This document shows, in pieces, positions 1 to 64,000 of a stretch of 64,000 nucleotides of DNA. The position numbers and the translations under genes were made by a program. Location of the stretch: NCBI RefSeq assembly GCF_000688255.1, contig NZ_JHYS01000013.1, positions 1 to 64,000 on the forward strand. The letters are read 5' to 3'. Each line of letters opens with the position of its first letter. The first letter of the stretch is position 1. The DNA comes from Simplicispira psychrophila DSM 11588. GTDB taxonomy: Bacteria; Pseudomonadota; Gammaproteobacteria; Burkholderiales; Burkholderiaceae_C. Under the pieces are notes generated by a model. It did not search any database. It was not told the origin of the DNA and saw nothing but the letters and a program-made list of their open reading frames with translations.

Positions 1-738
1 GTCCCGGTCAAACGCGTGGTCGACTACAACGTGAAAGTTCGAGTGAAGTCGGACGGCACGGGTATGGACATCGCCAACGTCAAGATGAGCATGAACCCCT
101 TTGACGAAATCGCTGTCGAAGAGGCCGTGCGCTTGAAAGAAAAAGGCGTGGTCACCGAAGTGATTGCCGTCTCCTGCGGCGATGCCAAGTGCCAGGAAAC
201 GCTGCGCACTGCCATGGCCATTGGCGCCGACCGCGCCATCCTGGTGCAGACCGATGCCGAACTCCAGCCGCTGGCCGTGGCCAAGCTCTTGAAAGCGCTG
301 GTCGATAAAGAGCAGCCCGGCTTGATCATCCTGGGCAAGCAAGCCATTGACGACGACGCCAACCAGACCGGCCAGATGCTGGCGGCGCTGGCGGATCTGC
401 CCCAGGGCACCTTTGCCAGCAAGGTGGAAGTGTTGGGCGAGAGCGTGCAAGTGACGCGCGAAGTCGATGGCGGCCTGGAAACGCTCTCGCTGAGCCTGCC
501 GGCGGTGATCACCACCGACCTGCGCCTGAACGAGCCGCGCTACGTGACGCTGCCCAACATCATGAAGGCGAAAAAGAAACCGCTCGACACCTTCACCCCG
601 CAAGACTTGGGTGTGGACGTGAGCGCGCGCCTCAAAACCCTCAAAGTATCCGAGCCGCCCCAGCGCGGCGCTGGCATCAAGGTGCCCGACGTGGCCACGC
701 TGGTCGAGAAACTCAAGAACGTGGCCAAGGTCCTGTAA
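1..738 (+). CDS. etfB: Electron transfer flavoprotein beta subunit (5' end outside window)
   Basis: Beta subunit of the heterodimeric FAD/AMP electron transfer flavoprotein, which takes electrons from acyl-CoA dehydrogenases and passes them to ETF-ubiquinone oxidoreductase. The frame is open from base 1 (reading [16 protein letters not shown]), and the family normally starts a few residues earlier, so the true ATG is just upstream of the window. The GTG at 16 is internal. The beta-subunit signature [20 protein letters not shown] is present and the C-terminus is complete. etfA follows after 58 bases, the usual ETF operon. Its place beside a cluster with four acyl-CoA dehydrogenases fits a role in steroid ring oxidation, but ETF is also a housekeeping function. 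Identity is secure. Confidence 0.97.
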
Positions 739-796
739 AGCGCCAGCGCACGCACCCCCTGTCCATGACTGAACAAGCTATTTGGAAACCCACACC

Positions 797-1729
797 ATGA
801 CCGCACTGGTTATTGCCGAACACGACAACAGCGCCATCAAGGGCGCCACGCTCAACACCGTCACCGCCGCCCTGGCCTGCGCTGGCGAAGTGCACGTGCT
901 GGTGGCCGGCCACAACGCCGCCGCTGCTGCGCAGGCCGCAGCGCAAATCGCTGGCGTGGCCAAAGTGATCCATGCCGACAGCGCTGAGCTGGCCGACGCC
1001 CTAGCGGAAAACGTCGCTGCGCAAGTGCTGGCGCTGGCCGCCAACTACAGCCACCTGCTGTTTGCCGCCACGGCAGCCGGCAAGAACGTCGCCCCGCGCG
1101 TCGCGGCCAAGCTGGACGTGGCGCAGGTGAGCGAAATCACCAAAGTGATCAGCGCTGACACCTTCGAGCGCCCGATCTACGCTGGCAACGCCATTGCCAC
1201 GGTGCAAAGCCTGGACGCTACCAAAGTCCTCACCGTGCGCAGCACCGGCTTTGACGCCGCAGTGGCGACGGGTGGCAGCGCCGCGGTCGAAACCGTAGCT
1301 GCGGCGGCGGGCGCTGGCCAAAGCCGCTTCCTTGGCCGCGAAGTGACGAAAAACGACCGCCCCGAGCTGACGGCGGCCAAGATCGTGGTCTCGGGCGGGC
1401 GCGCGCTGGGCAGCAAAGAGCAGTTTGACGCGGTGATGGAGCCGCTGGCCGACAAGCTGGGCGCCGCGCTGGGCGCCAGCCGCGCGGCGGTGGACGCGGG
1501 CTACGCACCCAACGACCTGCAAGTGGGCCAGACGGGCAAGATTGTGGCGCCGCAGCTGTATGTGGCCGTCGGCATTTCGGGTGCGATCCAGCACCTGGCG
1601 GGCATGAAGGATTCGAAGGTGATCGTAGCGATCAACAAAGACCCGGAAGCGCCGATCTTTAGCGTGGCCGACTATGGGCTGGAGGCCGATCTGTTTGTCG
1701 CCGTGCCGGAGCTGGTGGGCGCGCTGTAA
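797..1729 (+). CDS. etfA: Electron transfer flavoprotein alpha subunit
   Basis: Alpha subunit of ETF, carrying most of the FAD site; 310 residues, normal for the family. The N-terminal domain starts [11 protein letters not shown]. The C-terminal FAD domain shows [10 protein letters not shown], a conserved stretch around [20 protein letters not shown], and the end motif [24 protein letters not shown] at 797 is chosen over an in-frame TTG at 782 because family members begin at [10 protein letters not shown]. It is co-transcribed with etfB and followed directly by a strong intrinsic terminator, so the etf operon ends here and the catabolic cluster begins beyond it. Confidence 0.97.
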
Positions 1730-1750
1730 ACGCTCGCTGATTTCTCAAAC

Positions 1751-1784
1751 AAAAAGAGCGCCGCAAAAACGGCGCTCTTTTTTT
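1751..1784 (+). terminator. Rho-independent terminator after etfA
   Basis: An 11-bp perfect stem (AAAGAGCGCCG, 1753-1763, with its complement at 1770-1780) around a CAAAAA loop, followed by a T run. It starts about 20 bases after the etfA stop codon. Confidence 0.92.
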
Positions 1785-1866
1785 ATAGCTAGTACCGCAC
1801 GTCAAATAACGGTTTCAGGCTGTTTTGTTCTTAAAAACCAATAGATACGTGCGGTTGCAGCTATTG
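1785..1866. repeat. Dispersed palindromic intergenic repeat, copy 1 (diverged)
   Basis: The left end ATAGCTAGTACCGCACGT is matched in inverted form by ACGTGCGGTTGCAGCTAT at about 1838-1855. It belongs to the same loose family (TAGCTGCTAGCGCACGTATCTAAAGGGCTAG or its complement) seen at 10637, 16313, 16416, 30826, 41450 and 63817. It lies between the etfA terminator and the convergent SDR gene. No coding potential is seen. Confidence 0.7.
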
Positions 1867-1875
1867 AATTAATTT

Positions 1876-2655
1876 TTAAAAATTCGGCGCTTCGACGCCG
1901 CCGTCCACGCCCAGCACCTTGCCGGTGATCCAGCTGGCGGCGGGCGAGGCCAAAAATAGCGCGGCGTGGGCGATGTCTTCGGGCTGGCCCAGGCGGCCCA
2001 TGGGGGTGCTGCTGTTCATGCGCTCGGTGCGCTCGGGCGTCAGGAACGGCGCCAGCGCGTCAGTCAGGATGGTGCCGGGTTCGATGGCGTTGATGCGCAC
2101 GGCCGGGCCGAAGTCTTGCGCCAAGTTGCGCGTCATCTGGTTCAGTGCCGCCTTGGCGGCGCCGTAGGCGCTGAAGTGCTTTTGTGCGTAGCGCGCCGCC
2201 ACCGAAGAGATGTTGACCACCGCGCCACCGCCGGCGTGTTTCATCGCCTGGGCGGTCTTCTGGATCATCAGATAGGCGGGGGTGACATTCCAGGCCAGCA
2301 CGGCGCTGAACTCGGCACCGCCCATTTTCAGCGGGCTGTTCGGGCCGGCGCCGCCGGCGTTGTTGATCAGGATGGTGATCTTGCCGAGCTCGGCCACGGT
2401 GCGCGCCACCAGGGTGTCGAGGTTGGCTTCGTCGCTGACGTCGCCGGCTACGGTGATGGCGCGCCGGCCCAGCGCGCGCACTTCGGCGGCGACGGCGTCC
2501 AGGTCGGCCTGGGTGCGTGCGGCCAGCGCCACGTCGGCGCCGGCGCGCGCCAGTGCCAGCGCGCAGGCGCGGCCAATGCCCTTGCCGGCGCCGGTGACGA
2601 TGGCGACTTGGCCGTTCAGGGAAAAGGGCGAGGAAGGGGAAGCAATAGCGGTCAT
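1876..2655 (-). CDS. SDR oxidoreductase resembling 7alpha-hydroxysteroid dehydrogenase
   Basis: A 259-residue classical short-chain dehydrogenase. It has the N-terminal NAD(P)-binding TGAGKGIG, the NNAG motif, a catalytic Ser (NISSVAA) and Tyr-x3-Lys (YGAAK). The C-terminal half matches recalled E. coli 7alpha-HSDH (HdhA) unusually well: RINAIEPGTILTDAL against RVNGIAPGAILTDAL, then GRLGQPEDIAHAALFLASPAASWITG. A role in oxidising a hydroxyl on the steroid nucleus, such as the 7alpha-OH of bile acids, is therefore plausible. Substrate assignment by sequence is weak in this family. It is transcribed with its stop facing the etf terminator, and the aldehyde dehydrogenase lies 46 bases upstream on the same strand. 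Confidence 0.8.
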   Translation of the reverse strand: MTAIASPSSPFSLNGQVAIVTGAGKGIGRACALALARAGADVALAARTQADLDAVAAEVRALGRRAITVAGDVSDEANLDTLVARTVAELGKITILINNAGGAGPNSPLKMGGAEFSAVLAWNVTPAYLMIQKTAQAMKHAGGGAVVNISSVAARYAQKHFSAYGAAKAALNQMTRNLAQDFGPAVRINAIEPGTILTDALAPFLTPERTERMNSSTPMGRLGQPEDIAHAALFLASPAASWITGKVLGVDGGVEAPNF

Positions 2656-2701
2656 ATAGCGGATGAAGGGGAGTCAAAAAAGAAAGAGCAAGGACGCAGC
2701 C

Positions 2702-4150
2702 TCAGGGCGCCACAGCAGCGCGGATCATTTGCTCAAACGTCTCGGTGTACGGCGGCAACATGCCCCATTCGCGGCGCGGGTCGTGCGCGCCGGCGCTGTA
2801 GACGCTGCGTGCATGGCTGAATTCCAGGAAGCCTTCGCGGCCGTGGTAGTGGCCCATGCCGGAGGCGCCGACGCCGCCAAACGGCGCGTCGTGCAGGGCC
2901 GGGTGCATGGTGACGTCGTTGATCGAGACACCGCCCGACAGCGTGTGGTCCAGCACCCATTGCTGCTCGGCGGCGTCGCTGCCAAAGTAGTACAGCGCCA
3001 GCGGGCGCTCGCCGGCATTGATCTCGGCCACGGCCTCACTCAGTGTGCGGTAGCTGCGCAGCACCAGCGCCGGACCAAAAATTTCGTGCTGGGCGATGAC
3101 GCTGTCCGCCGCCGGATTCACCACGATGCGCAGCGGCATCCGGCGCGATGCCACCGCGTCCGAGGTCGGCCAGTCACCGGCCATCACCACGCGCGCGCCG
3201 CGCTGACCGGCGTCGGCTATATAGGATTCGACGCGGATAAAGTGGCGCTGATTCACCACCGGTGTCACGTCGCTGTTGTCGGCAATCGTCGGGTACAGGC
3301 CGCTGTAGCTGCTTTGCAGGGCGGCAATGAAGGCTTCGGTCTGCGACTCGTGCACCCACACCGTGTCGGGCGCGACGCACAGCTGGCCGGAGTTGGCGCT
3401 CTTGCCCACGGCAATGCGCTCGGCGGCGTTGGCAATGTCGGCGCTTTGGCCCACCAGCACTGGCGACTTGCCGCCCAGTTCCAGCGTTACCGGCACCAAA
3501 TTTTCTGCCGCGCCGGCCATCACCAGCTTGCCCACCGCTGTCGAGCCGGTGAACACCAAGTGGTTGAACGGCTGGCGCGAGAATTCAGCCGCCACATCGG
3601 GGCCGCCGGTGACGACGGCCAGCACTGTCGGATCAAAGAATTCGGCCACAGCCTGCGCCAGCACCTTGGCGGTGCGCGGTGCGATTTCTGAGGGTTTCAA
3701 GATGCCGCTGTTGCCGGCGGCAAAGGCGCAGGCCAGGGGCGATAGCAGCGTGAAAATCGGCGCATTCCAGGTGCCGATGATGCCGACCACGCCCTTGGGC
3801 TGAAAGCGCACCCAGGCGGTGGCGCCAAAGTTGTCAAACGGCGCGACGCTGGGGCGTGGCTGATCGGGCATCCAGGCTGCGCAATGGTCGCGGGCGTGCT
3901 TGAGCGAGCCGAGCGAGCCGACGATGTCGTTCATCATCGAAAACACCACCGGCCGGCCGCCAAAGTCTTCGCCCATCGCGGCGCACAGCGCATCGCTGTA
4001 CTGCACCAGCATGTCGATGGTGCGCTGCAGGCGCTGCTGGCGCGTGGTGGCGCTGACGGGGCCTTCAGCGCGAAACGCCGTCTGCTGCGCAGCGAGCAGT
4101 GCCGCCAGCGAAGCGGCGGCCGTGGCGGGGGAGGCAAGGGAAGAGGACAT
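2702..4150 (-). CDS. NAD(P)-dependent aldehyde dehydrogenase (coniferyl-aldehyde-dehydrogenase-like)
   Basis: An aldehyde dehydrogenase superfamily protein of 482 residues that would oxidise an aldehyde to the acid. It shows the family landmarks GTWNAPIFTLLSPLACAFAAG, KPSEIAP, FTGSTAVGK, the catalytic Glu in LELGGKSP, the catalytic Cys in NSGQLCVAPD, and EIFGPAL. The short C-terminal form with MGHYHGREGFLEFSHARSVY is typical of the coniferyl aldehyde dehydrogenase (CalB) branch. The start at 4150 has an AGGAG ribosome site at normal distance, while 46 residues of upstream open frame look non-native. The C-24 or C-22 aldehyde of a bile-acid side chain is a possible substrate in this setting (inference). 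It diverges from the MFS gene, with operator-like site A between them. Confidence 0.88.
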   Translation of the reverse strand: MSSSLASPATAAASLAALLAAQQTAFRAEGPVSATTRQQRLQRTIDMLVQYSDALCAAMGEDFGGRPVVFSMMNDIVGSLGSLKHARDHCAAWMPDQPRPSVAPFDNFGATAWVRFQPKGVVGIIGTWNAPIFTLLSPLACAFAAGNSGILKPSEIAPRTAKVLAQAVAEFFDPTVLAVVTGGPDVAAEFSRQPFNHLVFTGSTAVGKLVMAGAAENLVPVTLELGGKSPVLVGQSADIANAAERIAVGKSANSGQLCVAPDTVWVHESQTEAFIAALQSSYSGLYPTIADNSDVTPVVNQRHFIRVESYIADAGQRGARVVMAGDWPTSDAVASRRMPLRIVVNPAADSVIAQHEIFGPALVLRSYRTLSEAVAEINAGERPLALYYFGSDAAEQQWVLDHTLSGGVSINDVTMHPALHDAPFGGVGASGMGHYHGREGFLEFSHARSVYSAGAHDPRREWGMLPPYTETFEQMIRAAVAP

Positions 4151-4217
4151 GCAGTCTCCTGGTAGAAATGGTGGTGCTGGCGCGAAGATGCATCCTAGCG
4201 GCGCCAGTTTTGTCTGG

Positions 4218-4237
4218 CGTAGTCTAAAAAGACGATG
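4218..4237 (+). promoter_or_regulatory. Candidate operator site A (20-bp box) before MFS gene
   Basis: Reads CGTAGTC-TAAAAA-GACGATG. It ends 32 bases before the MFS start codon and lies in the divergent region with the aldehyde dehydrogenase gene. The left half matches the complement of the right half at 5 of 7 positions. It is one of eleven related boxes in the window. Confidence 0.6.
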
Positions 4238-4269
4238 GCGTGCGGCCCCTTGCCCGGCGAACATGGGGC

Positions 4270-5610
4270 ATGAACCTGCAAGATCCACCGCGCGTCAACT
4301 GGCGCACCCACCTGAGCCTGGCGCTGTTGGCGCTGGTGTATATCTTTTCCTACATTGACCGCCAGGTCGTGGCCATCCTGATCGAGCCGATCAAGCACGA
4401 GTTTGGCGCCAGCGACACGCAGATGGGGCTGCTGACCGGCCTGGCCTTTGGCCTGATGTATGCCGCACTGGGCGTGCCAGTGGGCAAGCTGTCTGACCAC
4501 ACAAGCCGGCGCAATATTGTGGCCGTGGCCTGTGGGCTGTGGAGCCTGGCCACCATGGCCTGCGGCTTTGCCGGCCAGTTCTGGCAGCTGCTGCTGGCCC
4601 GCATGTCGGTCGCAGTGGGCGAGGCCGGCGGCATGGCGCCGTCGATTTCGATGGTGTCCGACATGTACCCGCCCCGCCAGCGCTCATTCATGATCAGCCT
4701 GTTCATGATGGGGCCGCACTTTGGCGTGCTGATTGGCCTGGCGCTGGGCGGCTGGATTGCGCAGCACTACGGCTGGCGCGCCACGTTCATCTGGTTTGGT
4801 GTGCCCGGCCTGCTGCTTGCGGCCTTGGTGTTTTTGTTGGTGCGCGAACCGCGCCGGGGTGGCTTTGAAACGGCAGAGGTCCTGGAGCAGCTGCAGCAGC
4901 AGCCGGTCGAATCGATGTGGAAGCAGCTGCGCCGCCTGCTCGGCATTACCGCGTTTCGCCGTCTGGCCTTCGCCTGCGGGCTAGCCGGCATGGCCGGCTA
5001 CGGTTACGGCATCTGGACACCGAGCTTCCTGGTACGCACGCACGGCATGAGCATGGCCCATGCCGGCCTGCTTTTTGGCGTGGTCAGCGGCGTGGGCGCG
5101 GTGGCTGGCGCCCTGACCAGTGGCTGGCTGTGTGACCGTCTGGTAGCGCGGGATGTGCGCTGGCAGATCGGCCTGCCGATGCTGGGTGTGGTCATTGCCA
5201 TTCCTTGCGCCATTGCCTTTTTTATGTGGCCGACCACTGGCAACTGGATGCTGGGCCCGATGAAGGTGCCGCACGCGCTGGCGTTTGCTGCGGTGTTTGC
5301 ATTCTTTGCCAGCTGGTGGCCGTCGCTGTCGTTCAGCGCCACCAGCCACATGGTGGCTTCGAACGAACGCGGTGTGGCTGCGGCTCTGCTGAGCTTTTTT
5401 CTCACGCTGTTTGGCGTGGGTGCGGGTCCGCTGGTGACCGGCATAGTCAGCGACCTGCTGACCCCCATGTTTGGCGTCGAGGCGCTGCGCTGGTCACTGG
5501 TGTGCGTGATGCTGTTCATGGTGCCCACCGCCGTGCTGATGGCTATGTCGCTCAAGCCCTACCGTGCGCGACTGGAGCAGATAAGGCCCAGCAGCTTGCG
5601 TCGTGCCTGA
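4270..5610 (+). CDS. MFS transporter, spinster/hexuronate-type, probable steroid uptake
   Basis: A 446-residue major facilitator protein with about 12 hydrophobic segments. TM1 has IFSYIDRQVVAILIEPIKHEF, and the loop after TM2 has GVPVGKLSDHTSRR, the MFS A-motif. A second ASWWPSLSFSATSHM segment is typical of this branch, in which the protein at 9172 is a clear relative. The start at 4270 is preferred over the upstream in-frame GTG at 4240, although the ribosome site is poor. The gene lies inside a steroid cluster just downstream of operator-like site A, so import of a steroid or bile acid is the simplest idea; the family name alone does not show substrate. Confidence 0.85.
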   Translation: MNLQDPPRVNWRTHLSLALLALVYIFSYIDRQVVAILIEPIKHEFGASDTQMGLLTGLAFGLMYAALGVPVGKLSDHTSRRNIVAVACGLWSLATMACGFAGQFWQLLLARMSVAVGEAGGMAPSISMVSDMYPPRQRSFMISLFMMGPHFGVLIGLALGGWIAQHYGWRATFIWFGVPGLLLAALVFLLVREPRRGGFETAEVLEQLQQQPVESMWKQLRRLLGITAFRRLAFACGLAGMAGYGYGIWTPSFLVRTHGMSMAHAGLLFGVVSGVGAVAGALTSGWLCDRLVARDVRWQIGLPMLGVVIAIPCAIAFFMWPTTGNWMLGPMKVPHALAFAAVFAFFASWWPSLSFSATSHMVASNERGVAAALLSFFLTLFGVGAGPLVTGIVSDLLTPMFGVEALRWSLVCVMLFMVPTAVLMAMSLKPYRARLEQIRPSSLRRA

Positions 5611-5693
5611 TACGCACTGCTTGGCGCTGCTGCCGGATGCAGGTGCGTCCGGCAGCAGCGCACTTTCATATTTACAGCCAAAGGAACATTTGC

Positions 5694-6554
5694 GTGTCTG
5701 TCGCTCGCTCTGCTTTTTATCCTTCGCCATCGGGCGTCGTTTTCATCACCGGTGCCAGCCGCGGCATTGGCGCCGCCACCGCCGAGGCGTTTGCGCGTGC
5801 CGGCTGGCGCGTGGCGATTGCCGCGCGCACGCATGACGCCAGCCAGGCGCTAGCGCACCAGCTGCGCCGCCCCGATGGCCAGCTGCTGGCCGGCAGCCTG
5901 GCCACCACCGCCGCCGCCGTGCAGGCCTGCGGCGCCGAGGTGTTTGCCCATGCCATGGACCTGATGGACAGCGCCTCGATGGATGCGGCGCTGGATGCGG
6001 TGCTGGCACACTTTGGCCGCATCGATCTGCTGATCAACAACGCCGTCTACCAGGACCGTGAGATCAACGCCATGTTGCTGGAGCTGGACGATGCCGCGCT
6101 GCAGCGCACGCTGCTGGGCAACGTGGTGGCGCCATTCCACTTGGCGCGCCGGCTGCTGCCGACGCTGCTGGCGCAGGGCAGCGGCCAGATCATCAATGTC
6201 TGCTCCGGCGCCGGCCAGAGTGACCCGCCGATCGCCGCCAACCAGGGCGGCTGGGGCTTTGCCTACGGTGCCTCCAAGGCGGGTCTGGCGCGGCTGGCCG
6301 GCTGCATCAACCGCGAACACGGCGCCCAGGGCGTGCGTGCCTACAGCGTCAACCCCGGCCTGGTCACGACCGAGGCCGTGACTGCCACGCTCGGCGAGGA
6401 CAGCGCGCTGGCGCAGCGCTATGGCGCGGTGTCGCCCAGCGCCATTGCTGCCGGCTTGCTGTGGCTGGCCACCGACCCGGGCGCTGTGGCGCTGGCGCGC
6501 AAGCCCACGCTGATACAGCTGCAGGAACTGGTGCACGAACACCAGTTGACATGA
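5694..6554 (+). CDS. SDR family oxidoreductase
   Basis: A 286-residue short-chain dehydrogenase: FITGASRGIGAATAEAF at the cofactor site, NNAVYQDREIN in place of the usual NNAG, an extended loop after the catalytic Ser region (CSGAGQSDPPIAANQGGWGF), then Tyr-x3-Lys in YGASK. The end LQELVHEH is non-standard, so it is probably not a typical 3-ketoacyl reductase. The start is GTG at 5694 with AAAGGAAC eight bases upstream; a much longer open frame from 5205 overlaps the MFS gene and is rejected. The stop overlaps the next start by ATGA, showing translational coupling with the small HTH protein. Substrate is unknown. Confidence 0.82.
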   Translation: MSVARSAFYPSPSGVVFITGASRGIGAATAEAFARAGWRVAIAARTHDASQALAHQLRRPDGQLLAGSLATTAAAVQACGAEVFAHAMDLMDSASMDAALDAVLAHFGRIDLLINNAVYQDREINAMLLELDDAALQRTLLGNVVAPFHLARRLLPTLLAQGSGQIINVCSGAGQSDPPIAANQGGWGFAYGASKAGLARLAGCINREHGAQGVRAYSVNPGLVTTEAVTATLGEDSALAQRYGAVSPSAIAAGLLWLATDPGAVALARKPTLIQLQELVHEHQLT

Positions 6555-6814
6555 CGCTGCAGCGCCTGCCGCAGGTGCCACTCCTGCCACGGCCACTGCT
6601 GACCAATGCGCAGTGGCGCTGCCTGCGCGTGCTGAGCGAGGTCGGCGGCGATGTGGCCCACGCGGCGCGCAAGCTGCACTGTGCACAGGGGTCGCTCAAG
6701 GGAGCGCTGGCGGAATTGCAAACCTGCCTGGGGGCGCAGCATCTGGCGGTGTCGGATGCGCATGTGCAACTGTCTCCATCACTGCAGATGCTGTTGCGCT
6801 CGCGCTGCGACTGA
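6551..6814 (+). CDS. Small stand-alone HTH protein, LysR N-terminal-like
   Basis: An 87-residue protein whose start overlaps the stop of the SDR gene by four bases. Residues about 18-60 (NAQWRCLRVLSEVGGDVAHAARKLHCAQGS in outline, followed by LKGALAELQTCLG) resemble the winged helix-turn-helix of LysR regulators: a first helix, a short turn, then a recognition helix and a linker helix. There is no effector-binding domain; the protein ends at LQMLLRSRCD. It could be a truncated LysR regulator, a small DNA-binding protein or a decayed gene. Translational coupling and an uninterrupted frame favour expression. It immediately precedes the region with two operator-like half-boxes and the Rieske oxygenase gene. 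Confidence 0.55.
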   Translation: MTLQRLPQVPLLPRPLLTNAQWRCLRVLSEVGGDVAHAARKLHCAQGSLKGALAELQTCLGAQHLAVSDAHVQLSPSLQMLLRSRCD

Positions 6815-6831
6815 GTCCGCTGCGCCGCGTT

Positions 6832-6851
6832 CATCGTCCAAACGGCTTAAC
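6832..6851. promoter_or_regulatory. Candidate operator half-site B before Rieske gene
   Basis: Reads CATCGTC-CAAACG-GCTTAAC. The left half is the exact complement of GACGATG; the right half is degenerate. It shares the 11-mer ATCGTCCAAAC with site C 58 bases downstream. Confidence 0.45.
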
Positions 6852-6889
6852 CGGTCCGGCGGTTTGCGCTGTATCAGCCCGAGCGGTCC

Positions 6890-6909
6890 TATCGTCCAAA
6901 CAGGGTATG
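6890..6909. promoter_or_regulatory. Candidate operator site C before Rieske gene
   Basis: Reads TATCGTC-CAAACA-GGGTATG. It ends 62 bases before the Rieske oxygenase start, the same spacing as in sites D2, F, G, H and J. Palindromy is partial. Confidence 0.5.
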
Positions 6910-6971
6910 TCAGCGGGGAGCGGCAAATCCATCATTGCCCTCTACCCATTACTACACTGTCTGGAGACTTT

Positions 6972-8099
6972 ATGGCCACTACCAAGGAATACCGACTGGG
7001 CGAATTCACCTTCCCCCGCGGCTGGTTCATGATTGCCGATGCTGAAGAGCTCAATACGCACAAGCCCCTGGCGGTGCGCTTCTTCGGCAAGGACTTTGCG
7101 CTGTACCGCGGCCGTGCCACCGGCAAGGTGATCCTGCTGGACGCCTACTGTCCGCACATGAAGACGCACTTGGCGGCGCCCAACACCACCTCGTATGTGG
7201 TCATCGACGGCGGTGGCAGCAACATCGAGGGCGACAACATTCGCTGCCCCTACCATGCTTGGCGCTTTGGCCCGGACGGCAAATGTGACGACATCCCTTA
7301 CCACCAAGGCCCGATTCCGGCGGCCGCCTGCGTCAAGAGCTGGACGGTGGTCGAGAGCCTGGGCGCGATCTGGGTCTGGCACGACCCCGAGGGCGGTGAG
7401 CCCGAGTGGGAGCACCCCAGCCTGCCGCAGTGGGACGACCCCAGCTGGGTGCGTGGCCACTGGGACCACTTGGGGATGCTGAACCAGCACCCGCAGGAAG
7501 TGATCGACAACATCACCGACTACGGCCACCTCAGCCCCATCCACGGCTCCACCGTGGAGCGCTACGAGAACGAATTCAAGGGCCACAACGCCATCCAGCG
7601 CCAGTGTGGCGGCCACCGCACACTGGTCGGCGCCGATCCTGCCAACAGCACCCTGTACACCGATACCGTTTACCACGGCCCTGGCGTGCTGATCTCGATG
7701 TTGACCGGCATGTTTGAAACCGTGCTGCTGATCATGCACACGCCGGTCGATGACGGCACTATCAAGGTGTGGCACTCGCTGATCGTCAAGTCGCCCGGCG
7801 GCAACGCCCAGGTCACCACCGCCGATTTGGTGGGCGCGCGCCAATTCCAGGAATCCAGCCGACTGGCGTTTGCGCAAGACTTTGAAGTCTGGACCAACAA
7901 GGCAGCGTGCCTGAACGGCTTGTTTATTCCCAGCGATGGCCCGTTCATGAAAGCGCGCGTTTGGTACAAGCAGTTCTATAACCCCCGCGCCAACAAGCAC
8001 GAGTACTTGGAGCAGTGCGAAGGCCTGTACGTGCCACGCGGCGCCACGCCTTACAGCGAACGCGGCGCCGCCGCTATGGCCGCCGCCGCAGCCGAGTAA
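6972..8099 (+). CDS. kshA: Rieske non-haem iron oxygenase, 3-ketosteroid 9alpha-hydroxylase (KshA) type
   Basis: Terminal oxygenase expected to 9alpha-hydroxylate a 3-ketosteroid and so trigger opening of ring B, using electrons from a KshB-type reductase (a candidate starts at 63923). It has 375 residues. Rieske ligands are Cys60-Pro-His62 and Cys92-Pro-Tyr-His95, and likely mononuclear iron ligands are Asn180/Asp183/His186/His191 in DNITDYGHLSPIHG, equivalent to the NVTDMAHFFYVH of actinobacterial KshA. LDAYCPHM, CPYHAWRFGPDGKCDDIPY and VWHDPEG also match KshA. The 29 residues between His62 and Cys92 exceed the common 16-17, giving an enlarged Rieske loop. Another steroid-hydroxylating Rieske enzyme is possible. 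The start has GGAG seven bases upstream, and the gene forms its own unit ending in a terminator. Confidence 0.82.
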   Translation: MATTKEYRLGEFTFPRGWFMIADAEELNTHKPLAVRFFGKDFALYRGRATGKVILLDAYCPHMKTHLAAPNTTSYVVIDGGGSNIEGDNIRCPYHAWRFGPDGKCDDIPYHQGPIPAAACVKSWTVVESLGAIWVWHDPEGGEPEWEHPSLPQWDDPSWVRGHWDHLGMLNQHPQEVIDNITDYGHLSPIHGSTVERYENEFKGHNAIQRQCGGHRTLVGADPANSTLYTDTVYHGPGVLISMLTGMFETVLLIMHTPVDDGTIKVWHSLIVKSPGGNAQVTTADLVGARQFQESSRLAFAQDFEVWTNKAACLNGLFIPSDGPFMKARVWYKQFYNPRANKHEYLEQCEGLYVPRGATPYSERGAAAMAAAAAE

Positions 8100-8160
8100 C
8101 CGCTCGGTAGGAATGGCCGGCGGTGCAGACACAGCACCTACCGGCCAGGCATTCCCCCTT

Positions 8161-8207
8161 CCCGCCTTGGGCTACAGCCACGCTGTAGTCCACAGGCGGG
8201 TTTTTTT
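8161..8207 (+). terminator. Rho-independent terminator after Rieske gene
   Basis: The outer stem CCCGCCT/AGGCGGG encloses an inner hairpin CTACAGC/GCTGTAG, followed by seven T. The T run overlaps the stop codon of the convergent EthD-type gene. Confidence 0.88.
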
Positions 8208-9051
8208 ATGAGGATTGCACCGAAGCTTCAGGCCGTTGGTGCGTCACCTGTGTGAACATAAACACCGATTGCTTCAGATCCACCAGCACGCTGTACGGTG
8301 CGGGCAGTTGGCAGCGCAGATCACGCACTTGGCTGCGCATGTCCACCGGACCATGGCCGTTGCCACTAGGTGCCGCATTGCCACTGCGGCTGTCGGCAAA
8401 AGCGGCGCGGGCCGCGTCGGCGCTGTCAAACCACCACTCGGCAATGCCGTCGAAGTCGTAGCCCTCGGGCGGTGTTTGCACGACGTGGTTGTGCACCACG
8501 CGCCGGGCGGTTTTCAGCGTCGGGGAGCTGAGCCAGGCGTCTTTGGGGCCGTCCATCCAGGCGGTGTCAAACGCGCTTTTGCTGACACCGGCATTGCGGC
8601 GCAAAAAGCCAAACACCACCACCGGGCCGGCGGGGGCCTCACGCAGCACCTGCTCGCTGCACACCAGTGTGCAATCGCGCACATAGGTCGAGAACACGCG
8701 CGGTTCGTCAGGGCGCATGGTAGCCAGCGTTTCTGGGTCGTTCCAAATGTCGTTGGCTACTTCGAGGTCGCGCAGTTGCAGCAGATTGACGCCGTCGTAA
8801 TCCGCGCTGGCACCGTGCAGGCCGCCATCTTCCGCGCCACTCTCGCCATTGCGCACGCGGCTGCATTGCTGCACGCCCAGCACTTTGTCGCGCACGTTGG
8901 TGCATTGGCTCCCCAGCGCCGAGTGTTCACGCCAGGCTTGGGCAAAGTCCTCGGCCGCCAACGCGGGGTTGCGCTTGGCGAGGTAAATCATCTTCCAGCG
9001 CGGCTGGGCAGTGGCAGCGGGAACGGGAGCAGTAGCAACAGCAGAAGTCAT
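8206..9051 (-). CDS. EthD-type dimeric alpha/beta-barrel protein (two repeats)
   Basis: A 281-residue protein built of two similar halves. The first (residues about 20-130) begins MIYLAKRNPALAAEDFAQAWREHSALG and the second (about 140-260) begins VVFGFLRRNAGVSKSAFDTAWMDG, each with the EthD/ferredoxin-like pattern around RVVHNHVVQTPPEGYDFDGIAEWWFDS. EthD-family proteins act as small hydrolases, dehydratases or accessory proteins in catabolic clusters, with no single known reaction. Here it is convergent with the Rieske oxygenase and downstream of an MFS gene on the same strand. The start at 9051 (MTSAVATAPV) is chosen because the 20 residues upstream look unrelated; GAAAGG lies about 10 bases before it. 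Reaction unknown. Confidence 0.7.
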   Translation of the reverse strand: MTSAVATAPVPAATAQPRWKMIYLAKRNPALAAEDFAQAWREHSALGSQCTNVRDKVLGVQQCSRVRNGESGAEDGGLHGASADYDGVNLLQLRDLEVANDIWNDPETLATMRPDEPRVFSTYVRDCTLVCSEQVLREAPAGPVVVFGFLRRNAGVSKSAFDTAWMDGPKDAWLSSPTLKTARRVVHNHVVQTPPEGYDFDGIAEWWFDSADAARAAFADSRSGNAAPSGNGHGPVDMRSQVRDLRCQLPAPYSVLVDLKQSVFMFTQVTHQRPEASVQSS

Positions 9052-9171
9052 GGCGGTGGGCCTTTCTATCGGGGTGGATGAAACGAGGTGACTTAGCGAT
9101 AGCCTATTCAACGACGGCCCGGCTGTAAATCGGGGGTATGCCCCGTACCTTGTGGTAACTGTGGGCGGTGT

Positions 9172-10449
9172 TCAGGCGCGGTGGGCGTTGCGATACGCCT
9201 GCGGATAAGCCCGCATGGCGCGAAAAAACGCAAAAATTCCGACCAAAATCATGCTGACCATGCCCAGCATGGCGTAGCGCAAACCGTCGCCGCCCAAGCT
9301 GGCGTTGAGCACATCGCTCAGCCAGCCGGTCAAAATCGGCCCGAGGCCGTTGCCAACGATGGCGCCGGCCAGCAGCACCATCGAATTGGCGGTGGCGCGG
9401 CGCTGGCTGGGCGTGACCATGCTGATGGCGGCGTAGCTGGGCGCCGCCCACCACGGTAGAAAAAAGGCAAACAACACCATTAGCACCGTCGCTAGCAGCA
9501 GCGTGCCGGCCGGCAGCAGCAGATACGCCACGCCACTCAGCAGCGACAGCACCAGCCCGAGCAGCGGCACGCCCAACTGCCAGCGCAGGTCGCGGTGCGC
9601 CAGCCGGTCGGTCAGCGCGCCCGAGACCAAGCTGCCGGTAATCGAACTGAGCGCCGAGGCGCCAGAAATCCAGCCCGCCTGTTGCAGCGACAAACCGTGG
9701 TGGCGCACCATCAGCGCAATGTTCCAGGTGCCAAATGAATACGCCGCCAGCAGCGTAAACGCCACGCCAATCACCAGCCAGCGCGTCACCGGCTCGGCCC
9801 AAATCGCCGCCACCGCACCCGGCTGGCGCACGCCGGCAGCGGGCGCAGCGTGCGCCGTGGCCTGGCGCAGCGGCTCGCGCACGGTCAGCAAGAGCACCAA
9901 CGCCATCAGCAGCGAGCCAGCGCCGGCCACTACCACCGTGGTGCGCCAGCCGTAGTTTTCGGCCAGCCACGAACCCAGCAGCAACGCCAGCAGTGCGCCG
10001 ATGCTGCCGCCGGTGCCAAACACGCTCATGGCGCGCGAACGCTGCGCCGGTGGGTACAAATCGGCCAGCATCGACATCGAACCCGGCGTGCTGCCGGCAT
10101 CACTCAGCGCTGCGCCCGAGCGCGTGAACATCAGCGACCAAAACCCCACCGACGCCGCCCCCAGCGCCGCCAGCAGCCCGCCTGTACCCCGGCACAGCGC
10201 AATCAAACCGCGCCGCTCGCGCCGGTCGGCCAAGCGTCCCAGCGGCACGCCCAGCAGGCCGAAAGTAATGGCAAAGCCCAGCCCGGTAATCAAGCCGATT
10301 TGCAAATCCGACAGGCCAAATTCGAGCTTTACCGGCTCAATCAGCACCGACAAAATTTGCCGGTCCATGAACGCCAGCGCCGACATCACCGTCAGCAGCG
10401 TCAGGATGTAGCGGCTGTTGGGGGCGGTTTCAGGGGGCGCGTTGCTCAT
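9172..10449 (-). CDS. MFS transporter, second spinster-type carrier
   Basis: A 425-residue, 12-TM major facilitator protein. It is related to the carrier at 4270: both have F(M/S)..DRQ(I/V)..VLIEP(V/I)K.EF near the start, G(V/L)PLG.L.DRR in the A-motif, and similar YPPAQRSRAMSVF and YGWR segments. Two related carriers in one steroid cluster suggest different substrates or import versus efflux of intermediates. The start at 10449 (MSNAPPETAPNSRYILTLL) is preferred to an upstream in-frame ATG. It is divergent from the SDR at 10807, and its upstream region carries the perfectly palindromic box D1 facing this gene. Confidence 0.85.
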   Translation of the reverse strand: MSNAPPETAPNSRYILTLLTVMSALAFMDRQILSVLIEPVKLEFGLSDLQIGLITGLGFAITFGLLGVPLGRLADRRERRGLIALCRGTGGLLAALGAASVGFWSLMFTRSGAALSDAGSTPGSMSMLADLYPPAQRSRAMSVFGTGGSIGALLALLLGSWLAENYGWRTTVVVAGAGSLLMALVLLLTVREPLRQATAHAAPAAGVRQPGAVAAIWAEPVTRWLVIGVAFTLLAAYSFGTWNIALMVRHHGLSLQQAGWISGASALSSITGSLVSGALTDRLAHRDLRWQLGVPLLGLVLSLLSGVAYLLLPAGTLLLATVLMVLFAFFLPWWAAPSYAAISMVTPSQRRATANSMVLLAGAIVGNGLGPILTGWLSDVLNASLGGDGLRYAMLGMVSMILVGIFAFFRAMRAYPQAYRNAHRA

Positions 10450-10604
10450 AGTCGGCCTGTGGTGTGCTGGTGCAGCGGTGCGTCGTGGCTGCGCCGGCAG
10501 CAGGCGATAGGGGGCATGGAGCAAATCCTCAGAGGTGGCGCCTGGGCGTGCACAGTCGCCGCCGCAGCGATGCTTGCCATTTTTTGGCGCCCCTGTTGCC
10601 CGGT

Positions 10605-10624
10605 CATCGTCCGCTCAGACGATG
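10605..10624 (-). promoter_or_regulatory. Candidate operator site D1, perfect palindrome
   Basis: Reads CATCGTC-CGCTCA-GACGATG on the plus strand, with fully complementary 7-bp arms. On the minus strand it differs from site D2 at a single position of 20, spacer included. It lies 155 bases before the MFS start at 10449. Confidence 0.65.
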
Positions 10625-10636
10625 GAGGGGTGTTGT

Positions 10637-10696
10637 TTTTAGATAAAAACAGGCTGTAGGCCTTTAGGTACGTGCGCTAGCAGCTATTTATTCAGG
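10637..10696. repeat. Dispersed palindromic intergenic repeat, copy 2
   Basis: Contains GGCCTTTAGGTACGTGCGCTAGCAGCTATT, split over 10659-10688. This is the reverse orientation of the family core TAGCTGCTAGCGCACGTA. It sits between operator-like sites D1 and D2. Confidence 0.75.
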
Positions 10697-10713
10697 AGTC
10701 TTTCTCTGCTGCA

Positions 10714-10733
10714 CATGGTCTGAGCGGACGATG
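10714..10733 (+). promoter_or_regulatory. Candidate operator site D2 before SDR gene
   Basis: Reads CATGGTC-TGAGCG-GACGATG and ends 73 bases before the SDR start at 10807. It is a near-exact inverted copy of site D1, including the 6-bp spacer. Confidence 0.65.
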
Positions 10734-10806
10734 GCGCTGCCGCACTGGCCGCTGAAGATGCTGCGCAACTACAACCACCGCCCCATCGGCGAGACAAGGA
10801 GACAAC

Positions 10807-11664
10807 ATGGCTTTCACATTGACAGGGTTTGACGGCAAAGTGGCCGTGGTCAGCGGCGCGGGCCGGATGCGCAGCATTGGCCGGCCGATTGCGCTGGCAC
10901 TGGCGCAGGCCGGCTGCGACGTGGTGCTGACCGGCACCGGGCGCGCGCCCGAGACGTATCCGCAAGACGAGCAGGACGCCGGCTGGCGCGACATTGCATC
11001 GGTCGCCGACGAGATTCGTGCTCTGGGCCGGCGCGCCTTGCCCGTGGTTACCAGCGTGGCCGACCCGGACGCCGTCGATGCCTTGGTGGCGCAGGTGATC
11101 GCCGAATTTGGCCGCGTGGATTTTCTGGTGAACAACGCCGGCGCATCGCGCGGCGGCGACCGCGTGCCGGTCACCGAGCTGGCTATCGAAACCTGGAAGC
11201 GCGTGATGGACACCAACCTGAACGGCACCTTTTATATGTCGCGCGCTTTTGCCCGGCAGATGAGCGCGCAGGGCGAAGGTGGCGCCATTGTCAACATCTC
11301 CTCGCTGGCAGCGCGCCTCTTGGCGCCCGACACCGCCGCCTACGCTACGACCAAAGTGGCCATCAACGGTTTGAGCACCATCATGGCCGGTGAGCTGGGG
11401 CCGAAAAACATCCGCGTCAACGTGGTGGCCCCCGGCATCATCGACACCAGCCGCTTGGACGATGTGCCACGCGGACAAGTCTGGGACGACATGGTCGCCG
11501 CCTTCATTCCGCTGGGTCGCGCCGGCACCGGCGAAGACGTGGCCAACATGGTGACCTTTCTGTGCAGCGCACAAGGCGCTTGGGTCACCGGCCAGCACAT
11601 CTACGTCGATGGTGGTCACGGTGCTACGCCGCGCCGGCCAGCGCCAGCACCAGTGCAGAAGTGA
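10807..11664 (+). CDS. SDR family oxidoreductase
   Basis: A 285-residue short-chain dehydrogenase. The cofactor motif is modified (SGAGRMRSIGRPIALALAQAG), with extra residues after the glycine motif that are common in fabG-like and diol-dehydrogenase-like members. NNAGASRGG, a catalytic Ser in NISSLAAR and Tyr-x3-Lys in YATTK are all present. The Pro/Ala tail after the HIYVDGGHG end motif is not conserved. The start has a strong ribosome site (AAGGAG six bases upstream). It sits 73 bases after operator-like site D2 and is convergent with the GMC oxidoreductase. A role in oxidising a nuclear hydroxyl or keto group is inferred from context only. Confidence 0.82.
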   Translation: MAFTLTGFDGKVAVVSGAGRMRSIGRPIALALAQAGCDVVLTGTGRAPETYPQDEQDAGWRDIASVADEIRALGRRALPVVTSVADPDAVDALVAQVIAEFGRVDFLVNNAGASRGGDRVPVTELAIETWKRVMDTNLNGTFYMSRAFARQMSAQGEGGAIVNISSLAARLLAPDTAAYATTKVAINGLSTIMAGELGPKNIRVNVVAPGIIDTSRLDDVPRGQVWDDMVAAFIPLGRAGTGEDVANMVTFLCSAQGAWVTGQHIYVDGGHGATPRRPAPAPVQK

Positions 11665-11673
11665 GGTCGCGGG

Positions 11674-13350
11674 CTACAAATACACCGCCGCCGGCGCCGC
11701 TTGCCCCAGCACCAGGTCGGCGCCTTTGTCGCCAATCACCACCGCGGCGGCGTTGGTGTTGCCCGAGACGAGGTGTGGCATGACCGAGGCGTCAATCACC
11801 CGCAGTTGCTGGATGTCACGCACTTTCAAGTCGGGCGTGACCACGGCCAGCATGTCATCGGTGCGGCCCATGCGGCAGGTGCCGACAGCGTGGTGGCCCG
11901 AGCCGAGGTAGGGCGCCAGCCAGTCCAGCCATTCGGCGTCGCTGTCCACCGTCGGCACGGCCAAGCCGGGGCGGGTTTCGGCTTCGACCAAGGCAGCCAG
12001 TGCCGGTTGCTGGGCGATGCGGCGCACAAAGCGCAGCGCGTACAGCAGCGCGCGGCGGTCGCGCTCGTCGTCCAAATAGTTCATGCGGATGCTGGGGCGC
12101 TCGGCGGCGTTGGCGCCGTTCAAGCGCAGTGCGCCGCGTGAGTAGGGGCGCACTTGGTAGGGCGCCATCGTCATGCCCGGAAAGGCTTCGGCGCTATAGG
12201 CTTTGGCGCCCTCCATAAAGGCTTCAATCTCGCCCGTCGCCGGCAGGCCGTGCACTTGGATGTCTTGGTAGGGCAGGCTGGGATCGCTGCTGAACCACGC
12301 GGCAAATTCGGACGCCGGCACCGACAGCGGGCCACGCCGTGTCAGCAAATAGCGTAGCACCGAGCCGGCCAAGCCCACGCCGCGCAGGCCGGCGTTCAGG
12401 CTGGGCGTACCGGGTTTCAGGCGCCAAGACATCGGCACGATGGCGTGGTCTTGCAAATTGGCGCCGACGCCGGGCAGGTCGGCCTGCACGGCAATCCCGT
12501 GTTCGCGCAGGTGCTCGGCCGGGCCAATGCCCGACAGCATCAGCAGTTGCGGTGATTGCAAAGCGCCAGCGCACAGCAGCACTTCGCGCGCGGCGGTGGC
12601 GTTGTGCTCGCTGCCATCTGGCAGTTGCCAGCAGACGCCGGTGGCGCGGCCTTGGCTGACGTGGATACGCTGCACCAGCGCGTCGGTGCGCACCGTCAGG
12701 TTGGCGCGGCGCATGGCCGGTTCGATGGCGTTGCGCGCCACCGACGAGCGCCGACCAGCGCGCAGGTTGGCTTGGAAGATGCCCGCGCCGTGCGGGTGGC
12801 CGTTGTTGAAATCGGGGCAGTGCGGCAGGCCGGCTTGCAGCGCGGCTTGCACCATGGCGTGTGACACCGGGTTGTCCACCTGCGGGTCGGCGGCGCGCAG
12901 CGGGCCGCCGCGTCCGTGCAGCGCACTGGCATAGGGGCCGTCGCTGCGCTGCTGGTCTTCGGTGCGGGCAAAGTAGGGCAGCAGCTCCGCCCAGCTCCAG
13001 CCGCTGGCGCCCAAGGCCGCCCAGCTGTCGTAGTCGGCGCGGTCGCCGCGCACGTAAACCATGCCGTTAATCGACGAGGAGCCGCCCAGGCGCTTGCCGC
13101 GCGGCAGGGCGATGCGCCGGCCGCCGGCCCAGCGTTCTGGCTCGGTTTCGTGGCCCCAGGAGTAACGCGGGCTGTAAATCATTTGCCCCCAGCCTGCGGG
13201 CATGTCCACCAGCGGGTCGCGGTGGCTGCCGCCGCCTTCCAGCAGCAGCACGCGCACGCTGGGGTCGGCGCTGAGCCGGGCGGCCAGCGTGCCGCCGGCA
13301 GAGCCAGCGCCGATGATGATGTAGTCGAAAGTGTCGAAGTTGTCGCTCAT
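11674..13350 (-). CDS. GMC-family FAD oxidoreductase (choline dehydrogenase-like)
   Basis: A 558-residue glucose-methanol-choline oxidoreductase. The ADP-binding fold DYIIIGAGSAGGTLAARL is at the N-terminus. GMC signature 1 is near residues 80-100 (GKRLGGSSSINGMVYVRG) and signature 2 is GALQSPQLLMLSGIGP. The catalytic His pair region GSGHHAVGTCRMG lies near residue 495. Such enzymes oxidise an alcohol and pass electrons to the respiratory chain. In a steroid cluster it may oxidise a hydroxyl group on the nucleus or side chain; 3beta-hydroxysteroid oxidase is a distant GMC branch, and this protein looks more like the choline/alcohol dehydrogenase branch. The gene heads a minus-strand run and is preceded by a REP element. 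Confidence 0.88.
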   Translation of the reverse strand: MSDNFDTFDYIIIGAGSAGGTLAARLSADPSVRVLLLEGGGSHRDPLVDMPAGWGQMIYSPRYSWGHETEPERWAGGRRIALPRGKRLGGSSSINGMVYVRGDRADYDSWAALGASGWSWAELLPYFARTEDQQRSDGPYASALHGRGGPLRAADPQVDNPVSHAMVQAALQAGLPHCPDFNNGHPHGAGIFQANLRAGRRSSVARNAIEPAMRRANLTVRTDALVQRIHVSQGRATGVCWQLPDGSEHNATAAREVLLCAGALQSPQLLMLSGIGPAEHLREHGIAVQADLPGVGANLQDHAIVPMSWRLKPGTPSLNAGLRGVGLAGSVLRYLLTRRGPLSVPASEFAAWFSSDPSLPYQDIQVHGLPATGEIEAFMEGAKAYSAEAFPGMTMAPYQVRPYSRGALRLNGANAAERPSIRMNYLDDERDRRALLYALRFVRRIAQQPALAALVEAETRPGLAVPTVDSDAEWLDWLAPYLGSGHHAVGTCRMGRTDDMLAVVTPDLKVRDIQQLRVIDASVMPHLVSGNTNAAAVVIGDKGADLVLGQAAPAAVYL

Positions 13351-13378
13351 TGGGGCTTTGCTTTCGGATGGTGGTGCT

Positions 13379-13413
13379 TGTCGGGTTACGCCCTTTGGGC
13401 TAACCCGACCTAC
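13379..13413. repeat. REP palindrome, single copy
   Basis: An imperfect palindrome with outer parts TGTCGGGTTACGCCC and GGGCTAACCCGACCTAC around a TTT centre. The same unit in inverted pairs forms the element at 39938-40040. It lies between two minus-strand genes and may cap the mRNA. Confidence 0.85.
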
Positions 13414-13445
13414 GGCGCTATGGCGCTGCGGTGCTTGGCTCTCGC

Positions 13446-14219
13446 TCAGGCGGTGCAGGAGCCGCCGTTGAGCGGCAGCACTTGGCCGCTCATCCAGCTG
13501 GCTTCGTTGGACACCAAGTACGTCACTGCGGCGCCCACGTCGTCCGCCGTGCCGGCGCGGCCGACGGCGGTGTTGCGTTTGGCGATGTCGTCGTAGCCAA
13601 AGTTGTTCATTGCGCCCAGCGACAGTGCGTTGGCCGTCACGCCTTGGCGACCGACTTCGTGCGCCAAGTGGCGCATAAAGCCCAGTGCCGCCGATTTAGC
13701 TGCGGCGTAGTTTGATAGGCCCATCGCCATGCCGTTGCGCCACGACTCGGAGGTGATGATGACGATACGGCCAAAGCCGCGCTCGCACATACCGTCCACC
13801 ACCAGCCGCGTCAGGCCGAGGATGGCGCGCAGGTTCAGGTCGAGCTGGCGCTCAAAGTCCTCATCGCCCAAATCTTTGAAGGTGCGCAGCGAATTGGGCA
13901 TGCCCGGTGGCACGCCGGCGTTGTTGACCAAGATGTCAATCTCGCCAAAAGTGCTGCACGCGGTGGCGACGATGGATTCGCGTACGTCGGGCAGCGTGAT
14001 GTCGCCGGGCGCGGCGCAGGCTTTGAAGCCTTCGGCGACCAGCGCAGCGGCAGCACCTTCGGCGCGCTCGGGATAGTAGTCGTTGATGACCACGCTGGCG
14101 CCTTGGCGGCACAGCGCGCGTGCTGCGCCCAAGCCCATGCCTTGGCCGGCGCCGGTAATCAGCGCGACACGGCCGGTGAGGTTGAACAGCGGGGCGGTGG
14201 TGTTGGTGTTTTCGCTCAT
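13446..14219 (-). CDS. SDR family oxidoreductase (tandem paralogue 1)
   Basis: A 257-residue short-chain dehydrogenase: LITGAGQGMGLGAARAL, NNAGVPPGMPN, a Ser in TSESWRN and Tyr-x3-Lys in YAAAK. It is a clear tandem paralogue of the next gene (14239): both carry the segment GVTANALSLGxMNN, then RAGxxDDVGAA-like residues and a GQVLPxNGGS end. This suggests gene duplication with diverged substrate. It lies 19 bases after its paralogue within a minus-strand set leading to ksi and hsdA, implying a role in oxidation or reduction of steroid hydroxyl or keto groups. The exact position on the steroid is not visible from sequence. Confidence 0.82.
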   Translation of the reverse strand: MSENTNTTAPLFNLTGRVALITGAGQGMGLGAARALCRQGASVVINDYYPERAEGAAAALVAEGFKACAAPGDITLPDVRESIVATACSTFGEIDILVNNAGVPPGMPNSLRTFKDLGDEDFERQLDLNLRAILGLTRLVVDGMCERGFGRIVIITSESWRNGMAMGLSNYAAAKSAALGFMRHLAHEVGRQGVTANALSLGAMNNFGYDDIAKRNTAVGRAGTADDVGAAVTYLVSNEASWMSGQVLPLNGGSCTA

Positions 14220-14238
14220 AAAAAGTCCTGCTTGTTTT

Positions 14239-14982
14239 TTAGCAAACGATGCTGCCGCCGTTGACCGGCAGCACTTGGCCGTTGACCCATTCAGCTTCGG
14301 GCGAGGCCAGATAAACGATGGCGGCGCCGACGTCTTGCGGCGAGCCGGCGCGCTTGACTGAGGCGGTCTTGCGGGCGATTTGCGCCGAGCCTTCCCAGTT
14401 GTTCATGGTGCCCAGCGACAGCGCATTGGCGGTCACGCCGTGGCGGCCGACTTCGCCCGACAGGTTGCGGATAAAGCCAATCGCCGCCGCTTTGGCCGCG
14501 CCATAAGCACACAGACCCATGCCAGTGGCGGTGCGTGCCGCGTCGGAGTTGACGGCGATGATGCGACCCCAGCCGCGCTCGATCATCGACGGCAGGATGG
14601 CTTGGCAGGCGTGCATCAGGCCGTGCAGGTTCAGCTGCAACCACGCATCCCACTCGGACGGCGGCGACTCCAGAAATGGCGTGTAGCCCCAGCCTTGCGC
14701 CGGGATGCCGGCGTTGTGCACAAACACGTCGATGCTGCCGTGGTCGGCCAGCAGGTGTTTGACCATGACAAACACCGCCTCGCGGTCGGTCATGTCGGCG
14801 GTGGCGCCAAAGGCTTTCAAGTCTTCGCTGCGCAGTGCTTCGGCACCGGCTTCAGCGCGGTCGGCAAAGAAGTCGTTGACGATGACGGTGGCGCCTTGGC
14901 GCGCCAGCATTTGCGCCACGCCAAAGCCCATGCCGCGTCCCGCGCCGCTGACCAGCGCTACTTTTCCATCCAAACGGAACAT
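14239..14982 (-). CDS. SDR family oxidoreductase (tandem paralogue 2)
   Basis: A 247-residue short-chain dehydrogenase with VSGAGRGMGFGVAQML at the cofactor site, HNAGIPAQGW for the NNAG motif, a Ser in NSDAAR and Tyr-x3-Lys in YGAAK. It is paralogous to the neighbouring 13446-14219 gene over the whole length. ATG at 14982 has an AGGAGAC ribosome site. It lies 32 bases downstream of ksi, so the minus-strand order hsdA, ksi, SDR, SDR is probably one operon. Likely an HSD acting on a steroid; position and stereochemistry are unknown. Confidence 0.82.
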   Translation of the reverse strand: MFRLDGKVALVSGAGRGMGFGVAQMLARQGATVIVNDFFADRAEAGAEALRSEDLKAFGATADMTDREAVFVMVKHLLADHGSIDVFVHNAGIPAQGWGYTPFLESPPSEWDAWLQLNLHGLMHACQAILPSMIERGWGRIIAVNSDAARTATGMGLCAYGAAKAAAIGFIRNLSGEVGRHGVTANALSLGTMNNWEGSAQIARKTASVKRAGSPQDVGAAIVYLASPEAEWVNGQVLPVNGGSIVC

Positions 14983-15014
14983 GTTTTTGTCTCCTGTTGT
15001 TTTATGTACGTTGT

Positions 15015-15389
15015 TCAGCCGTGGCTGATGTTGCTGGGGCCAAAAAAGGCACGCATCGCGGTGATGCGACCCGCGTCGTCAAAGCGCATCACGTCTATCG
15101 GCCGGATGGTGAGGCGCTGGCCGTCCATCACCAGCGCGACGCTGAAGGCAAACGCTGCCTCGTTGGCGACGGCGCGAACGGGGCCTTCCAGTACCACTTG
15201 CAGCTGCATTTGCAGCGAGGCGCTGTAGAAGCGGCGAATCTCCGCCAGGCCGCGCTGCGGCGTGGCGCCGACCGGGTCTTCGACGGTGGCGTCCTCGGCA
15301 TACAGCGCGACGATGGCGTCGATGTCGCCGGCGTTCAGCGCGGCGATGTAGGCGCGCACGGCCGCTTGCATGTGCTCGGGCGTGGGCAT
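15015..15389 (-). CDS. ksi: Steroid delta5-isomerase (ketosteroid isomerase)
   Basis: Moves the double bond of a 3-keto-5-ene steroid to the conjugated 4-ene. The 124-residue length and sequence follow the C. testosteroni enzyme closely ([20 protein letters not shown] there, MPTPEHMQAAVRAYIAALNA here). All catalytic residues fall at the same numbers: Tyr14 and Asp99 in the oxyanion hole and Asp38 as proton-shuttling base (VEDPVG). The fold is NTF2/SnoaL-like. The stop of hsdA is three bases upstream of the ksi start, giving the natural pair 3-HSD then isomerase. Identification rests on recalled family sequence and is strong. Confidence 0.95.
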   Translation of the reverse strand: MPTPEHMQAAVRAYIAALNAGDIDAIVALYAEDATVEDPVGATPQRGLAEIRRFYSASLQMQLQVVLEGPVRAVANEAAFAFSVALVMDGQRLTIRPIDVMRFDDAGRITAMRAFFGPSNISHG

Positions 15390-15392
15390 GGC

Positions 15393-16166
15393 TTAGAACT
15401 GCGTTGGACGCGTAACAGCGTCAATGCCGCCATCGACATACAGCTGCGCGCCGTGGACAAAGCTGGCACCGGCGCCCATCAAAAAGGCGACCACCGAGGC
15501 CATCTCGCTCGGCTCGGCGCGGCGGCCCATCGGGGCGACAAAGTTTTTGATCGATTCGCTGAAGCGCTCGTCTTGCAGACCGGCTTGCAGCAGCGGGGTT
15601 TCGGTGGCGCCGGGGGCGACGGTGTTCAGGCGCACGCCGGCCTGGCCCCAGGTGGTGGCGCGCTGGCGCACCGCCACGGTGACGGCGTTTTTCGAGCCGG
15701 CATAGGCCAGGTTGCCGCCTTGCGCGCCAGCGGCCATGACGATGGCGTTGGCGGCGGCTTCGTCACCGGCGGTGCAGGCGGCGGCCATCGGGTTTTTCTC
15801 CCACGGCAGCATGGCCGAGGCGACCGACGAAATCACTACGGCGGACGGGTTGTCGCCCTTTTGCAGCGCGCCCAGCAGGCCGTCCAGCAGCGCAATGGTG
15901 CTGAAGTAGTTGACCGACAAAATCAGTGACGCTGGCTGCACCTGCGCGCCCAAACCGGCGCACAGCACCAAGCCATCCAAGCGGCCGCCGGTGCGCTCCA
16001 GCGTTTGCTCAATCACGGCCGCGCGCCCGGCGGCGGTGGACAGGTCGGCGTTGATGTCGGCGTTGCGCAGGTCAGCGCCAATCACGGTGTGTCCTGCGGC
16101 TTGCAGCGCTTGTACGGTGGCGGCGCCAATGCCGGAGGCCGAGCCGGTAACGAGGGTGGTGGGCAT
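15393..16166 (-). CDS. hsdA: 3alpha-hydroxysteroid dehydrogenase/carbonyl reductase
   Basis: An NAD-dependent SDR that interconverts 3alpha-hydroxy and 3-keto steroids, the entry step for bile acids and androsterone. At 257 residues it equals the length of C. testosteroni HsdA and matches it through DGLVLCAGLG, VVISSVASA, the characteristic insertion before the active site (about residues 116-143), GGNLAYAGSKNAVTVAVR with the Tyr-x3-Lys pair, and the end GGIDAVTRPTQF. The cofactor motif is TGSASGIG. The start at 16166 is chosen because homologues begin at this Met; 31 upstream residues in the frame are unrelated. Half-box E lies 83 bases upstream. Confidence 0.94.
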   Translation of the reverse strand: MPTTLVTGSASGIGAATVQALQAAGHTVIGADLRNADINADLSTAAGRAAVIEQTLERTGGRLDGLVLCAGLGAQVQPASLILSVNYFSTIALLDGLLGALQKGDNPSAVVISSVASAMLPWEKNPMAAACTAGDEAAANAIVMAAGAQGGNLAYAGSKNAVTVAVRQRATTWGQAGVRLNTVAPGATETPLLQAGLQDERFSESIKNFVAPMGRRAEPSEMASVVAFLMGAGASFVHGAQLYVDGGIDAVTRPTQF

Positions 16167-16249
16167 GGATTCAGTCCTTGAGGGGCAGGGGTAAACGGGG
16201 TGTGTAGGGAAAAGCTGAGCGCAGCTTGCCAGCAAGCCGCACCAGCGCA

Positions 16250-16269
16250 CCACATGCAAACGGACGATG
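16250..16269 (-). promoter_or_regulatory. Candidate operator half-site E before hsdA
   Basis: On the minus strand reads CATCGTC-CGTTTG-CATGTGG. One half is perfect and the other weak. It lies 83 bases before the hsdA start codon. Confidence 0.4.
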
Positions 16270-16312
16270 GCCGGGTGGCGTTTGGCTTTTTTGGCTGGCC
16301 CGTGATGCTATT

Positions 16313-16375
16313 GAATAAAGAGCTGCTGGCGCATGTATCTAAAGGGCTAGAGGCTTATTTCATATAAAAATGAAG
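16313..16375 (+). repeat. Dispersed palindromic repeat, copy 3
   Basis: Contains CTGGCGCATGTATCTAAAGG followed by GCTAGAGGC. The same core as copies at 30826 and 41450. Confidence 0.75.
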
Positions 16376-16415
16376 CGCGCTGGTAGGTAGTGCTGGATCG
16401 GTGGTTTTTTAGTGT

Positions 16416-16461
16416 TTTTGGCCTCTGGCCCTTTAACAACATGCGCTAGCAGCTATCAATA
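16416..16461 (-). repeat. Dispersed palindromic repeat, copy 4 (inverted to copy 3)
   Basis: Contains GGCCTCTGGCCCTTTAACAA then CATGCGCTAGCAGCTATCAA. It is the reverse orientation of copy 3, so the two could pair into a long hairpin. Confidence 0.72.
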
Positions 16462-16482
16462 AAGTAGTGATTGGGTGGCTTG

Positions 16483-16502
16483 CGTAGTCTTGTTGGACGA
16501 TG
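16483..16502 (+). promoter_or_regulatory. Candidate operator site F before SDR operon
   Basis: Reads CGTAGTC-TTGTTG-GACGATG and ends 69 bases before the SDR start. The last 18 bases are identical to site J, spacer included. Confidence 0.65.
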
Positions 16503-16571
16503 AGACTGGGACTCTCTGTCTTTAGTCTTGTGGCACCCATCGATTGAAAAATTTCCACAGGAGCACAACCC

Positions 16572-17306
16572 ATGAGACTGAAAGACAAAGTAGCGCTGGT
16601 GACTGGCGCCGGCCAAGGTATGGGCCGCGCGATTGCGCGCTGCTTCGCGCAAGAAGGCGCCACCGTGATTGCGCTGGACCTGAACCTTGAAGCCGCGCAA
16701 GCGTCGCTGGCCGGCTTGGGCGGCAACAGCATCGCGCGCAGCTTGGACGTCGGCAACAGCGCTGCCGTCGCCGTTTTGGTCGATGAAGTCGTCGCCACTT
16801 TTGGCCGGGTGGATGTGTTGGTGAACAACGCCGGCATTGGCTCGGTCGATGCCTTTGCCGATATTGCTGACGAAACCTGGGCGCGGGTGCTCAACGTCAA
16901 CCTGAACGGCGCTTTTTACTGCGCTCGCCAAGCCGTGCGCGCCATGCTCAAGGCCGAGACGCGCGGCGTGGTCATCAACGTCGCCAGCACTGCGGCGGCC
17001 AGCGGTGATGGCCCGGCGCACTACTGCGCCTCCAAAGCCGCGCTGATGGGCCTGACGCGCAGCATGGCCAAAGAGCTGGCGTCCAAAGGCATCCGCGTCA
17101 ACACGCTGGTGCCCGGCCCGACCAACACGCCAATGATGCAAAGCATCCCGCAAGAGTGGACCGACGCCATCATTGCCGGCGTGCCGATGGGCCGCATGGC
17201 CGAGCCGCAAGACATCGCCCGCGCGGCCTTGTTCTTGGCCAGCGACGACAGCGGCTTTGTCACCGGCCAGAACCTGGCAGTCAACGGCGGCAGCGCTTTC
17301 CTGTAA
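16572..17306 (+). CDS. SDR family oxidoreductase
   Basis: A 244-residue classical SDR: LVTGAGQGMGRAIARCF, NNAGIGSVDAF, a Ser in NVASTAAAS, Tyr-x3-Lys in YCASK, and ending in NGGSAFL. It is the first gene of a four-gene plus-strand operon (SDR, SDR, SnoaL-like, OYE-like), with operator-like site F upstream and an ACAGGAG ribosome site. It resembles 3-oxoacyl-ACP reductase-like and cyclohexanol-dehydrogenase-like SDRs, so the family does not fix the substrate. Context suggests a hydroxysteroid or a ring-degradation intermediate. Confidence 0.82.
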   Translation: MRLKDKVALVTGAGQGMGRAIARCFAQEGATVIALDLNLEAAQASLAGLGGNSIARSLDVGNSAAVAVLVDEVVATFGRVDVLVNNAGIGSVDAFADIADETWARVLNVNLNGAFYCARQAVRAMLKAETRGVVINVASTAAASGDGPAHYCASKAALMGLTRSMAKELASKGIRVNTLVPGPTNTPMMQSIPQEWTDAIIAGVPMGRMAEPQDIARAALFLASDDSGFVTGQNLAVNGGSAFL

Positions 17307-17343
17307 TCCCTGCGTCCCTCAGTACCAATTTTCAAGGATTCCC

Positions 17344-18111
17344 ATGACACAAAGATTGCAAGGCAAGGTTGCTTTGGTGACCGGCGCCGGTACCGGTATT
17401 GGTGCCGCCACCGCCCTTCGTTTCGCGCAAGAAGGCGCCACCGTGGTGCTGTGCGGCCGTCGCCAAGAGCCGCTTGATGCCGTGGTCGCGCAAATCAAAG
17501 CCGCCGGTGGCCAAGCTGAAGCGGTGTCGGTGGATGTCAGCGACGAAGCCGGCTTCACGGCGGCCATCAACGGCGCTGCCGCGCGCCACGGCCGCTTCGA
17601 CGTGCTGGTCAACAACGCCATGGCCTACAGCTGGGGCTCGATTGAAGAAACCAGCACTGCCGATTGGCACAGCAACTTCAGCACCTCGGTGGACGGCACC
17701 TTTTGGGGTACGCGCGCGGCGATGAAGTTGATGAAGGCCGAAGGCGGCGCGATCATCAACGTCTCGTCGATTTGCGGTTTTTTGGGCACGGCGTATATGG
17801 CTGGCTATTCGGCTGCCAAGGCGGCCATCGTCAACTTCTCGCGCGCTGCGGCGGCGGAAGGTGCGCTGAGTGGCATCCGCGTCAACGTGGTGGTGCCAGC
17901 GGTGGTGGAAACACCCGCGACCGCCGGCATGTTGTCGGACGACACCGCACGCAAAAACACTGAAAAGCTGATTCCTATGGGCCGTGTCGGTCAGCCGGAA
18001 GACTTGGCCAATGCCATATTGTTCTTGGCCAGCAACGAGGCCAGCTACATCACCGGCGCGGTGCTGCCAGTGGACGGTGGCCGCTCGGCGGTATTGGTGA
18101 CGGCACTGTGA
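17344..18111 (+). CDS. SDR family oxidoreductase
   Basis: A 255-residue SDR: LVTGAGTGIGAATALRF, NNAMAYSWGS in place of NNAG, a Ser in NVSSICGF and Tyr-x3-Lys in YSAAK. A long in-frame extension to 17173 overlaps the upstream SDR and is rejected; ATG at 17344 has an AAGGATT ribosome site. The stop overlaps the GTG start of the SnoaL-like gene by four bases. It is the second gene of the 16572 operon. Bile-acid pathways use SDRs for the 7- and 12-hydroxyl groups, and this is a candidate for such a step (inference). Confidence 0.82.
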   Translation: MTQRLQGKVALVTGAGTGIGAATALRFAQEGATVVLCGRRQEPLDAVVAQIKAAGGQAEAVSVDVSDEAGFTAAINGAAARHGRFDVLVNNAMAYSWGSIEETSTADWHSNFSTSVDGTFWGTRAAMKLMKAEGGAIINVSSICGFLGTAYMAGYSAAKAAIVNFSRAAAAEGALSGIRVNVVVPAVVETPATAGMLSDDTARKNTEKLIPMGRVGQPEDLANAILFLASNEASYITGAVLPVDGGRSAVLVTAL

Positions 18112-18758
18112 GCAACGCTGCCACTCCGGCTTGGCCGGCGAACCTGGAGGAGCGCATCGACCGGCTTGAATCCATCGACGCGATTCGCCAACTGGCCGGT
18201 AAGTATTCGCTGTCGCTGGACATGCGCGACATGGATGCGCACGTTAACCTGTTTGCACCCGACATCCGCGTCGGTCGCGACAAGGTCGGTCGCGCGCACT
18301 TCAAGGCGTGGCAGACCGATACGCTGCGCGAGCAGTTCACCGGTACCTCGCACCATTTGGGTCAGCACCTCATCGAATTTGTCGATGCCGACCACGCCAC
18401 CGGCGTCGTCTATTCTAAGAACGAGCACGAGTGCGGCGCCGAGTGGGTGATCATGCAAATGCTGTATTGGGACGACTACGAGCGCATTGACGGGCAGTGG
18501 TGTTTCCGCCGCCGCCTGCCGTGCTACTGGTACGCCACCGACCTGAACAAGCCGCCGATTGGCGACATGAAAATGCGTTGGCCCGGCCGCCAGCCGTACA
18601 ACGGCACCTTCCACGAGCTGTTTCCGAGCTGGAAAGAGTTTTGGGCGGAGCGCCCGGATAAAGACACGTTGCCCGAAGTGGCTACCCCGGCGCCACTGGA
18701 GCAATTTTTAGCGACGATGCGGCGCGGCACCCCCGCGCCCAAGATGAGGGTGCGCTGA
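18108..18758 (+). CDS. SnoaL/NTF2-like protein, possible steroid dehydratase
   Basis: A 216-residue NTF2-fold protein starting at GTG (18108), overlapping the upstream stop by four bases. The SnoaL-like core begins ERIDRLESIDAIRQLAGKYS, with LSLDMRDMDAHVNLFAPDIR and an aromatic-rich C-terminal half (LPCYWYATDLNKPPIGDMKMRW). Proteins of this fold act as dehydratases, isomerases or cyclases. In bile-acid degraders a SnoaL-like enzyme removes the 7alpha-hydroxyl as water, and this gene is a reasonable candidate for such a step because it sits between SDRs and an ene-reductase. The reaction is inferred from neighbours, and catalytic residues cannot be named with confidence. Confidence 0.68.
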   Translation: MSNAATPAWPANLEERIDRLESIDAIRQLAGKYSLSLDMRDMDAHVNLFAPDIRVGRDKVGRAHFKAWQTDTLREQFTGTSHHLGQHLIEFVDADHATGVVYSKNEHECGAEWVIMQMLYWDDYERIDGQWCFRRRLPCYWYATDLNKPPIGDMKMRWPGRQPYNGTFHELFPSWKEFWAERPDKDTLPEVATPAPLEQFLATMRRGTPAPKMRVR

Positions 18759-18759
18759 C

Positions 18760-19839
18760 ATGAAGCAACTGTTTGAACCGCTGCAACTGGGCGACTTGCG
18801 CCTGGCCAACCGCATCGTGATGGCGCCAATGACGCGCAACCGCGCGGGCGCCGATGGCGTACCGACCGATGTGATGGTCGAGCACTACGGCCAGCGCGGC
18901 GATGCCGGCTTGATCGTCGCCGAGGGCACCTGGCCCAGCGCCGTCGGCCAGTCCTACTGTCGCCAACCCGGCATTGCCACGCCAGCGCAAATTGCCGGCT
19001 GGAAGCGCGTCACCGATGCGGTACACGCACGCGGCGGGCTGATCGTGCTGCAAATCATGCACGGCGGGCGCATTGGCAGCCGGCATATCAAGGCCGAGGG
19101 CGTGGAGACCGTGGCGCCGAGCGCGTTGCAGGCCGCTGGCGAAATCGTCACCGACATCGCCGGTATGCAGCCCTATGACACGCCGCGTGCGCTCAGCACT
19201 GAAGGCGTCCGCGCCATCGTGCAAGAGCACGCGCAGGCGGCGCGCAATGCGCGCGAAGCCGGCTTTGACGGCGTTGAGCTGCACGGCACCAGCGGCTACC
19301 TGCCGATGCAGTTCCTCAGTTCGGGCAGCAACCAGCGCACAGACGAATACGGCGGAACGGCCGCCCACCGCGCGCGCTTTGCCTTTGAGTGCCTGCGCGA
19401 AATGGCCGCCGCCATTGGCGCCGGTCGTGTGGGTTTGCGCCTGAATCCGGGCAACACCTACAACGACACCCGCGATGAAGATTCCGCCGCTACGCACGCC
19501 GAGCTGATGCGCCAGGCCGCGACGCTGAACCTGGCTTATCTGCATGTGATGCGTGCGCCGACGCCCGAGCTGGATGCCTTTGCGCTGGCGCGAGCGCAGT
19601 TTGGCGAGCGGCTGATTCTGAACGACGGTTTTGGTCCGGACAACGCGGCAGCCGCCTTGCAGGACTATGCGGGCGCCGCGCTGTCGTTTGCGCGCCATTT
19701 CATCGGTAACCCCGATCTGGTGGAGCGGTTGCGCGCCGGCCAGCCGCTGGCACGCTTTGACCGCAAGACGCTGTATACGCCGGGTGCCGCCGGCTACACC
19801 AGCTACGAATGCTATAGCGCGGCTGCCCTCACCGCCTGA
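18760..19839 (+). CDS. Old-yellow-enzyme family FMN ene-reductase
   Basis: A 359-residue FMN-dependent TIM-barrel reductase of the NemA/OYE class, which reduces C=C bonds next to a carbonyl. Seen are LFEPLQLGDLRLANRIVMAPMTRNRA at the N-terminus (split motif), LQIMHGGR and GFDGVELHG-TSGYLPMQFL, then the SSGSNQRTDEYGG and AxxFARHFIGNPDL phosphate-binding regions. The usual substrate-binding pair His-x-x-Asn/His is His175-Gly-Thr-Ser178 here, with Ser in place of Asn or His. It ends the four-gene operon, 1 base after the SnoaL-like gene. A plausible job is reduction of a steroid or C/D-ring double bond. Substrate not shown. Confidence 0.85.
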   Translation: MKQLFEPLQLGDLRLANRIVMAPMTRNRAGADGVPTDVMVEHYGQRGDAGLIVAEGTWPSAVGQSYCRQPGIATPAQIAGWKRVTDAVHARGGLIVLQIMHGGRIGSRHIKAEGVETVAPSALQAAGEIVTDIAGMQPYDTPRALSTEGVRAIVQEHAQAARNAREAGFDGVELHGTSGYLPMQFLSSGSNQRTDEYGGTAAHRARFAFECLREMAAAIGAGRVGLRLNPGNTYNDTRDEDSAATHAELMRQAATLNLAYLHVMRAPTPELDAFALARAQFGERLILNDGFGPDNAAAALQDYAGAALSFARHFIGNPDLVERLRAGQPLARFDRKTLYTPGAAGYTSYECYSAAALTA

Positions 19840-20034
19840 CGCAAGACGGCTGGCGCCGGCGCTCGGGTTGGCTTTTTGGCTGCATTCCTTTTCCTTGCTA
19901 GACCAAGACGGCCCGATGGAAAAGAGCTTTACCGCTAAGAGTAGGAGTTGCCCGACGGGATAACGTGGTATTGGCTGGCAGTGCCGCTGCGCATGGCGGT
20001 TGAAGCTAGGATTTTTCTTCACGGAGCCATCCTC

Positions 20035-20535
20035 ATGAAACTCAGTCATTTGGCCGCCGCAGCCTTCAGCGTCGCTTTTATTGCAACCGCGCATGCCCAA
20101 GCCAGCAAGAAGGATCAGGAGTTCCTCACCCAGGCCGCAGCAGGCGGGCTTTACGAAGTGGAGGCGGGGAAACTTGCACAGGGAAAGGCCTCCTCGGACA
20201 GGGTGAAATCCTTTGGCAGCATCCTGGTGAAAGACCATGAAATTGCCAACGATGAACTCAAGCAGCTGGCGAGGAGCAAGGAGGTGTCTCTTCCGACGGC
20301 CATCCCTGCCGATAAGCAGTTGCGACTGGATGAGCTTGTCATAGCAAAGAATTTCGACAGAGAATTCCTGCAAGAAGTCGGATTGGACGACCACACGAGC
20401 GATATTTCACTCTTTGAAAAAGCCAGCAGAGACTCGGACGACAGCGCAGTCCAGGCATTCGCCCGCAAAAATTTGCCGATGCTGAAGGCGCACAGGAAGC
20501 AGGCGGAAAGTTTGCAAAATTCATTAGGAAAATAA
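20035..20535 (+). CDS. Exported DUF4142 family protein
   Basis: A 166-residue predicted periplasmic protein. Residues 1-22 form a Sec signal peptide (MKLSHLAAAAFSVAFIATAHA, cleavage before Q). The helical DUF4142 domain follows, with QAAAGGLYEVEAGKLAQGKA, FGSILVKDHEIANDELKQLA, and a second repeat around FLQEVGLDDHTSDISLFEKA. The function of DUF4142 proteins is not established. It stands alone with GGAG eight bases upstream of ATG 20035. The use of AAG/GAC/AAT codons is less GC-biased than in neighbours, and an IS remnant follows, so it may be a later arrival in the cluster. Confidence 0.85.
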   Translation: MKLSHLAAAAFSVAFIATAHAQASKKDQEFLTQAAAGGLYEVEAGKLAQGKASSDRVKSFGSILVKDHEIANDELKQLARSKEVSLPTAIPADKQLRLDELVIAKNFDREFLQEVGLDDHTSDISLFEKASRDSDDSAVQAFARKNLPMLKAHRKQAESLQNSLGK

Positions 20536-20737
20536 CGGCGGCCACTCTGCTGCCCTGTCCGCTCCTTGCAGAGGCGGCACTGACTGACGGTAGGTGAGTG
20601 GTGCTGCTGCAAATTTCACCAGAGGTGCCGAGACGGACTAACTCAAGCGTGCTTCATAGAGGTCCCCGGCATATGCACGCAGTTGTTTGTTCGTTCAGCG
20701 TCAGCGGCTCACTGCCCCTTGGCCTTGATCCCGCCGT

Positions 20738-20943
20738 GGTTGAACCAGCCTGGCGTAAGGGATGGGTGCGCACCCCACGGAAATCACCAAAACACGCAGG
20801 CCGGTCACGCCAACGGATAGTGCCGCGCTAACGAAAGAGCGCCGCCTCTCCACGAACAGCCGGTTGTCTCGCTCAGTCGTTCCAGACGGTCCTGCCTGGC
20901 CGGGTAACAAGGTCTTGATGCGCTGCCAATGCGCATCGGGCAG
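20738..20943 (-). pseudogene. IS5-family transposase, N-terminal remnant
   Basis: The minus strand reads [15 protein letters not shown], then [10 protein letters not shown], as in the N-terminus of IS5/IS427-type transposases. After a frameshift the homology continues as EAALFR[26 protein letters not shown], equivalent to the usual YRAGIPWRDLPERFGDFRVVHTR. A frameshift, an internal stop and missing catalytic DDE domain show a dead fragment. No terminal inverted repeats were found. Confidence 0.72.
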
Positions 20944-20978
20944 GGCCTATTTTTGGGGCCGGTTTTGCTGTGCTTTTC

Positions 20979-20998
20979 GTTAGTCTCAACGGACGATG
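20979..20998 (+). promoter_or_regulatory. Candidate operator site G before tesB operon
   Basis: Reads GTTAGTC-TCAACG-GACGATG and ends 68 bases before the tesB start, at the head of a ten-gene ring-degradation operon. Confidence 0.62.
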
Positions 20999-21066
20999 CT
21001 GGTGCCGGGTCGGCTGACCAGAATCAGTCCATCGACTTGATGCGTGCAAAACCAGGAGAAGCGTGA

Positions 21067-21975
21067 ATGATGAATATCAGCGGTCTGGCCTATGTGGTGG
21101 CTGAAACCACCGACCTGGCCAAATGGAAGGGTTATGCCGAAGGCGTGCTGGGCATGATGACAGCGCCTGCACCCGATGGAGGTCTGTATGTGCGCATGGA
21201 CGAGCGGCAGTTCCGCTTTGCCGTGCAGCCCGGCGCGCGTGATGCCTACGTGGTATCGGGTTGGGAGGTGACCGGCCGCGCCGACTTTGACGCTGCACTG
21301 GTGGTGCTCAAAGACGCTGGCGTCGCGGTCGAGATGGGCGACCCCGCCCACTGCCGGCTGCGCTGCGTGCAGCAAGTGGCCGCTTTCAGCGACCCGTCGG
21401 GTAACCGCCACGAGCTGGTCTGGGGCTTTCGCTCGGACTTTGCGCACTTTGCCTCGCCGACCGGCGTGTCGCGCTTTGTCACCGGCAACATCGGCATGGG
21501 CCACACCGTGCTGCCCACCACCGACTTTGCCAAGACGGTCGAATTTGCGACCCAGGTGATGGGTTTTGGTCTGTCCGATATCTACAACTTCCAGCCCGCC
21601 GGCCCCGATGGCCCGACGCTGCCAATCCATTTCTTTCACTGCAACAACGGCCGCCACCACAGCTTGGCGCTGGCCGGTTTTCCGGTCGAGAGCGGCTGCG
21701 TGCACGTCATGGTCGAGGTCGAGAACATGCCCGAAGTGGGCCGTGCGCTGGACCGCATGGCCGCGCACCAGGTGCCGCAAACCGCCACGCTGGGCCAGCA
21801 CACCAACGACAAGATGATTTCTTTCTATATGCGCACGCCGTCGAACTTCGACATCGAGTACGGCTACGGCGGTGCGGTGGTCGATTGGCAAGAGCACATC
21901 GTCCACGAATTTACCCGCGTGAGCCTGTGGGGTCACGATTTCAGCATCGGGCAGCGCAGTGCTGCCGCTGCTTGA
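21067..21975 (+). CDS. tesB: Type I extradiol dioxygenase, 3,4-DHSA dioxygenase
   Basis: Fe(II)-dependent meta-cleavage dioxygenase expected to cleave the aromatised A ring of 3,4-dihydroxy-9,10-secoandrostatrienedione, as TesB of C. testosteroni and HsaC of actinobacteria do. It has 302 residues in two vicinal-oxygen-chelate domains. Predicted iron ligands are His146 (GMGHTVL), His213 (GCVHVMVEV) and Glu264 (NFDIEYGYGG), with the conserved RHHSLAL (His197/His198) and a Tyr at 254. It heads a tightly spaced operon running to 30790. ATG at 21067 or 21070 may be used. Substrate is assigned from cluster context plus BphC-type sequence. Confidence 0.92.
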   Translation: MMNISGLAYVVAETTDLAKWKGYAEGVLGMMTAPAPDGGLYVRMDERQFRFAVQPGARDAYVVSGWEVTGRADFDAALVVLKDAGVAVEMGDPAHCRLRCVQQVAAFSDPSGNRHELVWGFRSDFAHFASPTGVSRFVTGNIGMGHTVLPTTDFAKTVEFATQVMGFGLSDIYNFQPAGPDGPTLPIHFFHCNNGRHHSLALAGFPVESGCVHVMVEVENMPEVGRALDRMAAHQVPQTATLGQHTNDKMISFYMRTPSNFDIEYGYGGAVVDWQEHIVHEFTRVSLWGHDFSIGQRSAAAA

Positions 21976-21994
21976 CCAGGAGAGCAAGAGAGCT

Positions 21995-22873
21995 ATGGCC
22001 AACAAAAATATGACTGCCGCGCAAGCGGTGGCGCAAATCAAAGACGGCATGACCGTCGGCATCGGCGGCTGGGGCCCTCGGCGCAAACCGATGGCGCTGA
22101 TCCGCGAGATTCTGCGCAGCCCCGTGAAAGACCTGACGGTGGTGGCTTATGGCGGTGCCGATGTTGGCATGTTGTGCGTCGCCGGCAAGGTAAAAAAGCT
22201 GATTTTTGCTTTCGTCACGCTGGACTTCATTCCGCTGGAACCCTACTTTCGCCAGGCGCGCCAGAGCGGCGGTATGGACATCATGGAAATCGACGAAGGA
22301 ATGATGCTGCTCGGTTTGCGCGCCGCTGCCATGCGCGTGCCCTTCATCCCTTCGCGCTTGGGCTTGGGCACCGACGTGCTCAAGCGCAGCCCGAACATCA
22401 AGCTGGTCGATTCGCCCTACGACGAGCGCCAGTGGGTGGCCATGCCGGCGCTGAATCTGGATGTGGCGCTGGTGCATGTGGACCGCGCTGACGCGCGCGG
22501 TGTCTGCCAGGTCGATGGCCCGGACATCTACATGGACGAGCTCTTTGTGCGCGCGGCCAAACAAAGCTTTGTCAGCTGCGACGAGCTGGTCGATAGCAGC
22601 TACTTTGAAGGCCGCGACGCCTCGCGCCAGGTGTTCTGGGAGCGCGCCCACACCACCGGCGTGGTGCATGTGCCAGCCGGCGCCCACCCGAGTTCGTGCG
22701 CGCCGCTGTATGGCTTTGATGTCAAGCACTTCAAGGAATACGCCGCCAGCGCCAAGGAAGAGGGCGGCTGGCAGAAATATGCCGCGCGCTATGTGCATTG
22801 CACCCACGCCGAGTATTTGGAGCGTATCGGTGGTCTCGAAGCGGTGCACCAGTTGCCGCTGCCAGTGTTTTGA
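21995..22873 (+). CDS. ipdA: CoA-transferase-like ring hydrolase, alpha subunit
   Basis: Alpha subunit of a class I CoA-transferase-fold enzyme. In Mycobacterium and Rhodococcus IpdAB hydrolytically opens the last (C) ring of the steroid as COCHEA-CoA; the C. testosteroni equivalent is ScdL1L2. It has 292 residues with the GGWGPRRKPMALIREIL glycine-rich loop and an acidic segment Glu98-Ile-Asp-Glu101 where the IpdA catalytic Glu is expected (inference). ATG 21995 lies 19 bases after tesB, with AGGAGAG upstream; ipdB follows after 17 bases. Pairing with ipdB, ipdC and echA20 makes the assignment firm. Confidence 0.9.
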   Translation: MANKNMTAAQAVAQIKDGMTVGIGGWGPRRKPMALIREILRSPVKDLTVVAYGGADVGMLCVAGKVKKLIFAFVTLDFIPLEPYFRQARQSGGMDIMEIDEGMMLLGLRAAAMRVPFIPSRLGLGTDVLKRSPNIKLVDSPYDERQWVAMPALNLDVALVHVDRADARGVCQVDGPDIYMDELFVRAAKQSFVSCDELVDSSYFEGRDASRQVFWERAHTTGVVHVPAGAHPSSCAPLYGFDVKHFKEYAASAKEEGGWQKYAARYVHCTHAEYLERIGGLEAVHQLPLPVF

Positions 22874-22890
22874 CGACGGGAGAGCGTGTC

Positions 22891-23655
22891 ATGAGTGAAT
22901 TTTCTTTGGTAGACCGCATCATCTGCGCTGCATCCGATGCGTGGATTAACGATGGCGAAGTGTTGGCGACCGGCATTGGCATCGTGCCGCGCCTGGCGGC
23001 ATCGATGAGCATGTTGTCCAGCAATACCGATCTGATGATGACCGACTCCGAGGCCTGGTTGGTCAGCGAGCCGGTGCCGATCGGCCCGCGCAATGGCTAT
23101 CAAATCAAGCGCGAAGGCTGGATGGGTTTTACCCGCATCTTTGACAACGTCTGGAGCGGCAAGCGCCACGCCATGGTGGGGCCAACGCAAGTCGACCGCT
23201 TTGGTCAGGCCAACATCTCGATGATTGGCAGCGACTACGACAAACCCAAGTCGATGATGCTGGGTGTGCGCGGTTTTCCGGGCAACTCGATCAGCCACGC
23301 CAACTCGTTCTTTGTGCCGAACCACAGCACCAAGGTGTTTGTGGCGGGCGAGGTCGATATGGTGGCTTCGGTGGGCTACAACCCAGCGCGTTTGGCGCGG
23401 GGCTGGAGCTTGGACGATATTGATGTGCGCCTGATTTTTACCAATCTGGCAGTCATCGACTTTGGCGGCCCGAACCACCAAGCCCAACTGCGCTCGGTAC
23501 ACCCCGGTGTGACCGCTGCGCAGGTGCAAGAGGCCACCGGCTTTGAGCTGCACATGCCCGCCAGCGTGCCTGAAACCGCTGCACCCACCGCCGCGCAACT
23601 GGCGCTGCTGGCGCGGCTCGACCCCCACAACCTGCGCGCCTCGGTGCTGAACTGA
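22891..23655 (+). CDS. ipdB: CoA-transferase-like ring hydrolase, beta subunit
   Basis: Beta subunit of the IpdAB (ScdL1L2-like) ring-opening enzyme, 254 residues. It shows the CoA-transferase beta fold: GIGIVPRLAASMSMLS, SEAWLVSEPVPIGPRNGY, GPTQVDRFGQANISMIG, and GVRGFPGNSISHANSFFVPNH (split). It starts at ATG 22891 with GGGAGAG upstream; an in-frame extension into ipdA is rejected. The C-terminal part (AAQVQEATGFELHMP) is as in family members. It would act in the cytoplasm with IpdA on the CoA thioester from EchA20 action. Confidence 0.9.
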   Translation: MSEFSLVDRIICAASDAWINDGEVLATGIGIVPRLAASMSMLSSNTDLMMTDSEAWLVSEPVPIGPRNGYQIKREGWMGFTRIFDNVWSGKRHAMVGPTQVDRFGQANISMIGSDYDKPKSMMLGVRGFPGNSISHANSFFVPNHSTKVFVAGEVDMVASVGYNPARLARGWSLDDIDVRLIFTNLAVIDFGGPNHQAQLRSVHPGVTAAQVQEATGFELHMPASVPETAAPTAAQLALLARLDPHNLRASVLN

Positions 23656-23664
23656 GTTCTCCCC

Positions 23665-24570
23665 ATGAGCCACAACGACCCGGGTGACCACTTTGTGCAG
23701 CGCGAGGACGCATCGGTTTACGAGACCGACGCGCCGGTGCTGTACCAGGCCGTGGACGGCATCGCCACCCTGACCATGAACCGCCCAGACTTCAACAACG
23801 CGCAGAACTCGCAGATGACCTACGCGTTGGATGCCTGCTTTCGCCGCGCGGTCGATGACGACAACGTCAAGGTGATCGTGCTGCGCGGCGTCGGCAAGCA
23901 CTTCAGTGCCGGCCATGACATTGGCACGCCGGGTCGTGACATCAATAAATCTTTTGAGCGCGAGAGCCTGTGGTGGGATCACACCAACAAGCCCGGCGCC
24001 GAACAAATGTTTTCGCGCGAGCAAGAGGTTTACCTCGGCATGTGCCGGCGCTGGCACGACCTCCCCAAGCCGACGATTGCCATGGTGCAGGGTGGCTGCA
24101 TTGCCGGCGGCCTGATGCTGGCCTGGGTGTGCGATCTGATCGTTGCCAGCGACGATGCCTTTTTTCAGGATCCGGTGGTGCGCATGGGCATTCCGGGGGT
24201 GGAGTATTTCGCCCATGTGCACGAATTGAATCCGCGCATTGCCAAAGAATTTCTGTTCTTGGGCGAGCGCATGAAAGCCGACCGCGCCTACATGATGGGC
24301 ATGGTCAACCGCGTGGTGCCGCGTGATGAACTTGAAGCGCAGACCTACGACATCGCCGCCCGCATCGCCAAGCAGCCGCGCCTGGGTTTGGCGCTGACCA
24401 AGACGGTGATCAACCGCGTCGAAGAGCTGCAAGGCCTGCGCTCGACCATGGACATGGCTTTTGGTTACCACCACTTTGCCCACGCGCACAGCCAGGTGCT
24501 GGGCGCCGGCCACCTGGGCGGGCACGACGCCAAGTCGATGGTGCAAGCCAACAAAAAGGACAGCGCATGA
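23665..24570 (+). CDS. Enoyl-CoA hydratase/isomerase family protein
   Basis: A 301-residue crotonase-fold protein. It has GVGKHFSAGHDIGTPGRD in the first oxyanion-hole region and QGGCIAGGLMLAWVCDLIVAS in the second, and the equivalent of the catalytic Glu region is DPVVRMGIPGVEYF. The extended N-terminus and the C-terminal FGYHHFAHAHSQVLGAGHLGG segment differ from typical FadB-like hydratases and fit the larger hydratases of steroid HIP-degradation clusters. It overlaps the next gene (ipdC) by four bases (ATGA). A hydratase acting on a CoA thioester of the C/D-ring intermediate is likely; the exact step is not assigned. Confidence 0.85.
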   Translation: MSHNDPGDHFVQREDASVYETDAPVLYQAVDGIATLTMNRPDFNNAQNSQMTYALDACFRRAVDDDNVKVIVLRGVGKHFSAGHDIGTPGRDINKSFERESLWWDHTNKPGAEQMFSREQEVYLGMCRRWHDLPKPTIAMVQGGCIAGGLMLAWVCDLIVASDDAFFQDPVVRMGIPGVEYFAHVHELNPRIAKEFLFLGERMKADRAYMMGMVNRVVPRDELEAQTYDIAARIAKQPRLGLALTKTVINRVEELQGLRSTMDMAFGYHHFAHAHSQVLGAGHLGGHDAKSMVQANKKDSA

Positions 24571-25691
24571 GCACCGCCACCCATTCTTCTGCGCACGATT
24601 TGCGCACCCCCCTGTGCGACCTGCTGGGCTGCCGCTACCCCATCGTGCAGACGGCGATGGGCTGGGTCGCCGGCTCGTCGCTGGTGGCAGCCACCACCAA
24701 CGCTGGCGGCTTTGGTTTTCTGGCCGGTGCCACCATTGCCGCCGACCGCGTGGAGAGTGAAATCGTCCGCGTGCGCGAGCTGACCGGTGACCAGCCGTTT
24801 GGCCTGAACTTTCACATGTTCCAGCCCAATGCCCAGCAGCTGCTGGACTTGGCGGTGAAGCACAAGCTGCGCGCCGTCAGCTATGGCCGTGGGCCGGACA
24901 AGAAGGTGATTGGCCGCCTGCGCGATGCCGGCATCGTCTGTATGCCGACGGTGGGCGCGCTCAAGCACGCACAAAAAGCCATCGAGATGGGCGCCAACGC
25001 CATCACTATCCAGGGCGGCGAGGGCGGCGGTCATACCGGCTCAGTGCCGACCACGGTGCTGCTGCCGCAGGTGGTCGATGCGGTGCAGGTGCCGGTGGTC
25101 GCCGCCGGTGGTTTTTACGACGGGCGCGGCTTGCTGGCGGCGCTGGCCTTTGGCGCGCAGGGCATTGCCATGGGCACGCGCTTTTTGATGACCAGCGACT
25201 CGGGCGTGCCCGAGGTGACGCTGAAACGCTACCTGGCGACGCGCGACGCCGAAAAAATCCAGATTTCGTACCTAGTGGACGGTATGCCGCAGCGCATGAT
25301 TCCCAACGAATACCTGGCCATGCTGGAGAAGGCTTCGCCCTTTAAGCGCCTGCGCATCGCCGTGAAGCTGGCCTTGCAGTGGAAGGCGCAGACCGGCATG
25401 ACCTCCAGCCACGCGCTGGGCGTGCTGTGGCAGGGCCTGCGCGAAGACCCCGGCAGCGCCGCGCAGACGGTGATGGCCGCTAATGCGCCGATGCTGTTGC
25501 AGCGCTCGATGGTCGACGGAAAGCCCGCCGAGGGCGTGATGTCCGCCGGCCAGGTGGCGGCGCTGATTGGCCAGCTTGACTCCTGCGAGCAGGTGATCTC
25601 GGGCATCGTCGACCAGGCCTGCGCGCGCTGCGCCGCACTGAATGCAATGACCACCGCGCCGCTGGCCCTGCCGGCCGCGCAAGCCGCCTGA
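24567..25691 (+). CDS. ipdC: IpdC-like flavin-dependent oxidoreductase (nitronate-monooxygenase fold)
   Basis: A 374-residue FMN-dependent TIM-barrel protein of the 2-nitropropane dioxygenase superfamily. Seen are YPIVQTAMGWVAGSSLVAATTNAGGFGFL, the phosphate-binding ITIQGGEGGGHTGSVPT and VVAAGGFYDGRGLLAALAFGAQGIAMGTRF (each is split by short gaps in homologues). In actinobacteria IpdC (Rv3553) is required for conversion of the hydroxylated indanone-CoA toward the EchA20 substrate; ScdK is the C. testosteroni counterpart. The fusion-like overlap with the upstream hydratase and the following echA20 gene support this role. True nitronate oxidation is less likely in this position. Confidence 0.87.
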   Translation: MSTATHSSAHDLRTPLCDLLGCRYPIVQTAMGWVAGSSLVAATTNAGGFGFLAGATIAADRVESEIVRVRELTGDQPFGLNFHMFQPNAQQLLDLAVKHKLRAVSYGRGPDKKVIGRLRDAGIVCMPTVGALKHAQKAIEMGANAITIQGGEGGGHTGSVPTTVLLPQVVDAVQVPVVAAGGFYDGRGLLAALAFGAQGIAMGTRFLMTSDSGVPEVTLKRYLATRDAEKIQISYLVDGMPQRMIPNEYLAMLEKASPFKRLRIAVKLALQWKAQTGMTSSHALGVLWQGLREDPGSAAQTVMAANAPMLLQRSMVDGKPAEGVMSAGQVAALIGQLDSCEQVISGIVDQACARCAALNAMTTAPLALPAAQAA

Positions 25692-25723
25692 CCACACCCG
25701 AAGACCCAACTGGTAACGCAAGC

Positions 25724-26479
25724 ATGAACTCACAATTTTCTTCCCAGGTGCACGACAACGGCGTGGCCGAAGTGGCGCTGAACCGCCCGCCGGTCAATGC
25801 CCTCAACGCCGCCGGCTGGAACGGCTTGGCCGCTGAAATTCACGCGCTGGGCGAGCGCCCCGAAGTGCGCGTCATCGTCGTGCGTGCCGAAGGCCGGGGC
25901 TTTTGCGCCGGTGTCGATATCAAAGAGCTGGCCAGCAACGACAAGCTGATTTTGGACGTCAATGCCGGCAACTACGCCACCTTCAAGGCGGTGCACTTGA
26001 ATAAGGTGCCGGTGATTGCCGCCGTGCAGGGCTTTGTGCTGGGCGGCGGCATTGGCATTTGCGGCGCCGCCGACATCGTGATTGCCGCCGACGATGCCAC
26101 CTTCGGCCTGCCCGAAGTCGATCGTGGTGCCATGGGCGGCGCAGCGCACTTGCAGCGCATGTTTGGCGTGCAAAAGACGCGCTACCTGTTCTTTACCGGC
26201 GACATGATCGGCGCGCCCGAAGCGCTGCGCCTGGGTGCCATCGAACGCGTGGTGCCACGCGAGCAGCTGCGTGACGTGGCGCTGGAGATCGCCGGCAAGA
26301 TTGCCGCCAAGAGTCCCACCATGATCCGCATCGCCAAGGAGGCGCTGACCGGCATCGAGGACGGCGACCTGGAAGCCAAATACCGCTGGGAGCAAGGGTT
26401 TACCCTGCAGGCTTATATGAGCCCGGACTCTGGCGAAACCCGCAGCGCTTTTGTCGAAAAGCGCGACGCCAAGTTCTGA
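25724..26479 (+). CDS. echA20: EchA20-like ring-D-opening hydrolase
   Basis: A 251-residue crotonase-fold protein. In Mycobacterium EchA20 hydrolyses a ring ketone of HIEC-CoA, opening ring D. The match to recalled EchA20 is strong: VILRAEGRGFNAGVDIKEM there, VVRAEGRGFCAGVDIKEL here; DATFGLPEVxRGAxGxAxHL; RRLFFT against RYLFFT; and YRMEQGFT against YRWEQGFT. The oxyanion-hole glycines are in GFVLGGGIGICGAADIV. The closest naming in C. testosteroni is ScdY. The gene is fifth in the operon after tesB, 32 bases after ipdC. Confidence 0.9.
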   Translation: MNSQFSSQVHDNGVAEVALNRPPVNALNAAGWNGLAAEIHALGERPEVRVIVVRAEGRGFCAGVDIKELASNDKLILDVNAGNYATFKAVHLNKVPVIAAVQGFVLGGGIGICGAADIVIAADDATFGLPEVDRGAMGGAAHLQRMFGVQKTRYLFFTGDMIGAPEALRLGAIERVVPREQLRDVALEIAGKIAAKSPTMIRIAKEALTGIEDGDLEAKYRWEQGFTLQAYMSPDSGETRSAFVEKRDAKF

Positions 26480-26495
26480 ACCCGAGGACACCCCC

Positions 26496-27650
26496 ATGGA
26501 CTTGAATTACACCCCTGCGCAACAGGCTTTCCGGGTCGAAGTGCGCGACTGGCTGCACAGCCATGTGCCGAGCGAAAAATTTGCCAGCTACGACACGCGC
26601 GAAGGCTTTGAGCAGCACCGCCGCTGGGAAGCCGTGCTGGCCGAAGGCGGCTGGAGCAGCGTCACCTGGCCCAAGGATTTAGGTGGGCGCGGCTGCGACC
26701 TGATCGACTGGCTGATTTTTGAAGAAGAGTACGCCGCAGCGAATGCGCCGTTTCGCGTCAACCAGAACGGCATCTTGCTGCTCGGCCCGACGCTGATGGA
26801 GTTTGGTACGCCCGAACAAAAAGCCAGGTTCCTGCCGCGCATGGCGCGCTGTGACGACATGTGGGCGCAGGGCTGGAGCGAGCCGAACGCCGGCTCGGAC
26901 ATGGCCGCCATCAGCAGCCGCGCCATCCGCGACGGCGACCACTACGTGCTGACGGGCCAAAAAACCTGGTCCACCCGCGCGCTGTTTGCCAACTGGCTGT
27001 TTGGCCTGTTTCGCAGCGACCCCAACTCCAGCCGCCACCATGGCCTGAGCTACATGCTGGTGCCGCTCGATACCCCCGGCATCACCATCCGCCCGATCCA
27101 GGCGCTGAACGGCAAGCAGGCGTTTGCCGAGGTCTTCTTTGACGATGTGCGCGTGCCGGTGGAGAACCTGCTGGGCGACGAAGGCCAGGGCTGGAACGTG
27201 GCCATGGCCACCGCCGGCTTTGAGCGCGGCTTGCTGCTGCGCTCGCCGGCGCGCTACCAGCGCACGGCACAAAAACTGCTGGCGCTGTACCGCAAGCACC
27301 AGGCCAGCGCCGACCGCGACCCGTCGATCCGCGAAGCGGTAGTGCGCGCCTGGATGGGCGCCGAGGCCTACAACCTGGCCTCGTACCACACGGTCAGCCG
27401 GGTGCAACACGGCGCGCGCATTGGCGCCGAGGCCAGCACCAACAAGATTTTCTGGTCGGAGCTGGACTTGGACATGCACGAGACCGCCATGCGCATCCTG
27501 GGTCCGCGCGCCGAACTGTGCGACGACCCCGAGACGCACGACTGGCTCGAAGGATTCCTGTTTGCCCAGGCCGGCTCGATCTACGCTGGCAGCAACGAGA
27601 TCCAGCGCAACATCATTGCCGAGCGGATGCTCGGTTTGCCCAAGTACTGA
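26496..27650 (+). CDS. Acyl-CoA dehydrogenase, subunit of heteromeric pair 1 (IpdE-like)
   Basis: A 384-residue FAD acyl-CoA dehydrogenase. It has DLNYTPAQQAFRVEVRDWL at the N-terminus, the FAD/substrate motif QGWSEPNAGSDMAAI, TGQKTWSTRA, and the C-terminal AGSIYAGSNEIQRNIIAERMLG, so the flavin-binding half of the active site looks intact. It is 12 bases from a shorter dehydrogenase (27663), a pairing typical of the alpha2beta2 steroid dehydrogenases (FadE-type, IpdE1-IpdE2). ATG 26496 has CGAGGA upstream. A likely reaction is dehydrogenation of 5-OH-HIC-CoA or a related indanone thioester (context). Confidence 0.88.
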   Translation: MDLNYTPAQQAFRVEVRDWLHSHVPSEKFASYDTREGFEQHRRWEAVLAEGGWSSVTWPKDLGGRGCDLIDWLIFEEEYAAANAPFRVNQNGILLLGPTLMEFGTPEQKARFLPRMARCDDMWAQGWSEPNAGSDMAAISSRAIRDGDHYVLTGQKTWSTRALFANWLFGLFRSDPNSSRHHGLSYMLVPLDTPGITIRPIQALNGKQAFAEVFFDDVRVPVENLLGDEGQGWNVAMATAGFERGLLLRSPARYQRTAQKLLALYRKHQASADRDPSIREAVVRAWMGAEAYNLASYHTVSRVQHGARIGAEASTNKIFWSELDLDMHETAMRILGPRAELCDDPETHDWLEGFLFAQAGSIYAGSNEIQRNIIAERMLGLPKY

Positions 27651-27662
27651 ACGAGGCCGACC

Positions 27663-28739
27663 ATGGATTTCACTTTCAATGAAGACCAGCAAGCGCTGCG
27701 TGACTCGGTCAGCCGCTTCCTGATGGTCGAGGCCGCGCCTGAAAAAATGCGCGAGATCTGGCAGACCGACGTCGGTCGCTCGTCCGAACTGCGCGCCAAA
27801 CTGGCCGAGCAGGGGCTGACCGCGCTGTCGGTGCCCGAGGCCGACGGCGGTTTGGGCATGGGCGATGTCGACTGGTCGCTGATGACGCAGGAGCTGGGTT
27901 ACTTCGGCATTCCCGACTCGCTGGCCGACACCGCCTACCTGGCCACTGGCCTCCTGGTGGCGCTGCCCGAGGATCACCCGGTGCGCAACACCTGGCTGGC
28001 GCGCATTGCCGACGGCAGCGCCCGTATAGCGCTGGGTCATCCGGTCAACCCCTGGGTGGCCGATGCCCACCTGGCCGACCTGCTGCTGCTGGCGCACCCC
28101 TGCGACGGCGGCACCGAGTGGCACGCGCTGGCGCCCGCACAGGTGCAGGTCACGCCGTGCGCCAGTATCGACGCCTCGCGCCGGCTGGCCACCGTGGTCT
28201 GGACGCCATCGCCGGCCACGCGCATTGCCGATGCGGCTGCGGGCCAGGTGCTGGCCGATGCACTGGTGAACCGGGGCGCGCTGAATGTGTCGGGCCAACT
28301 GATCGGTCTGGCGCAGCGCATGTTGGACTTGACGGTCGATTACGCCGCACAGCGCAAGCAGTTTGGCAAGCCGATTGGCGCTTTCCAGGCGGTCAAGCAC
28401 CACCTGGCCGATGTCGTCACCAAGATTGAATTTGCCAAGCCGGTGCTGTACCGCGCCGCCAGTGCGCTGGCCAGCCAGGCGCCGGATGCCGCGGTGCGCG
28501 TCTCGCACGCCAAGCTGGTCTGCGCCGACGCCGGCTGGTTTTCGGCGCGCAAGGGCATCCAGGTGCATGGCGCCATGGGCTACACCTGGGAAGTCGATTT
28601 GCAGATGTTCATGAAGCGCGCCTGGGTGCTGGACGCCACCTGGGGTGACCGCGCTTTCCATAAAGAACGCCTGTTTGAGGCGCTGCTGCACGACAGCAGC
28701 CTGCTCGGCCCCGGCGCCACTTTCCACACCCCTTCCTGA
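27663..28739 (+). CDS. Acyl-CoA dehydrogenase, partner subunit of pair 1
   Basis: A 358-residue acyl-CoA dehydrogenase-family protein. N-terminal helical domain MDFTFNEDQQALRDSVSRFL; the middle beta-domain is reduced and lacks the usual SEPxAGSD motif; the C-terminal helical domain has AAQRKQFGKPIGAFQAVKHHLAD and KGIQVHGAMGYTWEVDLQMFMKR. Such short partners combine with a complete dehydrogenase to form heterotetramers with split FAD/active sites. It starts 12 bases after gene 26496. It is not expected to be active alone. Confidence 0.87.
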   Translation: MDFTFNEDQQALRDSVSRFLMVEAAPEKMREIWQTDVGRSSELRAKLAEQGLTALSVPEADGGLGMGDVDWSLMTQELGYFGIPDSLADTAYLATGLLVALPEDHPVRNTWLARIADGSARIALGHPVNPWVADAHLADLLLLAHPCDGGTEWHALAPAQVQVTPCASIDASRRLATVVWTPSPATRIADAAAGQVLADALVNRGALNVSGQLIGLAQRMLDLTVDYAAQRKQFGKPIGAFQAVKHHLADVVTKIEFAKPVLYRAASALASQAPDAAVRVSHAKLVCADAGWFSARKGIQVHGAMGYTWEVDLQMFMKRAWVLDATWGDRAFHKERLFEALLHDSSLLGPGATFHTPS

Positions 28740-28755
28740 TTTGGAGACCCCTGCC

Positions 28756-29907
28756 ATGGCAGAAGCTTTTATTGTTGACGCGCTGCGCTCGCCCACTGGC
28801 AAGCGCAACGGCTCCTTGGCCGCCGTCCACGGCGCTGACCTGGGTGCCCACGTGATCAAAGCACTGGTCGAGCGCAACGGCGTGCCGGCCGAGGACTACG
28901 ACGACGTGATTTTTGGTTGTGTGGACACCATCGGCTCGCTGGCCGGTGACATTGCCCGCACCTCGTGGCTGGCCGCCGGTATGCCGCTGCACGTGCCCGG
29001 CACCACCATCGACCGCCAGTGCGGTTCGTCGCAGCAGGCGGTGCATTTCGCCGCCCAGGCGGTGATGAGCGGCACGCAAGACGTGGTGCTGGCCGGTGGT
29101 GTGCAGACCATGAGCGCCATCCCGATCAGCTCGGCCATGCTGGCCGGACAGCCCTTGGGTTTCACCACGCCGTTTGCCGAAAGCAAGGGCTGGCAGGCAC
29201 GCTTTGGCGATGCCCCCGTCAACCAGTTTTATGCCGCGCAGCGCATTGCCGACCACTGGGGTTTGTCGCGCGCCGACATGGAAGTGTTTGCCAAAGAAAG
29301 CCACGACCGCGCCCTGCGCGCCATCGCTGAAGGCCGTTTTGACCGCGAGATCGTGCCGTTCGGCGACTTCCGCATGGACGAGACCGCGCGCTCCAGCACG
29401 CTGGAAAAGTTGGCCACGTTGCAGCCGGTCGATCCGACCTATCCAAAAATTACCGCTGCGGTGTCCAGCTCGACTTGCGACGCCGCGGCTGCGGTGCTGG
29501 TGGTGTCCGAAGCGGCACTGAAGCGCTACCACCTGACGCCGCGCGCCCGCATCCACCACATCAGCGTGCGTGCGGACGACCCGATCTGGCACCTGACGGC
29601 GCCGATTGCCGCCACCGAGTACGCGCTGAAGCGCGCCGGCATGAAGCTCGATGACATCGACCTGGTCGAAATCAACGAAGCCTTCGCTTCGGTGGTGATG
29701 GCGTGGTTGAAAGAAACCCGCTACCCGCACGAGCGCACCAACGTCAACGGCGGCGCGATGGCGCTCGGCCATCCGCTGGGCGCTTCGGGCGTCAAGCTGA
29801 TGACCACGCTGTTGCACGAACTCGAACGCACCGGTGGTCGCTATGGCCTGCAAACCATGTGCGAAGGCGGTGGCCAAGCCAACGTGACCATTATTGAAAG
29901 AATCTAA
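28756..29907 (+). CDS. Thiolase (FadA6-like acetyl-CoA acetyltransferase)
   Basis: A 383-residue thiolase. The nucleophile is Cys89 ([13 protein letters not shown]). Other active-site motifs are NEAFASVV, the His in [14 protein letters not shown], and the second Cys in [12 protein letters not shown]. It would cleave a beta-ketoacyl-CoA formed after the C/D rings are opened, as FadA6 does in actinobacteria and ScdF in C. testosteroni. It lies between the acyl-CoA dehydrogenase pair and an SDR, consistent with the last beta-oxidation step. The start at 28756 is preferred to an upstream in-frame ATG inside the preceding gene. Confidence 0.9.
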
Positions 29908-29911
29908 AACC

Positions 29912-30790
29912 ATGGCTATTTGTAACCACCGTACTGTCATCATCACCGGCGCTGGCGGTGGCTTGGGCCGCGCTTATGCGCTGGCGTTTGCCGCTGAAGG
30001 CGCCAATGTGCTGGTCAACGACATCCGTCTGGACGCCGCCGAAGCGGTGGTGGCCGAAGTCGCCGCTGCCGGCGGCAAGGCCATTGCCAACAACGGCGAC
30101 ATCACTACCATGGCTGGCGCGCAAGCCATCATCGATGCCGCCGTGGCCGCGTTTGGTGAAGTGCATGTGCTGGTCAACAACGCCGGCGTGTTGCGTGACC
30201 GCATGTTCGTCAGCCTGAGCGAAGACGACTGGGACCAAGTGATGCGCGTGCACCTGAAGGGCCACTTTTGCCTGGCGAATCTGCTGGGCAAGCGCTGGCG
30301 CGATGCCGCCAAAGCCGGCAACACAATCGACGCGCGCATCATCAACACCAGCTCCGGCGCGGGTTTGCAAGGTTCGGTGGGCCAGTCGAATTACTCGGCG
30401 GCTAAGGGTGGTATTGCCGCGCTGACGCTGGTGCAGGCCGCTGAAATGGCGCGCTACGGCGTCACCGCCAACGCACTGGCCCCGGCGGCACGCACGGCGA
30501 TGACCGAAGCCGGTATGCCCGACATGGTCAAGGCACCCAGTGACGGCAGTTTTGACGGCTGGGCGGCCGAGAACGTCGCGCCGCTGGTGGTCTGGTTGGG
30601 CAGCAGCCAATCGGCGCATGTCACCGGAAAAATGTTTGAAAGCCAAGGCGGCCGCATTTCCATTGGCGACGGCTGGCGCACCGACGCGACGCGCGACAAG
30701 GGCGCACGCTGGGACGTGGCCGAACTCGGTCCGGTGATTGACGCGCTGCTGGCAGAAGCCGTGCCGGCGCAAAAGGTCTGGGGCAGCTGA
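29912..30790 (+). CDS. SDR family 3-hydroxyacyl-CoA dehydrogenase-like
   Basis: A 292-residue SDR of the HSD17B4-like branch. It has VIITGAGGGLGRAYALAFAA, NDIRLDAAEAVVAEV with an Asp typical of NAD preference, NNAGVLRDRMF (diagnostic for this branch), a Ser in NTSSGAGLQG, and Tyr-x3-Lys in YSAAK. It is the last gene of the tesB operon, four bases after the thiolase. The expected role is oxidation of a beta-hydroxyacyl-CoA intermediate. The downstream region carries a copy of the dispersed repeat and no clear terminator. Confidence 0.85.
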   Translation: MAICNHRTVIITGAGGGLGRAYALAFAAEGANVLVNDIRLDAAEAVVAEVAAAGGKAIANNGDITTMAGAQAIIDAAVAAFGEVHVLVNNAGVLRDRMFVSLSEDDWDQVMRVHLKGHFCLANLLGKRWRDAAKAGNTIDARIINTSSGAGLQGSVGQSNYSAAKGGIAALTLVQAAEMARYGVTANALAPAARTAMTEAGMPDMVKAPSDGSFDGWAAENVAPLVVWLGSSQSAHVTGKMFESQGGRISIGDGWRTDATRDKGARWDVAELGPVIDALLAEAVPAQKVWGS

Positions 30791-30825
30791 TGGCTGGCAG
30801 GCGGTGCGTTGGTGAGTTATTGTGA

Positions 30826-30885
30826 TATTAAAACAATAGCTGTTAGCGCACGTATCTAAAGGGCTAGAAGCCTATTTGATGCATA
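30826..30885 (+). repeat. Dispersed palindromic repeat, copy 5
   Basis: Contains AATAGCTGTTAGCGCACGTA then TCTAAAGGGCTAGAAGCCTA. It lies between the tesB operon and the second acyl-CoA dehydrogenase pair. Confidence 0.78.
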
Positions 30886-30912
30886 TTTTTGCTCTTTTGG
30901 ATGGACACCCGT

Positions 30913-32058
30913 ATGGATCTTTCTCTCAGCGACGAGCAGCAGCAAATTGCCGACAGTGCTGCCATTTTTCTGCAAGAAGCCAGCACCAGCGCCGCCGTGC
31001 GCGCCACCTGCGAAGGCGCTAGCGGCATTGACGACAAGCTTTGGCAAGGCATCGCCGAGCTGGGTTGGTGCGGCGTGCACCTGCCTGAATCGGTGAATGG
31101 TTTGGGCTTGGGCGTGGTCGAACTGGTGCTGCTGCAAGAGCAGCTAGGGCGCCACTTGGCCTGCGTGCCGTTTTTTGACAGCGTGGCGCTGGCATCGACC
31201 GCATTGCGCGAACTGCCCGATAGCGCTTTGGCGCAGCAGTGGCTCGAGTCTTTGGCCAGCGGCGAGAAAAAAGCCGCGTTGGCTTTGGGCACCGAGTGGG
31301 TCTTTGCCACCGCCCGCGCACAACGTACGGCCAGCGGCTGGACGTTGGATGGCGCATGGCCGCAAGTCGGCTCCGCCGCGATGGCCGATGTGCTGCTGTT
31401 GCCGGCGCAGGACGACGCCGGGCACAGCGTGTTGCTCCTCGTGCCGGCGGACGCCGCTGGCGTGCAAGTCACGGCCCTGACCACGTTGGACACCACGCGC
31501 CGGATAGCCGCTGTGCAGTGCAGCGCGGTCACGCTGCCGGCAGAAAACTGCATTGGTCAAGGCGCGGCGCTGGACGCAGTGCTGGCGCGCACGCTGCACA
31601 TCGGCGCGATGGCGCTGGCAGCCGAGCAAGTCGGCGCCGCGCAGCAGTGTTTGGATTTGACGCTGGCGTTTACCGCCCAGCGTGTGCAGTTTGACCGGGC
31701 GATTGCCGGTTTCCAAGCCGTCAAACACCGCTGTGCGCAGATGTTGGTGGTGCTGGAGAGCGCCCGCTCCGCCGTCTATGGCGCGGCCTGCATGGCCGAT
31801 ACCGGGCCGGCTGCGGCGACGCTGCTGTTCTACGCCGCGCAAGCACGCGTCGCCGCTACCGAAGCGGCGCAGTTTTGCGCCCGTGAAGCGCTGCACCTGC
31901 ACGGCGGCGTCGGCTTTACCTGGGAGTACGACCCGCACCTGTACCTGCGCCGTGCGCAAGCTTCCAGCCAGCGGCTGGGCGCGCCCGCGTGGTGGCTGGA
32001 GCAGGTGGCACAACAACTGCTCAACACGTCCAAGGACACGCCCAAGGAGGCCGTATGA
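30913..32058 (+). CDS. Acyl-CoA dehydrogenase, short subunit of pair 2
   Basis: A 381-residue acyl-CoA dehydrogenase-family protein with MDLSLSDEQQQIADSAAIFL at the N-terminus, a poor middle FAD motif, and ALTLDTTRRIA-type and FTAQRVQFDRAIAGFQAVKHR segments, then CAREALHLHGGVGFTWEYDPHLYLRRAQ. The start is placed at 30913 because GGATGG lies eight bases before it; ATG 30901 lacks a ribosome site. It overlaps the next gene by four bases (GTATGA), so the pair is translated together as a predicted heteromer. A side-chain or C/D-ring CoA ester is the likely substrate. Confidence 0.87.
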   Translation: MDLSLSDEQQQIADSAAIFLQEASTSAAVRATCEGASGIDDKLWQGIAELGWCGVHLPESVNGLGLGVVELVLLQEQLGRHLACVPFFDSVALASTALRELPDSALAQQWLESLASGEKKAALALGTEWVFATARAQRTASGWTLDGAWPQVGSAAMADVLLLPAQDDAGHSVLLLVPADAAGVQVTALTTLDTTRRIAAVQCSAVTLPAENCIGQGAALDAVLARTLHIGAMALAAEQVGAAQQCLDLTLAFTAQRVQFDRAIAGFQAVKHRCAQMLVVLESARSAVYGAACMADTGPAAATLLFYAAQARVAATEAAQFCAREALHLHGGVGFTWEYDPHLYLRRAQASSQRLGAPAWWLEQVAQQLLNTSKDTPKEAV

Positions 32059-33218
32059 ACCTGCAAGAAACCGAGGTAGAAAAAGCCTTTCGCACCAGCG
32101 TGCGCGCGTGGATGGCCGCCAACCTGTGCGGCGAGTTTGAGCCGCTGCGTAACGCCGGCGGCCTAGGCTCGCCCGGCTACGAACCCGCGCTGGCCAAGCG
32201 CTGGGAGCAGCACTTGGCCCAAGGCGGCTGGACGGGATTGGGCTGGCCGCGGGCGCACGGCGGGCGTGAGTTGCCGCTGGCGCAGCAGGTAATTTTTCAC
32301 GAGGAATACGCGCGCTGCGGCGGCCCGAGGCGCTTGGGCCACATTGGTGAGACGCTGCTGGCACCGACGTTGATGGCGCACGGCTCGTCCGAACTGCAAG
32401 CGCGGTTTTTGCCCGGCATCTTGGCTGGCGAAACCTATTGGGCGCAGGGCTATTCCGAGCCGGGCGCCGGCTCCGACCTGGCGGCGGTGCGCACCCGTGC
32501 GCGCATCGATCCCGAGACGGGTGAATGGGTGATCGACGGCCAGAAGGTCTGGACGTCGTGGGCGCAAGAGTCGGACTGGATTTTTGTGCTGGCGCGCAGC
32601 GAGGCCGGCTCGGTGCGCCACAAGGGGCTGGTGCTGCTGCTGGTGCCGCTGCGCCAAGCCGGGGTGACGATTCGGCCGATCCGCCAGATCACCGGCGACT
32701 CGGAATTCAACGAGGTGTTTTTGGACGGTGCCCGCACCGAAGGGACTTTGAGCCTGGGCGCGCCGGGGCAGGGCTGGGCCGTCGCCATGTACCTGCTCGG
32801 CTGCGAGCGCGGCGCCTCGACGCTGGGCCAGCAGGCGCATTTCAAAAGCGAGCTGGAGCAGCTCATCACCGTCGCCCAACGCAATGGTGCCGTGCACGAC
32901 CCGCTGCTGCGCCAGCGTCTGGCGCACGCCGCGCTGGGTTTGGAGACACTGCGCAGCCACGCGCTGCGCACGTCGGGTGATGGTGCGCCGCCGCGCGCCG
33001 CCAGCATCAGCAAATACGTCTGGTCGAACTGGCGCCGTGCGCTGGGCGAGCTGGCCATGGATGTGTTGGGGAGGGAGGCCGACATTGATGCGGGTGACCC
33101 GCTGCACCGCACATTGCAGCATCTCTGGCTGGAAAGCCGCTCCGACACCCTCTATGCTGGTAGCAACGAAATTCAACTCAACATGATGGCGGAGCGCGCA
33201 TTGCAAATGCCGCGTTAA
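32055..33218 (+). CDS. Acyl-CoA dehydrogenase, catalytic subunit of pair 2
   Basis: A 387-residue FAD acyl-CoA dehydrogenase with WAQGYSEPGAGSDLAAV, IDGQKVWTSWA, ITGDSEFNEVFLDGAR and the C-terminal LWLESRSDTLYAGSNEIQLNMMAERALQMPR. It resembles the complete subunit of pair 1 (26496), but here the short subunit comes first. An AAGGAGG ribosome site is inside the previous gene. The unit is followed by a hairpin at 33246-33296, so pair 2 may be its own transcription unit. Confidence 0.88.
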   Translation: MNLQETEVEKAFRTSVRAWMAANLCGEFEPLRNAGGLGSPGYEPALAKRWEQHLAQGGWTGLGWPRAHGGRELPLAQQVIFHEEYARCGGPRRLGHIGETLLAPTLMAHGSSELQARFLPGILAGETYWAQGYSEPGAGSDLAAVRTRARIDPETGEWVIDGQKVWTSWAQESDWIFVLARSEAGSVRHKGLVLLLVPLRQAGVTIRPIRQITGDSEFNEVFLDGARTEGTLSLGAPGQGWAVAMYLLGCERGASTLGQQAHFKSELEQLITVAQRNGAVHDPLLRQRLAHAALGLETLRSHALRTSGDGAPPRAASISKYVWSNWRRALGELAMDVLGREADIDAGDPLHRTLQHLWLESRSDTLYAGSNEIQLNMMAERALQMPR

Positions 33219-33245
33219 AAAGCCCATTTTTTAGCACGCTCTTTA

Positions 33246-33296
33246 CAGGCCCGCCCGGCTCATCGTCCATGCAGACGATGCCGCTTGGCGGGCCTG
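33246..33296 (+). terminator. Long GC stem-loop after pair 2, enclosing operator-like site H
   Basis: The arms CAGGCCCGCC (33246-33255) and GGCGGGCCTG (33287-33296) are fully complementary and enclose the 20-bp palindrome at 33261-33280. There is no long T run. The same outer arms occur at 51997-52029. It could end upstream transcription and present the operator at once. Confidence 0.6.
33261..33280 (+). promoter_or_regulatory. Candidate operator site H, perfect palindrome
   Basis: Reads CATCGTC-CATGCA-GACGATG. The arms are perfectly complementary and it ends 58 bases before the ipdF start at 33339. Confidence 0.65.
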
Positions 33297-33338
33297 CTTG
33301 CACCATGGGGCTGTCTTACTTTGATGGATGTTGACCCC

Positions 33339-34124
33339 ATGAAGCCTGCTCCCGATTACGTTCCCGCCCACGGCCTGTTGCGTGGTAAATCTATGCTGGT
33401 CACGGCCGCTGCTGGTGCCGGCATCGGCTTTTCCGTCGCCCAACGTGCGGCCGAAGAGGGCTGCCGTGCCCTGTTTATTTCTGACGTGCACGAGCGCCGC
33501 CTGAATGAGGCGGTCGAGGCCATCCGCAAGGCCACCGGTTTGCAGGAGGTCTACGGCCAACTGTGCGACGTCAGCCAGGAAGCCCAAGTGCAGGCGCTGG
33601 TGGATGCTGCCGAAGCGCAGATGGGCGGCATCGACGTGCTGGTCAACAACGCCGGCCTAGGCACCAGCCGCCGCGTGGTCGACATGGAAGACAGCGAGTG
33701 GCACAAGGTGCTGGACGTGACGCTGACCGGCACCTTCCGCATGGTGCGCGCGGCGCTGAAGGTGATGCAGCCGCGTGGCAAGGGCGTCATCATCAACAAC
33801 GCCTCGGTGCTGGGCTGGCGCGCCCAGGTCGAGCAGGCGCACTACGCGGCGGCCAAGGCCGGCGTGATGGCGCTGACGCGCTGCGCCGCCATGGAAGCGG
33901 CCGAGTTCGGCATCCGCATCAACGCCGTGGCGCCGTCGATTGCCATCCACGCTTTTTTGAAGAAATCCGCCTCCGAAGAACTGCTAAACGAGCTGTCGGC
34001 CAAAGAAGCCTTTGGCCGCGGCGCCGAGCCCTGGGAAGTGGCCAATGTGATGATTTTCCTGGCCAGCGATTACTCGTCCTACATGACCGGCGAAGTGGTC
34101 TCGGTCAGCTCGCAGCACGCTTGA
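33339..34124 (+). CDS. ipdF: IpdF-like SDR oxidoreductase
   Basis: A 261-residue SDR starting MKPAPDYVPAHGLLRGKSML. The modified cofactor loop VTAAAGAGIGFSVAQRA, the NNAGLGTSRR motif, a Ser in NNASVLGWRAQ and Tyr-x3-Lys in YAAAK are present, ending YSSYMTGEVVSVSSQHA. The AAAGxGIG loop and the GEV(V/I)SVSxQHx end are features of the IpdF/Rv3559c-like group in steroid HIP degradation, so this name is offered with moderate confidence. ATG 33339 is chosen because it gives site H the usual 58-70 base spacing; ATG 33324, five codons upstream, is the alternative. The next gene starts two bases after the stop. Confidence 0.78.
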   Translation: MKPAPDYVPAHGLLRGKSMLVTAAAGAGIGFSVAQRAAEEGCRALFISDVHERRLNEAVEAIRKATGLQEVYGQLCDVSQEAQVQALVDAAEAQMGGIDVLVNNAGLGTSRRVVDMEDSEWHKVLDVTLTGTFRMVRAALKVMQPRGKGVIINNASVLGWRAQVEQAHYAAAKAGVMALTRCAAMEAAEFGIRINAVAPSIAIHAFLKKSASEELLNELSAKEAFGRGAEPWEVANVMIFLASDYSSYMTGEVVSVSSQHA

Positions 34125-34125
34125 T

Positions 34126-34596
34126 ATGACCACTGCTTTGTTTGATTCCGTCGCCGGCGTGCTGGCGGCGGTCGGCACTGACTTGGGCCACACCGACTGG
34201 GTCGTTATCGACCAGCAGCGCATCAACACCTTTGCCGAAGCCACTGGCGACCACCAGTGGATTCACGTCGATCCCGAGCGCGCCAAGGACGGCCCGTTTG
34301 GCGTGTGCGTGGCGCATGGCTATTTGACGCTGGCGTTGGCCAACCTGTTTTTGCCACAACTGGTCAGCTACCAGCGCCTGAAGATGGGCGTGAACTACGG
34401 CTGCGACAAGGTGCGTTTTCCCGCGCCGGTGAAGGTCGATTCGCGCGTGCGTGGCCGAGGTGCAGTGGTGGCGGCCGAGCCGGTCAAAGGCGACGGCGTG
34501 CAAGTCACCGTGCGCATCAGCGTCGAGATCGACGGCAGCGACAAACCCGGCTGTGTGGTGGACACCATCAGCCGCCTCTACTTCGATGAAGTTTGA
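34126..34596 (+). CDS. MaoC-type hydratase
   Basis: A 156-residue single hotdog-domain (R)-enoyl-CoA hydratase. It has the catalytic segment GDHQWIHVDPERAKDGPFGVCVAHGYLTL, with the Asp/His pair seen in MaoC and hydratase-2 families, and the downstream GCDKVRFPAPVKVDSRVRG. It begins 1 base after ipdF and precedes a thiolase, so a hydration step of a CoA thioester is expected. The MaoC half of the protein at 51031 is similar in this segment. Confidence 0.87.
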   Translation: MTTALFDSVAGVLAAVGTDLGHTDWVVIDQQRINTFAEATGDHQWIHVDPERAKDGPFGVCVAHGYLTLALANLFLPQLVSYQRLKMGVNYGCDKVRFPAPVKVDSRVRGRGAVVAAEPVKGDGVQVTVRISVEIDGSDKPGCVVDTISRLYFDEV

Positions 34597-34620
34597 TGAT
34601 TTTTGATTGAGAGTATTTGC

Positions 34621-35829
34621 ATGAACCCCCAAGACGCCGTCATCGTTTCCACCGTCCGCACGCCCATCGGCAAGGCTTTTCGCGGCGCCTTCAACGACAC
34701 CGAAGCGCCCGCCATGGGCGGCCATGTGATCCGCGCTGCGCTGGACAAAGTCGGCGTGGCTGGCGCTGATGTCGGTGATGTGATGCTGGGCATTGCCGCG
34801 CAGCAGGGCAACCAGGGCTACAACCTGGGCCGCCTGTGCGCCTATACCGCCGGTTTGCCCGACAGCGTCGGCGGCATGGCCATTGACCGCATGTGCGCCT
34901 CGGGCCTGATGAGTATCGCTACCGCCGCCAAAAGCATCGTCTGTGGCGAGCTGGACATTGCCGTCGCCGGCGGGCTGGAGTCGATTTCGCTGGTGCAGAA
35001 CAAGCACAAGAACAGCTACCGCGCACAGTCCAAGTCGGTGCTGGAGGCCATGCCCACGGCCTATATCCAGATGATCGAGACGGCTGAAATCGTCAGCCGC
35101 CGCTACGGCATCTCGCGCGCGGCGCAGGACGAGTATTCGCTGCGCAGCCAGCAGCGCACCGCTGCGGCGCAAGCGGCCGGTTTGTACGCCGACGAAATCG
35201 TGCCGATGACCACCAGCAAGCAACTGTTTGACAAGGAAGGCAACGTCACCGGCAACGAAACCGTCACTTTGCTGCAGGACGAAGGCAACCGCGCCGACAC
35301 CTCGCTGGAAAGCCTGGCCAAGCTCAAGCCCGTCTGGAAGAACGGCCAGTGGGTGTCCGAAGGCGAATTCATTACTGCCGGTAATGCCTCGCAGCTGTCC
35401 GACGGCGCCTCGGCCTCGGTGCTGATGAGCGCCGCCGAAGCGCAGCGCCGGGGCTTGGCGCCGCTGGGCATTTACCGCGGCGTGGCCGTGGCCGGTTGCG
35501 GCGCCGACGAAATGGGGATTGGCCCGGTGTTTGCCATCCCCAAGCTGCTGGCACGCCACGGCTTGACGGTCAACGACATTGGCCTGTGGGAAATCAACGA
35601 GGCCTTTGCCTGCCAAGTGATCCACTGCCGCGACACGCTGGGCATCCCCGACGAGCGCTTGAACGTCAACGGTGGCGCGATTTCTATTGGTCACCCGTTT
35701 GGCATGTCGGGCGCGCGCCTGGTGGGTCACGCGCTGCTCGAAGGTCGCCGGCGCGGCGTGAAATATGCCGTGGTCAGCATGTGCATTGGCGGTGGCATGG
35801 GCGCGGCCGGGCTGTTTGAAATAGCATAG
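34621..35829 (+). CDS. Acetyl-CoA acetyltransferase (thiolase)
   Basis: A 402-residue thiolase with a nucleophilic Cys92 ([12 protein letters not shown]), NEAFACQV, the His in [14 protein letters not shown], and the second Cys in [16 protein letters not shown]. It is complete and of classical length. Its start at 34621 is preferred over an upstream TTG. It closes the ipdF-maoC-thiolase operon and would release acetyl-CoA or propionyl-CoA from a beta-ketoacyl intermediate; side-chain (FadA5-like) and ring-derived substrates are both possible. Confidence 0.9.
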
Positions 35830-35954
35830 GCGGCATAAAAAGTCCTGCTCTGTTCCGTCGTGGGACAAAAGAGCATTTCATTTTCAATGAATTCAACGAC
35901 TTAAAAGCAGCGACCTTGCAAGACATCTCATCTGAATTTTCCCTTGGCGAGAAC

Positions 35955-37076
35955 ATGTCGCCAGAATTTTTAAGCCAGATCCTAGGGGCGGTATATGACG
36001 CGGCCCTGGATGAGGCGGGCTGGGTCAGTTTTCTGGAGTCGGTGCGCAAGATCATGGACGGCAATTACGCCTCGCTGATTGTGCGCACCGAAACCACTGA
36101 CGACATCGGCCTGATCGTCTCGGCCGGCCAGAACCAGCCCAGTCTCGACCCCGGCAATCCCTATATCGCCATGAGTCCCTTCACCGGGATGAAACCCGAC
36201 CATCTGGTCACCATCAGCGATGTGCTGTCGCCGCAAGAATGGCGCGCATCCAGCTATTACCGCGATTACTGCGCGGCGCAGGGCGTGTTCCATGTGCTTG
36301 CCGCCGACATCACTACGCGCAATGGCGGTGTCTATGGTTTTCGCGTCACCCGCCCGGAGACGGCGCCTGATTTTTCTAAAGATGACATCCGTTTTTGCAG
36401 TCTGCTGATTCCGCACATCAAGCGTGCCTTGAATCTGCACCTGTCGATCCACCAAGACCGCAAGGTCAGCACTTTGTACAGCCACGCCATGGCGCAAATG
36501 ATGGTCGGCGTGGTGGTGCTGGACCAGAACGGCGAGGTGATTGAATGCAACCCGGCCGCCACTGCCATCCTGGATGCCAAGGATGGCCTGAGCGTGGTCG
36601 GCAAGCAGTTGACCGCGTCCTATGCCGACGACAACCGCGCGCTGCAGGCACTGGTGCGCAGTGCGCTGGTCAACACCCACGCGGCACGCCTGTCGGTGAA
36701 CGAAGCCATGCCGATCAATCGCCCCTCGGGGCGCTTGAGCTGGGGGCTGATCGTGCAGAGCATTTCCTCCGACCAGTGGACCGAGGGCAAACAGCGCCCC
36801 AGCGTCGCCGTGTTTGTGCGCGATACCGAGGGCCGGGTGGATCCACCGGTGCGACTGGCGCAGCAGTTGTTTCGCCTCACGCCGGCCGAAACTGCGCTGG
36901 CGATCCAGCTGGCCAACGGCCTGTCGCTGGAGGAAGCGGCCGAGGTCCTGCACATCAAGCGCAACACCGCGCGCGCGCACCTGCGCTCGATCTTCTCCAA
37001 GACCGGCGTGCGCCGCCAGACCGAGCTGGTGCGTATTTTTCTCAATAGCGTGGCCTGGCTGAGCGCTGGCGAGTAA
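35955..37076 (+). CDS. tesR: LuxR-type transcriptional regulator, probable TesR-like activator
   Basis: A 373-residue regulator. The C-terminal LuxR/NarL winged HTH lies at about residues 305-368 (FRLTPAETALAIQLANGLSL in the start, then EEAAEVLHIKRNTARAHLRS with SIFSKTGVRRQTELVRI). The long N-terminal part has a PAS-like segment around MAQMMVGVVVLDQNGEVIEC. C. testosteroni TA441 activates its steroid genes with a LuxR-family protein TesR of about this size, found by the tesB-side cluster, so the context fits. The start ATG 35955 is preferred to TTG 35916. It stands alone, with no operator-like box upstream, and next to the defence island. The link to the boxes A-K is inference. Confidence 0.75.
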   Translation: MSPEFLSQILGAVYDAALDEAGWVSFLESVRKIMDGNYASLIVRTETTDDIGLIVSAGQNQPSLDPGNPYIAMSPFTGMKPDHLVTISDVLSPQEWRASSYYRDYCAAQGVFHVLAADITTRNGGVYGFRVTRPETAPDFSKDDIRFCSLLIPHIKRALNLHLSIHQDRKVSTLYSHAMAQMMVGVVVLDQNGEVIECNPAATAILDAKDGLSVVGKQLTASYADDNRALQALVRSALVNTHAARLSVNEAMPINRPSGRLSWGLIVQSISSDQWTEGKQRPSVAVFVRDTEGRVDPPVRLAQQLFRLTPAETALAIQLANGLSLEEAAEVLHIKRNTARAHLRSIFSKTGVRRQTELVRIFLNSVAWLSAGE

Positions 37077-37117
37077 GCGCTAGAGCAGGGTGTGTACGCA
37101 GCGGTGCATACACCCTG

Positions 37118-37180
37118 ATAGCTGCTATATTGATAGCTTATAGCGCTTGCCCAGCAAGGGTTTAAGCCTGATTTGACTTT
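37118..37180 (-). repeat. Dispersed palindromic repeat, AAGCGC variant (copy 6)
   Basis: Contains AGCTTATAGCGCTTGCCCAG then CAAGGGTTTAAGCCTGATTT. It matches the element inside hsdR (44097) and the one at 53206. It lies between tesR and hsdM, at the island edge. Confidence 0.78.
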
Positions 37181-37312
37181 ATTTCTTCAGCCGGGGTGCG
37201 CCGCTAGGGCGGCCCTCCTGGGTGCCGATCCTGCCCAGCCGGGCAGGATGCAAATCCGGTGGTATGGTCAGCGTGATATGGCGCTCAGTGGCAGCGCCCA
37301 CCACCCCATCCC

Positions 37313-38923
37313 ATGCTCGACGACATCCAAAAAACCCTCTGGGCTACGGCCGACAAACTGCGCGCCAACATGGACGCAGCCGAATACAAGCACCTGGTGC
37401 TGGGCCTGATCTTTCTCAAATACATCAGCGACACCTTTGCCGCGCGCCGCGCTGAAGTGGCCGTGCGTCTGAGCGACCCGGACGACGAGTACTACTACGG
37501 CGACGCCGCCCCCGAAGACCTGGCCGCCGAGCTGGACGACCGCGACTATTACGTCAGCGCCAACGTCTTCTGGGTGCCCGAAGGCGCCCGCTGGGAGCAG
37601 CTGCGCGCCCAGGCCAAGCAGCCGGAGATTGGTAAACGCATCGACGATGCGCTGGCGCTGATCGAGGGTGACAACCCCAAGCTCAAAGGCATTCTGGACA
37701 AACGCTTTGCCCGTGCGCAGCTGCCCGACGGCAAGCTGGGCGAGCTGGTGGACTTGGTATCGACCATCGGCTTTGGCGCCACGCCCGACGTGGCACGCGA
37801 CACCCTGGGGCAGGTGTACGAATATTTTCTGGGCATGTTTGCCAGCGCCGAAGGCAAGCGCGGCGGCCAGTTCTACACGCCCGCCAGCATCGTCAAAACC
37901 CTGGTGGCCGTGCTCAACCCGCACAGCGGCAAGGTGTACGACCCGTGCTGCGGCAGCGGTGGCATGTTTGTGCAGTCTGAGAAGTTCATCGCAGCGCACG
38001 GCGGCAAGATCAACGATGTGTCCATTTACGGGCAAGAAAGCAACCCCACCACCTGGCGCCTGGCCGCCATGAACTTGGCGATTCGCGGCATCGACTACAA
38101 CCTGGGCCGCGAGCCTGCCGACACCTTTGTGCGCAACCAGCACCCCGACCTGCGCGCCGACTTCATCCTGGCCAACCCGCCCTTCAACATCAGCGACTGG
38201 TGGCACGGCAGCTTGGAGGGCGACCCGCGCTGGGTCTATGGCGACCCGCCGCAAGGCAACGCCAACTACGCTTGGTTGCAGCACATGCTGCACCACCTCA
38301 AGCCCACCGGCCGCGCCGGCATCGTGCTGGCCAATGGCTCGATGAGCAGCAGCCAGAACAGCGAAGGCCAGATCCGCGCCGCCATGGTCGAGGCCGATGT
38401 GGTCGAGGTGATGGTGGCGCTGCCCGGCCAGTTGTTCTTCAACACGCAAATCCCCGCCTGCCTGTGGTTCCTGGCCAAGCAGAAAACCACGCGCAAGGGT
38501 GAAGTGCTTTTCATCGACGCCCGCAAACAGGCCAAGATGATTTCACGCGTGCAGGCCGAGCTGGACGACGCAGCGATTGCCCGCATCGCTAACACCGTCG
38601 CCGCTTGGCGCGGTGAAGCACTTCCCCTGTCTGCGGATTCACTCCCTCTCCCTCTGGGAGAGGGCGGGGGTGAGGGCTCCCCAGCCGCGTACCAGGACAT
38701 CCCCGGCTTCTGCCGCAGCGTCCCCCTGGCCGAGATTGCCCAGCACGGCCATGTGCTCACCCCCGGCCGCTACGTCGGCGCCGAAGAAGTCGAAGACGAC
38801 GACGAAGCCTTCGCCGACAAGATGCAAAAGCTGACGGAAAAACTGGGCGAGCAGATGGCCAAGGGCGCGGAGCTGGATGCGCTGATTCGGGTGAAGTTGG
38901 GAGGGCTGGGGTATGAGTTCTGA
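37313..38923 (+). CDS. hsdM: Type I restriction-modification DNA methyltransferase subunit
   Basis: N6-adenine methyltransferase (M) subunit of a type I R-M system, 536 residues. The N-terminal helical domain begins [23 protein letters not shown] motif I is [10 protein letters not shown] at 210-219 and catalytic motif IV is NPPF at 288-291. Residues about 443-456 ([18 protein letters not shown]) come from an in-frame insertion of a dispersed hairpin repeat (38644-38676) in a region between the methylase core and the conserved [10 protein letters not shown] segment, a linker that may tolerate it. The first gene of the island, it overlaps the DUF1016 fragment at its 3' end. Substrate recognition depends on HsdS. 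Confidence 0.95.
38644..38676. repeat. Dispersed hairpin repeat inserted in frame in hsdM
   Basis: CCCTCTCCC (38644-38652) and GGGAGAGGG (38656-38664) form a 9-bp stem around TCT, followed by CGGGGGTGAGGG. This is the widespread intergenic unit of the form CCCTCTCCC...GGGAGAGGG...GGGGTGAGGG, normally outside genes. Here it is translated as part of HsdM without a frameshift. Confidence 0.8.
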
Positions 38924-39194
38924 GATGGCCACCATCACCCCTGCCTACAGCCAATGTCTGGGCGACCTCAAAACCCGCTACCGCCAAGTTCAGCTCAAAG
39001 CGGCAGTTGCGGTCAACACTGCCATGCTCCAGTTTTATTGGGAACTGGGGGCCGACATTGCAGCGCAGCAGGGCAAACACGCCTGGGGCAGTGGCTTTCT
39101 TGCCCAACTCAGCGCGGGCCAGTCAACGCCTATTGCGAAGCAGGCTGCTTCGCAATTTGATGGTGACAATTCCAAGGAAACACGCAATGGCTGA
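38913..39194 (+). pseudogene. YhcG/DUF1016 nuclease, N-terminal remnant
   Basis: A 93-residue frame starting inside the 3' end of hsdM. Residues 14-70 (LGDLKTRYRQVQLKAAVAVN, then TAMLQFYWELGADIAAQQGKHAWGSGFLAQL) match the N-terminal domain of YhcG-like proteins, which normally continue about 250 residues to a PD-(D/E)XK nuclease domain. Here it breaks off at LSAGQ, and a 12-bp inverted repeat (39132-39156) follows. The nuclease domain is missing, so it is a remnant. Its normal association with type I R-M loci fits this location. Confidence 0.72.
39132..39156. repeat. Inverted repeat at break of YhcG remnant
   Basis: ATTGCGAAGCAG and CTGCTTCGCAAT are fully complementary 12-bp arms with a single central G. 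It may act as a terminator or mark the deletion point. Confidence 0.7.
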
Positions 39195-39621
39195 TACAAA
39201 ACTCGACCTAGACGCATTGCGCCGCGCAGTGGCTTCACTAGAGGACGGCTTGGAAGTGGTCAGCAACGCTGACTGGTTCAACCAGCAGTCGTCCAAAGTG
39301 CAAAACACCCTCATCGCCGGCGTGATTCAAAATTTTGAATTCGTCTACGAAGTCGGCTTCAAGATGCTGCGCCGCCAGATTGAGCTGGAGTCAGCCAGTC
39401 CGAGTGAGGTGGATGAGAGCAATTTCCGCGACGTGCTGCGCGTGGCGGCAGAAAAGGGGCTGATTGCCGATGTCGAAGCGTGGTTTCGCTACCGGCAAAT
39501 GCGCAACCTCACCGCCCACACCTACAACCACGAAAAAGCCCAGCAGGTGTACCAAGGCACGCTGCTGTTCATTGGCGATGCGCAGGCCTTGCTGGCCAGC
39601 TTGGAGGCACGCAATGCTTGA
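39187..39621 (+). CDS. hepT: HEPN-domain toxin/RNase of HepT type
   Basis: A 144-residue all-helical HEPN protein (HI0074 family). The catalytic motif is RX4HXY: Arg106-Asn-Leu-Thr-Ala-His111-Thr-Tyr113, exactly the form found in Shewanella HepT, where the Tyr is modified by its MntA partner with AMP units to block RNase activity. It begins at ATG 39187; the longer frame from 39007 is rejected. Its end overlaps the MntA start by eight bases. In this family HEPN is the toxin and MNT the antitoxin, which places a toxin-antitoxin pair between hsdM and hsdS. Confidence 0.88.
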   Translation: MADTKLDLDALRRAVASLEDGLEVVSNADWFNQQSSKVQNTLIAGVIQNFEFVYEVGFKMLRRQIELESASPSEVDESNFRDVLRVAAEKGLIADVEAWFRYRQMRNLTAHTYNHEKAQQVYQGTLLFIGDAQALLASLEARNA

Positions 39622-41371
39622 GCGCCCTTTGGTAGATGTTCGCCCCGACCTGTGGCGCATCGTGCAGGGCATCCTGCAAAAGCAAGTGCCAGACCGCGAG
39701 GTGTGGGCCTTTGGCTCGCGCGCCAAATGGACAGCGAAAGAATTTTCTGATTTGGATTTGGCCGTCATCGGCGAAGTGCCGCTGTCACTCGACGCATCCG
39801 CCGCCTTGGCCGAGGCGTTTTCCGAGTCCGACCTGCCGTGGAAAGTGGATGTGGTCGATTGGGCCAGCACCAGTGCGGAGTTTCGCCAAATCATTGAGCG
39901 GGACAGGGTGGTGGTGCAAAACGCCCCCGCAGCCCCCGTAGGTCGGGTTAGCCCAAAGGGCGTAACCCGACAGATGTCCGACGAGCCAGCGGCGGTGGGT
40001 GCCGAAGATGTCGGGTTACGCTGCGCTAACCCGACCTACGAGGGGGAGTGGAAATCCACCACCCTCGGTCAGATTTGTACAGCCCAAGGCGGGGCAATCC
40101 AAACCGGCCCTTTTGGCAGTCAGTTGCACACGTCTGATTACAAGGAGGTAGGGATTCCTGTAGTCATGCCTACCAATATTGGCGAGAGCGGCATCGTTCT
40201 TGATGGCATCGCCAGAATTGACCAATCAGACGTGGAGCGTCTTTCTCAACACAAGCTGCAACTTGGCGATATTGTTTTCAGTAGGCGTGGTGATGTCACC
40301 AAAAACGCCTTGATTCGCGAACACGAAGTCGGTTTTTTTTGCGGCACAGGATGCTTGAAAGTCAGACTGGGTAATGAATCCATTTCCAGCGCCAAATTCA
40401 TTTCGCACTACCTGCGATTACCTGAAATCAAGGATTGGCTGATACGTCATGCCGTTGGGGCTACGATGCCGAATTTGAATACCGGCATCCTTTCGGCTGT
40501 TCCCATTGATTTGCCACCGCTGCAAATTCAATGGGAAATAGCAACAATTCTCGGCGCACTCGACGATCGCATCACTCTCCTGCGCGAAACCAACGCCCCG
40601 CTCGAAGCCATCGCCCAGGCGCTGTTCAAGTCGTGGTTTGTCGATTTCGACCCCGTGCGCGCCAAGATGGAAGGCCGCGCCCCCGAAGGCATGGACGAGG
40701 CCACGGCGGCGCTGTTTCCGGATGGGCTGGAGGAGTCGGAGTTGGGGGTGGTGCCGAGGGGGTGGAGCACCGTTCCCATCTATGAGCTGGCCACCTATAT
40801 CAACGGTGCTGCCTACAAGGCATTCGAACCAAATACTGACTGCCGTGGGCTTCCTATCATCAAGATCGCGGAGCTTAAAGCGGGCGTTACTTCGCAGACT
40901 GCATATTCGGACGTCGCCATGCCAAACAAGTACCGCATCGAGACTGGCGACATCTTGTTTTCATGGTCTGGCAACCCTGATACGTCGATTGACACCTTCG
41001 TGTGGACCCACGACGAAGCTTGGTTGAACCAACATATCTTCCGCGTGCTGCCGCACTCATCAGAAGCGCGATCCTTCGTACTTCAAACACTTAAGCATCT
41101 CCGGCCAGTGTTCGCTGAATTGGCTCGCAACAAGCAAACAACCGGGCTTGGGCATGTGACGGTTGCGGATATGAAGCGCTTGTTGGTGGTCAAGCCCAAC
41201 AAGTCCGCCCTCGATCATTTCGACCTTGTCGTTGCACCTATTCATAGAAGAATTTTCGGCAATGTGCAGCAAGCCCAAACCCTTGCCACCCTCCGCGACA
41301 CCCTGCTGCCGCGCCTGATTGCCGGCCAGTTGCGGCTGCCCGAGGCACAGGCGCTGGTGGCTGCGGCGTGA
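39614..41371 (+). CDS. hsdS: MntA nucleotidyltransferase fused in frame to HsdS specificity subunit
   Basis: One uninterrupted frame of 585 residues. Residues 1-103 are a complete minimal nucleotidyltransferase (MntA antitoxin) with GSX10DXD: Gly34-Ser35 to Asp46-Leu-Asp48, and a third Asp at 79. Residues 109-143 are encoded by a paired REP element (39938-40040). From about residue 144 it is a normal type I specificity subunit: TRD1 from EWKSTTLGQICTAQGG, a helical spacer around LGALDDRITLLRETNAPLEA, the central conserved ALFKSWFVDFDPVRAK, TRD2 from GVVPRGWSTVPIYEL and a terminal LLPRLIAGQLRL. Two products may be made: an ATG at 39974 (residue 121) in the same frame could start a separate HsdS, but no strong ribosome site is seen. 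DNA target unknown. Confidence 0.85.
   Translation: MLERPLVDVRPDLWRIVQGILQKQVPDREVWAFGSRAKWTAKEFSDLDLAVIGEVPLSLDASAALAEAFSESDLPWKVDVVDWASTSAEFRQIIERDRVVVQNAPAAPVGRVSPKGVTRQMSDEPAAVGAEDVGLRCANPTYEGEWKSTTLGQICTAQGGAIQTGPFGSQLHTSDYKEVGIPVVMPTNIGESGIVLDGIARIDQSDVERLSQHKLQLGDIVFSRRGDVTKNALIREHEVGFFCGTGCLKVRLGNESISSAKFISHYLRLPEIKDWLIRHAVGATMPNLNTGILSAVPIDLPPLQIQWEIATILGALDDRITLLRETNAPLEAIAQALFKSWFVDFDPVRAKMEGRAPEGMDEATAALFPDGLEESELGVVPRGWSTVPIYELATYINGAAYKAFEPNTDCRGLPIIKIAELKAGVTSQTAYSDVAMPNKYRIETGDILFSWSGNPDTSIDTFVWTHDEAWLNQHIFRVLPHSSEARSFVLQTLKHLRPVFAELARNKQTTGLGHVTVADMKRLLVVKPNKSALDHFDLVVAPIHRRIFGNVQQAQTLATLRDTLLPRLIAGQLRLPEAQALVAAA
39938..40040. repeat. REPIN-like inverted REP pair at the MntA-HsdS junction
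   Basis: Left REP 39938-39972 and right REP 40009-40040 are inverted with respect to each other, with perfect outer arms GTAGGTCGGGTTAGC and GCTAACCCGACCTAC. Each is itself a palindrome. A related single REP is at 13379-13413. The element is open in the gene's frame and has 36 bases between the two REPs, including the ATG at 39974. Confidence 0.9.
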
Positions 41372-41381
41372 CAAAGCGGCA

Positions 41382-41432
41382 CATTAAAGAATTCTTTAAT
41401 GACCCAGCAGCCTGTTAAAGAAAACTTTAATG
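41382..41432 (+). promoter_or_regulatory. Tandem operator-like boxes before fic
   Basis: TTAAAG-AATT-CTTTAATG at 41384-41401 (inside the 20-bp perfect palindrome from 41382) and TTAAAG-AAAA-CTTTAATG at 41415-41432. The 31-bp spacing is near three helical turns. They may be autoregulatory sites for the Fic protein, which ends in a winged-helix domain. Confidence 0.6.
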
Positions 41433-41449
41433 TGTTTTTGCTACTTATT

Positions 41450-41503
41450 CGATAGCTGCAAGCGCACGTATCTAAAGGGCTAGATGCTGATTTGACTACT
41501 ATT
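41450..41503 (+). repeat. Dispersed palindromic repeat, copy 7
   Basis: Contains GATAGCTGCAAGCGCACGTA then TCTAAAGGGCTAGATGCTGA. It lies between hsdS and fic. Confidence 0.76.
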
Positions 41504-41535
41504 TTGTGCCAATGCGCCTCAAAACAGCCCCAAAC

Positions 41536-41607
41536 CATGTCTAAAAAACCGCTTTTTCTATACACATGGCCACTGACGTGCATAGAAATCGCGGTTTTTT
41601 AGACATG
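41536..41607. repeat. Long inverted repeat upstream of fic
   Basis: CATGTCTAAAAAACCGC (41536-41552) is exactly complementary to GCGGTTTTTTAGACATG (41591-41607). Inner parts CTATACAC and GTGCATAG extend the stem imperfectly. It ends 25 bases before the fic start and could be a hairpin in the mRNA leader or an operator. Confidence 0.78.
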
Positions 41608-41632
41608 TCCTCTTTCCTGAGAACGCTCTTTT

Positions 41633-42709
41633 ATGTCTTTTGACCGCAACCAACCCTACAACGACCTGCCGCTGCTGCCACCAGCCATGGAGCTGGAAAC
41701 CAAGGCGGTGCTGAAACAAGCGATTGCCGCCAATCGGGTGCTGGCCAATCTGCGGGGCTTGGCAGCGCAGATACCGAATCAAGGCGTACTCATCAATAGC
41801 ATCGTGCTGCAAGAGGCGCGGCTGTCGTCCGAGATTGAAAACATCGTTACCACCAACGATGAGCTGTACCGCGCCGATGCCGATGCCGATGGCAAAACCG
41901 ACCCACACACCAAGGAAGTGCTGCGCTACCGCCAAGCGCTGAACTTCGGCTTTCGCCAGCTGAAGGAACGCCCGCTCTCCACCAATCTGTTTATCGACAT
42001 CGTTCGCACCATCAAGCAAGTGGACTTGGGCGTGCGCAGGGTGCCGAATACGGCGTTAAAAAACGCATTGAACGAGGTGGTGTACACGCCCCCGGTCGGT
42101 GAGGCTGTCATACGCGAGAAGCTGGCCAACTTGGAGCAGTTCATCCATGCGCAGGACGACTTAGACCCGCTGGTCAAGATGGCCGTGATGCACTACCAAT
42201 TTGAGGCCATTCACCCCTTCGAGGATGGCAACGGCCGCACCGGGCGCATTTTGAATCTGCTGTATTTGGTGGAGCAAGGGCTGTTGGATAGTCCAGTGCT
42301 CTTCCTGTCGCGCTACATCATTGCCAACAAGCCGGGCTATTACGAAGGGCTGCGCGGCGTAACCGAGCGGCAGGACTGGGAGAGCTGGATTCTGTACATG
42401 CTGCGCGCCGTCGAAAGCACTGCACAGCAGACATTCGACCAAGTAACCCGCATTCGGCTATTGATGGAGCAGGTGCGCGAGCAAGTGCAGCAACAAGCGC
42501 CGGGCATCTACAGCAAAGACCTGATTGAAGCGATTTTTCAACATCCGTACACCAAGATTCAATTTCTGGTGGACGCCAACATCGCTAAGCGCCAGACCGC
42601 ATCCAGCTACCTTCAGACCTTGGCGGGCTTGGGCGTGCTGCGCTCCAGCAAGCAAGGACGGGAGATGTATTACATCAACGACGCGCTGTTTTCTGAGTTG
42701 GTGAAATGA
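41633..42709 (+). CDS. Fic-domain AMP-transferase with N-terminal inhibitory helix and C-terminal winged helix
   Basis: A 358-residue class II Fic protein. The catalytic loop HPFEDGNGRTGR is at 194-205 and matches the active consensus. An inhibitory motif [S/T]xxxE[G/N], Ser65-x-x-x-Glu69-Asn70, lies N-terminal, as in self-inhibited Fic enzymes. The last about 60 residues (QFLVDANIAKRQTASSYLQTLAG and LGVLRSSKQGREMYYIND in outline) look like a winged-helix DNA-binding domain. Such Fic proteins often sit in R-M loci. ATG 41633 follows paired boxes and a long inverted repeat. Transfer of AMP to a target protein is expected; the target is unknown. Confidence 0.92.
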   Translation: MSFDRNQPYNDLPLLPPAMELETKAVLKQAIAANRVLANLRGLAAQIPNQGVLINSIVLQEARLSSEIENIVTTNDELYRADADADGKTDPHTKEVLRYRQALNFGFRQLKERPLSTNLFIDIVRTIKQVDLGVRRVPNTALKNALNEVVYTPPVGEAVIREKLANLEQFIHAQDDLDPLVKMAVMHYQFEAIHPFEDGNGRTGRILNLLYLVEQGLLDSPVLFLSRYIIANKPGYYEGLRGVTERQDWESWILYMLRAVESTAQQTFDQVTRIRLLMEQVREQVQQQAPGIYSKDLIEAIFQHPYTKIQFLVDANIAKRQTASSYLQTLAGLGVLRSSKQGREMYYINDALFSELVK

Positions 42710-42715
42710 CGATGG

Positions 42716-42788
42716 AATCGACATATGCAAAAAACATGTCGATTTAAAGTAAAAAAATAAACATATCAGAGGTGTCATGTCGATGACA
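42716..42788. repeat. Two small inverted repeats between fic and hsdR
   Basis: AATCGACAT (42716-42724) pairs with ATGTCGATT (42736-42744). A second palindrome TGTCAT-GTCG-ATGACA is at 42773-42788, 22 bases before the hsdR start. They may regulate hsdR expression. Confidence 0.6.
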
Positions 42789-42809
42789 TGAACATGAGGG
42801 AGTAGCTCG

Positions 42810-45800
42810 ATGACCGAAGACCAACTCGAACAAGAAACGCTCTCGTGGCTGCAAGACGTGGGCTATGTGGTGCAGCGCGGGCCAGACATTGCGCACGATG
42901 GCCAGCAGCCCGAGCGCGCCCACTACCGCGAGGTGTTGCTGCTCGCCCGCCTGCGCGCTGCCATCGCCCGGCTCAACCCCAGCATCCCCGCCGCCGCCCG
43001 CGAGGACGCGGTGCAGCAGGTGCAAAACCTCGGCTTGCCGGTGCAGTTTGCGGCGAATCGGGCGTTTCACAAACTGCTGATCGGCGGCGTGCCGGTGCAG
43101 TACCAGCAGGACGGCGAGACGCGGGGCGACTTTGTGCGGCTGGTGGATTGGACGAATGCATCGCGCAACGAGTTTTGGGCGGTCAACCAGTTCACTGTCA
43201 AAGGTCCGCACCACACACGCCGGCCCGACATCGTGCTGTTCGTCAACGGCCTGCCGCTGGTGCTGCTGGAGCTGAAGAATCCGGCCGATCAAAACGCCGA
43301 CATCTGGAAGGCCTACGACCAGATTCAGACCTACAAAGAGCAGGTGCCCGACCTGTTCCAGTTCAACGAGGTGCTGGTGATTGCGGACGGCAGCGAGGCG
43401 CGGCTGGGGTCGCTCTCAAGCAATGCCGAGCGCTTCATGCAGTGGCGCACGATTGACGGCGTGCAGCTCGACCCGCTGGGCCAGTTCAACGAATTGGAGA
43501 CGCTGGTGCGTGGCGTGCTGGCGCCGCAATACTTGCTCGACTACCTGCGCTTCTTTGTGCTTTTCGAGGACGACGGCCAGCTGGTCAAGAAGATTGCCGG
43601 TTACCACCAGTTCCACGCGGTGCGCGCGGCCATTGAGCATGTGGTGGCCGCTTCGCGTGAAGGAGAGGAAGCTACTAAGCGTGGCAAAGGCGGCGTGGTC
43701 TGGCACACGCAGGGCAGCGGCAAGAGCATCACCATGACCTGCTTTGCCGCCCGCGTGATGCAGGAGCCGGCGATGGCCAACCCGACCATCGTCGTCATTA
43801 CCGACCGCAACGACCTGGACGGCCAGCTGTTTGGCGTGTTCAGCTTGGCGCAGGATTTGCTGCGCGAGCAGCCGGTGCAGGCCACCACACGCCAAGCCCT
43901 GCGTGAGTTGCTGAGCAACCGACCCTCGGGCGGCATTGTGTTTGCGACGATCCAGAAGTTCATGCCGGGCGAGGACGAGGATTTGTTCCCGGTGCTGTCT
44001 GCCCGCCACAACATCGTGGTGATAGCGGATGAGGCGCACCGCACGCAGTACGGCTTTGAGGCCAAGCTCAAGACGCGCAAGACGGGGTTTAAGCCAAATC
44101 AGCCTCAAACGCTTGATGGGCAAGCGCTAATAGCTACTAAAGGCATAGTGACTGGCGATGCCGGCAGCAGTGCGCTGCTGGCTGAATTCGAGGTGCCGGA
44201 ATACAAGACCAGCTACCAGGCGGGTTACGCGCAGCACCTGCGCGATGCACTGCCACACGCCACCTTTGTCGCCTTCACCGGCACGCCGGTCAGCAGCACC
44301 GACCGCGACACGCGCGCCGTGTTTGGCGATTACATCCATGTCTATGACATGCAGCAGGCCAAAGAAGACGGCGCCACGGTGGCCATCTATTACGAAAGCC
44401 GTCTGGCCAAGTTGCGTTTGAAGGACGACGCGCTGGCGCTGCTGGACGACGAAGTGGACGAGTTGGCCGAGGACGAAGAAGAAAGCACCCAGGCCCAACT
44501 GAAAAGCCGCTGGGCGGCGCTGGAGAAAGTGGTGGGCGCTGCGCCGCGCATAGCCAGCGTGGCGGCCGACCTGGTGGCGCACTTTGAAGAGCGCAATCAA
44601 GCGCAGGACGGTAAAGGCATGGTGGTGGCCATGGGCCGCGACATTTGCGTGCACCTCTACGATGAAATCGTGCGCCTGCGCCCCGACTGGCACAGCAGTG
44701 ACCCGGAGCAGGGCGCCCTCAAGATCGTCATGACCGGCAGTGCCAGCGACAAGGCTTTATTGCGAGCGCACATCTACAGCAGCCAGGTGAAGAAGCGGCT
44801 GGAAAAGCGCTTCAAAGACCCTGCCGACCCGCTGCGGCTGGTGATCGTGCGCGACATGTGGCTGACGGGTTTTGACGCGCCCTGTGTGCACACCATGTAC
44901 GTGGACAAGCCCATGAAGGGCCACAACCTGATGCAGGCGATTGCCCGCGTCAACCGCGTGTTCAAGGACAAACAGGGCGGCCTGGTGGTGGACTACATCG
45001 GCATCGGCAACGAGCTGAAGGCGGCGATGAAGGAATACACCGCCAGCAAAGGCCGGGGCCAACCTACGGTGGACGCGCACGAGGCGCTGTCGCTGCTGCT
45101 GGAGAAAATGGATGTGCTGCGCACCCTGCTGCACGGCCATGACTGGTCGGGTTTTTTAACCGGCGGGCACAAGGCGCTGGCGGGTGCTGCCAACCATGTG
45201 CTGGGCATTCGGGCAGAGCACAAAGACAGTTCGCAGGACGGCAAGCGCCGCTTTGCCGATGCGGCGCTGGCCATGGGCAAGGCCTTCAGCCTGTGCTGCA
45301 CGCTTCATGAAGCCAAGGCGCTGCGCGAGGAGGTGGCGTTTTTCCAAGCCGTCAAAGTCATCCTGACCAAGCGTGACACCACGGCGCAGAAAAAGACCGA
45401 CGAGCAGCGCGAGGCTGTCATCCGCCAAATCATTGGTCAGGCGGTGGTGAGCGATAGCGTGGTGGATATTTTTGACGCCGTGGGTCTGGACAAACCCAAC
45501 ATCGGCCTGCTGGACGAAGAATTTTTGGCCCAGGTGAAAAACCTGCCCGAACGCAACCTGGCGGTGGAATTGCTGGAGCGTTTGCTAGAGGGTGAAATCA
45601 AGGCCAAGTTCGCCACCAACGTGGTGCAGCAACGCAAATTCTCTGACCTGCTCACCAACGTCATCACCCGTTACCAAAACCGCAGCATCGAGACGGCGCA
45701 GGTGATGGAAGAGCTGGTGGAGATGGCCAAGAAGTTCAAGGAGGCCGCCAGCCGGGGCGAGGTGCTGGGCCTGAGCGAGGACGAGGTGCGCTTTTATGAC

Positions 45801-46052
45801 GCGCTGGCTAATAACGAATCGGCCGTGAAAAAGCTGACCGATGAGACGCTGAAAGAAATTGCCCACGAGCTGACCGACAACCTGCGCAAGAACATCAGCG
45901 TGGACTGGAGCCAGCGCGAGAGCGTGCGCGCCAGCCTGCGATTGATGGTCAAGCGCATCCTGCGCAAATACAAATACCCGCCAGACTTTGCCGATGCAGC
46001 GGTGGAGCTTGTTTTGCAGCAGGCCGAGGCGCTGGGGCAGAGCTGGGTGTAG
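42810..46052 (+). CDS. hsdR: Type I restriction endonuclease, R subunit
   Basis: Nuclease/translocase subunit, 1080 residues. The PD-ExK nuclease site is Asp140 in RRPDIVLF plus Glu154-Leu-Lys156. The SF2 translocase has motif I GSGKS at 302-306 and motif II DEAH at 407-410, followed by motif III around FTGTP at 489-493. Residues about 430-447 ([18 protein letters not shown]) are encoded by a dispersed intergenic repeat inserted in frame between motif II and III. The C-terminal helical region is complete. ATG 42810 has GGGAG upstream. Together with HsdM and HsdS it would make a full type I enzyme if the insertions are tolerated. Confidence 0.95.
44097..44150 (-). repeat. Dispersed palindromic repeat inserted in frame in hsdR
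   Basis: On the minus strand it contains TAGTAGCTATTAGCGCTTGC then CCATCAAGCGTTTGAGGCTG, close to intergenic copies at 37118 and 53206. It is translated as about 18 residues between translocase motifs II and III, with no frameshift. Confidence 0.85.
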
Positions 46053-46092
46053 CCCGCTCTAGCCCCAGATGCGCCAGGGCTCAGGTGCAGGT

Positions 46093-48531
46093 TCAGGGAG
46101 CCAGTTTCTGGGTCGTAGCGAATGGCACGGGCGTGGCCGGTGCGGCCGGTGCCTGTGGTGGCACGGGCGCAGGGTGGCTAGAGGTGCGCTTTTGTCCCAC
46201 GCCCAGCCAGCAGGCCATGGCCGGCAGCAGGAACACGGCGCCCAGCATGTTCACCAAGAACATGAAGGCCAGCAGGATGCCCATGTCGGCCTGGAACTTC
46301 AGTGCCGAGAACGCCCAGGTGCCCACCCCCAGCGACATCGTCACGCCGGTGAATACGGCAGCCGTGCCGCGCTGGCGCAGCGCTTCGTAGAAGGCTTCGC
46401 GCAGCGACTTGCCGTTGTGCTCCAGCTCGTGTTGCAGGCTCTCGTACAGATAGATGCCGTAGTCCACGCCCACCCCCACGCCCATGGCAATCACCGGCAG
46501 CGTGGCCACCTTCAGGCCAATGCCGAGCGTGGCCATCAGCGCGTTGCACAGGATGGATACCAGCGTCAGCGGCACGATGATGCACAGCACCGCGCGCCAG
46601 CTGCGGAAGGTGAGCCAGCACAGCAGCGTGATGGCGCCAAAGATGGCGGCCAGCATCTGGATTTCTGCGTGCTCCACGGCGTCGTTGGTAGCGGCGGCTA
46701 CGCCGGCATTGCCGCCGGCCAGGCGGAACGTCAGGTTGGGCGTCTTATCGGCGTCGATGAACTTCTGCACTTCGCCGACCACATGCTTGAGGGTGGCGCC
46801 TTCGTGGTCTTTCAGGAACAGCTGCAGGTGGATGACATCGCAGCTGCTGGTGTTCAGGCCGAGTTCAGGGTTGGCCGCCTTGGCGCCGGTGCGCAGCGCC
46901 GCTTCGGTGCGCTGCAGCGCCGCCCAGCGCGGGTTGCCTTCGTTGTTACCGCCAGCGGCCAGCTTGGCGAGGCCGGCCACGGTGGTGACCGAGCGCACAC
47001 CATCGACGCCGCGCATGGCCAGGTCAAAGCGCTCCACGGCGTTCATCACGCTCCAGTTCAGGCAGGCCTCGGGCGTGTTGAGGGGCTCGGCATACACCGA
47101 CAGCACGTCCATGCCGATGGCATAGCTGCTGATGATGCGGTCGTTGTCGCGGTTGTAGCGTGACTCGGCGCGCAGCTCAGGCGCGCCGGCGCCAATGTCG
47201 CCGGTCAGCAGGTGGCGCGAGGTGAGGGTGCCGCCGGCCAGCAGCACCAGCGATACGCCCAGCGTCAGCAGCGCCGGACGCGGCTGGGCCAGTACGGAAA
47301 TCGCCCACCAGCGCTTGTGCAGCCCGGTGACGCCGTCGGTGCGGCCCAGGGCGCTAGGCTCCAGGCGCAGGCGCGACAGGATGACCGGCAGCATCATCTT
47401 GTTGGTGATGATCATCAGCAGCACGCCCAGGCAGGCAGTCATGCCCAGCTCGTGCACGATCGGGATGTCGATCATCATGATCACCATGAAGCCGAGCGCA
47501 TTGGTCAAAAGGGCCACCGTGCCGGGCACGGCCAGCTTGCGAAAGGCGCTTTCCGCCGCTTGCTCGGAGGTCATGCCGGCGCGCACATCGTGCTTCCAGG
47601 CATTGGTCATCTGCACGGCGTGCGACACGCCAATCGAGAACACCAGAAACGGCACCAGGATCGACATCGGGTCGATGCCAAAGCCCAGACCGGCCAGCAA
47701 CCCCAGCAGCCAGATGACCGGCAGCAGTGCCACCAGCAGCGCCAGCACCGTCAGGTTGACCGAACGCGAATATAGCCACAACAGCACGGCGGTGATCAGG
47801 AAGGCCAGGCCGAAAAAGCCGATGACGGTGGTCAGGCCGTCCATCACGTCGCCCAGTACCTTGGCAAAACCGACGATGTTGATTTCGATCTTGTCGCTGC
47901 CGAACTGGGTGCGGATGGCTTCCAGTTTTTTTGCCACGTCGCTGTAATCCAGATGCTTGCCGGTTTGCGGATCGATTTCCAGCAGGTCGGCGCGCACCAT
48001 GGCTGACTTCAGGTCGGTGCTGACCAGCCTGCCAATCTGGCCCGACTTGGCGACGTTGGAGCGCACCTGGGCCAGGCCTTCTGCATTGGGTGTGAAGCGC
48101 GAGGGAATGATGACCTCGCCGACAAAACCGTTCTCGGTGACCTCGATGTAGCGCACGTTAGGGGTGAACAGCGAGAACACCTGGGCGCGGTTCACACCGG
48201 GGGTGAAGAACACCTCGTCGGTGACGGTGCGCAGCGTTTTCAGAAACTCTTCGTTGTAGATGTCTCCTTCGCCCTTCCAGCGCACATTGAGCAGCACCCG
48301 GTTGGCACCGGAGAAGGTGGTGGAGTGCTGCAGAAAGGCCGCCATGTAGGCGTGGCGCAGCGGAATCAGCTTATTGAATCCGGCATCCAGGTGGGTGCGC
48401 AGCGCCGAAGCGCCCAGCACCAGCGTGATGAGGGTGGTGACCACCGCAATGGTGTTGCGCCAAGTGATCAAAGCGTGGGCAATGCGGGCGATGACCGCTT
48501 CGGTGCGGGTCGCGGCGTGGGGGGTGCTCAT
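46093..48531 (-). CDS. RND/MMPL-family membrane transporter
   Basis: An 812-residue inner-membrane protein of the RND superfamily, two halves each with one plus five TM segments. TM1 is at about 28-45 and a large periplasmic loop follows to about 225; the second loop lies at about 430-640. Landmarks are LVPFLVFSIGVSHAVQMTNAW in half 1 and IAMGVGVGVDYGIYLYESL in half 2. The Pro/Ala-rich C-terminus is unstructured. It overlaps the start region of the YCF48-like gene (ATGA), so the two are coupled. RND plus YCF48-like pairs recur in clusters for hydrophobic substrates, where uptake or lipid transfer is suspected. Direction of transport is unknown. Confidence 0.88.
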   Translation of the reverse strand: MSTPHAATRTEAVIARIAHALITWRNTIAVVTTLITLVLGASALRTHLDAGFNKLIPLRHAYMAAFLQHSTTFSGANRVLLNVRWKGEGDIYNEEFLKTLRTVTDEVFFTPGVNRAQVFSLFTPNVRYIEVTENGFVGEVIIPSRFTPNAEGLAQVRSNVAKSGQIGRLVSTDLKSAMVRADLLEIDPQTGKHLDYSDVAKKLEAIRTQFGSDKIEINIVGFAKVLGDVMDGLTTVIGFFGLAFLITAVLLWLYSRSVNLTVLALLVALLPVIWLLGLLAGLGFGIDPMSILVPFLVFSIGVSHAVQMTNAWKHDVRAGMTSEQAAESAFRKLAVPGTVALLTNALGFMVIMMIDIPIVHELGMTACLGVLLMIITNKMMLPVILSRLRLEPSALGRTDGVTGLHKRWWAISVLAQPRPALLTLGVSLVLLAGGTLTSRHLLTGDIGAGAPELRAESRYNRDNDRIISSYAIGMDVLSVYAEPLNTPEACLNWSVMNAVERFDLAMRGVDGVRSVTTVAGLAKLAAGGNNEGNPRWAALQRTEAALRTGAKAANPELGLNTSSCDVIHLQLFLKDHEGATLKHVVGEVQKFIDADKTPNLTFRLAGGNAGVAAATNDAVEHAEIQMLAAIFGAITLLCWLTFRSWRAVLCIIVPLTLVSILCNALMATLGIGLKVATLPVIAMGVGVGVDYGIYLYESLQHELEHNGKSLREAFYEALRQRGTAAVFTGVTMSLGVGTWAFSALKFQADMGILLAFMFLVNMLGAVFLLPAMACWLGVGQKRTSSHPAPVPPQAPAAPATPVPFATTQKLAP

Positions 48532-49532
48532 TGGGCGGCTCCGGTGGAAGAGGGGGTGCTGGCGGCGGCTGGTGCGGCTGCGTAGGCTTGCAGGCCGGCA
48601 TCGCTGGCGAGCCAGCCGGTGCCGTTGGTGGCCAGCGCCAGGGCGGTCAGGCTGGCGCGGCCTTGCACGCGGCTCAGGGTGAAATGCTGGCCGCCATCCT
48701 GGCTGGTCGCCACCAGGCTGCCCTGGCCGACCAGAATGATCTTGCCGTCCGGTGTGACGGCATGGCCGTAGAAGGAGGCCTGCACCGGCATCTCGGAGCG
48801 GATCCAGGGAGCGTCGTTCCCCGCAGTGTGAAAGACGTTGCCGCGCATGCCATAGGCCAGCCAGCCGCCACCGGGCAGGACCAGGGCGTTGTAGAGCGAG
48901 CCGTCGTAGAAGGGCTTGATTTCTGACCAGCTCTCGCCGCCATCGCCAGAGCGCAGCACCAGGCCACGCTCGCCGACGATCAGCCAGTGCTGGCGATCAG
49001 GGCTGCCGACGATGCGGTTCATGTGTTTGTCTTCTACCGATGCGGGTAGCGCCAGCGGTGCCCAGTGCAGTCCCTGGTCGTTGGAGCGCAAGGCGCGGCC
49101 AAAGGCACCGACGGCGATCCAGGCGCCCGAGGCCAGCTGCGCCACGCTCATCAATGGCTCGCCGTTGTACTCGTCAAAAGCCACTTCTTTCCAGCTCAGC
49201 CCGCCGTCGGTGGTGTGCAGGATCCAGCCCTCATGGCCGACAGCCATGCCCTGCAGGCCATCGGCGGCAAAGCTGATCTGGTTGATCAGTGCCTGGCGGT
49301 TGCTAGAAACCAAGGCACGCTCCCAGTGCTGGCCTTGGTCGGTGGAGTACAGCAGCGTGCCCAGTTCGCCACCCGTCACCAAGCCGGCCTGGGAGGTGAC
49401 CAGCGTGTTGAGTTGCATACGATCCACTGCCAGCCGGGTGGCGGCCAGGGGCGGGGTCTCGCGTGGTGAAAAGGCCTGGACGGCGCCCAGGGCCATCAGG
49501 ACGGCGACGGCTATGCCGACAGGGGTTCGCAC
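48528..49532 (-). CDS. Exported YCF48-like beta-propeller protein
   Basis: A 334-residue secreted protein. GTG 49532 is chosen, giving a signal peptide (RTPVGIAVAVLMALGAVQAF) with GGAGAC six bases upstream; the 19 residues further up look unrelated. The rest is a repeat of sialidase/BNR-like blades such as STDQGQHWERAL, TTDGGLSWKEVAF, SNDQGLHWAPLAL, SGDGGESWSEIKP and SQDGGQHFTLSRV. YCF48 proteins assist assembly of membrane complexes; here it overlaps the RND gene and probably acts with it in the periplasm. Operator-like site I lies 99 bases upstream. Confidence 0.85.
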   Translation of the reverse strand: MRTPVGIAVAVLMALGAVQAFSPRETPPLAATRLAVDRMQLNTLVTSQAGLVTGGELGTLLYSTDQGQHWERALVSSNRQALINQISFAADGLQGMAVGHEGWILHTTDGGLSWKEVAFDEYNGEPLMSVAQLASGAWIAVGAFGRALRSNDQGLHWAPLALPASVEDKHMNRIVGSPDRQHWLIVGERGLVLRSGDGGESWSEIKPFYDGSLYNALVLPGGGWLAYGMRGNVFHTAGNDAPWIRSEMPVQASFYGHAVTPDGKIILVGQGSLVATSQDGGQHFTLSRVQGRASLTALALATNGTGWLASDAGLQAYAAAPAAASTPSSTGAAQ

Positions 49533-49631
49533 TATATGTCTCCTTGGTCTTTTGCTGTGTGGCACCGAAGGTGGTGGCATACACGGCAAACACGTTCTAG
49601 GGTGCGATTCTTCGCCGTGGTGTCAATTGGG

Positions 49632-49651
49632 CATCGTCCAAAAGGACGAAA
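49632..49651 (-). promoter_or_regulatory. Candidate operator site I before YCF48-RND unit
   Basis: Reads CATCGTC-CAAAAG-GACGAAA on the plus strand, a palindrome at 5 of 7 arm positions. It lies 99 bases before the GTG start at 49532. Confidence 0.5.
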
Positions 49652-49736
49652 GCACCAGGCTTTAAGGGTAAGTCCCAGGAGTCGGGCCGGCAGAAGTTTG
49701 ACAGTAGCGCCGCTGGCCAGCGGCGGCTGCTGCGCC

Positions 49737-49756
49737 CATAGTCTTGTTGGACGATG
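49737..49756 (+). promoter_or_regulatory. Candidate operator site J before Ltp2-like gene
   Basis: Reads CATAGTC-TTGTTG-GACGATG and ends 56 bases before the start at 49813. It shares its last 18 bases with site F. Confidence 0.65.
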
Positions 49757-49812
49757 GGTGTCGGCGCACGGCTGCCCACAATGCAAGCTACCCACATTCA
49801 CTGAAGGAACCC

Positions 49813-51027
49813 ATGGGACTCACAGGACAGGCGTTGCTGGTTGGCGCCGCGCAATACAAACCAGAGAAGTACTCCACCGCGCCGCAAATGTTCCATCTGG
49901 AGCAGGTGGCCGATCTGACCACGCAAGCTTTGGACGATGCCGGTCTGTCGCTCTCCGACGTGGACGGGCTGATCACCGTTGGGCCGCAGTTCCATGAGGC
50001 CGGCATGTTCGTCCCTGCCATGGCCGGCGAATACTTGGGCGTGCCACTGAATTTTGCCGAGGTGGTGGACCTGGGCGGTGCCAGTTCGGTCGGCGCGGTC
50101 TGGCGCGCGGCCATGGCGATTGAGATGGGCATGTGCGACACCGTCGTCTGCGTGATTCCGTCGCGCATGGCGCCGACCGCGCCGAACGACGACCACATGG
50201 CTGAGGTCATGCGCACGTCGCGCTTTGGCGGCCACAGCACGCGCTTTGGCGCGCCCGAGGCCGAGATGGATCTGCCCTACGGCCACATGGCGCAAAACAC
50301 CGGCTACGCCATGATTGCCCAGCGCTATGCCGCCATCCATGGCTACGACGCCGCCGCGCTGGCGCGCATTGCCGTTGATCAGCGCTTCAACGCCTGCCAC
50401 AACCCCAACGCCATGTTCTACGGCCAGCCGATCACGGTGGAAGACGTGCTGGCCTCGCGCATGGTGGCCGAGCCGCTGCGTATGCTGGAAATCGTCATGC
50501 CGGTGGCCGGCGGCGGCGCCGTAGTCGTGACGCGCGCCGACAAGGCGAAAAATTGCCGCCACCGGGGCGTGCAAGTGGTGGGCTGCGGTGAACATGTGCA
50601 GACCAAGTCGCCGACCTACGCCGCCGACATGCTGGCCACCCCCATTGGCCCGGCCTCGCGCCGCGCCTTTGCCATGGCCGGCCTCACGCCGGCCGATATG
50701 CACATGGCGCAGATCTACGACTGCTACACCATCACCGTGCTGCTGACGCTGGAAGACGCGGGCTTTTGCGCCAAGGGCGAAGGCATGCGCTTCTTGCGCG
50801 AACACGATTTCACATTCAAGGGCGACTTTCCAATGAATACCCACGGCGGACAACTCAGCTTTGGCCAGACTGGCGCGTCCGGCGGCATGACGCAAGTGAT
50901 TGAAGCGCTGCACCAAATCCAAGGCCGTGCCGGCGAGCGCCAGTTGGCACGCCACGACTTGGCCTACGTCTCGGGCACCGGCGGTGTCATGAGCGAGCAG
51001 GGCGCCTTGATTTTGAAAGGGGCCTGA
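49813..51027 (+). CDS. Thiolase-fold steroid aldolase (Ltp2/SCPx-like)
   Basis: A 404-residue thiolase-superfamily protein of the SCPx/Ltp2 type. These lack the full thiolase Cys set and, with a DUF35 partner, catalyse retro-aldol release of the shortened C-17 side chain. Visible are VDLGGASSVGAVWRAAMAIE, SGGMTQVIEALHQIQG, and an active-site region QIYDCYTITVLLTLEDAGFC; the end is SGTGGVMSEQGALILKG. ATG 49813 follows GAAGGAA. The three-base gap to the DUF35-MaoC gene matches the ltp2-chsH2 pairing in Mycobacterium and sal-type genes of bile-acid degraders. The steroid substrate is inferred from context. Confidence 0.85.
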   Translation: MGLTGQALLVGAAQYKPEKYSTAPQMFHLEQVADLTTQALDDAGLSLSDVDGLITVGPQFHEAGMFVPAMAGEYLGVPLNFAEVVDLGGASSVGAVWRAAMAIEMGMCDTVVCVIPSRMAPTAPNDDHMAEVMRTSRFGGHSTRFGAPEAEMDLPYGHMAQNTGYAMIAQRYAAIHGYDAAALARIAVDQRFNACHNPNAMFYGQPITVEDVLASRMVAEPLRMLEIVMPVAGGGAVVVTRADKAKNCRHRGVQVVGCGEHVQTKSPTYAADMLATPIGPASRRAFAMAGLTPADMHMAQIYDCYTITVLLTLEDAGFCAKGEGMRFLREHDFTFKGDFPMNTHGGQLSFGQTGASGGMTQVIEALHQIQGRAGERQLARHDLAYVSGTGGVMSEQGALILKGA

Positions 51028-51030
51028 GCC

Positions 51031-51975
51031 ATGAGCTGGAACAAACCCCTGCCGCAACCCACCCCCATTTCTACGCCGTTCTGGGACGGCCTGAAAGCCC
51101 ACGCAGTGCGTATCCAGCAGTGCGAGCACGGCCACTGGCTGTTCTTTCCGCGCACGCACTGCCCGACCTGTGGCTCGCGCCAGCTGACGTGGAAAACCGT
51201 CTCTGGCGAAGGCACGCTCTACACCTTCACCGTAGCGCGTGTGCCCACGCTGCCCGAGTTCAGCGACGAAATGCCGCAGCTGCTGGCCGTGGTCGAGCTC
51301 GACCAAGGGGTGCACATCAACACCACCCTGGTCGGTGTGGCGCCCGAAGAGCTGCGCGTCGGCCAGCGCGTGCGTCCGGTGTTTGACGAGCGCCCCGGCA
51401 GCGTGACGCTGCTGCGCTACACACCGGTCGAGTCGGCGCAGGCCAGTGTCATCACCGGTGAAAAAACCACTGAGACCGAAACCGCGCCGGCAGCGGCAAC
51501 CGAGGCGCCCAAGCGCCAGGTCAGTTGCAAGGACATCGACGCCATGCGTGCGCTGGTGTCGCAGGAGTTCTCCGCCTGGTCGAACCAGTTTGAAGTGACG
51601 CAAGAGCTGATCAATCAGTTTGCCGCGCTGTCGGGCGACGACTACTGGATCCATACCGACCCCGAGAAGGCGCGTGCGCAAGGCCCGTTTGGCACCACCA
51701 TTGCCCACGGCTCACTGGTGCAGGTGCTGACCAGCCAGCTGAAGATGCCGATGGACTTTGAGGTGACGGATTTCACCAATATCGTCAACTATGGCTCCGA
51801 CCGGCTGCGCTTTGCCACACCGGTGCCGTCGGGCTGCCGCATCCATGGTCGCTACCGCATCAAGTCGGTCGAGCAGCTCAAGCGTGGCGTGCAGGTGGTG
51901 ATGGAAATCAACATCCACTGCGTCGGACAAGACCGGCCTTCGGTCATTAACGACTTGGTGATGCTTTACATGTAA
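51031..51975 (+). CDS. DUF35 (Zn-ribbon/OB-fold) and MaoC hydratase fusion, ChsH2-like
   Basis: A 314-residue two-domain protein. Residues about 10-130 are a DUF35 domain: rubredoxin-like zinc ribbon with Cys31, Cys44 and Cys47 (CPTCGS), then an OB fold (GEGTLYTFTVARV). Residues about 170-314 are a MaoC hotdog hydratase with SGDDYWIHTDPEKARAQGPFGTTIAHGSL. In Mycobacterium ChsH2 the MaoC part comes first and DUF35 last, so the order is swapped here. It would combine hydration of the enoyl side chain with an aldolase-activating DUF35 domain for the preceding Ltp2-like protein. The linker (about 138-168) is Thr/Ala-rich. Confidence 0.85.
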   Translation: MSWNKPLPQPTPISTPFWDGLKAHAVRIQQCEHGHWLFFPRTHCPTCGSRQLTWKTVSGEGTLYTFTVARVPTLPEFSDEMPQLLAVVELDQGVHINTTLVGVAPEELRVGQRVRPVFDERPGSVTLLRYTPVESAQASVITGEKTTETETAPAAATEAPKRQVSCKDIDAMRALVSQEFSAWSNQFEVTQELINQFAALSGDDYWIHTDPEKARAQGPFGTTIAHGSLVQVLTSQLKMPMDFEVTDFTNIVNYGSDRLRFATPVPSGCRIHGRYRIKSVEQLKRGVQVVMEINIHCVGQDRPSVINDLVMLYM

Positions 51976-51996
51976 CGCTGCAAAGCACCTCAGTAA

Positions 51997-52029
51997 CAGG
52001 CCCGCACGACTGCGCAGTTGGCGGGCCTG
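51997..52029 (+). terminator. Terminator-like hairpin after DUF35-MaoC gene
   Basis: CAGGCCCGC and GCGGGCCTG form a 9-bp stem around a 15-base loop, followed by TGTTGTTT. The outer arms are shared with the 33246 element. Confidence 0.65.
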
Positions 52030-52064
52030 TGTTGTTTCAAAAATCCCTTGGCAGGAGTTTTTGC

Positions 52065-52298
52065 ATGACGGGTACGCTGAAAAACAAGGTCGCCATCGTC
52101 ACTGGCGCCAGCCGGGGCATGGGTGCGGCGATTGTTGAACGCTTTGCCGCCGAAGGTGCCAAGGTGGTCATTACTGCGCGCACGCTGCAGGCTGATGGCC
52201 AACTGCCTGGCTCGCTCAGGGAAACGGCAGAGCGCATCCGCGCCCGGGGCGGTATGTGCCACTGCCTATATCTGAAACCACCGCACCACCCGGCGTAG
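52065..52298 (+). pseudogene. SDR N-terminal fragment
   Basis: 77 codons from ATG 52065, with GGAG upstream, coding for MTGTLKNKVAIVTGASRGMGAAIVERF and the next beta-alpha unit to about residue 65, after which it runs out of homology and stops. NNAG and the Tyr-x3-Lys site are absent, so it cannot be a working SDR. It resembles the SDRs of this cluster and is probably the relic of a deleted gene; a fragment of an MFS gene follows at once. Confidence 0.75.
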
Positions 52299-52320
52299 CG
52301 GCCGGTGAGAGAACCTTTGA

Positions 52321-52904
52321 TGCACCCTAACGCACTGCGTGGCCGCACGCTGATCGCCTTCATGCTGTCGGCCAGCCTGGCCTCCACCATCGGCGGACTG
52401 CCGTTCAACCTGCTGCCGGTGCTACTGGGCACGCTGAACGCGCCGCTGTGGATGAACCGGCTCAACTGGCGCCTGTTGACGCTGGTCAGCACCGCCGGCA
52501 CGGCACTGGGGCATCGTCTTTGCTGTGCTCAAGCTGCTGGGCGGCGTGGCCGCCTTCAGCGTGGCGGCCTTGGGTGAGCGCCTAGTACCGCTGCGCGCCG
52601 CACTGCTGGTGCTGCTGGCTATCGGCGTGGGGCTGGCGCTGCTGGCCAGTGCCGGCTCCAGCGGCTTTGTCGGCTTTGCGCTGGGCGCCTGGGTCTGGGA
52701 GTTCGCCTTCACCTGCGGCTGCGTGTTCCAGACCGCCGCCATTGCGCGCAGCGACCCCAGTGGCCGCGCCGTCACGCTGGTGCCGGGCGCCTTTGCCCTG
52801 AGCTCGATGGCCGGGCCCGGCCTGGCCGGCCAGATCGCCGCCGGCGCCCGCAGACCAGGAAAACCCTTACTACAAAGGGATGATGTCGCGCCACGCCGTT
52901 GGTA
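52321..52904 (+). pseudogene. Decayed MFS-like membrane transporter
   Basis: The first part (52321-52510) starts MHPNALRGRTLIAFMLSASL and contains a hydrophobic segment, then lost sequence (PLWMNRLNWRLLTLVSTAG). A frameshift near 52510 puts the continuation in another frame (from 52525: MLKLLGGVAAFSVAALGERL, then ALLVLLAIGVGLALLASAGS and LGAWVWEFAFTCGCVFQTAA). Several TM segments remain but the N-terminal half is mostly deleted. No working product is expected. Confidence 0.7.
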
Positions 52905-53008
52905 GAGACTCGGGCTATAGGCCCTGCCAAGACAGGGCTCGAGAAAACGAGGGTAGGGAAGACCACCCAGGCCATAGAGCCTCTTTGTTCCACACAGGAG
53001 ACAACACC

Positions 53009-53200
53009 ATGAAACGCCGCCGTTCACGCTGGGCCCTGATCGCTACTGTCGCCATTGCCCTGGGTACTGCCCTGATGAGCCCGTCCTCCCTGACGCCGCT
53101 GGCGTTTTCCGGCGCTGCGCCGTATACGACCGCACCAGGCGCCGGAGCGCCACCTGCCAACGTATCCTGGCAGGTCACCTTGATGGGTGGGCGCTGGTAA
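53009..53200 (+). CDS. Small exported peptide, unknown
   Basis: A 63-residue frame with a clean ribosome site (ACAGGAG six bases before ATG 53009). Residues 1-25 form a signal-peptide-like start: RRRSR, then a hydrophobic stretch WALIATVAIALGTALM. The mature part is short (about 38 residues), Pro/Ala/Thr-rich, ending SWQVTLMGGRW. No known family is recognised. It lies between decayed genes and the repeat-rich gap before tesG, so it may be the remnant of a larger exported protein or a genuine small secreted product. Confidence 0.4.
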   Translation: MKRRRSRWALIATVAIALGTALMSPSSLTPLAFSGAAPYTTAPGAGAPPANVSWQVTLMGGRW

Positions 53201-53205
53201 TCATT

Positions 53206-53262
53206 GAAAATAATAGCTACTAGCGCTTGCTGGGTAAGCGTTTGAGAGCTAAATCACTGGTA
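53206..53262 (+). repeat. Dispersed palindromic repeat, AAGCGC variant (copy 8)
   Basis: Contains AATAGCTACTAGCGCTTGCT then GGGTAAGCGTTTGAGAGCTA. It matches 37118 and the hsdR insertion. Confidence 0.8.
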
Positions 53263-53273
53263 TTTTGCAAAAC

Positions 53274-53299
53274 AAAAAGGGGCGCAAGACCCTTTTTTT
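53274..53299. terminator. Bidirectional terminator between small ORF and tesG
   Basis: AAAAAGGG (53274-53281) and CCCTTTTT (53290-53297) form a stem with T or A runs on both sides. It can end transcription of tesG-A1 (minus) and of the upstream plus-strand genes. Confidence 0.75.
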
Positions 53300-53330
53300 G
53301 CATCAAACAGGGCGCAAACTGTTGCTGGGT

Positions 53331-53362
53331 CTGCGCTACAAGCTATTGATCTTGTAGCGCAG
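53331..53362. repeat. Perfect 12-bp inverted repeat after tesG
   Basis: CTGCGCTACAAG and CTTGTAGCGCAG form a perfect 12-bp stem around CTATTGAT. It lies about 28 bases beyond the tesG stop codon and may stabilise the mRNA end. Confidence 0.7.
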
Positions 53363-53390
53363 CAGCGTGTTTGACGCCCCGTGCCGCAGC

Positions 53391-54434
53391 TCAGGCCGCA
53401 GCCCGTTCCTTGCGCTGTTTGGCCAGCGTCATGGCCGTGTCTTCAATCATGTCTTCCTGACCGCCGACCATGCCCCGGCGGCCCATCTCGACCAAGATGT
53501 CGCGCGCCGGCACGCCGTATTTCTTCTCGGCGCGCTTGGCAAACAGCAGGAAGCTGCCGTACACGCCGGCGTAGCCCAGCGTCAGCGCATCGCGGTCGAT
53601 GCGGATTGGAAAATCCATGATCGGCACCACCAAGTCTTCAGCCACGTCCTGGATCTTGAATACATCGACCCCGGTCTCGATACCCATCAGGTCGCAGACG
53701 GCAATGAAAACTTCCATCGGCGTGTTGCCGGCACCGGCACCCAGGCCGGCCGCCGCTGCGTCAATGCGCGTCGCGCCGACTTCAATCGCCGCCAGACTGT
53801 TGGCCACGCCCATCGCCAGGTTGTGGTGGCCGTGAAAGCCCAATTCGGTTTCCGGTTTCAGTGCGGCGCGCACCGCACCGAGCCGACTTTTGACGGTTTC
53901 CGGCAGCAGGTGACCGGCCGAGTCGGTGATGTAGATGCAGTTGGCGCCGTAGCCTTCCATCAGCTTGGCTTGTTTGACCAGGCCCTCGGGGCTGTTCATG
54001 TGCGCCATCATCAAAAAGCCCACCGTGTCCATGTCCATTTTTCTGGCCATGGTGATGTGCTGTTCTGACACATCGGCCTCGGTGCAGTGGGTGGCGACGC
54101 GGATGGTGGTCACGCCCAAGCCGTGCGCCATTTTCAAATGGTCCACGGTGCCGATGCCCGGCAACAAAAGTGCGCTGACTTTGGCCTGCTGCATCAGCGG
54201 AATCACCGCGCCGAGGTATTCCTCGTCGGTGTGCGCCGGAAAGCCGTAGTTGACCGAACTGCCGCCCAGGCCGTCGCCGTGGGTGACTTCAATCAGCGGG
54301 ATGCCAGCGTTGTCCAGGCCGCAGGCAATGGTCTTCATTTGCTCCAGCGACATCAGATGGCGCTTGGGGTGCATACCGTCGCGCAGCGTCATGTCGTGGA
54401 CGGTGATCTTGGTGCCTTTGAGGGTGGTGCTCAT
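53391..54434 (-). CDS. tesG: 4-hydroxy-2-oxovalerate-type aldolase
   Basis: A 347-residue Mn-dependent DmpG-family aldolase. It splits 4-hydroxy-2-oxohexanoate to pyruvate and propanal, which TesF receives through a channel. Seen are [62 protein letters not shown] with metal-binding His residues, and [12 protein letters not shown]. The C-terminal [21 protein letters not shown] is typical of this channelled group. It follows tesF after 22 bases, the last gene of tesA1-D-E-F-G. Confidence 0.95.
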
Positions 54435-54456
54435 GGTGTGTATTTTCTTGAATCTG

Positions 54457-55380
54457 TCAGGCGGCCACGGCCAGGGGTTCGAGCGTCAGGGCGCCGCTCA
54501 GGATTTCTTCGGCAAACATCTCGGCGGTGCGCGCAGCCGCCGCCGTCATGATGTCCAGATTGCCGGCGTACTTGGGCAGGTAGTCGCCCAGACCTTCGAC
54601 TTCCAGAAAGACGGAAACACGGTTGCCGTCAAACACTGGCCCGTTGACCAAGCGGTAGCCGGGCACGTATTTCTGCACCTCTTGGATCATGTCGTGGATC
54701 GACTGCGTGATGGCCGTCTGGTCCGGTTCGGATTCAGTCAGGCAGTGCACGGTGTCGCGCATCATCATCGGCGGCTCGGCCGGGTTGATGATGATGATGG
54801 CCTTGCCTTTTTTGGCGCCGCCAACTTTTTCCACTGCCCCCGCGGTGGTGCGGGTGAATTCGTCAATGTTCTTGCGCGTGCCGGGGCCGGCGGATTTGGA
54901 CGAGACGGTTGCGACGATTTCGCCGTAGGCCACGGGCTGGATACGGCTGATGGCAAACACCATCGGAATCGTCGCCTGGCCGCCGCAGGTGACCATGTTG
55001 ACGTTCATCTCGCCTTGGCCGACGTGTTGCTTCAAATTCACTGGCGGCACGCAGAACGGGCCGATGGCGGCGGGCGTCAGATCAATCATCAGCGCGCCCT
55101 GCGCGTTCACCTTGCGCGAATTTTCCGCGTGGACGTAGGCGCTGGTGGCGTCAAAGACGATCTGCACGCCATCCTGCTTCATGTGTGGAATCAGGCCATC
55201 GACGCCGTCGGCGGTGGTCTTGATGCCCATCTCGCGGGCGCGCTTCAGGCCGTCGGATTCGGGGTCGATGCCGACCATCCAGACCGGTTCCAGTACCAGG
55301 CTGCGTTGCAGTTTGGCCAGCAAATCGGTGCCGATGTTGCCAGGGCCGATCAGGGCGCATTTGATTTTTTTCGTGGTCAT
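54457..55380 (-). CDS. tesF: CoA-acylating acetaldehyde/propanal dehydrogenase
   Basis: A 307-residue DmpF-family dehydrogenase that converts acetaldehyde or propanal to the CoA ester using NAD. It has the cofactor motif [16 protein letters not shown], the catalytic Cys region in [29 protein letters not shown] and a typical C-terminus. ATG 55380 is used; the 14 upstream residues are not conserved. It sits beside its aldolase TesG as the usual bifunctional complex. Propanal from steroid ring A cleavage is the expected substrate. Confidence 0.95.
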
Positions 55381-55393
55381 AGGGAGGATTTCC

Positions 55394-56191
55394 TTAGTCT
55401 GAGAAAGCAATCGAGCAGCCACCCAGGCCTTCGATGTGCAGGGTGAAACGGTCGCCAGCCACGGCGGGCACCAGTGGTGCCAAGGAGCCGGACAAGATCA
55501 GCTCGCCGGCCTTGAATGGAATGCCAAACGCGCCCAGCGTGTTGGCCAGCCACGCCACGGCCTCGGCCGGGTGGCCTTGCACGGCGGCGCCGACACCGCT
55601 GCCGGCGGGCGCGTCGTTTTTCCACATCTGCATCGATACGGCGGCCAGGTCGAGCGCGCGCGGGTCGGTGTGCTGCGCGCCAACGACAAACACGCCGCAC
55701 GAGGCGTTGTCGGCCACGGTGTCTTGGATTTTGATTTTCCAGTTGTCGATGCGGGAATCGACGATTTCAAAGCACGGTGCCACCCAGGCGGTCGCGGCCA
55801 GCACGTCTTCGCGCGTCACGCCCGGGCCTTGCAGGTCGGACTGGAGCATGAAGGCGATTTCACCCTCGGCACGCGGCTGTATCAGGCCAGCGGCTTTCAG
55901 TGACACGGTAGCGCCGTCGGCATATTGCATGGCGTCGGTGAGAAAGCCAAAGTCGGGCTGAAACACGCCCAGCATGTCCTGCACCGGCTTGGAGGTGACG
56001 CCAATCTTCTTGCCGATGACGCGCTCGCCCGCCGCCTCGCGCCGCGCCAGAAAGCGCAGCGAGATGCGGTAGGCGTCGTCCACCGTGATGCCGGCGTGGC
56101 GGTCAGTCAGCGGCACCAGCGTGCGGCGTTCGCTCAGGGCGGCAAACAGCTCGTCACCCAAGGATTCGATGAGTGCGGTATCTAGGCTCAT
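55394..56191 (-). CDS. tesE: 2-hydroxyhexa-2,4-dienoate hydratase
   Basis: A 265-residue enzyme of the 2-keto-4-pentenoate hydratase (MhpD/HsaE) family. It hydrates the dienoate released by TesD to 4-hydroxy-2-oxohexanoate. Seen are [20 protein letters not shown], the acidic metal-binding region [10 protein letters not shown] with [11 protein letters not shown], and a [21 protein letters not shown] stretch. It lies 13 bases from tesF, consistent with a single operon. The substrate is assigned by cluster position. Confidence 0.94.
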
Positions 56192-56194
56192 GGC

Positions 56195-57031
56195 TCAGCC
56201 GTTCTGCATGAAGTCGATGCAGCTGCGGTTGAACAGCTCGCGGTGCTCGACCTGCACCCAATGGCCGCAGCGGTTGAGCATCACCATGCGCGCATTGGGG
56301 CAGTTGTCCAGCAGCTTGGCCGCGCCGCTGGCCGGGTTGAATTGGTCGTTGATGCCCCAGAAGCCAAACACCGGACAGCGCAACTGGTGCAGTTGCTCGG
56401 TCATGTTCGGTACTTTCAAAATCGAGCGGGCGGCATTGGTTTGCGTCAGTGCAATCGGCGCGCGTTCGTTGATGATTTCTTCGGTTAGCAGGCTGGGGTC
56501 AAACAGCTGCATGGTCATCACGGCGCGCATCGCTTCGGCGCCGGTTTTGCCGGATTTGTAGATGGCGAACATGTTGGCAATGCCGGGCATGGCCAAGTAG
56601 GTGTCGATGTCTTCGACGCCGCCGGGTGCCATCAAAATCAGCCGCGCCACGTCGTCCGGGTAGGCCAGCGCATAGCCCAGCGCCACCGCGCCGCCGAGCG
56701 AGTTGCCCAGCAGCGTGACTTTTTCAAGGCCCAGGCCATCGACCAGGCCCTTGATGCCGGCAATGAACAAGTCCAGGTCGTACTGCGGCAGGTCGGGCTT
56801 GCTCGACAGGCCATAGCCAATCAGGTCGGGAACGATGGCGCGGTAGCCGGCCTGGGCAAATTCGGGATAGTTGCCCTTGAAGTTGCTGTAGCCGCTGGCG
56901 CCGCCGCCGGCGCCATGCAAAAAGATGACGGCTTCACCTGCGCCCTGCTCGTGGTAATGCACGCGCTGGGGCAGGCCAGAGATGTCGCCAATGTCGAGGT
57001 ATTTGCCTTCAGGAATAGGGGTGGTTTGCAT
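56195..57031 (-). CDS. tesD: Meta-cleavage product hydrolase
   Basis: A 278-residue alpha/beta hydrolase. Ser111 in GNSLGG, Asp229 in GINDQF and His257 in CGHWVQVEH form the triad, in the same arrangement as HsaD. It hydrolyses the TesB product 4,9-DSHA to 2-hydroxyhexa-2,4-dienoate and the indanone propionate (HIP or DOHNAA). The oxyanion HGAGGGASGYSN segment is complete. It lies three bases downstream of tesE and 65 bases after tesA1. Confidence 0.95.
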   Translation of the reverse strand: MQTTPIPEGKYLDIGDISGLPQRVHYHEQGAGEAVIFLHGAGGGASGYSNFKGNYPEFAQAGYRAIVPDLIGYGLSSKPDLPQYDLDLFIAGIKGLVDGLGLEKVTLLGNSLGGAVALGYALAYPDDVARLILMAPGGVEDIDTYLAMPGIANMFAIYKSGKTGAEAMRAVMTMQLFDPSLLTEEIINERAPIALTQTNAARSILKVPNMTEQLHQLRCPVFGFWGINDQFNPASGAAKLLDNCPNARMVMLNRCGHWVQVEHRELFNRSCIDFMQNG

Positions 57032-57096
57032 GGGTGTGCCCTTAAAGAAAGGAGAAAGCTAAAAAAGCCGGTAGTGCTTGAAGCGGTGGAGGTGCT

Positions 57097-58101
57097 TTAG
57101 GCGTCTCGCGGCGCTGGCGCCTGCCACAACTTGGGCAGGCCGGGGTCGGTGGCCAAAATGGCTTGCTTGAGCAGGTTGCGCAGCGCGGCCGATTCCATCT
57201 CGCCCATGCGGTCCACCAAATCGGCTTCGACCGATTTGGCGGCGGCCAGCACATGCAAGATGGCGTCGGTGCCGGCAGCGCTCAGGCGCAGGCCGCCGGC
57301 TTCTTGCTCCAGCAGGCCGCGTTGCACCAGCGATTGCAGGCTGGCGGCGCTGGAGTCGATACCGGTGTAGGCGATGTGCGCGGCAATTTCGGGCACCGCC
57401 AGCGGCTGGCGTACGCTCAGCAGCGACAGCACAAAAAAATCGGTGTCCGACAGCTGTTTCGCTTGCAGCGTGCCGCGAATGCCGTGCAGAAACTGAAAGT
57501 GCGCCCGTCCAAACAAATAGCCCAGCAAATTTTCGGAATACACCGCGCCGTCCAGCTGTGCCAGCGGCTCGGTGGAAACCGGCGCCGCCTTGCGCGCCGC
57601 CAGCGCGTAGCCGCCGGTGACGTAGACCAGTGGCGGCACGGCGCAGCTGTCGTATTGCACCACTTCGCCAACAAAAATCGTGTGGTCGCCGCCTTCGTAT
57701 TTGAAGGCAGTTTTGCACTGAAAGCGCGCGCTGCAACCGGGCAGCAGCGGCGCGCCGCTGGGCTGCGTGTCCATGGCCAGACCGTTGAATTTGTCTTCGC
57801 CGGCGCGGGCAAAGCGGTTGGACAGGGCTTCTTGCTCGTTCGACAGGATGTGCACGTTCCAGTGCGTGCTCTCGCTGAACGCCTCTAGGCTGCGCGCGTT
57901 GTTGGCCAAGCTCCACAGCACCATGGGCGGGTCGAGCGACACCGAGTTGAAGCTGTTGGCCGTCACGCCAATCGGTGCGCCATCGGGTGCGGTGGTGGTG
58001 ACGATGGTCACGCCGGTGGCAAACATGCCCAAGGCGCGGCGAAATTCTTTCGGGTCAAAAGCGGTGGGGGTGGCAGCGGTGGTGGGGGCAGTAGCGTCCA
58101 T
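57097..58101 (-). CDS. tesA1: Flavin reductase component with C-terminal MarR-like domain
   Basis: A 334-residue protein. Residues about 15-180 are a flavin reductase domain (FRRALGMFATGVTIVTTTAPDG, VTANSFNSVSLDPPMVLWSL, HTIFVGEVVQYD), which supplies reduced flavin to TesA2. Residues about 190-330 form a MarR-type winged helix, SDTDFFVLSLLSVRQPLAVPEIAAHIAYTGIDSSAASLQSLV in outline then QRGLLEQEAGGLRLSAAG. Plain reductases such as HsaB end near residue 190. A similar fusion in the C1 reductase of Acinetobacter 4-hydroxyphenylacetate hydroxylase lets the substrate control NADH use, so steroid-gated activity is plausible. The start is at 58101 and the gene diverges from tesA2. Confidence 0.9.
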   Translation of the reverse strand: MDATAPTTAATPTAFDPKEFRRALGMFATGVTIVTTTAPDGAPIGVTANSFNSVSLDPPMVLWSLANNARSLEAFSESTHWNVHILSNEQEALSNRFARAGEDKFNGLAMDTQPSGAPLLPGCSARFQCKTAFKYEGGDHTIFVGEVVQYDSCAVPPLVYVTGGYALAARKAAPVSTEPLAQLDGAVYSENLLGYLFGRAHFQFLHGIRGTLQAKQLSDTDFFVLSLLSVRQPLAVPEIAAHIAYTGIDSSAASLQSLVQRGLLEQEAGGLRLSAAGTDAILHVLAAAKSVEADLVDRMGEMESAALRNLLKQAILATDPGLPKLWQAPAPRDA

Positions 58102-58243
58102 GCAAGTCTCCTGAGTCTTGAGGACTGAGCTTGCCGGGCGCTGGACGCGCGGGAATCCCCCACACGGACTAGACACGCGCGGGGTTTGCCACAGGTCAGG
58201 TGCAGCGCGCACGGCGGCGCCGATAGGTGCACTAGGGTTGGTT

Positions 58244-58263
58244 TTTAGTCTGATTGGACGATG
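58244..58263 (+). promoter_or_regulatory. Candidate operator site K between tesA1 and tesA2
   Basis: Reads TTTAGTC-TGATTG-GACGATG. It lies 101 bases before tesA2 and 142 bases before tesA1 on the other strand, so it could serve both directions. Confidence 0.6.
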
Positions 58264-58364
58264 AGCGGGCTGCGGACGGGTGGGACTATCTGCCCATCGC
58301 AAGGCATTTTCCTTGCGCGATCACCCCCAGCCTCGTAGAGCACAGCCTTTCGGAGACGACCACC

Positions 58365-59561
58365 ATGATGACCGTAAAAGACGATTATTTGACGCCTGAA
58401 GCCCTTGAGTTGATTGCGCGTGCGCGTGCCATGGCACCGCGCCTGGCCGAGCGTGCCCGTGCGGCGGAAGACGCTTCGATGGTGCCGCGCGAAACCGTGG
58501 AAGAGATGCAGGCCGCCGGCTTTTTCAAGGTGTTGCAACCCAAGCGCTGGGGCGGCTACGAAATGGATCCGCGCGTGTTCTACACCGTGCAGATGGCGCT
58601 GGCCGAAGGCTGCATGGCCACGGCCTGGATCTACGGCGTGATCGGTGTGCACAACTGGCAAATTCCGCTGTTCCCGGAGCAGGCGCAAATCGATGTCTGG
58701 GGTAACGATCCGACCACACTGACCGCATCGACCTACATGCCCACCGGCAAGGCCGAGCCGGTGGAGGGCGGCTACAACTTCAGCGGCCGTTGGAGCTGGA
58801 GCAGCGGCTCGCAGCACTGCGAGTGGATTTTGCTCGGCGGCTTGTTGCCCAAGAAAGACGGCTCGGGCGCGCTGGAGCACTGCACCTTCCTGCTGCCCAA
58901 GGCAGACTTCAAAATTATCGACAACTTCGATGTGCTGGGTCTGCGCGCTACCGGCAGCCACGACATCCAGGTGACCAACGCCTTTGTGCCCGAGCACCGC
59001 ACGCACCGTACCAACGACCACAGCGACGCTGGCTGCCCCGGCCGCGCGGTCAACCCTGGCTGGCTCTACCGCATTCCGTTCACCCAGGTGTTCCAGCGCG
59101 CGGTGTCGTCGGCCTGCTTGGGCGCGACCGACGCCGCCATCCACAGCTTTCGCGCACGTTGCGCCAGTTTTGTCGGCAAACACGGTGCCAAAACCGCCGA
59201 AGACGTCAATTCGCAGCTGGTGGTCAGCGAAGCCATGATGATGAGCGATGCCGCCAAACTGGTGCTGTACCGCAACTTCCAGCGCATCGTTGACTGCGCC
59301 AAAAACGGCACGGTGATGGACGTGGAAGAGCGCCTGCTGCAACGCGCCCAAGCCGCACAAGTACCCAAAAAATGTGCTGAAGCCGTCAACGAAATCATGC
59401 GCGCCTGCGCTGCTGGCGGTGTGTTCAAGAGCAATCCGATTGAGCGCACCTTCCGCGACCTGCATGTGGCGCGTGGCCACATTGCCAACAACACCGATAC
59501 CTATGCGCGTGCGCATGGCGCCGTGATGCTGGGCTTGCCCAACGCCGACGCTTTCGTCTGA
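58365..59561 (+). CDS. tesA2: 3-HSA monooxygenase oxygenase component
   Basis: A 398-residue group D flavin monooxygenase with the acyl-CoA-dehydrogenase fold, equivalent to HsaA. With reduced flavin from TesA1 it hydroxylates 3-HSA at C-4 to the catechol that TesB cleaves. It begins MMTVKDDYLTPEALELIARA and contains KVLQPKRWGGYEMDPRVF, SGRWSWSSGSQHCEWILLGG, VLGLRATGSHDIQV and a C-terminal RTFRDLHVARGHIANNTDT. GGAG lies nine bases before ATG 58365. It heads the tesA2-H-I-HSD operon. Confidence 0.94.
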   Translation: MMTVKDDYLTPEALELIARARAMAPRLAERARAAEDASMVPRETVEEMQAAGFFKVLQPKRWGGYEMDPRVFYTVQMALAEGCMATAWIYGVIGVHNWQIPLFPEQAQIDVWGNDPTTLTASTYMPTGKAEPVEGGYNFSGRWSWSSGSQHCEWILLGGLLPKKDGSGALEHCTFLLPKADFKIIDNFDVLGLRATGSHDIQVTNAFVPEHRTHRTNDHSDAGCPGRAVNPGWLYRIPFTQVFQRAVSSACLGATDAAIHSFRARCASFVGKHGAKTAEDVNSQLVVSEAMMMSDAAKLVLYRNFQRIVDCAKNGTVMDVEERLLQRAQAAQVPKKCAEAVNEIMRACAAGGVFKSNPIERTFRDLHVARGHIANNTDTYARAHGAVMLGLPNADAFV

Positions 59562-59574
59562 CCGGTAGCAACGC

Positions 59575-61383
59575 ATGACAACAGGAGGCGGCGTGCAACA
59601 ACCCCCATTGAAAAACGAACAGCAATTTGATGTGATCGTCGTCGGGACGGGGGCCGGTGCGTTGCTGGCCGCCATCCGCGCCAGCGACGCCGGACTCAAG
59701 ACCCTGGTGGTCGAAAAGACCGCGCTGGTGGGCGGTACGTCCGCCATCTCGGGCGGCGGCATCTGGATTCCAGACAACCACGACATGCCCAAGGCCGGCT
59801 TGAAAGACAGCGTCGATGTGGCCTTTGGTTACGTCAAGGCCTGCGCCAAAGGCCTGGCCAGCGACGACCGGGTGCTGGCCTATGTTGAGACGGCGCGCCA
59901 CATGGCGCGCTATCTGGGAGAGATTGGCGTGCCTTATCGCTGCATCCCGCTCTATTCGGATTACTACCCGCACATCCAGGGCGCTATGCCCGGTGGCCGC
60001 ACCATGGATCCGCTCGAATTCAATGCCGCCAAGCTGGGGCTGGAGGGCCTGGCGCTGCTGCGCCCGACCAACCCGGGGCAGCTGATTCTGGGCCGCATGA
60101 ATATCAACGCCTTCCAGGCGCGCACCATGCTGGCGCGTGAGAAAAAGGCCAAGTGGATGCTGATGGGCATCATGGCGCGCTATTTTCTGGACTACCCGTG
60201 GCGCAGCAAGAGCAAGCGCGACCGGCGCCTGACCGGTGGCCAAGCGCTGGTCGGCGGGCTGCTGACGGCGCTGCGCCAACGCAACATTGCGCTGTGGCTG
60301 AATACGCCGATGGAGTCGCTGGTCACTACAGGGGGCCGCGTCACCGGTATCGTGGTGCAAAAGGACGGCCAGTCGCTGCGCCTGCAGGCGCGCAAGGGTG
60401 TGATCCTGGGCGCCGGTGGCTTCGAGCGCAATCAGGCGATGCGCGAGCAATACCTGCCCAAGCCGACCGACCAGGCGTGGACGGCCACCCCCCCCGGCGG
60501 CAACACCGGCGACACCATTCTGGCCGGCGCCGTTGTCGGCGGCCAGTTGCACCTGATGGCGCACACCTGGGGCGTGCCGACGCTGGAAGTGCCCAAGGAA
60601 GAAAAATTTCGCCCGCTGTTTGTCGAGCGCTCCATGCCCGGCTGCATGGTGGTGAATGCGCGCGGCGAGCGCTTTTTGAACGAATCCGGGCCGTACCCCG
60701 AATTCCAGCAGGCGATGTATGCCAACCACGCCCAGACCGGCGGCGCCATTCCGGCCTGGATCGTGTTTGACGCCACCTTCCGCGCCAACTATCCCATCGG
60801 CCCCTTGATGCCCGGCTCGGCCGTGCCCGACAGCCGGATGCGCAAGAGCTGGTTGAACAGCGTGTACTGGAAGGGCGAAACGCTGCAAGAACTGGCAGCA
60901 AATATTGGCGTCGATCCGGCTGGCCTGGTAGCCAGTGCAGCGCGTATGACCGAGTTTGCGCGCACTGGCAAAGACTTGGAGTTTGACCGCGGCGGCAACG
61001 TGTTTGACCGCTACTACGGCGATGTCAACGTCCATCCCAATCCGAACCTTGCGCCCATCCAAAAAGGCCCGTTCTACGCCATGAAGCTGCTGCCCGGTGA
61101 TATTGGCACCAAGGGGGGGCTGCTGACCGACCGCGACGCGCGCGTGCTCGACGGCGCCGGCAACGTGATCGACGGCCTGTACTGCATCGGTAACAACTCG
61201 GCCTCGGTGATGGGCCCGGCCTACCCCGGCGCCGGCTCGACGCTGGGCCCGGCCATGACCTTTGGCTACCGCGCCATTGCCGCCATGCAGGGCCAACCTA
61301 TCGCGTTGGAGCGCACCGACTTGCTGGCAGATGCTGCGCCAGCGCCCGCAGCAGCGGTGCAGCGGCAAGGACAAGTGGCATGA
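59575..61383 (+). CDS. tesH: 3-ketosteroid delta1-dehydrogenase
   Basis: A 602-residue FAD-dependent KstD that introduces the 1,2-double bond of ring A. The FAD motif is GTGAGA at 24-29. Near the C-terminus, YPGAGSTLGPAMTFGYRA (Tyr550, Gly554) matches the TYPGPGAT region with the catalytic Tyr487/Gly491 of the Rhodococcus enzyme. It starts 13 bases after tesA2 and overlaps tesI by four bases. In C. testosteroni TesH is the delta1 enzyme and TesI the delta4 enzyme, and the order tesA2-H-I is the same. Confidence 0.92.
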   Translation: MTTGGGVQQPPLKNEQQFDVIVVGTGAGALLAAIRASDAGLKTLVVEKTALVGGTSAISGGGIWIPDNHDMPKAGLKDSVDVAFGYVKACAKGLASDDRVLAYVETARHMARYLGEIGVPYRCIPLYSDYYPHIQGAMPGGRTMDPLEFNAAKLGLEGLALLRPTNPGQLILGRMNINAFQARTMLAREKKAKWMLMGIMARYFLDYPWRSKSKRDRRLTGGQALVGGLLTALRQRNIALWLNTPMESLVTTGGRVTGIVVQKDGQSLRLQARKGVILGAGGFERNQAMREQYLPKPTDQAWTATPPGGNTGDTILAGAVVGGQLHLMAHTWGVPTLEVPKEEKFRPLFVERSMPGCMVVNARGERFLNESGPYPEFQQAMYANHAQTGGAIPAWIVFDATFRANYPIGPLMPGSAVPDSRMRKSWLNSVYWKGETLQELAANIGVDPAGLVASAARMTEFARTGKDLEFDRGGNVFDRYYGDVNVHPNPNLAPIQKGPFYAMKLLPGDIGTKGGLLTDRDARVLDGAGNVIDGLYCIGNNSASVMGPAYPGAGSTLGPAMTFGYRAIAAMQGQPIALERTDLLADAAPAPAAAVQRQGQVA

Positions 61384-63050
61384 CGCGCCCAGCCAAGGTA
61401 TCGACGGTCACGCCGATTGCCGCAGCGCTGGAAATCGACGATGCCAACGCCATCGACTGGAGCGACAGCGCCGACGTGGTGGTCGTCGGCTGGGGTGCGG
61501 CCGGTGCCTGCGCCGCCATCGAGGCGCGCGCCACCGGCGCATCGGTGCTGGTGATTGACCGCTTTGCCGGCGGCGGTGCCAGCACGTTGTCGGGCGGTGT
61601 GGTGTATGCCGGTGGCGGCACACCGTACCAAAAGCAGGCCGGTTTTAACGACACGCCCGAGGCGATGGCCGACTACCTGCGCCACGAGGTCAACGGCGTG
61701 GTCAGCGATGCCACGTTAAAGAAGTTTTGCGACGACAGCGTTGCCAACTTGGCGTGGCTGGAAATGCACGGCGCGCGCTTTGGCGCCACCATGCCCGACT
61801 ACAAAACCTCGTACCCGCCCGAAGGCAAGTTTTTGTACTACTCCGGCAACGAAGTGGTGCCGGCCTACCAAGGCGACAAAGGCGCACCCGCGCCACGCGG
61901 ACACCGTGCCATCGCCAAAGGCCAATCGGGCGCCACGTTGTATGCCGCGCTGCAAGCGGCGACGCTGCGCGCCGGCGCGCAGCCGCTGACGCAAGCTGCC
62001 GTGCGCCGCTTGGTGCGCTTGAACGGTGCAGTGATCGGCGTCGAAGTCTGGCAACTGCCGCCCGGCGATCCGGCCACGCTGAAACACGCCCAGCTGAGCC
62101 GCGAAGTCGAGCGCTGGCGCACCTTTCGCCCCGGTAAATCGGCTGCCTTCCGGCGCGAAGCCGCCCAGATTGAGCAAGCCAAAGCCCAGCCGCGCTTTAT
62201 CCGCGCACGCCACGGCGTGGTGCTGTCCACCGGCGGCTTTATGTACAACCCCGAGATGATCCAAGAGCACGCGCCGCACACCCGGCGCGGCTGGCCGATT
62301 GGCGGCGCCGGCTGCGACGGCAGCGCGGTGCGCTTGGGCGCCACCGTCGGCGCCGTCTCGAAAGAACTGAGCAACGTCTCAGCGTGGCGTTTTATTACGC
62401 CGCCGGCCGTCTGGCCCAAGGGCGTAGTTGTCAACAGCCAAGGCGAGCGCTTTGCTAATGAGCAGCTGTATGGCGCCGCGCTCGGCTATGAGCTGGTCGA
62501 TCGCCAAGGCGGCAAGGGCTGGTTGATCATTGACGGCAAGCTGCGCTCGCAAGCGATACGCCAATGCCTGTTGGGTCGCATTTGGGCATTTCAGTCGCTG
62601 CCAGCGCTGGCGATGATGCTGTTGAGCGCCAAAAAAGCCGCCACGCCCGAGGCGTTGGCTGCGCGCATCCAAGCCAACCCGGCCAAGCTGCGTGCCAGCA
62701 TCGAGCGCGCCAGCGCCGCCGCCCGCGGTGAGCGCGAGGACGCCTTTGGCAAGTCGCCCGACATGCGCCATGACCTGTCGCGTGGGCCGTTCTACGCCAT
62801 CGACATTTCTATCGGTTCGCCGACCTTTCCGCTGGCGGTGCTGACGTTGGGTGGGCTGGTGGTGAATGAAGAAAACGGCCAAGTGTTGGACGCCGCGGGC
62901 CAGCCGATTGCCGGCCTGTTTGCCGCTGGCCGCGCTGCCATTGGGCTGCCGTCTTCGCGCTACATCAGCGGTTTATCGCTGGCCGATTGTGTGTTTTCTG
63001 GACGCCGCGCCGGTCGCGCTGCGTCCCACTCGACTGACAAGGGGAATTGA
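61380..63050 (+). CDS. tesI: 3-ketosteroid delta4(5alpha)-dehydrogenase
   Basis: A 556-residue FAD flavoprotein of the fumarate reductase/KstD superfamily. The N-terminal FAD motif VVVVGWGAAGACAAIEARA is followed by GGGASTLSGGVVYAGGGT, and the C-terminal part is RGPFYAIDISIG and the signature LPSSRYISGLSLADCVFSGRRAG. The last segment separates this group from delta1 enzymes such as TesH. The expected reaction is 4,5-dehydrogenation of 5alpha-3-ketosteroids. Translationally coupled to tesH (ATGA); the HSD gene follows after one base. Confidence 0.9.
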   Translation: MTRPAKVSTVTPIAAALEIDDANAIDWSDSADVVVVGWGAAGACAAIEARATGASVLVIDRFAGGGASTLSGGVVYAGGGTPYQKQAGFNDTPEAMADYLRHEVNGVVSDATLKKFCDDSVANLAWLEMHGARFGATMPDYKTSYPPEGKFLYYSGNEVVPAYQGDKGAPAPRGHRAIAKGQSGATLYAALQAATLRAGAQPLTQAAVRRLVRLNGAVIGVEVWQLPPGDPATLKHAQLSREVERWRTFRPGKSAAFRREAAQIEQAKAQPRFIRARHGVVLSTGGFMYNPEMIQEHAPHTRRGWPIGGAGCDGSAVRLGATVGAVSKELSNVSAWRFITPPAVWPKGVVVNSQGERFANEQLYGAALGYELVDRQGGKGWLIIDGKLRSQAIRQCLLGRIWAFQSLPALAMMLLSAKKAATPEALAARIQANPAKLRASIERASAAARGEREDAFGKSPDMRHDLSRGPFYAIDISIGSPTFPLAVLTLGGLVVNEENGQVLDAAGQPIAGLFAAGRAAIGLPSSRYISGLSLADCVFSGRRAGRAASHSTDKGN

Positions 63051-63051
63051 C

Positions 63052-63810
63052 ATGGGACGCGTACAAGACAAAGTGGCTTTGGTCACCGGCGGCGCCAGCG
63101 GCGTCGGCTATGAAACCGTCAAGCTGCTGTTGGCCGAGGGCGCCTTTGTCGCCATTACCGACATCAACGCCGCAGCCGGTGAAGCCTTTGCTGCCGAGTG
63201 CGGCGAGCGCGCCATGTTCATCCGCCACGACGTCGCCAGCGAAGCTGATTGGACAGCGGCCATTGCCGCTGTGCAGCAGCGCTTTGGCCCGCTGGACATC
63301 CTCATCAACAACGCCGGCATTTTGATTGCGGGCAGCATTGCCACCGCCACGCTGGCGCAGTTTCGCCAGCTGATGCAGGTCAACGCCGACTCGTGCTTCA
63401 TCGGTTGCCAGCAGGGCATTGCGGCGATGCAAGAGCGCGGTGGCAGCATTGTCAACATGGCCTCGGTGTCGTCGTGGTTGCCGATTGAGGGCTACGCCGG
63501 CTACAGCGCGACCAAGGCCGCCGTGGCGGCGCTGACCCGCGCCAGTGCGCTGTACTGCCGCAACAACGGCGTGCCGGTGCGCATCAACTCGGTGCACCCG
63601 GACGGCATTTACACGCCGATGATGCAAGCCTCGGCACCTGGCGTGCCGGCCAAGTTTTTGCTGTTCGACCCCAAAACCAACCCCAAAGGCCGCGCCACCC
63701 TGCCTGAGAACATCGCCAAGGTGATGTTGTTCTTGGCGTCTGACGATTCCCAGGCCATCAGCGGCGCCGAGATGCGCGCCGACAGCGCCATTTTGGGCAC
63801 TGGACTGTAA
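63052..63810 (+). CDS. 3beta/17beta-hydroxysteroid dehydrogenase
   Basis: A 252-residue SDR that oxidises 3beta- and 17beta-hydroxysteroids. It matches recalled C. testosteroni 3beta/17beta-HSD very closely: KVALVTGGASGVGYETVKLLL, FIGCQQGIAAM, NMASVSSWLPIEGYAGYSATKAAV with catalytic Ser, Tyr and Lys, NSVHPDGIYTPMMQAS, and an end of SAILGTGL. ATG 63052 is preferred; a longer frame into tesI is rejected. It is the last gene of the tesA2-H-I operon. Confidence 0.94.
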   Translation: MGRVQDKVALVTGGASGVGYETVKLLLAEGAFVAITDINAAAGEAFAAECGERAMFIRHDVASEADWTAAIAAVQQRFGPLDILINNAGILIAGSIATATLAQFRQLMQVNADSCFIGCQQGIAAMQERGGSIVNMASVSSWLPIEGYAGYSATKAAVAALTRASALYCRNNGVPVRINSVHPDGIYTPMMQASAPGVPAKFLLFDPKTNPKGRATLPENIAKVMLFLASDDSQAISGAEMRADSAILGTGL

Positions 63811-63816
63811 AAATAC

Positions 63817-63880
63817 AGTCAAATTGGCCTCTAGCCCTTTAAATACGTGCGCTACTAGCTATTAATTTGATAGTTTAATA
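63817..63880 (-). repeat. Dispersed palindromic repeat, copy 9
   Basis: Contains GGCCTCTAGCCCTTTAAATA then CGTGCGCTACTAGCTATTAA, the reverse orientation of copies 3 and 5. It lies between the HSD and kshB-like genes. Confidence 0.8.
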
Positions 63881-63922
63881 GCTGGTTGAGTGCACTGCAG
63901 TTAGTCCCCCAAGGAGTTACCC

Positions 63923-64000
63923 ATGAGCCGATACCATGCGTTGCGCGTGCGCGCGGTGGTGGACGAGACCCACGACACCAAGTCCTTGGTGTTCGAGGTG
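63923..64000 (+). CDS. kshB: Start of ferredoxin-reductase-type protein, probable KshB
   Basis: Only 26 codons lie in the window: MSRYHALRVRAVVDETHDTK then SLVFEV. This is the usual start of KshB/PaaE-type reductases with an FAD domain, NAD domain and plant-type 2Fe-2S ferredoxin, which pass electrons to KshA. An AAGGAG ribosome site precedes ATG 63923. The rest is outside the window, so the call depends on a short segment plus context (KshA at 6972, no other reductase seen). Confidence 0.6.
   Translation, partial: MSRYHALRVRAVVDETHDTKSLVFEV

Follow-up and report, generated by a model that had tools for sequence, protein, structure and literature searches.

The window, by which we mean the whole 64,000-nt stretch analysed, is part of contig NZ_JHYS01000013.1 (C13) of the 3.6-Mb Simplicispira psychrophila genome. 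It contains steroid breakdown genes such as kshA, hsdA, the tesB operon, ipdF and ltp2, together with tesR (35955 to 37076, forward strand), which encodes a LuxR-type regulator with a C-terminal GerE helix-turn-helix. A preliminary description of this DNA counted eleven sites of a recurring palindromic box, a figure that disagrees with the 12 labels in its own list; our scan of the window found the kind of sequence described at 12 of 12 places. The box is a 20-bp imperfect palindrome with the core TMGTCY-N4-RGACGATG, and an inverted repeat of ~20 bp is what characterizes a lux-box-type element. The boxes are asymmetric: the better-conserved half, GGACGATG, faces the -10 sequence in the best-scoring orientation, and the other half is TMGTCY. 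Boxes D1 and H are, as had been noted, perfect palindromes with 7-bp arms. Calculated from the coordinates, the distance from box end to start codon is 62 nt for C, 73 nt for D2, 69 nt for F, 68 nt for G, 58 nt for H, and 56 nt for J, which agrees with the range given previously.

When up to three mismatches are allowed, there are 58 strand-matches in the window, compared with 7.6 (standard deviation, 4.2; largest value, 21) in 100 shuffles. The 3.6-Mb genome has 10 strict matches: eight in the window, one at contig position 69311 (site M, outside the window), and one on contig C9. All 10 are on C13 or on the adjoining end of C9, and an identical 1641-bp contig overlap places the C9 match ~110 to 130 bases ahead of window base 1. 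Another site outside the window (site N, 82459) fits the strict pattern with one mismatch. Low-scoring matches inside genes (e.g., at 27128 and 45500) were taken as coding coincidence. A sequence like that at 27128 is present again in the same gene of genome G357.

Box A (4218 to 4237) lies between a reverse-strand ALDH/SDR unit and a forward-strand MFS transporter gene. It had been assigned to the MFS gene, which it does adjoin (the start codon is 32 nt away), but the site is divergent, and its -10 sequence (TAGGAT, 4197 to 4192) faces the aldehyde dehydrogenase (ALDH) gene. Orthologous boxes are present in 12/12 ALDH and 9/9 MFS1 upstream regions. Box C (6890 to 6909, forward strand) is at the kshA promoter, with the -10 sequence CATCAT at 6930 to 6935; its distal half is intact and its proximal half is degenerate. 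We do not regard it as a chance half-site, because a matching box with the same -10 spacing is kept ahead of kshA: the box is present in 12/12 orthologues (9 with a score of at least 13 and 3 with a score of at least 10), and the -10 sequence is at +21 in 13/13 sequences. Box B (6832 to 6851, reverse strand) lies 58 bp upstream of C and is weak, with a matrix score of 14.2. A paired second site of this type with a score of at least 13 was found only in G131, and B was dropped as a full member on account of its weakness and poor conservation.

The perfect palindrome D1 (10605 to 10624, reverse strand; -10 sequence AAAAAT, 10584 to 10579) belongs to the MFS2 unit, and boxes are found near MFS2 homologues in G128, G357, G131, and L048. 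Box D2 (10714 to 10733, forward strand) precedes the SDR gene at 10807, with GAAGAT at 10754 to 10759; in the one orthologue, the box is present (1/1) and nAnnnT at +21 is absent (0/1). Box E (16250 to 16269, reverse strand), before the 3-alpha-HSD-like SDR gene hsdA, has a degenerate proximal half and no clear -10 sequence in its own genome. E-like sequences precede hsdA homologues in 5 other genomes. In the orthologue scan, 0/4 hsdA upstream regions score at least 13, and E, conserved but degenerate and without a -10 sequence of its own, was also dropped as a full member. Box F (16483 to 16502, forward strand; TAGTCT, 16523 to 16528) heads the SDR/SDR/SnoaL unit from 16572, and among its orthologues the box is present in 8/8 and the -10 sequence in 10/10.

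Box G (20979 to 20998, forward strand) precedes the tesB operon, which begins at 21067, and has CAGAAT at 21019 to 21024 (orthologues: box, 10/10; -10 sequence, 11/11). The ipdF-MaoC-thiolase-tesR unit follows box H (33261 to 33280; CACCAT, 33301 to 33306), for which the orthologue values are 21/24 and 22/22. Box I (49632 to 49651, reverse strand) precedes the YCF48-like/MMPL-RND unit, and its -10 sequence, AAGAAT, is one base nearer, at +20; 6/6 YCF48 upstream regions have a box, though the neighbouring ltp2 box may be what is counted. That box, J (49737 to 49756, forward strand; CACAAT, 49777 to 49782), precedes the ltp2 (thiolase-like) unit and has orthologue values of 14/15 for the box and 16/18 for the -10 sequence. 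Box K (58244 to 58263, forward strand; GACTAT, 58284 to 58289) precedes the tesA2-like flavoprotein unit; here the values are 11/11 and 9/14.

These promoters share a fixed geometry. A -10-like sequence, nAnnnT, starts exactly 21 bases past the box at 13/18 promoters of S. psychrophila and at 120/146 orthologous promoters, with the next-best offset found in at most 15/146 of the latter. The spacing was derived with the S. psychrophila sequences in view, and the relatives alone constitute a fresh test. The hexamer is absent at +21 from the OYE (0/4), SDRb (0/1), and YCF48 (0/7) promoters; the YCF48 value is unreliable because the search may pick the neighbouring ltp2 box and the -10 sequence of box I itself is at +20. 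There is no -35 consensus, and in most of the 146 sequences this slot is occupied by ATGnnn, not TTGACA. A -10-like hexamer is found on both flanks of 17/160 boxes. Because the -10 sequence begins 21 bases past the box, the box centre would be near -42.5 relative to the predicted transcription start, and this position, together with the lack of a -35 consensus, suggests a class II LuxR-type activator layout.

Boxes also precede the orthologous operons. With a scoring matrix trained on nine window sites, a box was found upstream of 118/130 orthologues of boxed genes (MFS2 is left out of this count) versus 1/188 control genes, these being counts of related, not independent, sequences in stretches picked around TesR or motif matches. 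The sole control match is ahead of a CoA-transferase gene of G168, in which tesB is ~53 kb away and each of the two units has its own box. Beyond the regions covered first, 20 stretches were chosen around motif matches; this choice omits those matches of the looser scan that resemble a frequent coding word (TCGTCCAC-type), along with certain other matches. Steroid-gene homologues adjoin the box in 17/20 of these stretches; the 3/20 without such homologues beside the motif match are L159, L173, and L177.

The distribution of the motif follows that of TesR. Of 399 genomes in the family set, 14 encode a TesR homologue (at least 40% identity), and 14/14 have the looser motif, with 4 to 15 strand-matches each (124 in total), versus 0 to 2 each (21 in total) in 30 control genomes; the reversed looser pattern has 0 matches in the 14 TesR genomes. 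Thus, the motif is rare genome-wide, both in these controls and in S. psychrophila, rather than equally common throughout. The strict motif is present in 11/13 genomes with TesR of at least 55% identity versus 16/386 others (Fisher p ~1e-12). G131 and G094 have TesR without a TesB match. In Alphaproteobacteria, we found one kshA box, on one Sphingobium plasmid. Two further Sphingobium regulators keep the recognition-helix motif NTxRxHLR without clear boxes; one of these genomes has box-like matches with no proper -10 sequence, and the other has none above 13.0. Cupriavidus N-1 (TesR, 33%) has one weak match.

In TesR, Pfam (E 1e-5) detects only GerE (PF00196, residues 321 to 374; 26.3 bits versus a cut-off of 23.5), with no acyl-homoserine-lactone-binding domain and no kinase domain. 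The recognition-helix core NTxRxHLR is kept in 39/39 homologues with at least 38% identity, in 33/39 of which RNTARAHLRS is unchanged, and is lost in 19/23 homologues below 38%. The AlphaFold model has a mean pLDDT of 66.3 and a pTM of 0.46, and the 50 Foldseek matches listed, whose TM scores are low, include RhlR but consist for the most part of phytochrome and PDE/GAF proteins. In the near set, 0/29 tesR genes have a box directly ahead of them; a box adjoins the regulator gene in Caballeronia, Burkholderia arboris, and G116. In S. psychrophila, tesR ends the ipdF unit behind box H, and positive feedback would therefore run via this unit.

The closest parallel is the lux box, for which the literature gives an inverted repeat of 20 bp with its centre at -42.5 (PMC3376562, PMC4471428, PMC7585371). 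As in the class II LuxR system of Vibrio fischeri, we find a 20-bp imperfect inverted repeat, a predicted centre at ~-42.5 as judged from the -10 spacing, no -35 consensus, a GerE-type helix-turn-helix regulator, and likely positive feedback. The present system differs from it in half-site sequence, in its probably steroid-linked signal, in serving many operons of one catabolic pathway, and in its regulator, since TesR has ~373 to 386 aa and no Pfam match to the acyl-homoserine-lactone domain. By position and family, the regulator resembles TesR/TeiR of Comamonas testosteroni, a LuxR-type protein whose gene ends the tesB-to-tesR cluster (PMC13101464) and which is described as a positive regulator of steroid genes (PMC13101464, PMC6678751). 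The available text of these two articles describes no DNA target for it. In the open-access literature, a scope that leaves the original TeiR/TesR papers outside, we found no published site of this form.

Based on these observations, the box is very probably the TesR operator, with TesR (called TeiR in C. testosteroni) acting as a direct activator. This agrees with the earlier proposal that the box is a pathway operator and that the LuxR protein comes first among the candidates to bind it, which gains further support from the tracking of the LuxR gene by the motif, the -10 spacing, and the conserved recognition helix. We propose that a steroid-induced TesR dimer would bind the 20-bp imperfect palindrome, occupy the place of the -35 element, and recruit sigma-70 RNA polymerase to the -10 sequence starting 21 bases past the box, and that a single box may serve two divergent promoters.

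Because TeiR reportedly has a polar membrane location and a kinase activity that starts a phosphorylation cascade (PMC6678751), we considered whether TesR might act upstream as a sensor or kinase and a second activator, encoded elsewhere, might bind the box. All 11 of the 399 family genomes that have TesB also have TesR, and co-occurrence therefore cannot tell TesR from another pathway factor. Nevertheless, we consider this arrangement unlikely, as Pfam detects in TesR the DNA-binding GerE domain alone and no kinase, and the boxes accompany its conserved recognition helix. Besides TesR, the window offers one more candidate, a LysR-HTH-like open reading frame of 87 aa (6551 to 6814), which has clear similarity in G357 only and weak similarity in G004; with its Pfam score under the cut-off and its poor conservation, it was rejected as the binder. 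A reading of the motif as a promoter element for a sigma factor, or as a family of repeats, is exceedingly improbable: its distance from the transcription units is indeed fixed, but it is palindromic, is used in both orientations, with -10-like hexamers on both sides in 17/160 cases, and is followed by such a hexamer at lux-box spacing, and the looser pattern has a single S. psychrophila match away from C13, on contig C6.

In Actinobacteria, one operator type, that of KstR/KstR2, is repeated ahead of steroid operons. Those regulons are also named in PMC6678751. A repressor that similarly sits over the promoter until a pathway intermediate releases it is slightly less likely still than a second activator. 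The palindrome overlaps the -35 slot, a place open to repressor action too, and beta-hsd of C. testosteroni is described as repressed by PhaR, LuxR, TetR, and BRP (PMC6678751). However, with no TTGACA-like -35 sequence the promoter would have little basal activity for a repressor to shut off, and most of the steroid genes identified are described as depending on tesR/teiR for their induction (PMC6678751). KstR and KstR2 are TetR repressors, whereas the layout here suggests an activator, and no TetR, MarR, GntR, or IclR protein is among the matches listed, at up to 25 families per protein, for the 50 proteins scanned from this contig and the neighbouring one. The EdcR operator of Caenibius tardaugens is likewise a palindrome at steroid (estrogen) promoters, but EdcR is a TetR-like repressor whose site, TnnCnnTACnAnTnGTAnnGnnA, lies over the -10 sequence and is unrelated in sequence (PMC8700777).

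According to reviews, the way proteobacteria control aerobic steroid degradation is complex and little understood, and several repressors are in dispute. The box, being precise and conserved and having a predicted transcription start, makes TesR binding testable and allows a clear test of TeiR as a kinase versus a DNA-binding activator. The box could also predict unknown pathway genes, such as the uptake-like DUF1329/DUF1302 units and the OYE/ETF pair, and it offers a defined promoter for steroid biosensors. It would probably be the first DNA operator for TesR/TeiR and would define a proteobacterial steroid regulon that reaches from Comamonadaceae as far as Vibrio. In this regulon, TesR would be a direct class II activator, not a membrane kinase only, and a single palindrome at -42.5 relative to both neighbours could drive two divergent promoters with starts ~85 bp apart.

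The 20-bp imperfect palindrome (the box) that the preliminary description had listed upstream of steroid-degradation units is present in the sequence at each position where it had been placed. With up to three mismatches, the window contains 58 strand-matches, compared with a mean of 7.6 (standard deviation 4.2, maximum 21) in 100 shuffles. The strict motif, GTCYNNNNGGACGATG, occurs exactly 10 times across the entire genome (38 contigs, 3.6 Mb), nine times on the window's contig, C13 (eight within the window and one at 69311), and once on another contig, C9. When one mismatch is allowed, there are 76 strand-matches in the genome versus 24 for the reversed pattern, which indicates that many of these weak hits are noise. 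A matrix derived from nine of the window's sites added site N (82459), before a DUF1329/DUF1302 pair. Because C9 ends with the same 1641 bp with which C13 begins, the two are probably neighboring contigs, the alternative being a duplication of etfBA, and the C9 site probably lies between an OYE-type oxidoreductase gene and etfB, ~110 to 130 bases ahead of the window's first base.

The claim that the box marks catabolic transcription units was borne out in relatives: with the boxed window genes as queries in 33 sequences, it was found upstream of 118 of 130 orthologues, a total that leaves out hsdA and MFS2. It precedes every orthologue of MFS1 (9/9), ALDH (12/12), SDRb (1/1), SDRe (8/8), tesB (10/10), YCF48 (6/6), tesA2 (11/11), and ECH, SDR, and DUF1329 (4/4 each), and part of those of kshA (9/12), ipdF (21/24), ltp2 (14/15), OYE (3/6), and etfB (2/4). 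The hsdA orthologues, counted apart, have no upstream box at a score of ≥13 (0/4). Thirteen control genes gave 1 match in 188, before the CoA-transferase gene of genome G168; there, ~53 kb separates this gene from tesB, and the two units have separate boxes. The matrix found 169 hits at a score of ≥13 in 1.05 Mb of relatives' sequence, regions chosen around TesR and around motif hits, versus a mean of 11.7 (maximum 17) for ten column-permuted matrices. Another 20 stretches were selected around motif matches elsewhere; in 17 of these, steroid-gene homologues adjoin the box. In genome G128 (stretch L159, 2856 to 4603), two boxes have transposase-like ORFs on one side and a hydrolase on the other; on visual inspection, the hydrolase looks like a metallo-β-lactamase-fold alkyl sulfatase, and it is possibly a new regulon member.

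Based on lux-box spacing, the −10 hexamer is expected to begin 21 bases after the box. At this offset, nAnnnT is found in 13 of 18 of the genome's own oriented promoters (any other offset, ≤3), but the offset was derived with these sequences in view, and the fresh test is in the relatives. There, of 118 boxes, 72 have nAnnnT at +21 when read in the better orientation and 41 when read in the opposite one; among 146 orthologous promoters, 120 have it (next-best offset, 15). These counts are not independent events, since the sequences share kinship. The hexamer is present in all promoters of ipdF (22/22), kshA (13/13), tesB (11/11), SDRe (10/10), ECH (4/4), and etfB (3/3), in most of those of ltp2 (16/18), ALDH (12/13), DUF1329 (8/9), tesA2 (9/14), MFS1 (7/10), and SDR (4/5), and in one of two for hsdA. 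It is absent at +21 from SDRb (0/1), from OYE (0/4), where ACAAT sits one base nearer the box, and from YCF48 (0/7), an unreliable count in that the search may have taken the neighboring ltp2 box; the genome's own box I has its hexamer at +20. Among 160 nonredundant boxes, 118 are flanked by the hexamer on a single side and 17 on both sides, which leaves 25 without it. In the −35 slot, the sequence is ATGnnn. In the usual numbering, the first base of the −10 hexamer is −12, which places the box center at −42.5. This is the center described for the lux box in the available portions of PMC3376562, PMC4471428, and PMC7585371, although here the position is derived from the −10 spacing.

The proposed binder is TesR, a LuxR-type regulator (gene at 35955 to 37076) whose only reported Pfam domain is a C-terminal GerE domain. 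Of 399 family genomes, 13 encode TesR at ≥55% identity and 27 contain the strict motif, which is found in 11 of those 13 and in 16 of the other 386. A looser motif gives 4 to 15 strand-matches in all 13 and in G116, which has a 40% homologue, and ≤2 in 30 chosen controls. Since all 11 genomes with TesB (of 399) have TesR, the sample holds no steroid degrader without TesR for contrast. All 39 homologues at ≥38% identity retain the recognition core NTxRxHLR, as do 4 of the 23 below 38%. A 32% paralogue in G142 has an altered helix, with a single match (score, 14.1) in the surrounding 20 kb. None of the four other sampled genomes of the window's genus matches TesR or TesB at the thresholds used: the steroid cluster is patchily distributed.

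Further afield, boxes precede tesA2, etfB, and the ECH/SDR pair in Vibrio alfacsensis (TesR homologue, 40%), which has a plasmid bearing steroid-gene homologues. Boxes are also found on Caballeronia, Cupriavidus, and Burkholderia arboris plasmids (regulators, 39 to 40%, helix slightly altered), and on two of these plasmids a box precedes the regulator gene. The steroid region of a Sphingobium plasmid (L179, 23976 to 27699) has three box-like places (score, ≥15) without a proper −10, and its regulator keeps NTxRxHLR with two adjacent residues different.

Between tesR and the RND unit, the steroid cluster contains type I restriction-modification genes, a Fic protein gene, and a nucleotidyltransferase/substrate-binding (MNT-HEPN-like) pair (37313 to 42709), and this interval has no matrix match at a score of ≥13. 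Just upstream of the kshA boxes is an 87-aa ORF (6551 to 6814) with a weak LysR-type helix-turn-helix match; G357 has a similar sequence, and G004 a weakly similar one.

The available portions of PMC6678751, PMC8399759, PMC8700777, PMC12239570, PMC13101464, and PMC12882949 describe no box-like site, and one may be described in the original TeiR papers; among the titles listed for the letters GGACGATG with "steroid," none concerned bacterial steroid regulation. In the accessible text of PMC6678751, TeiR, the Comamonas testosteroni TesR, is reported to have kinase activity and to be a polar membrane protein, whereas Pfam finds no kinase domain in the window's TesR. According to the same text, induction of most identified steroid genes in C. 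testosteroni needs tesR/teiR, so a role for TesR as an activator would fit. Behind box H, ipdF, a MaoC gene, a thiolase gene, and then tesR follow on the same strand, and because tesR stands in this series, positive feedback on tesR is likely.
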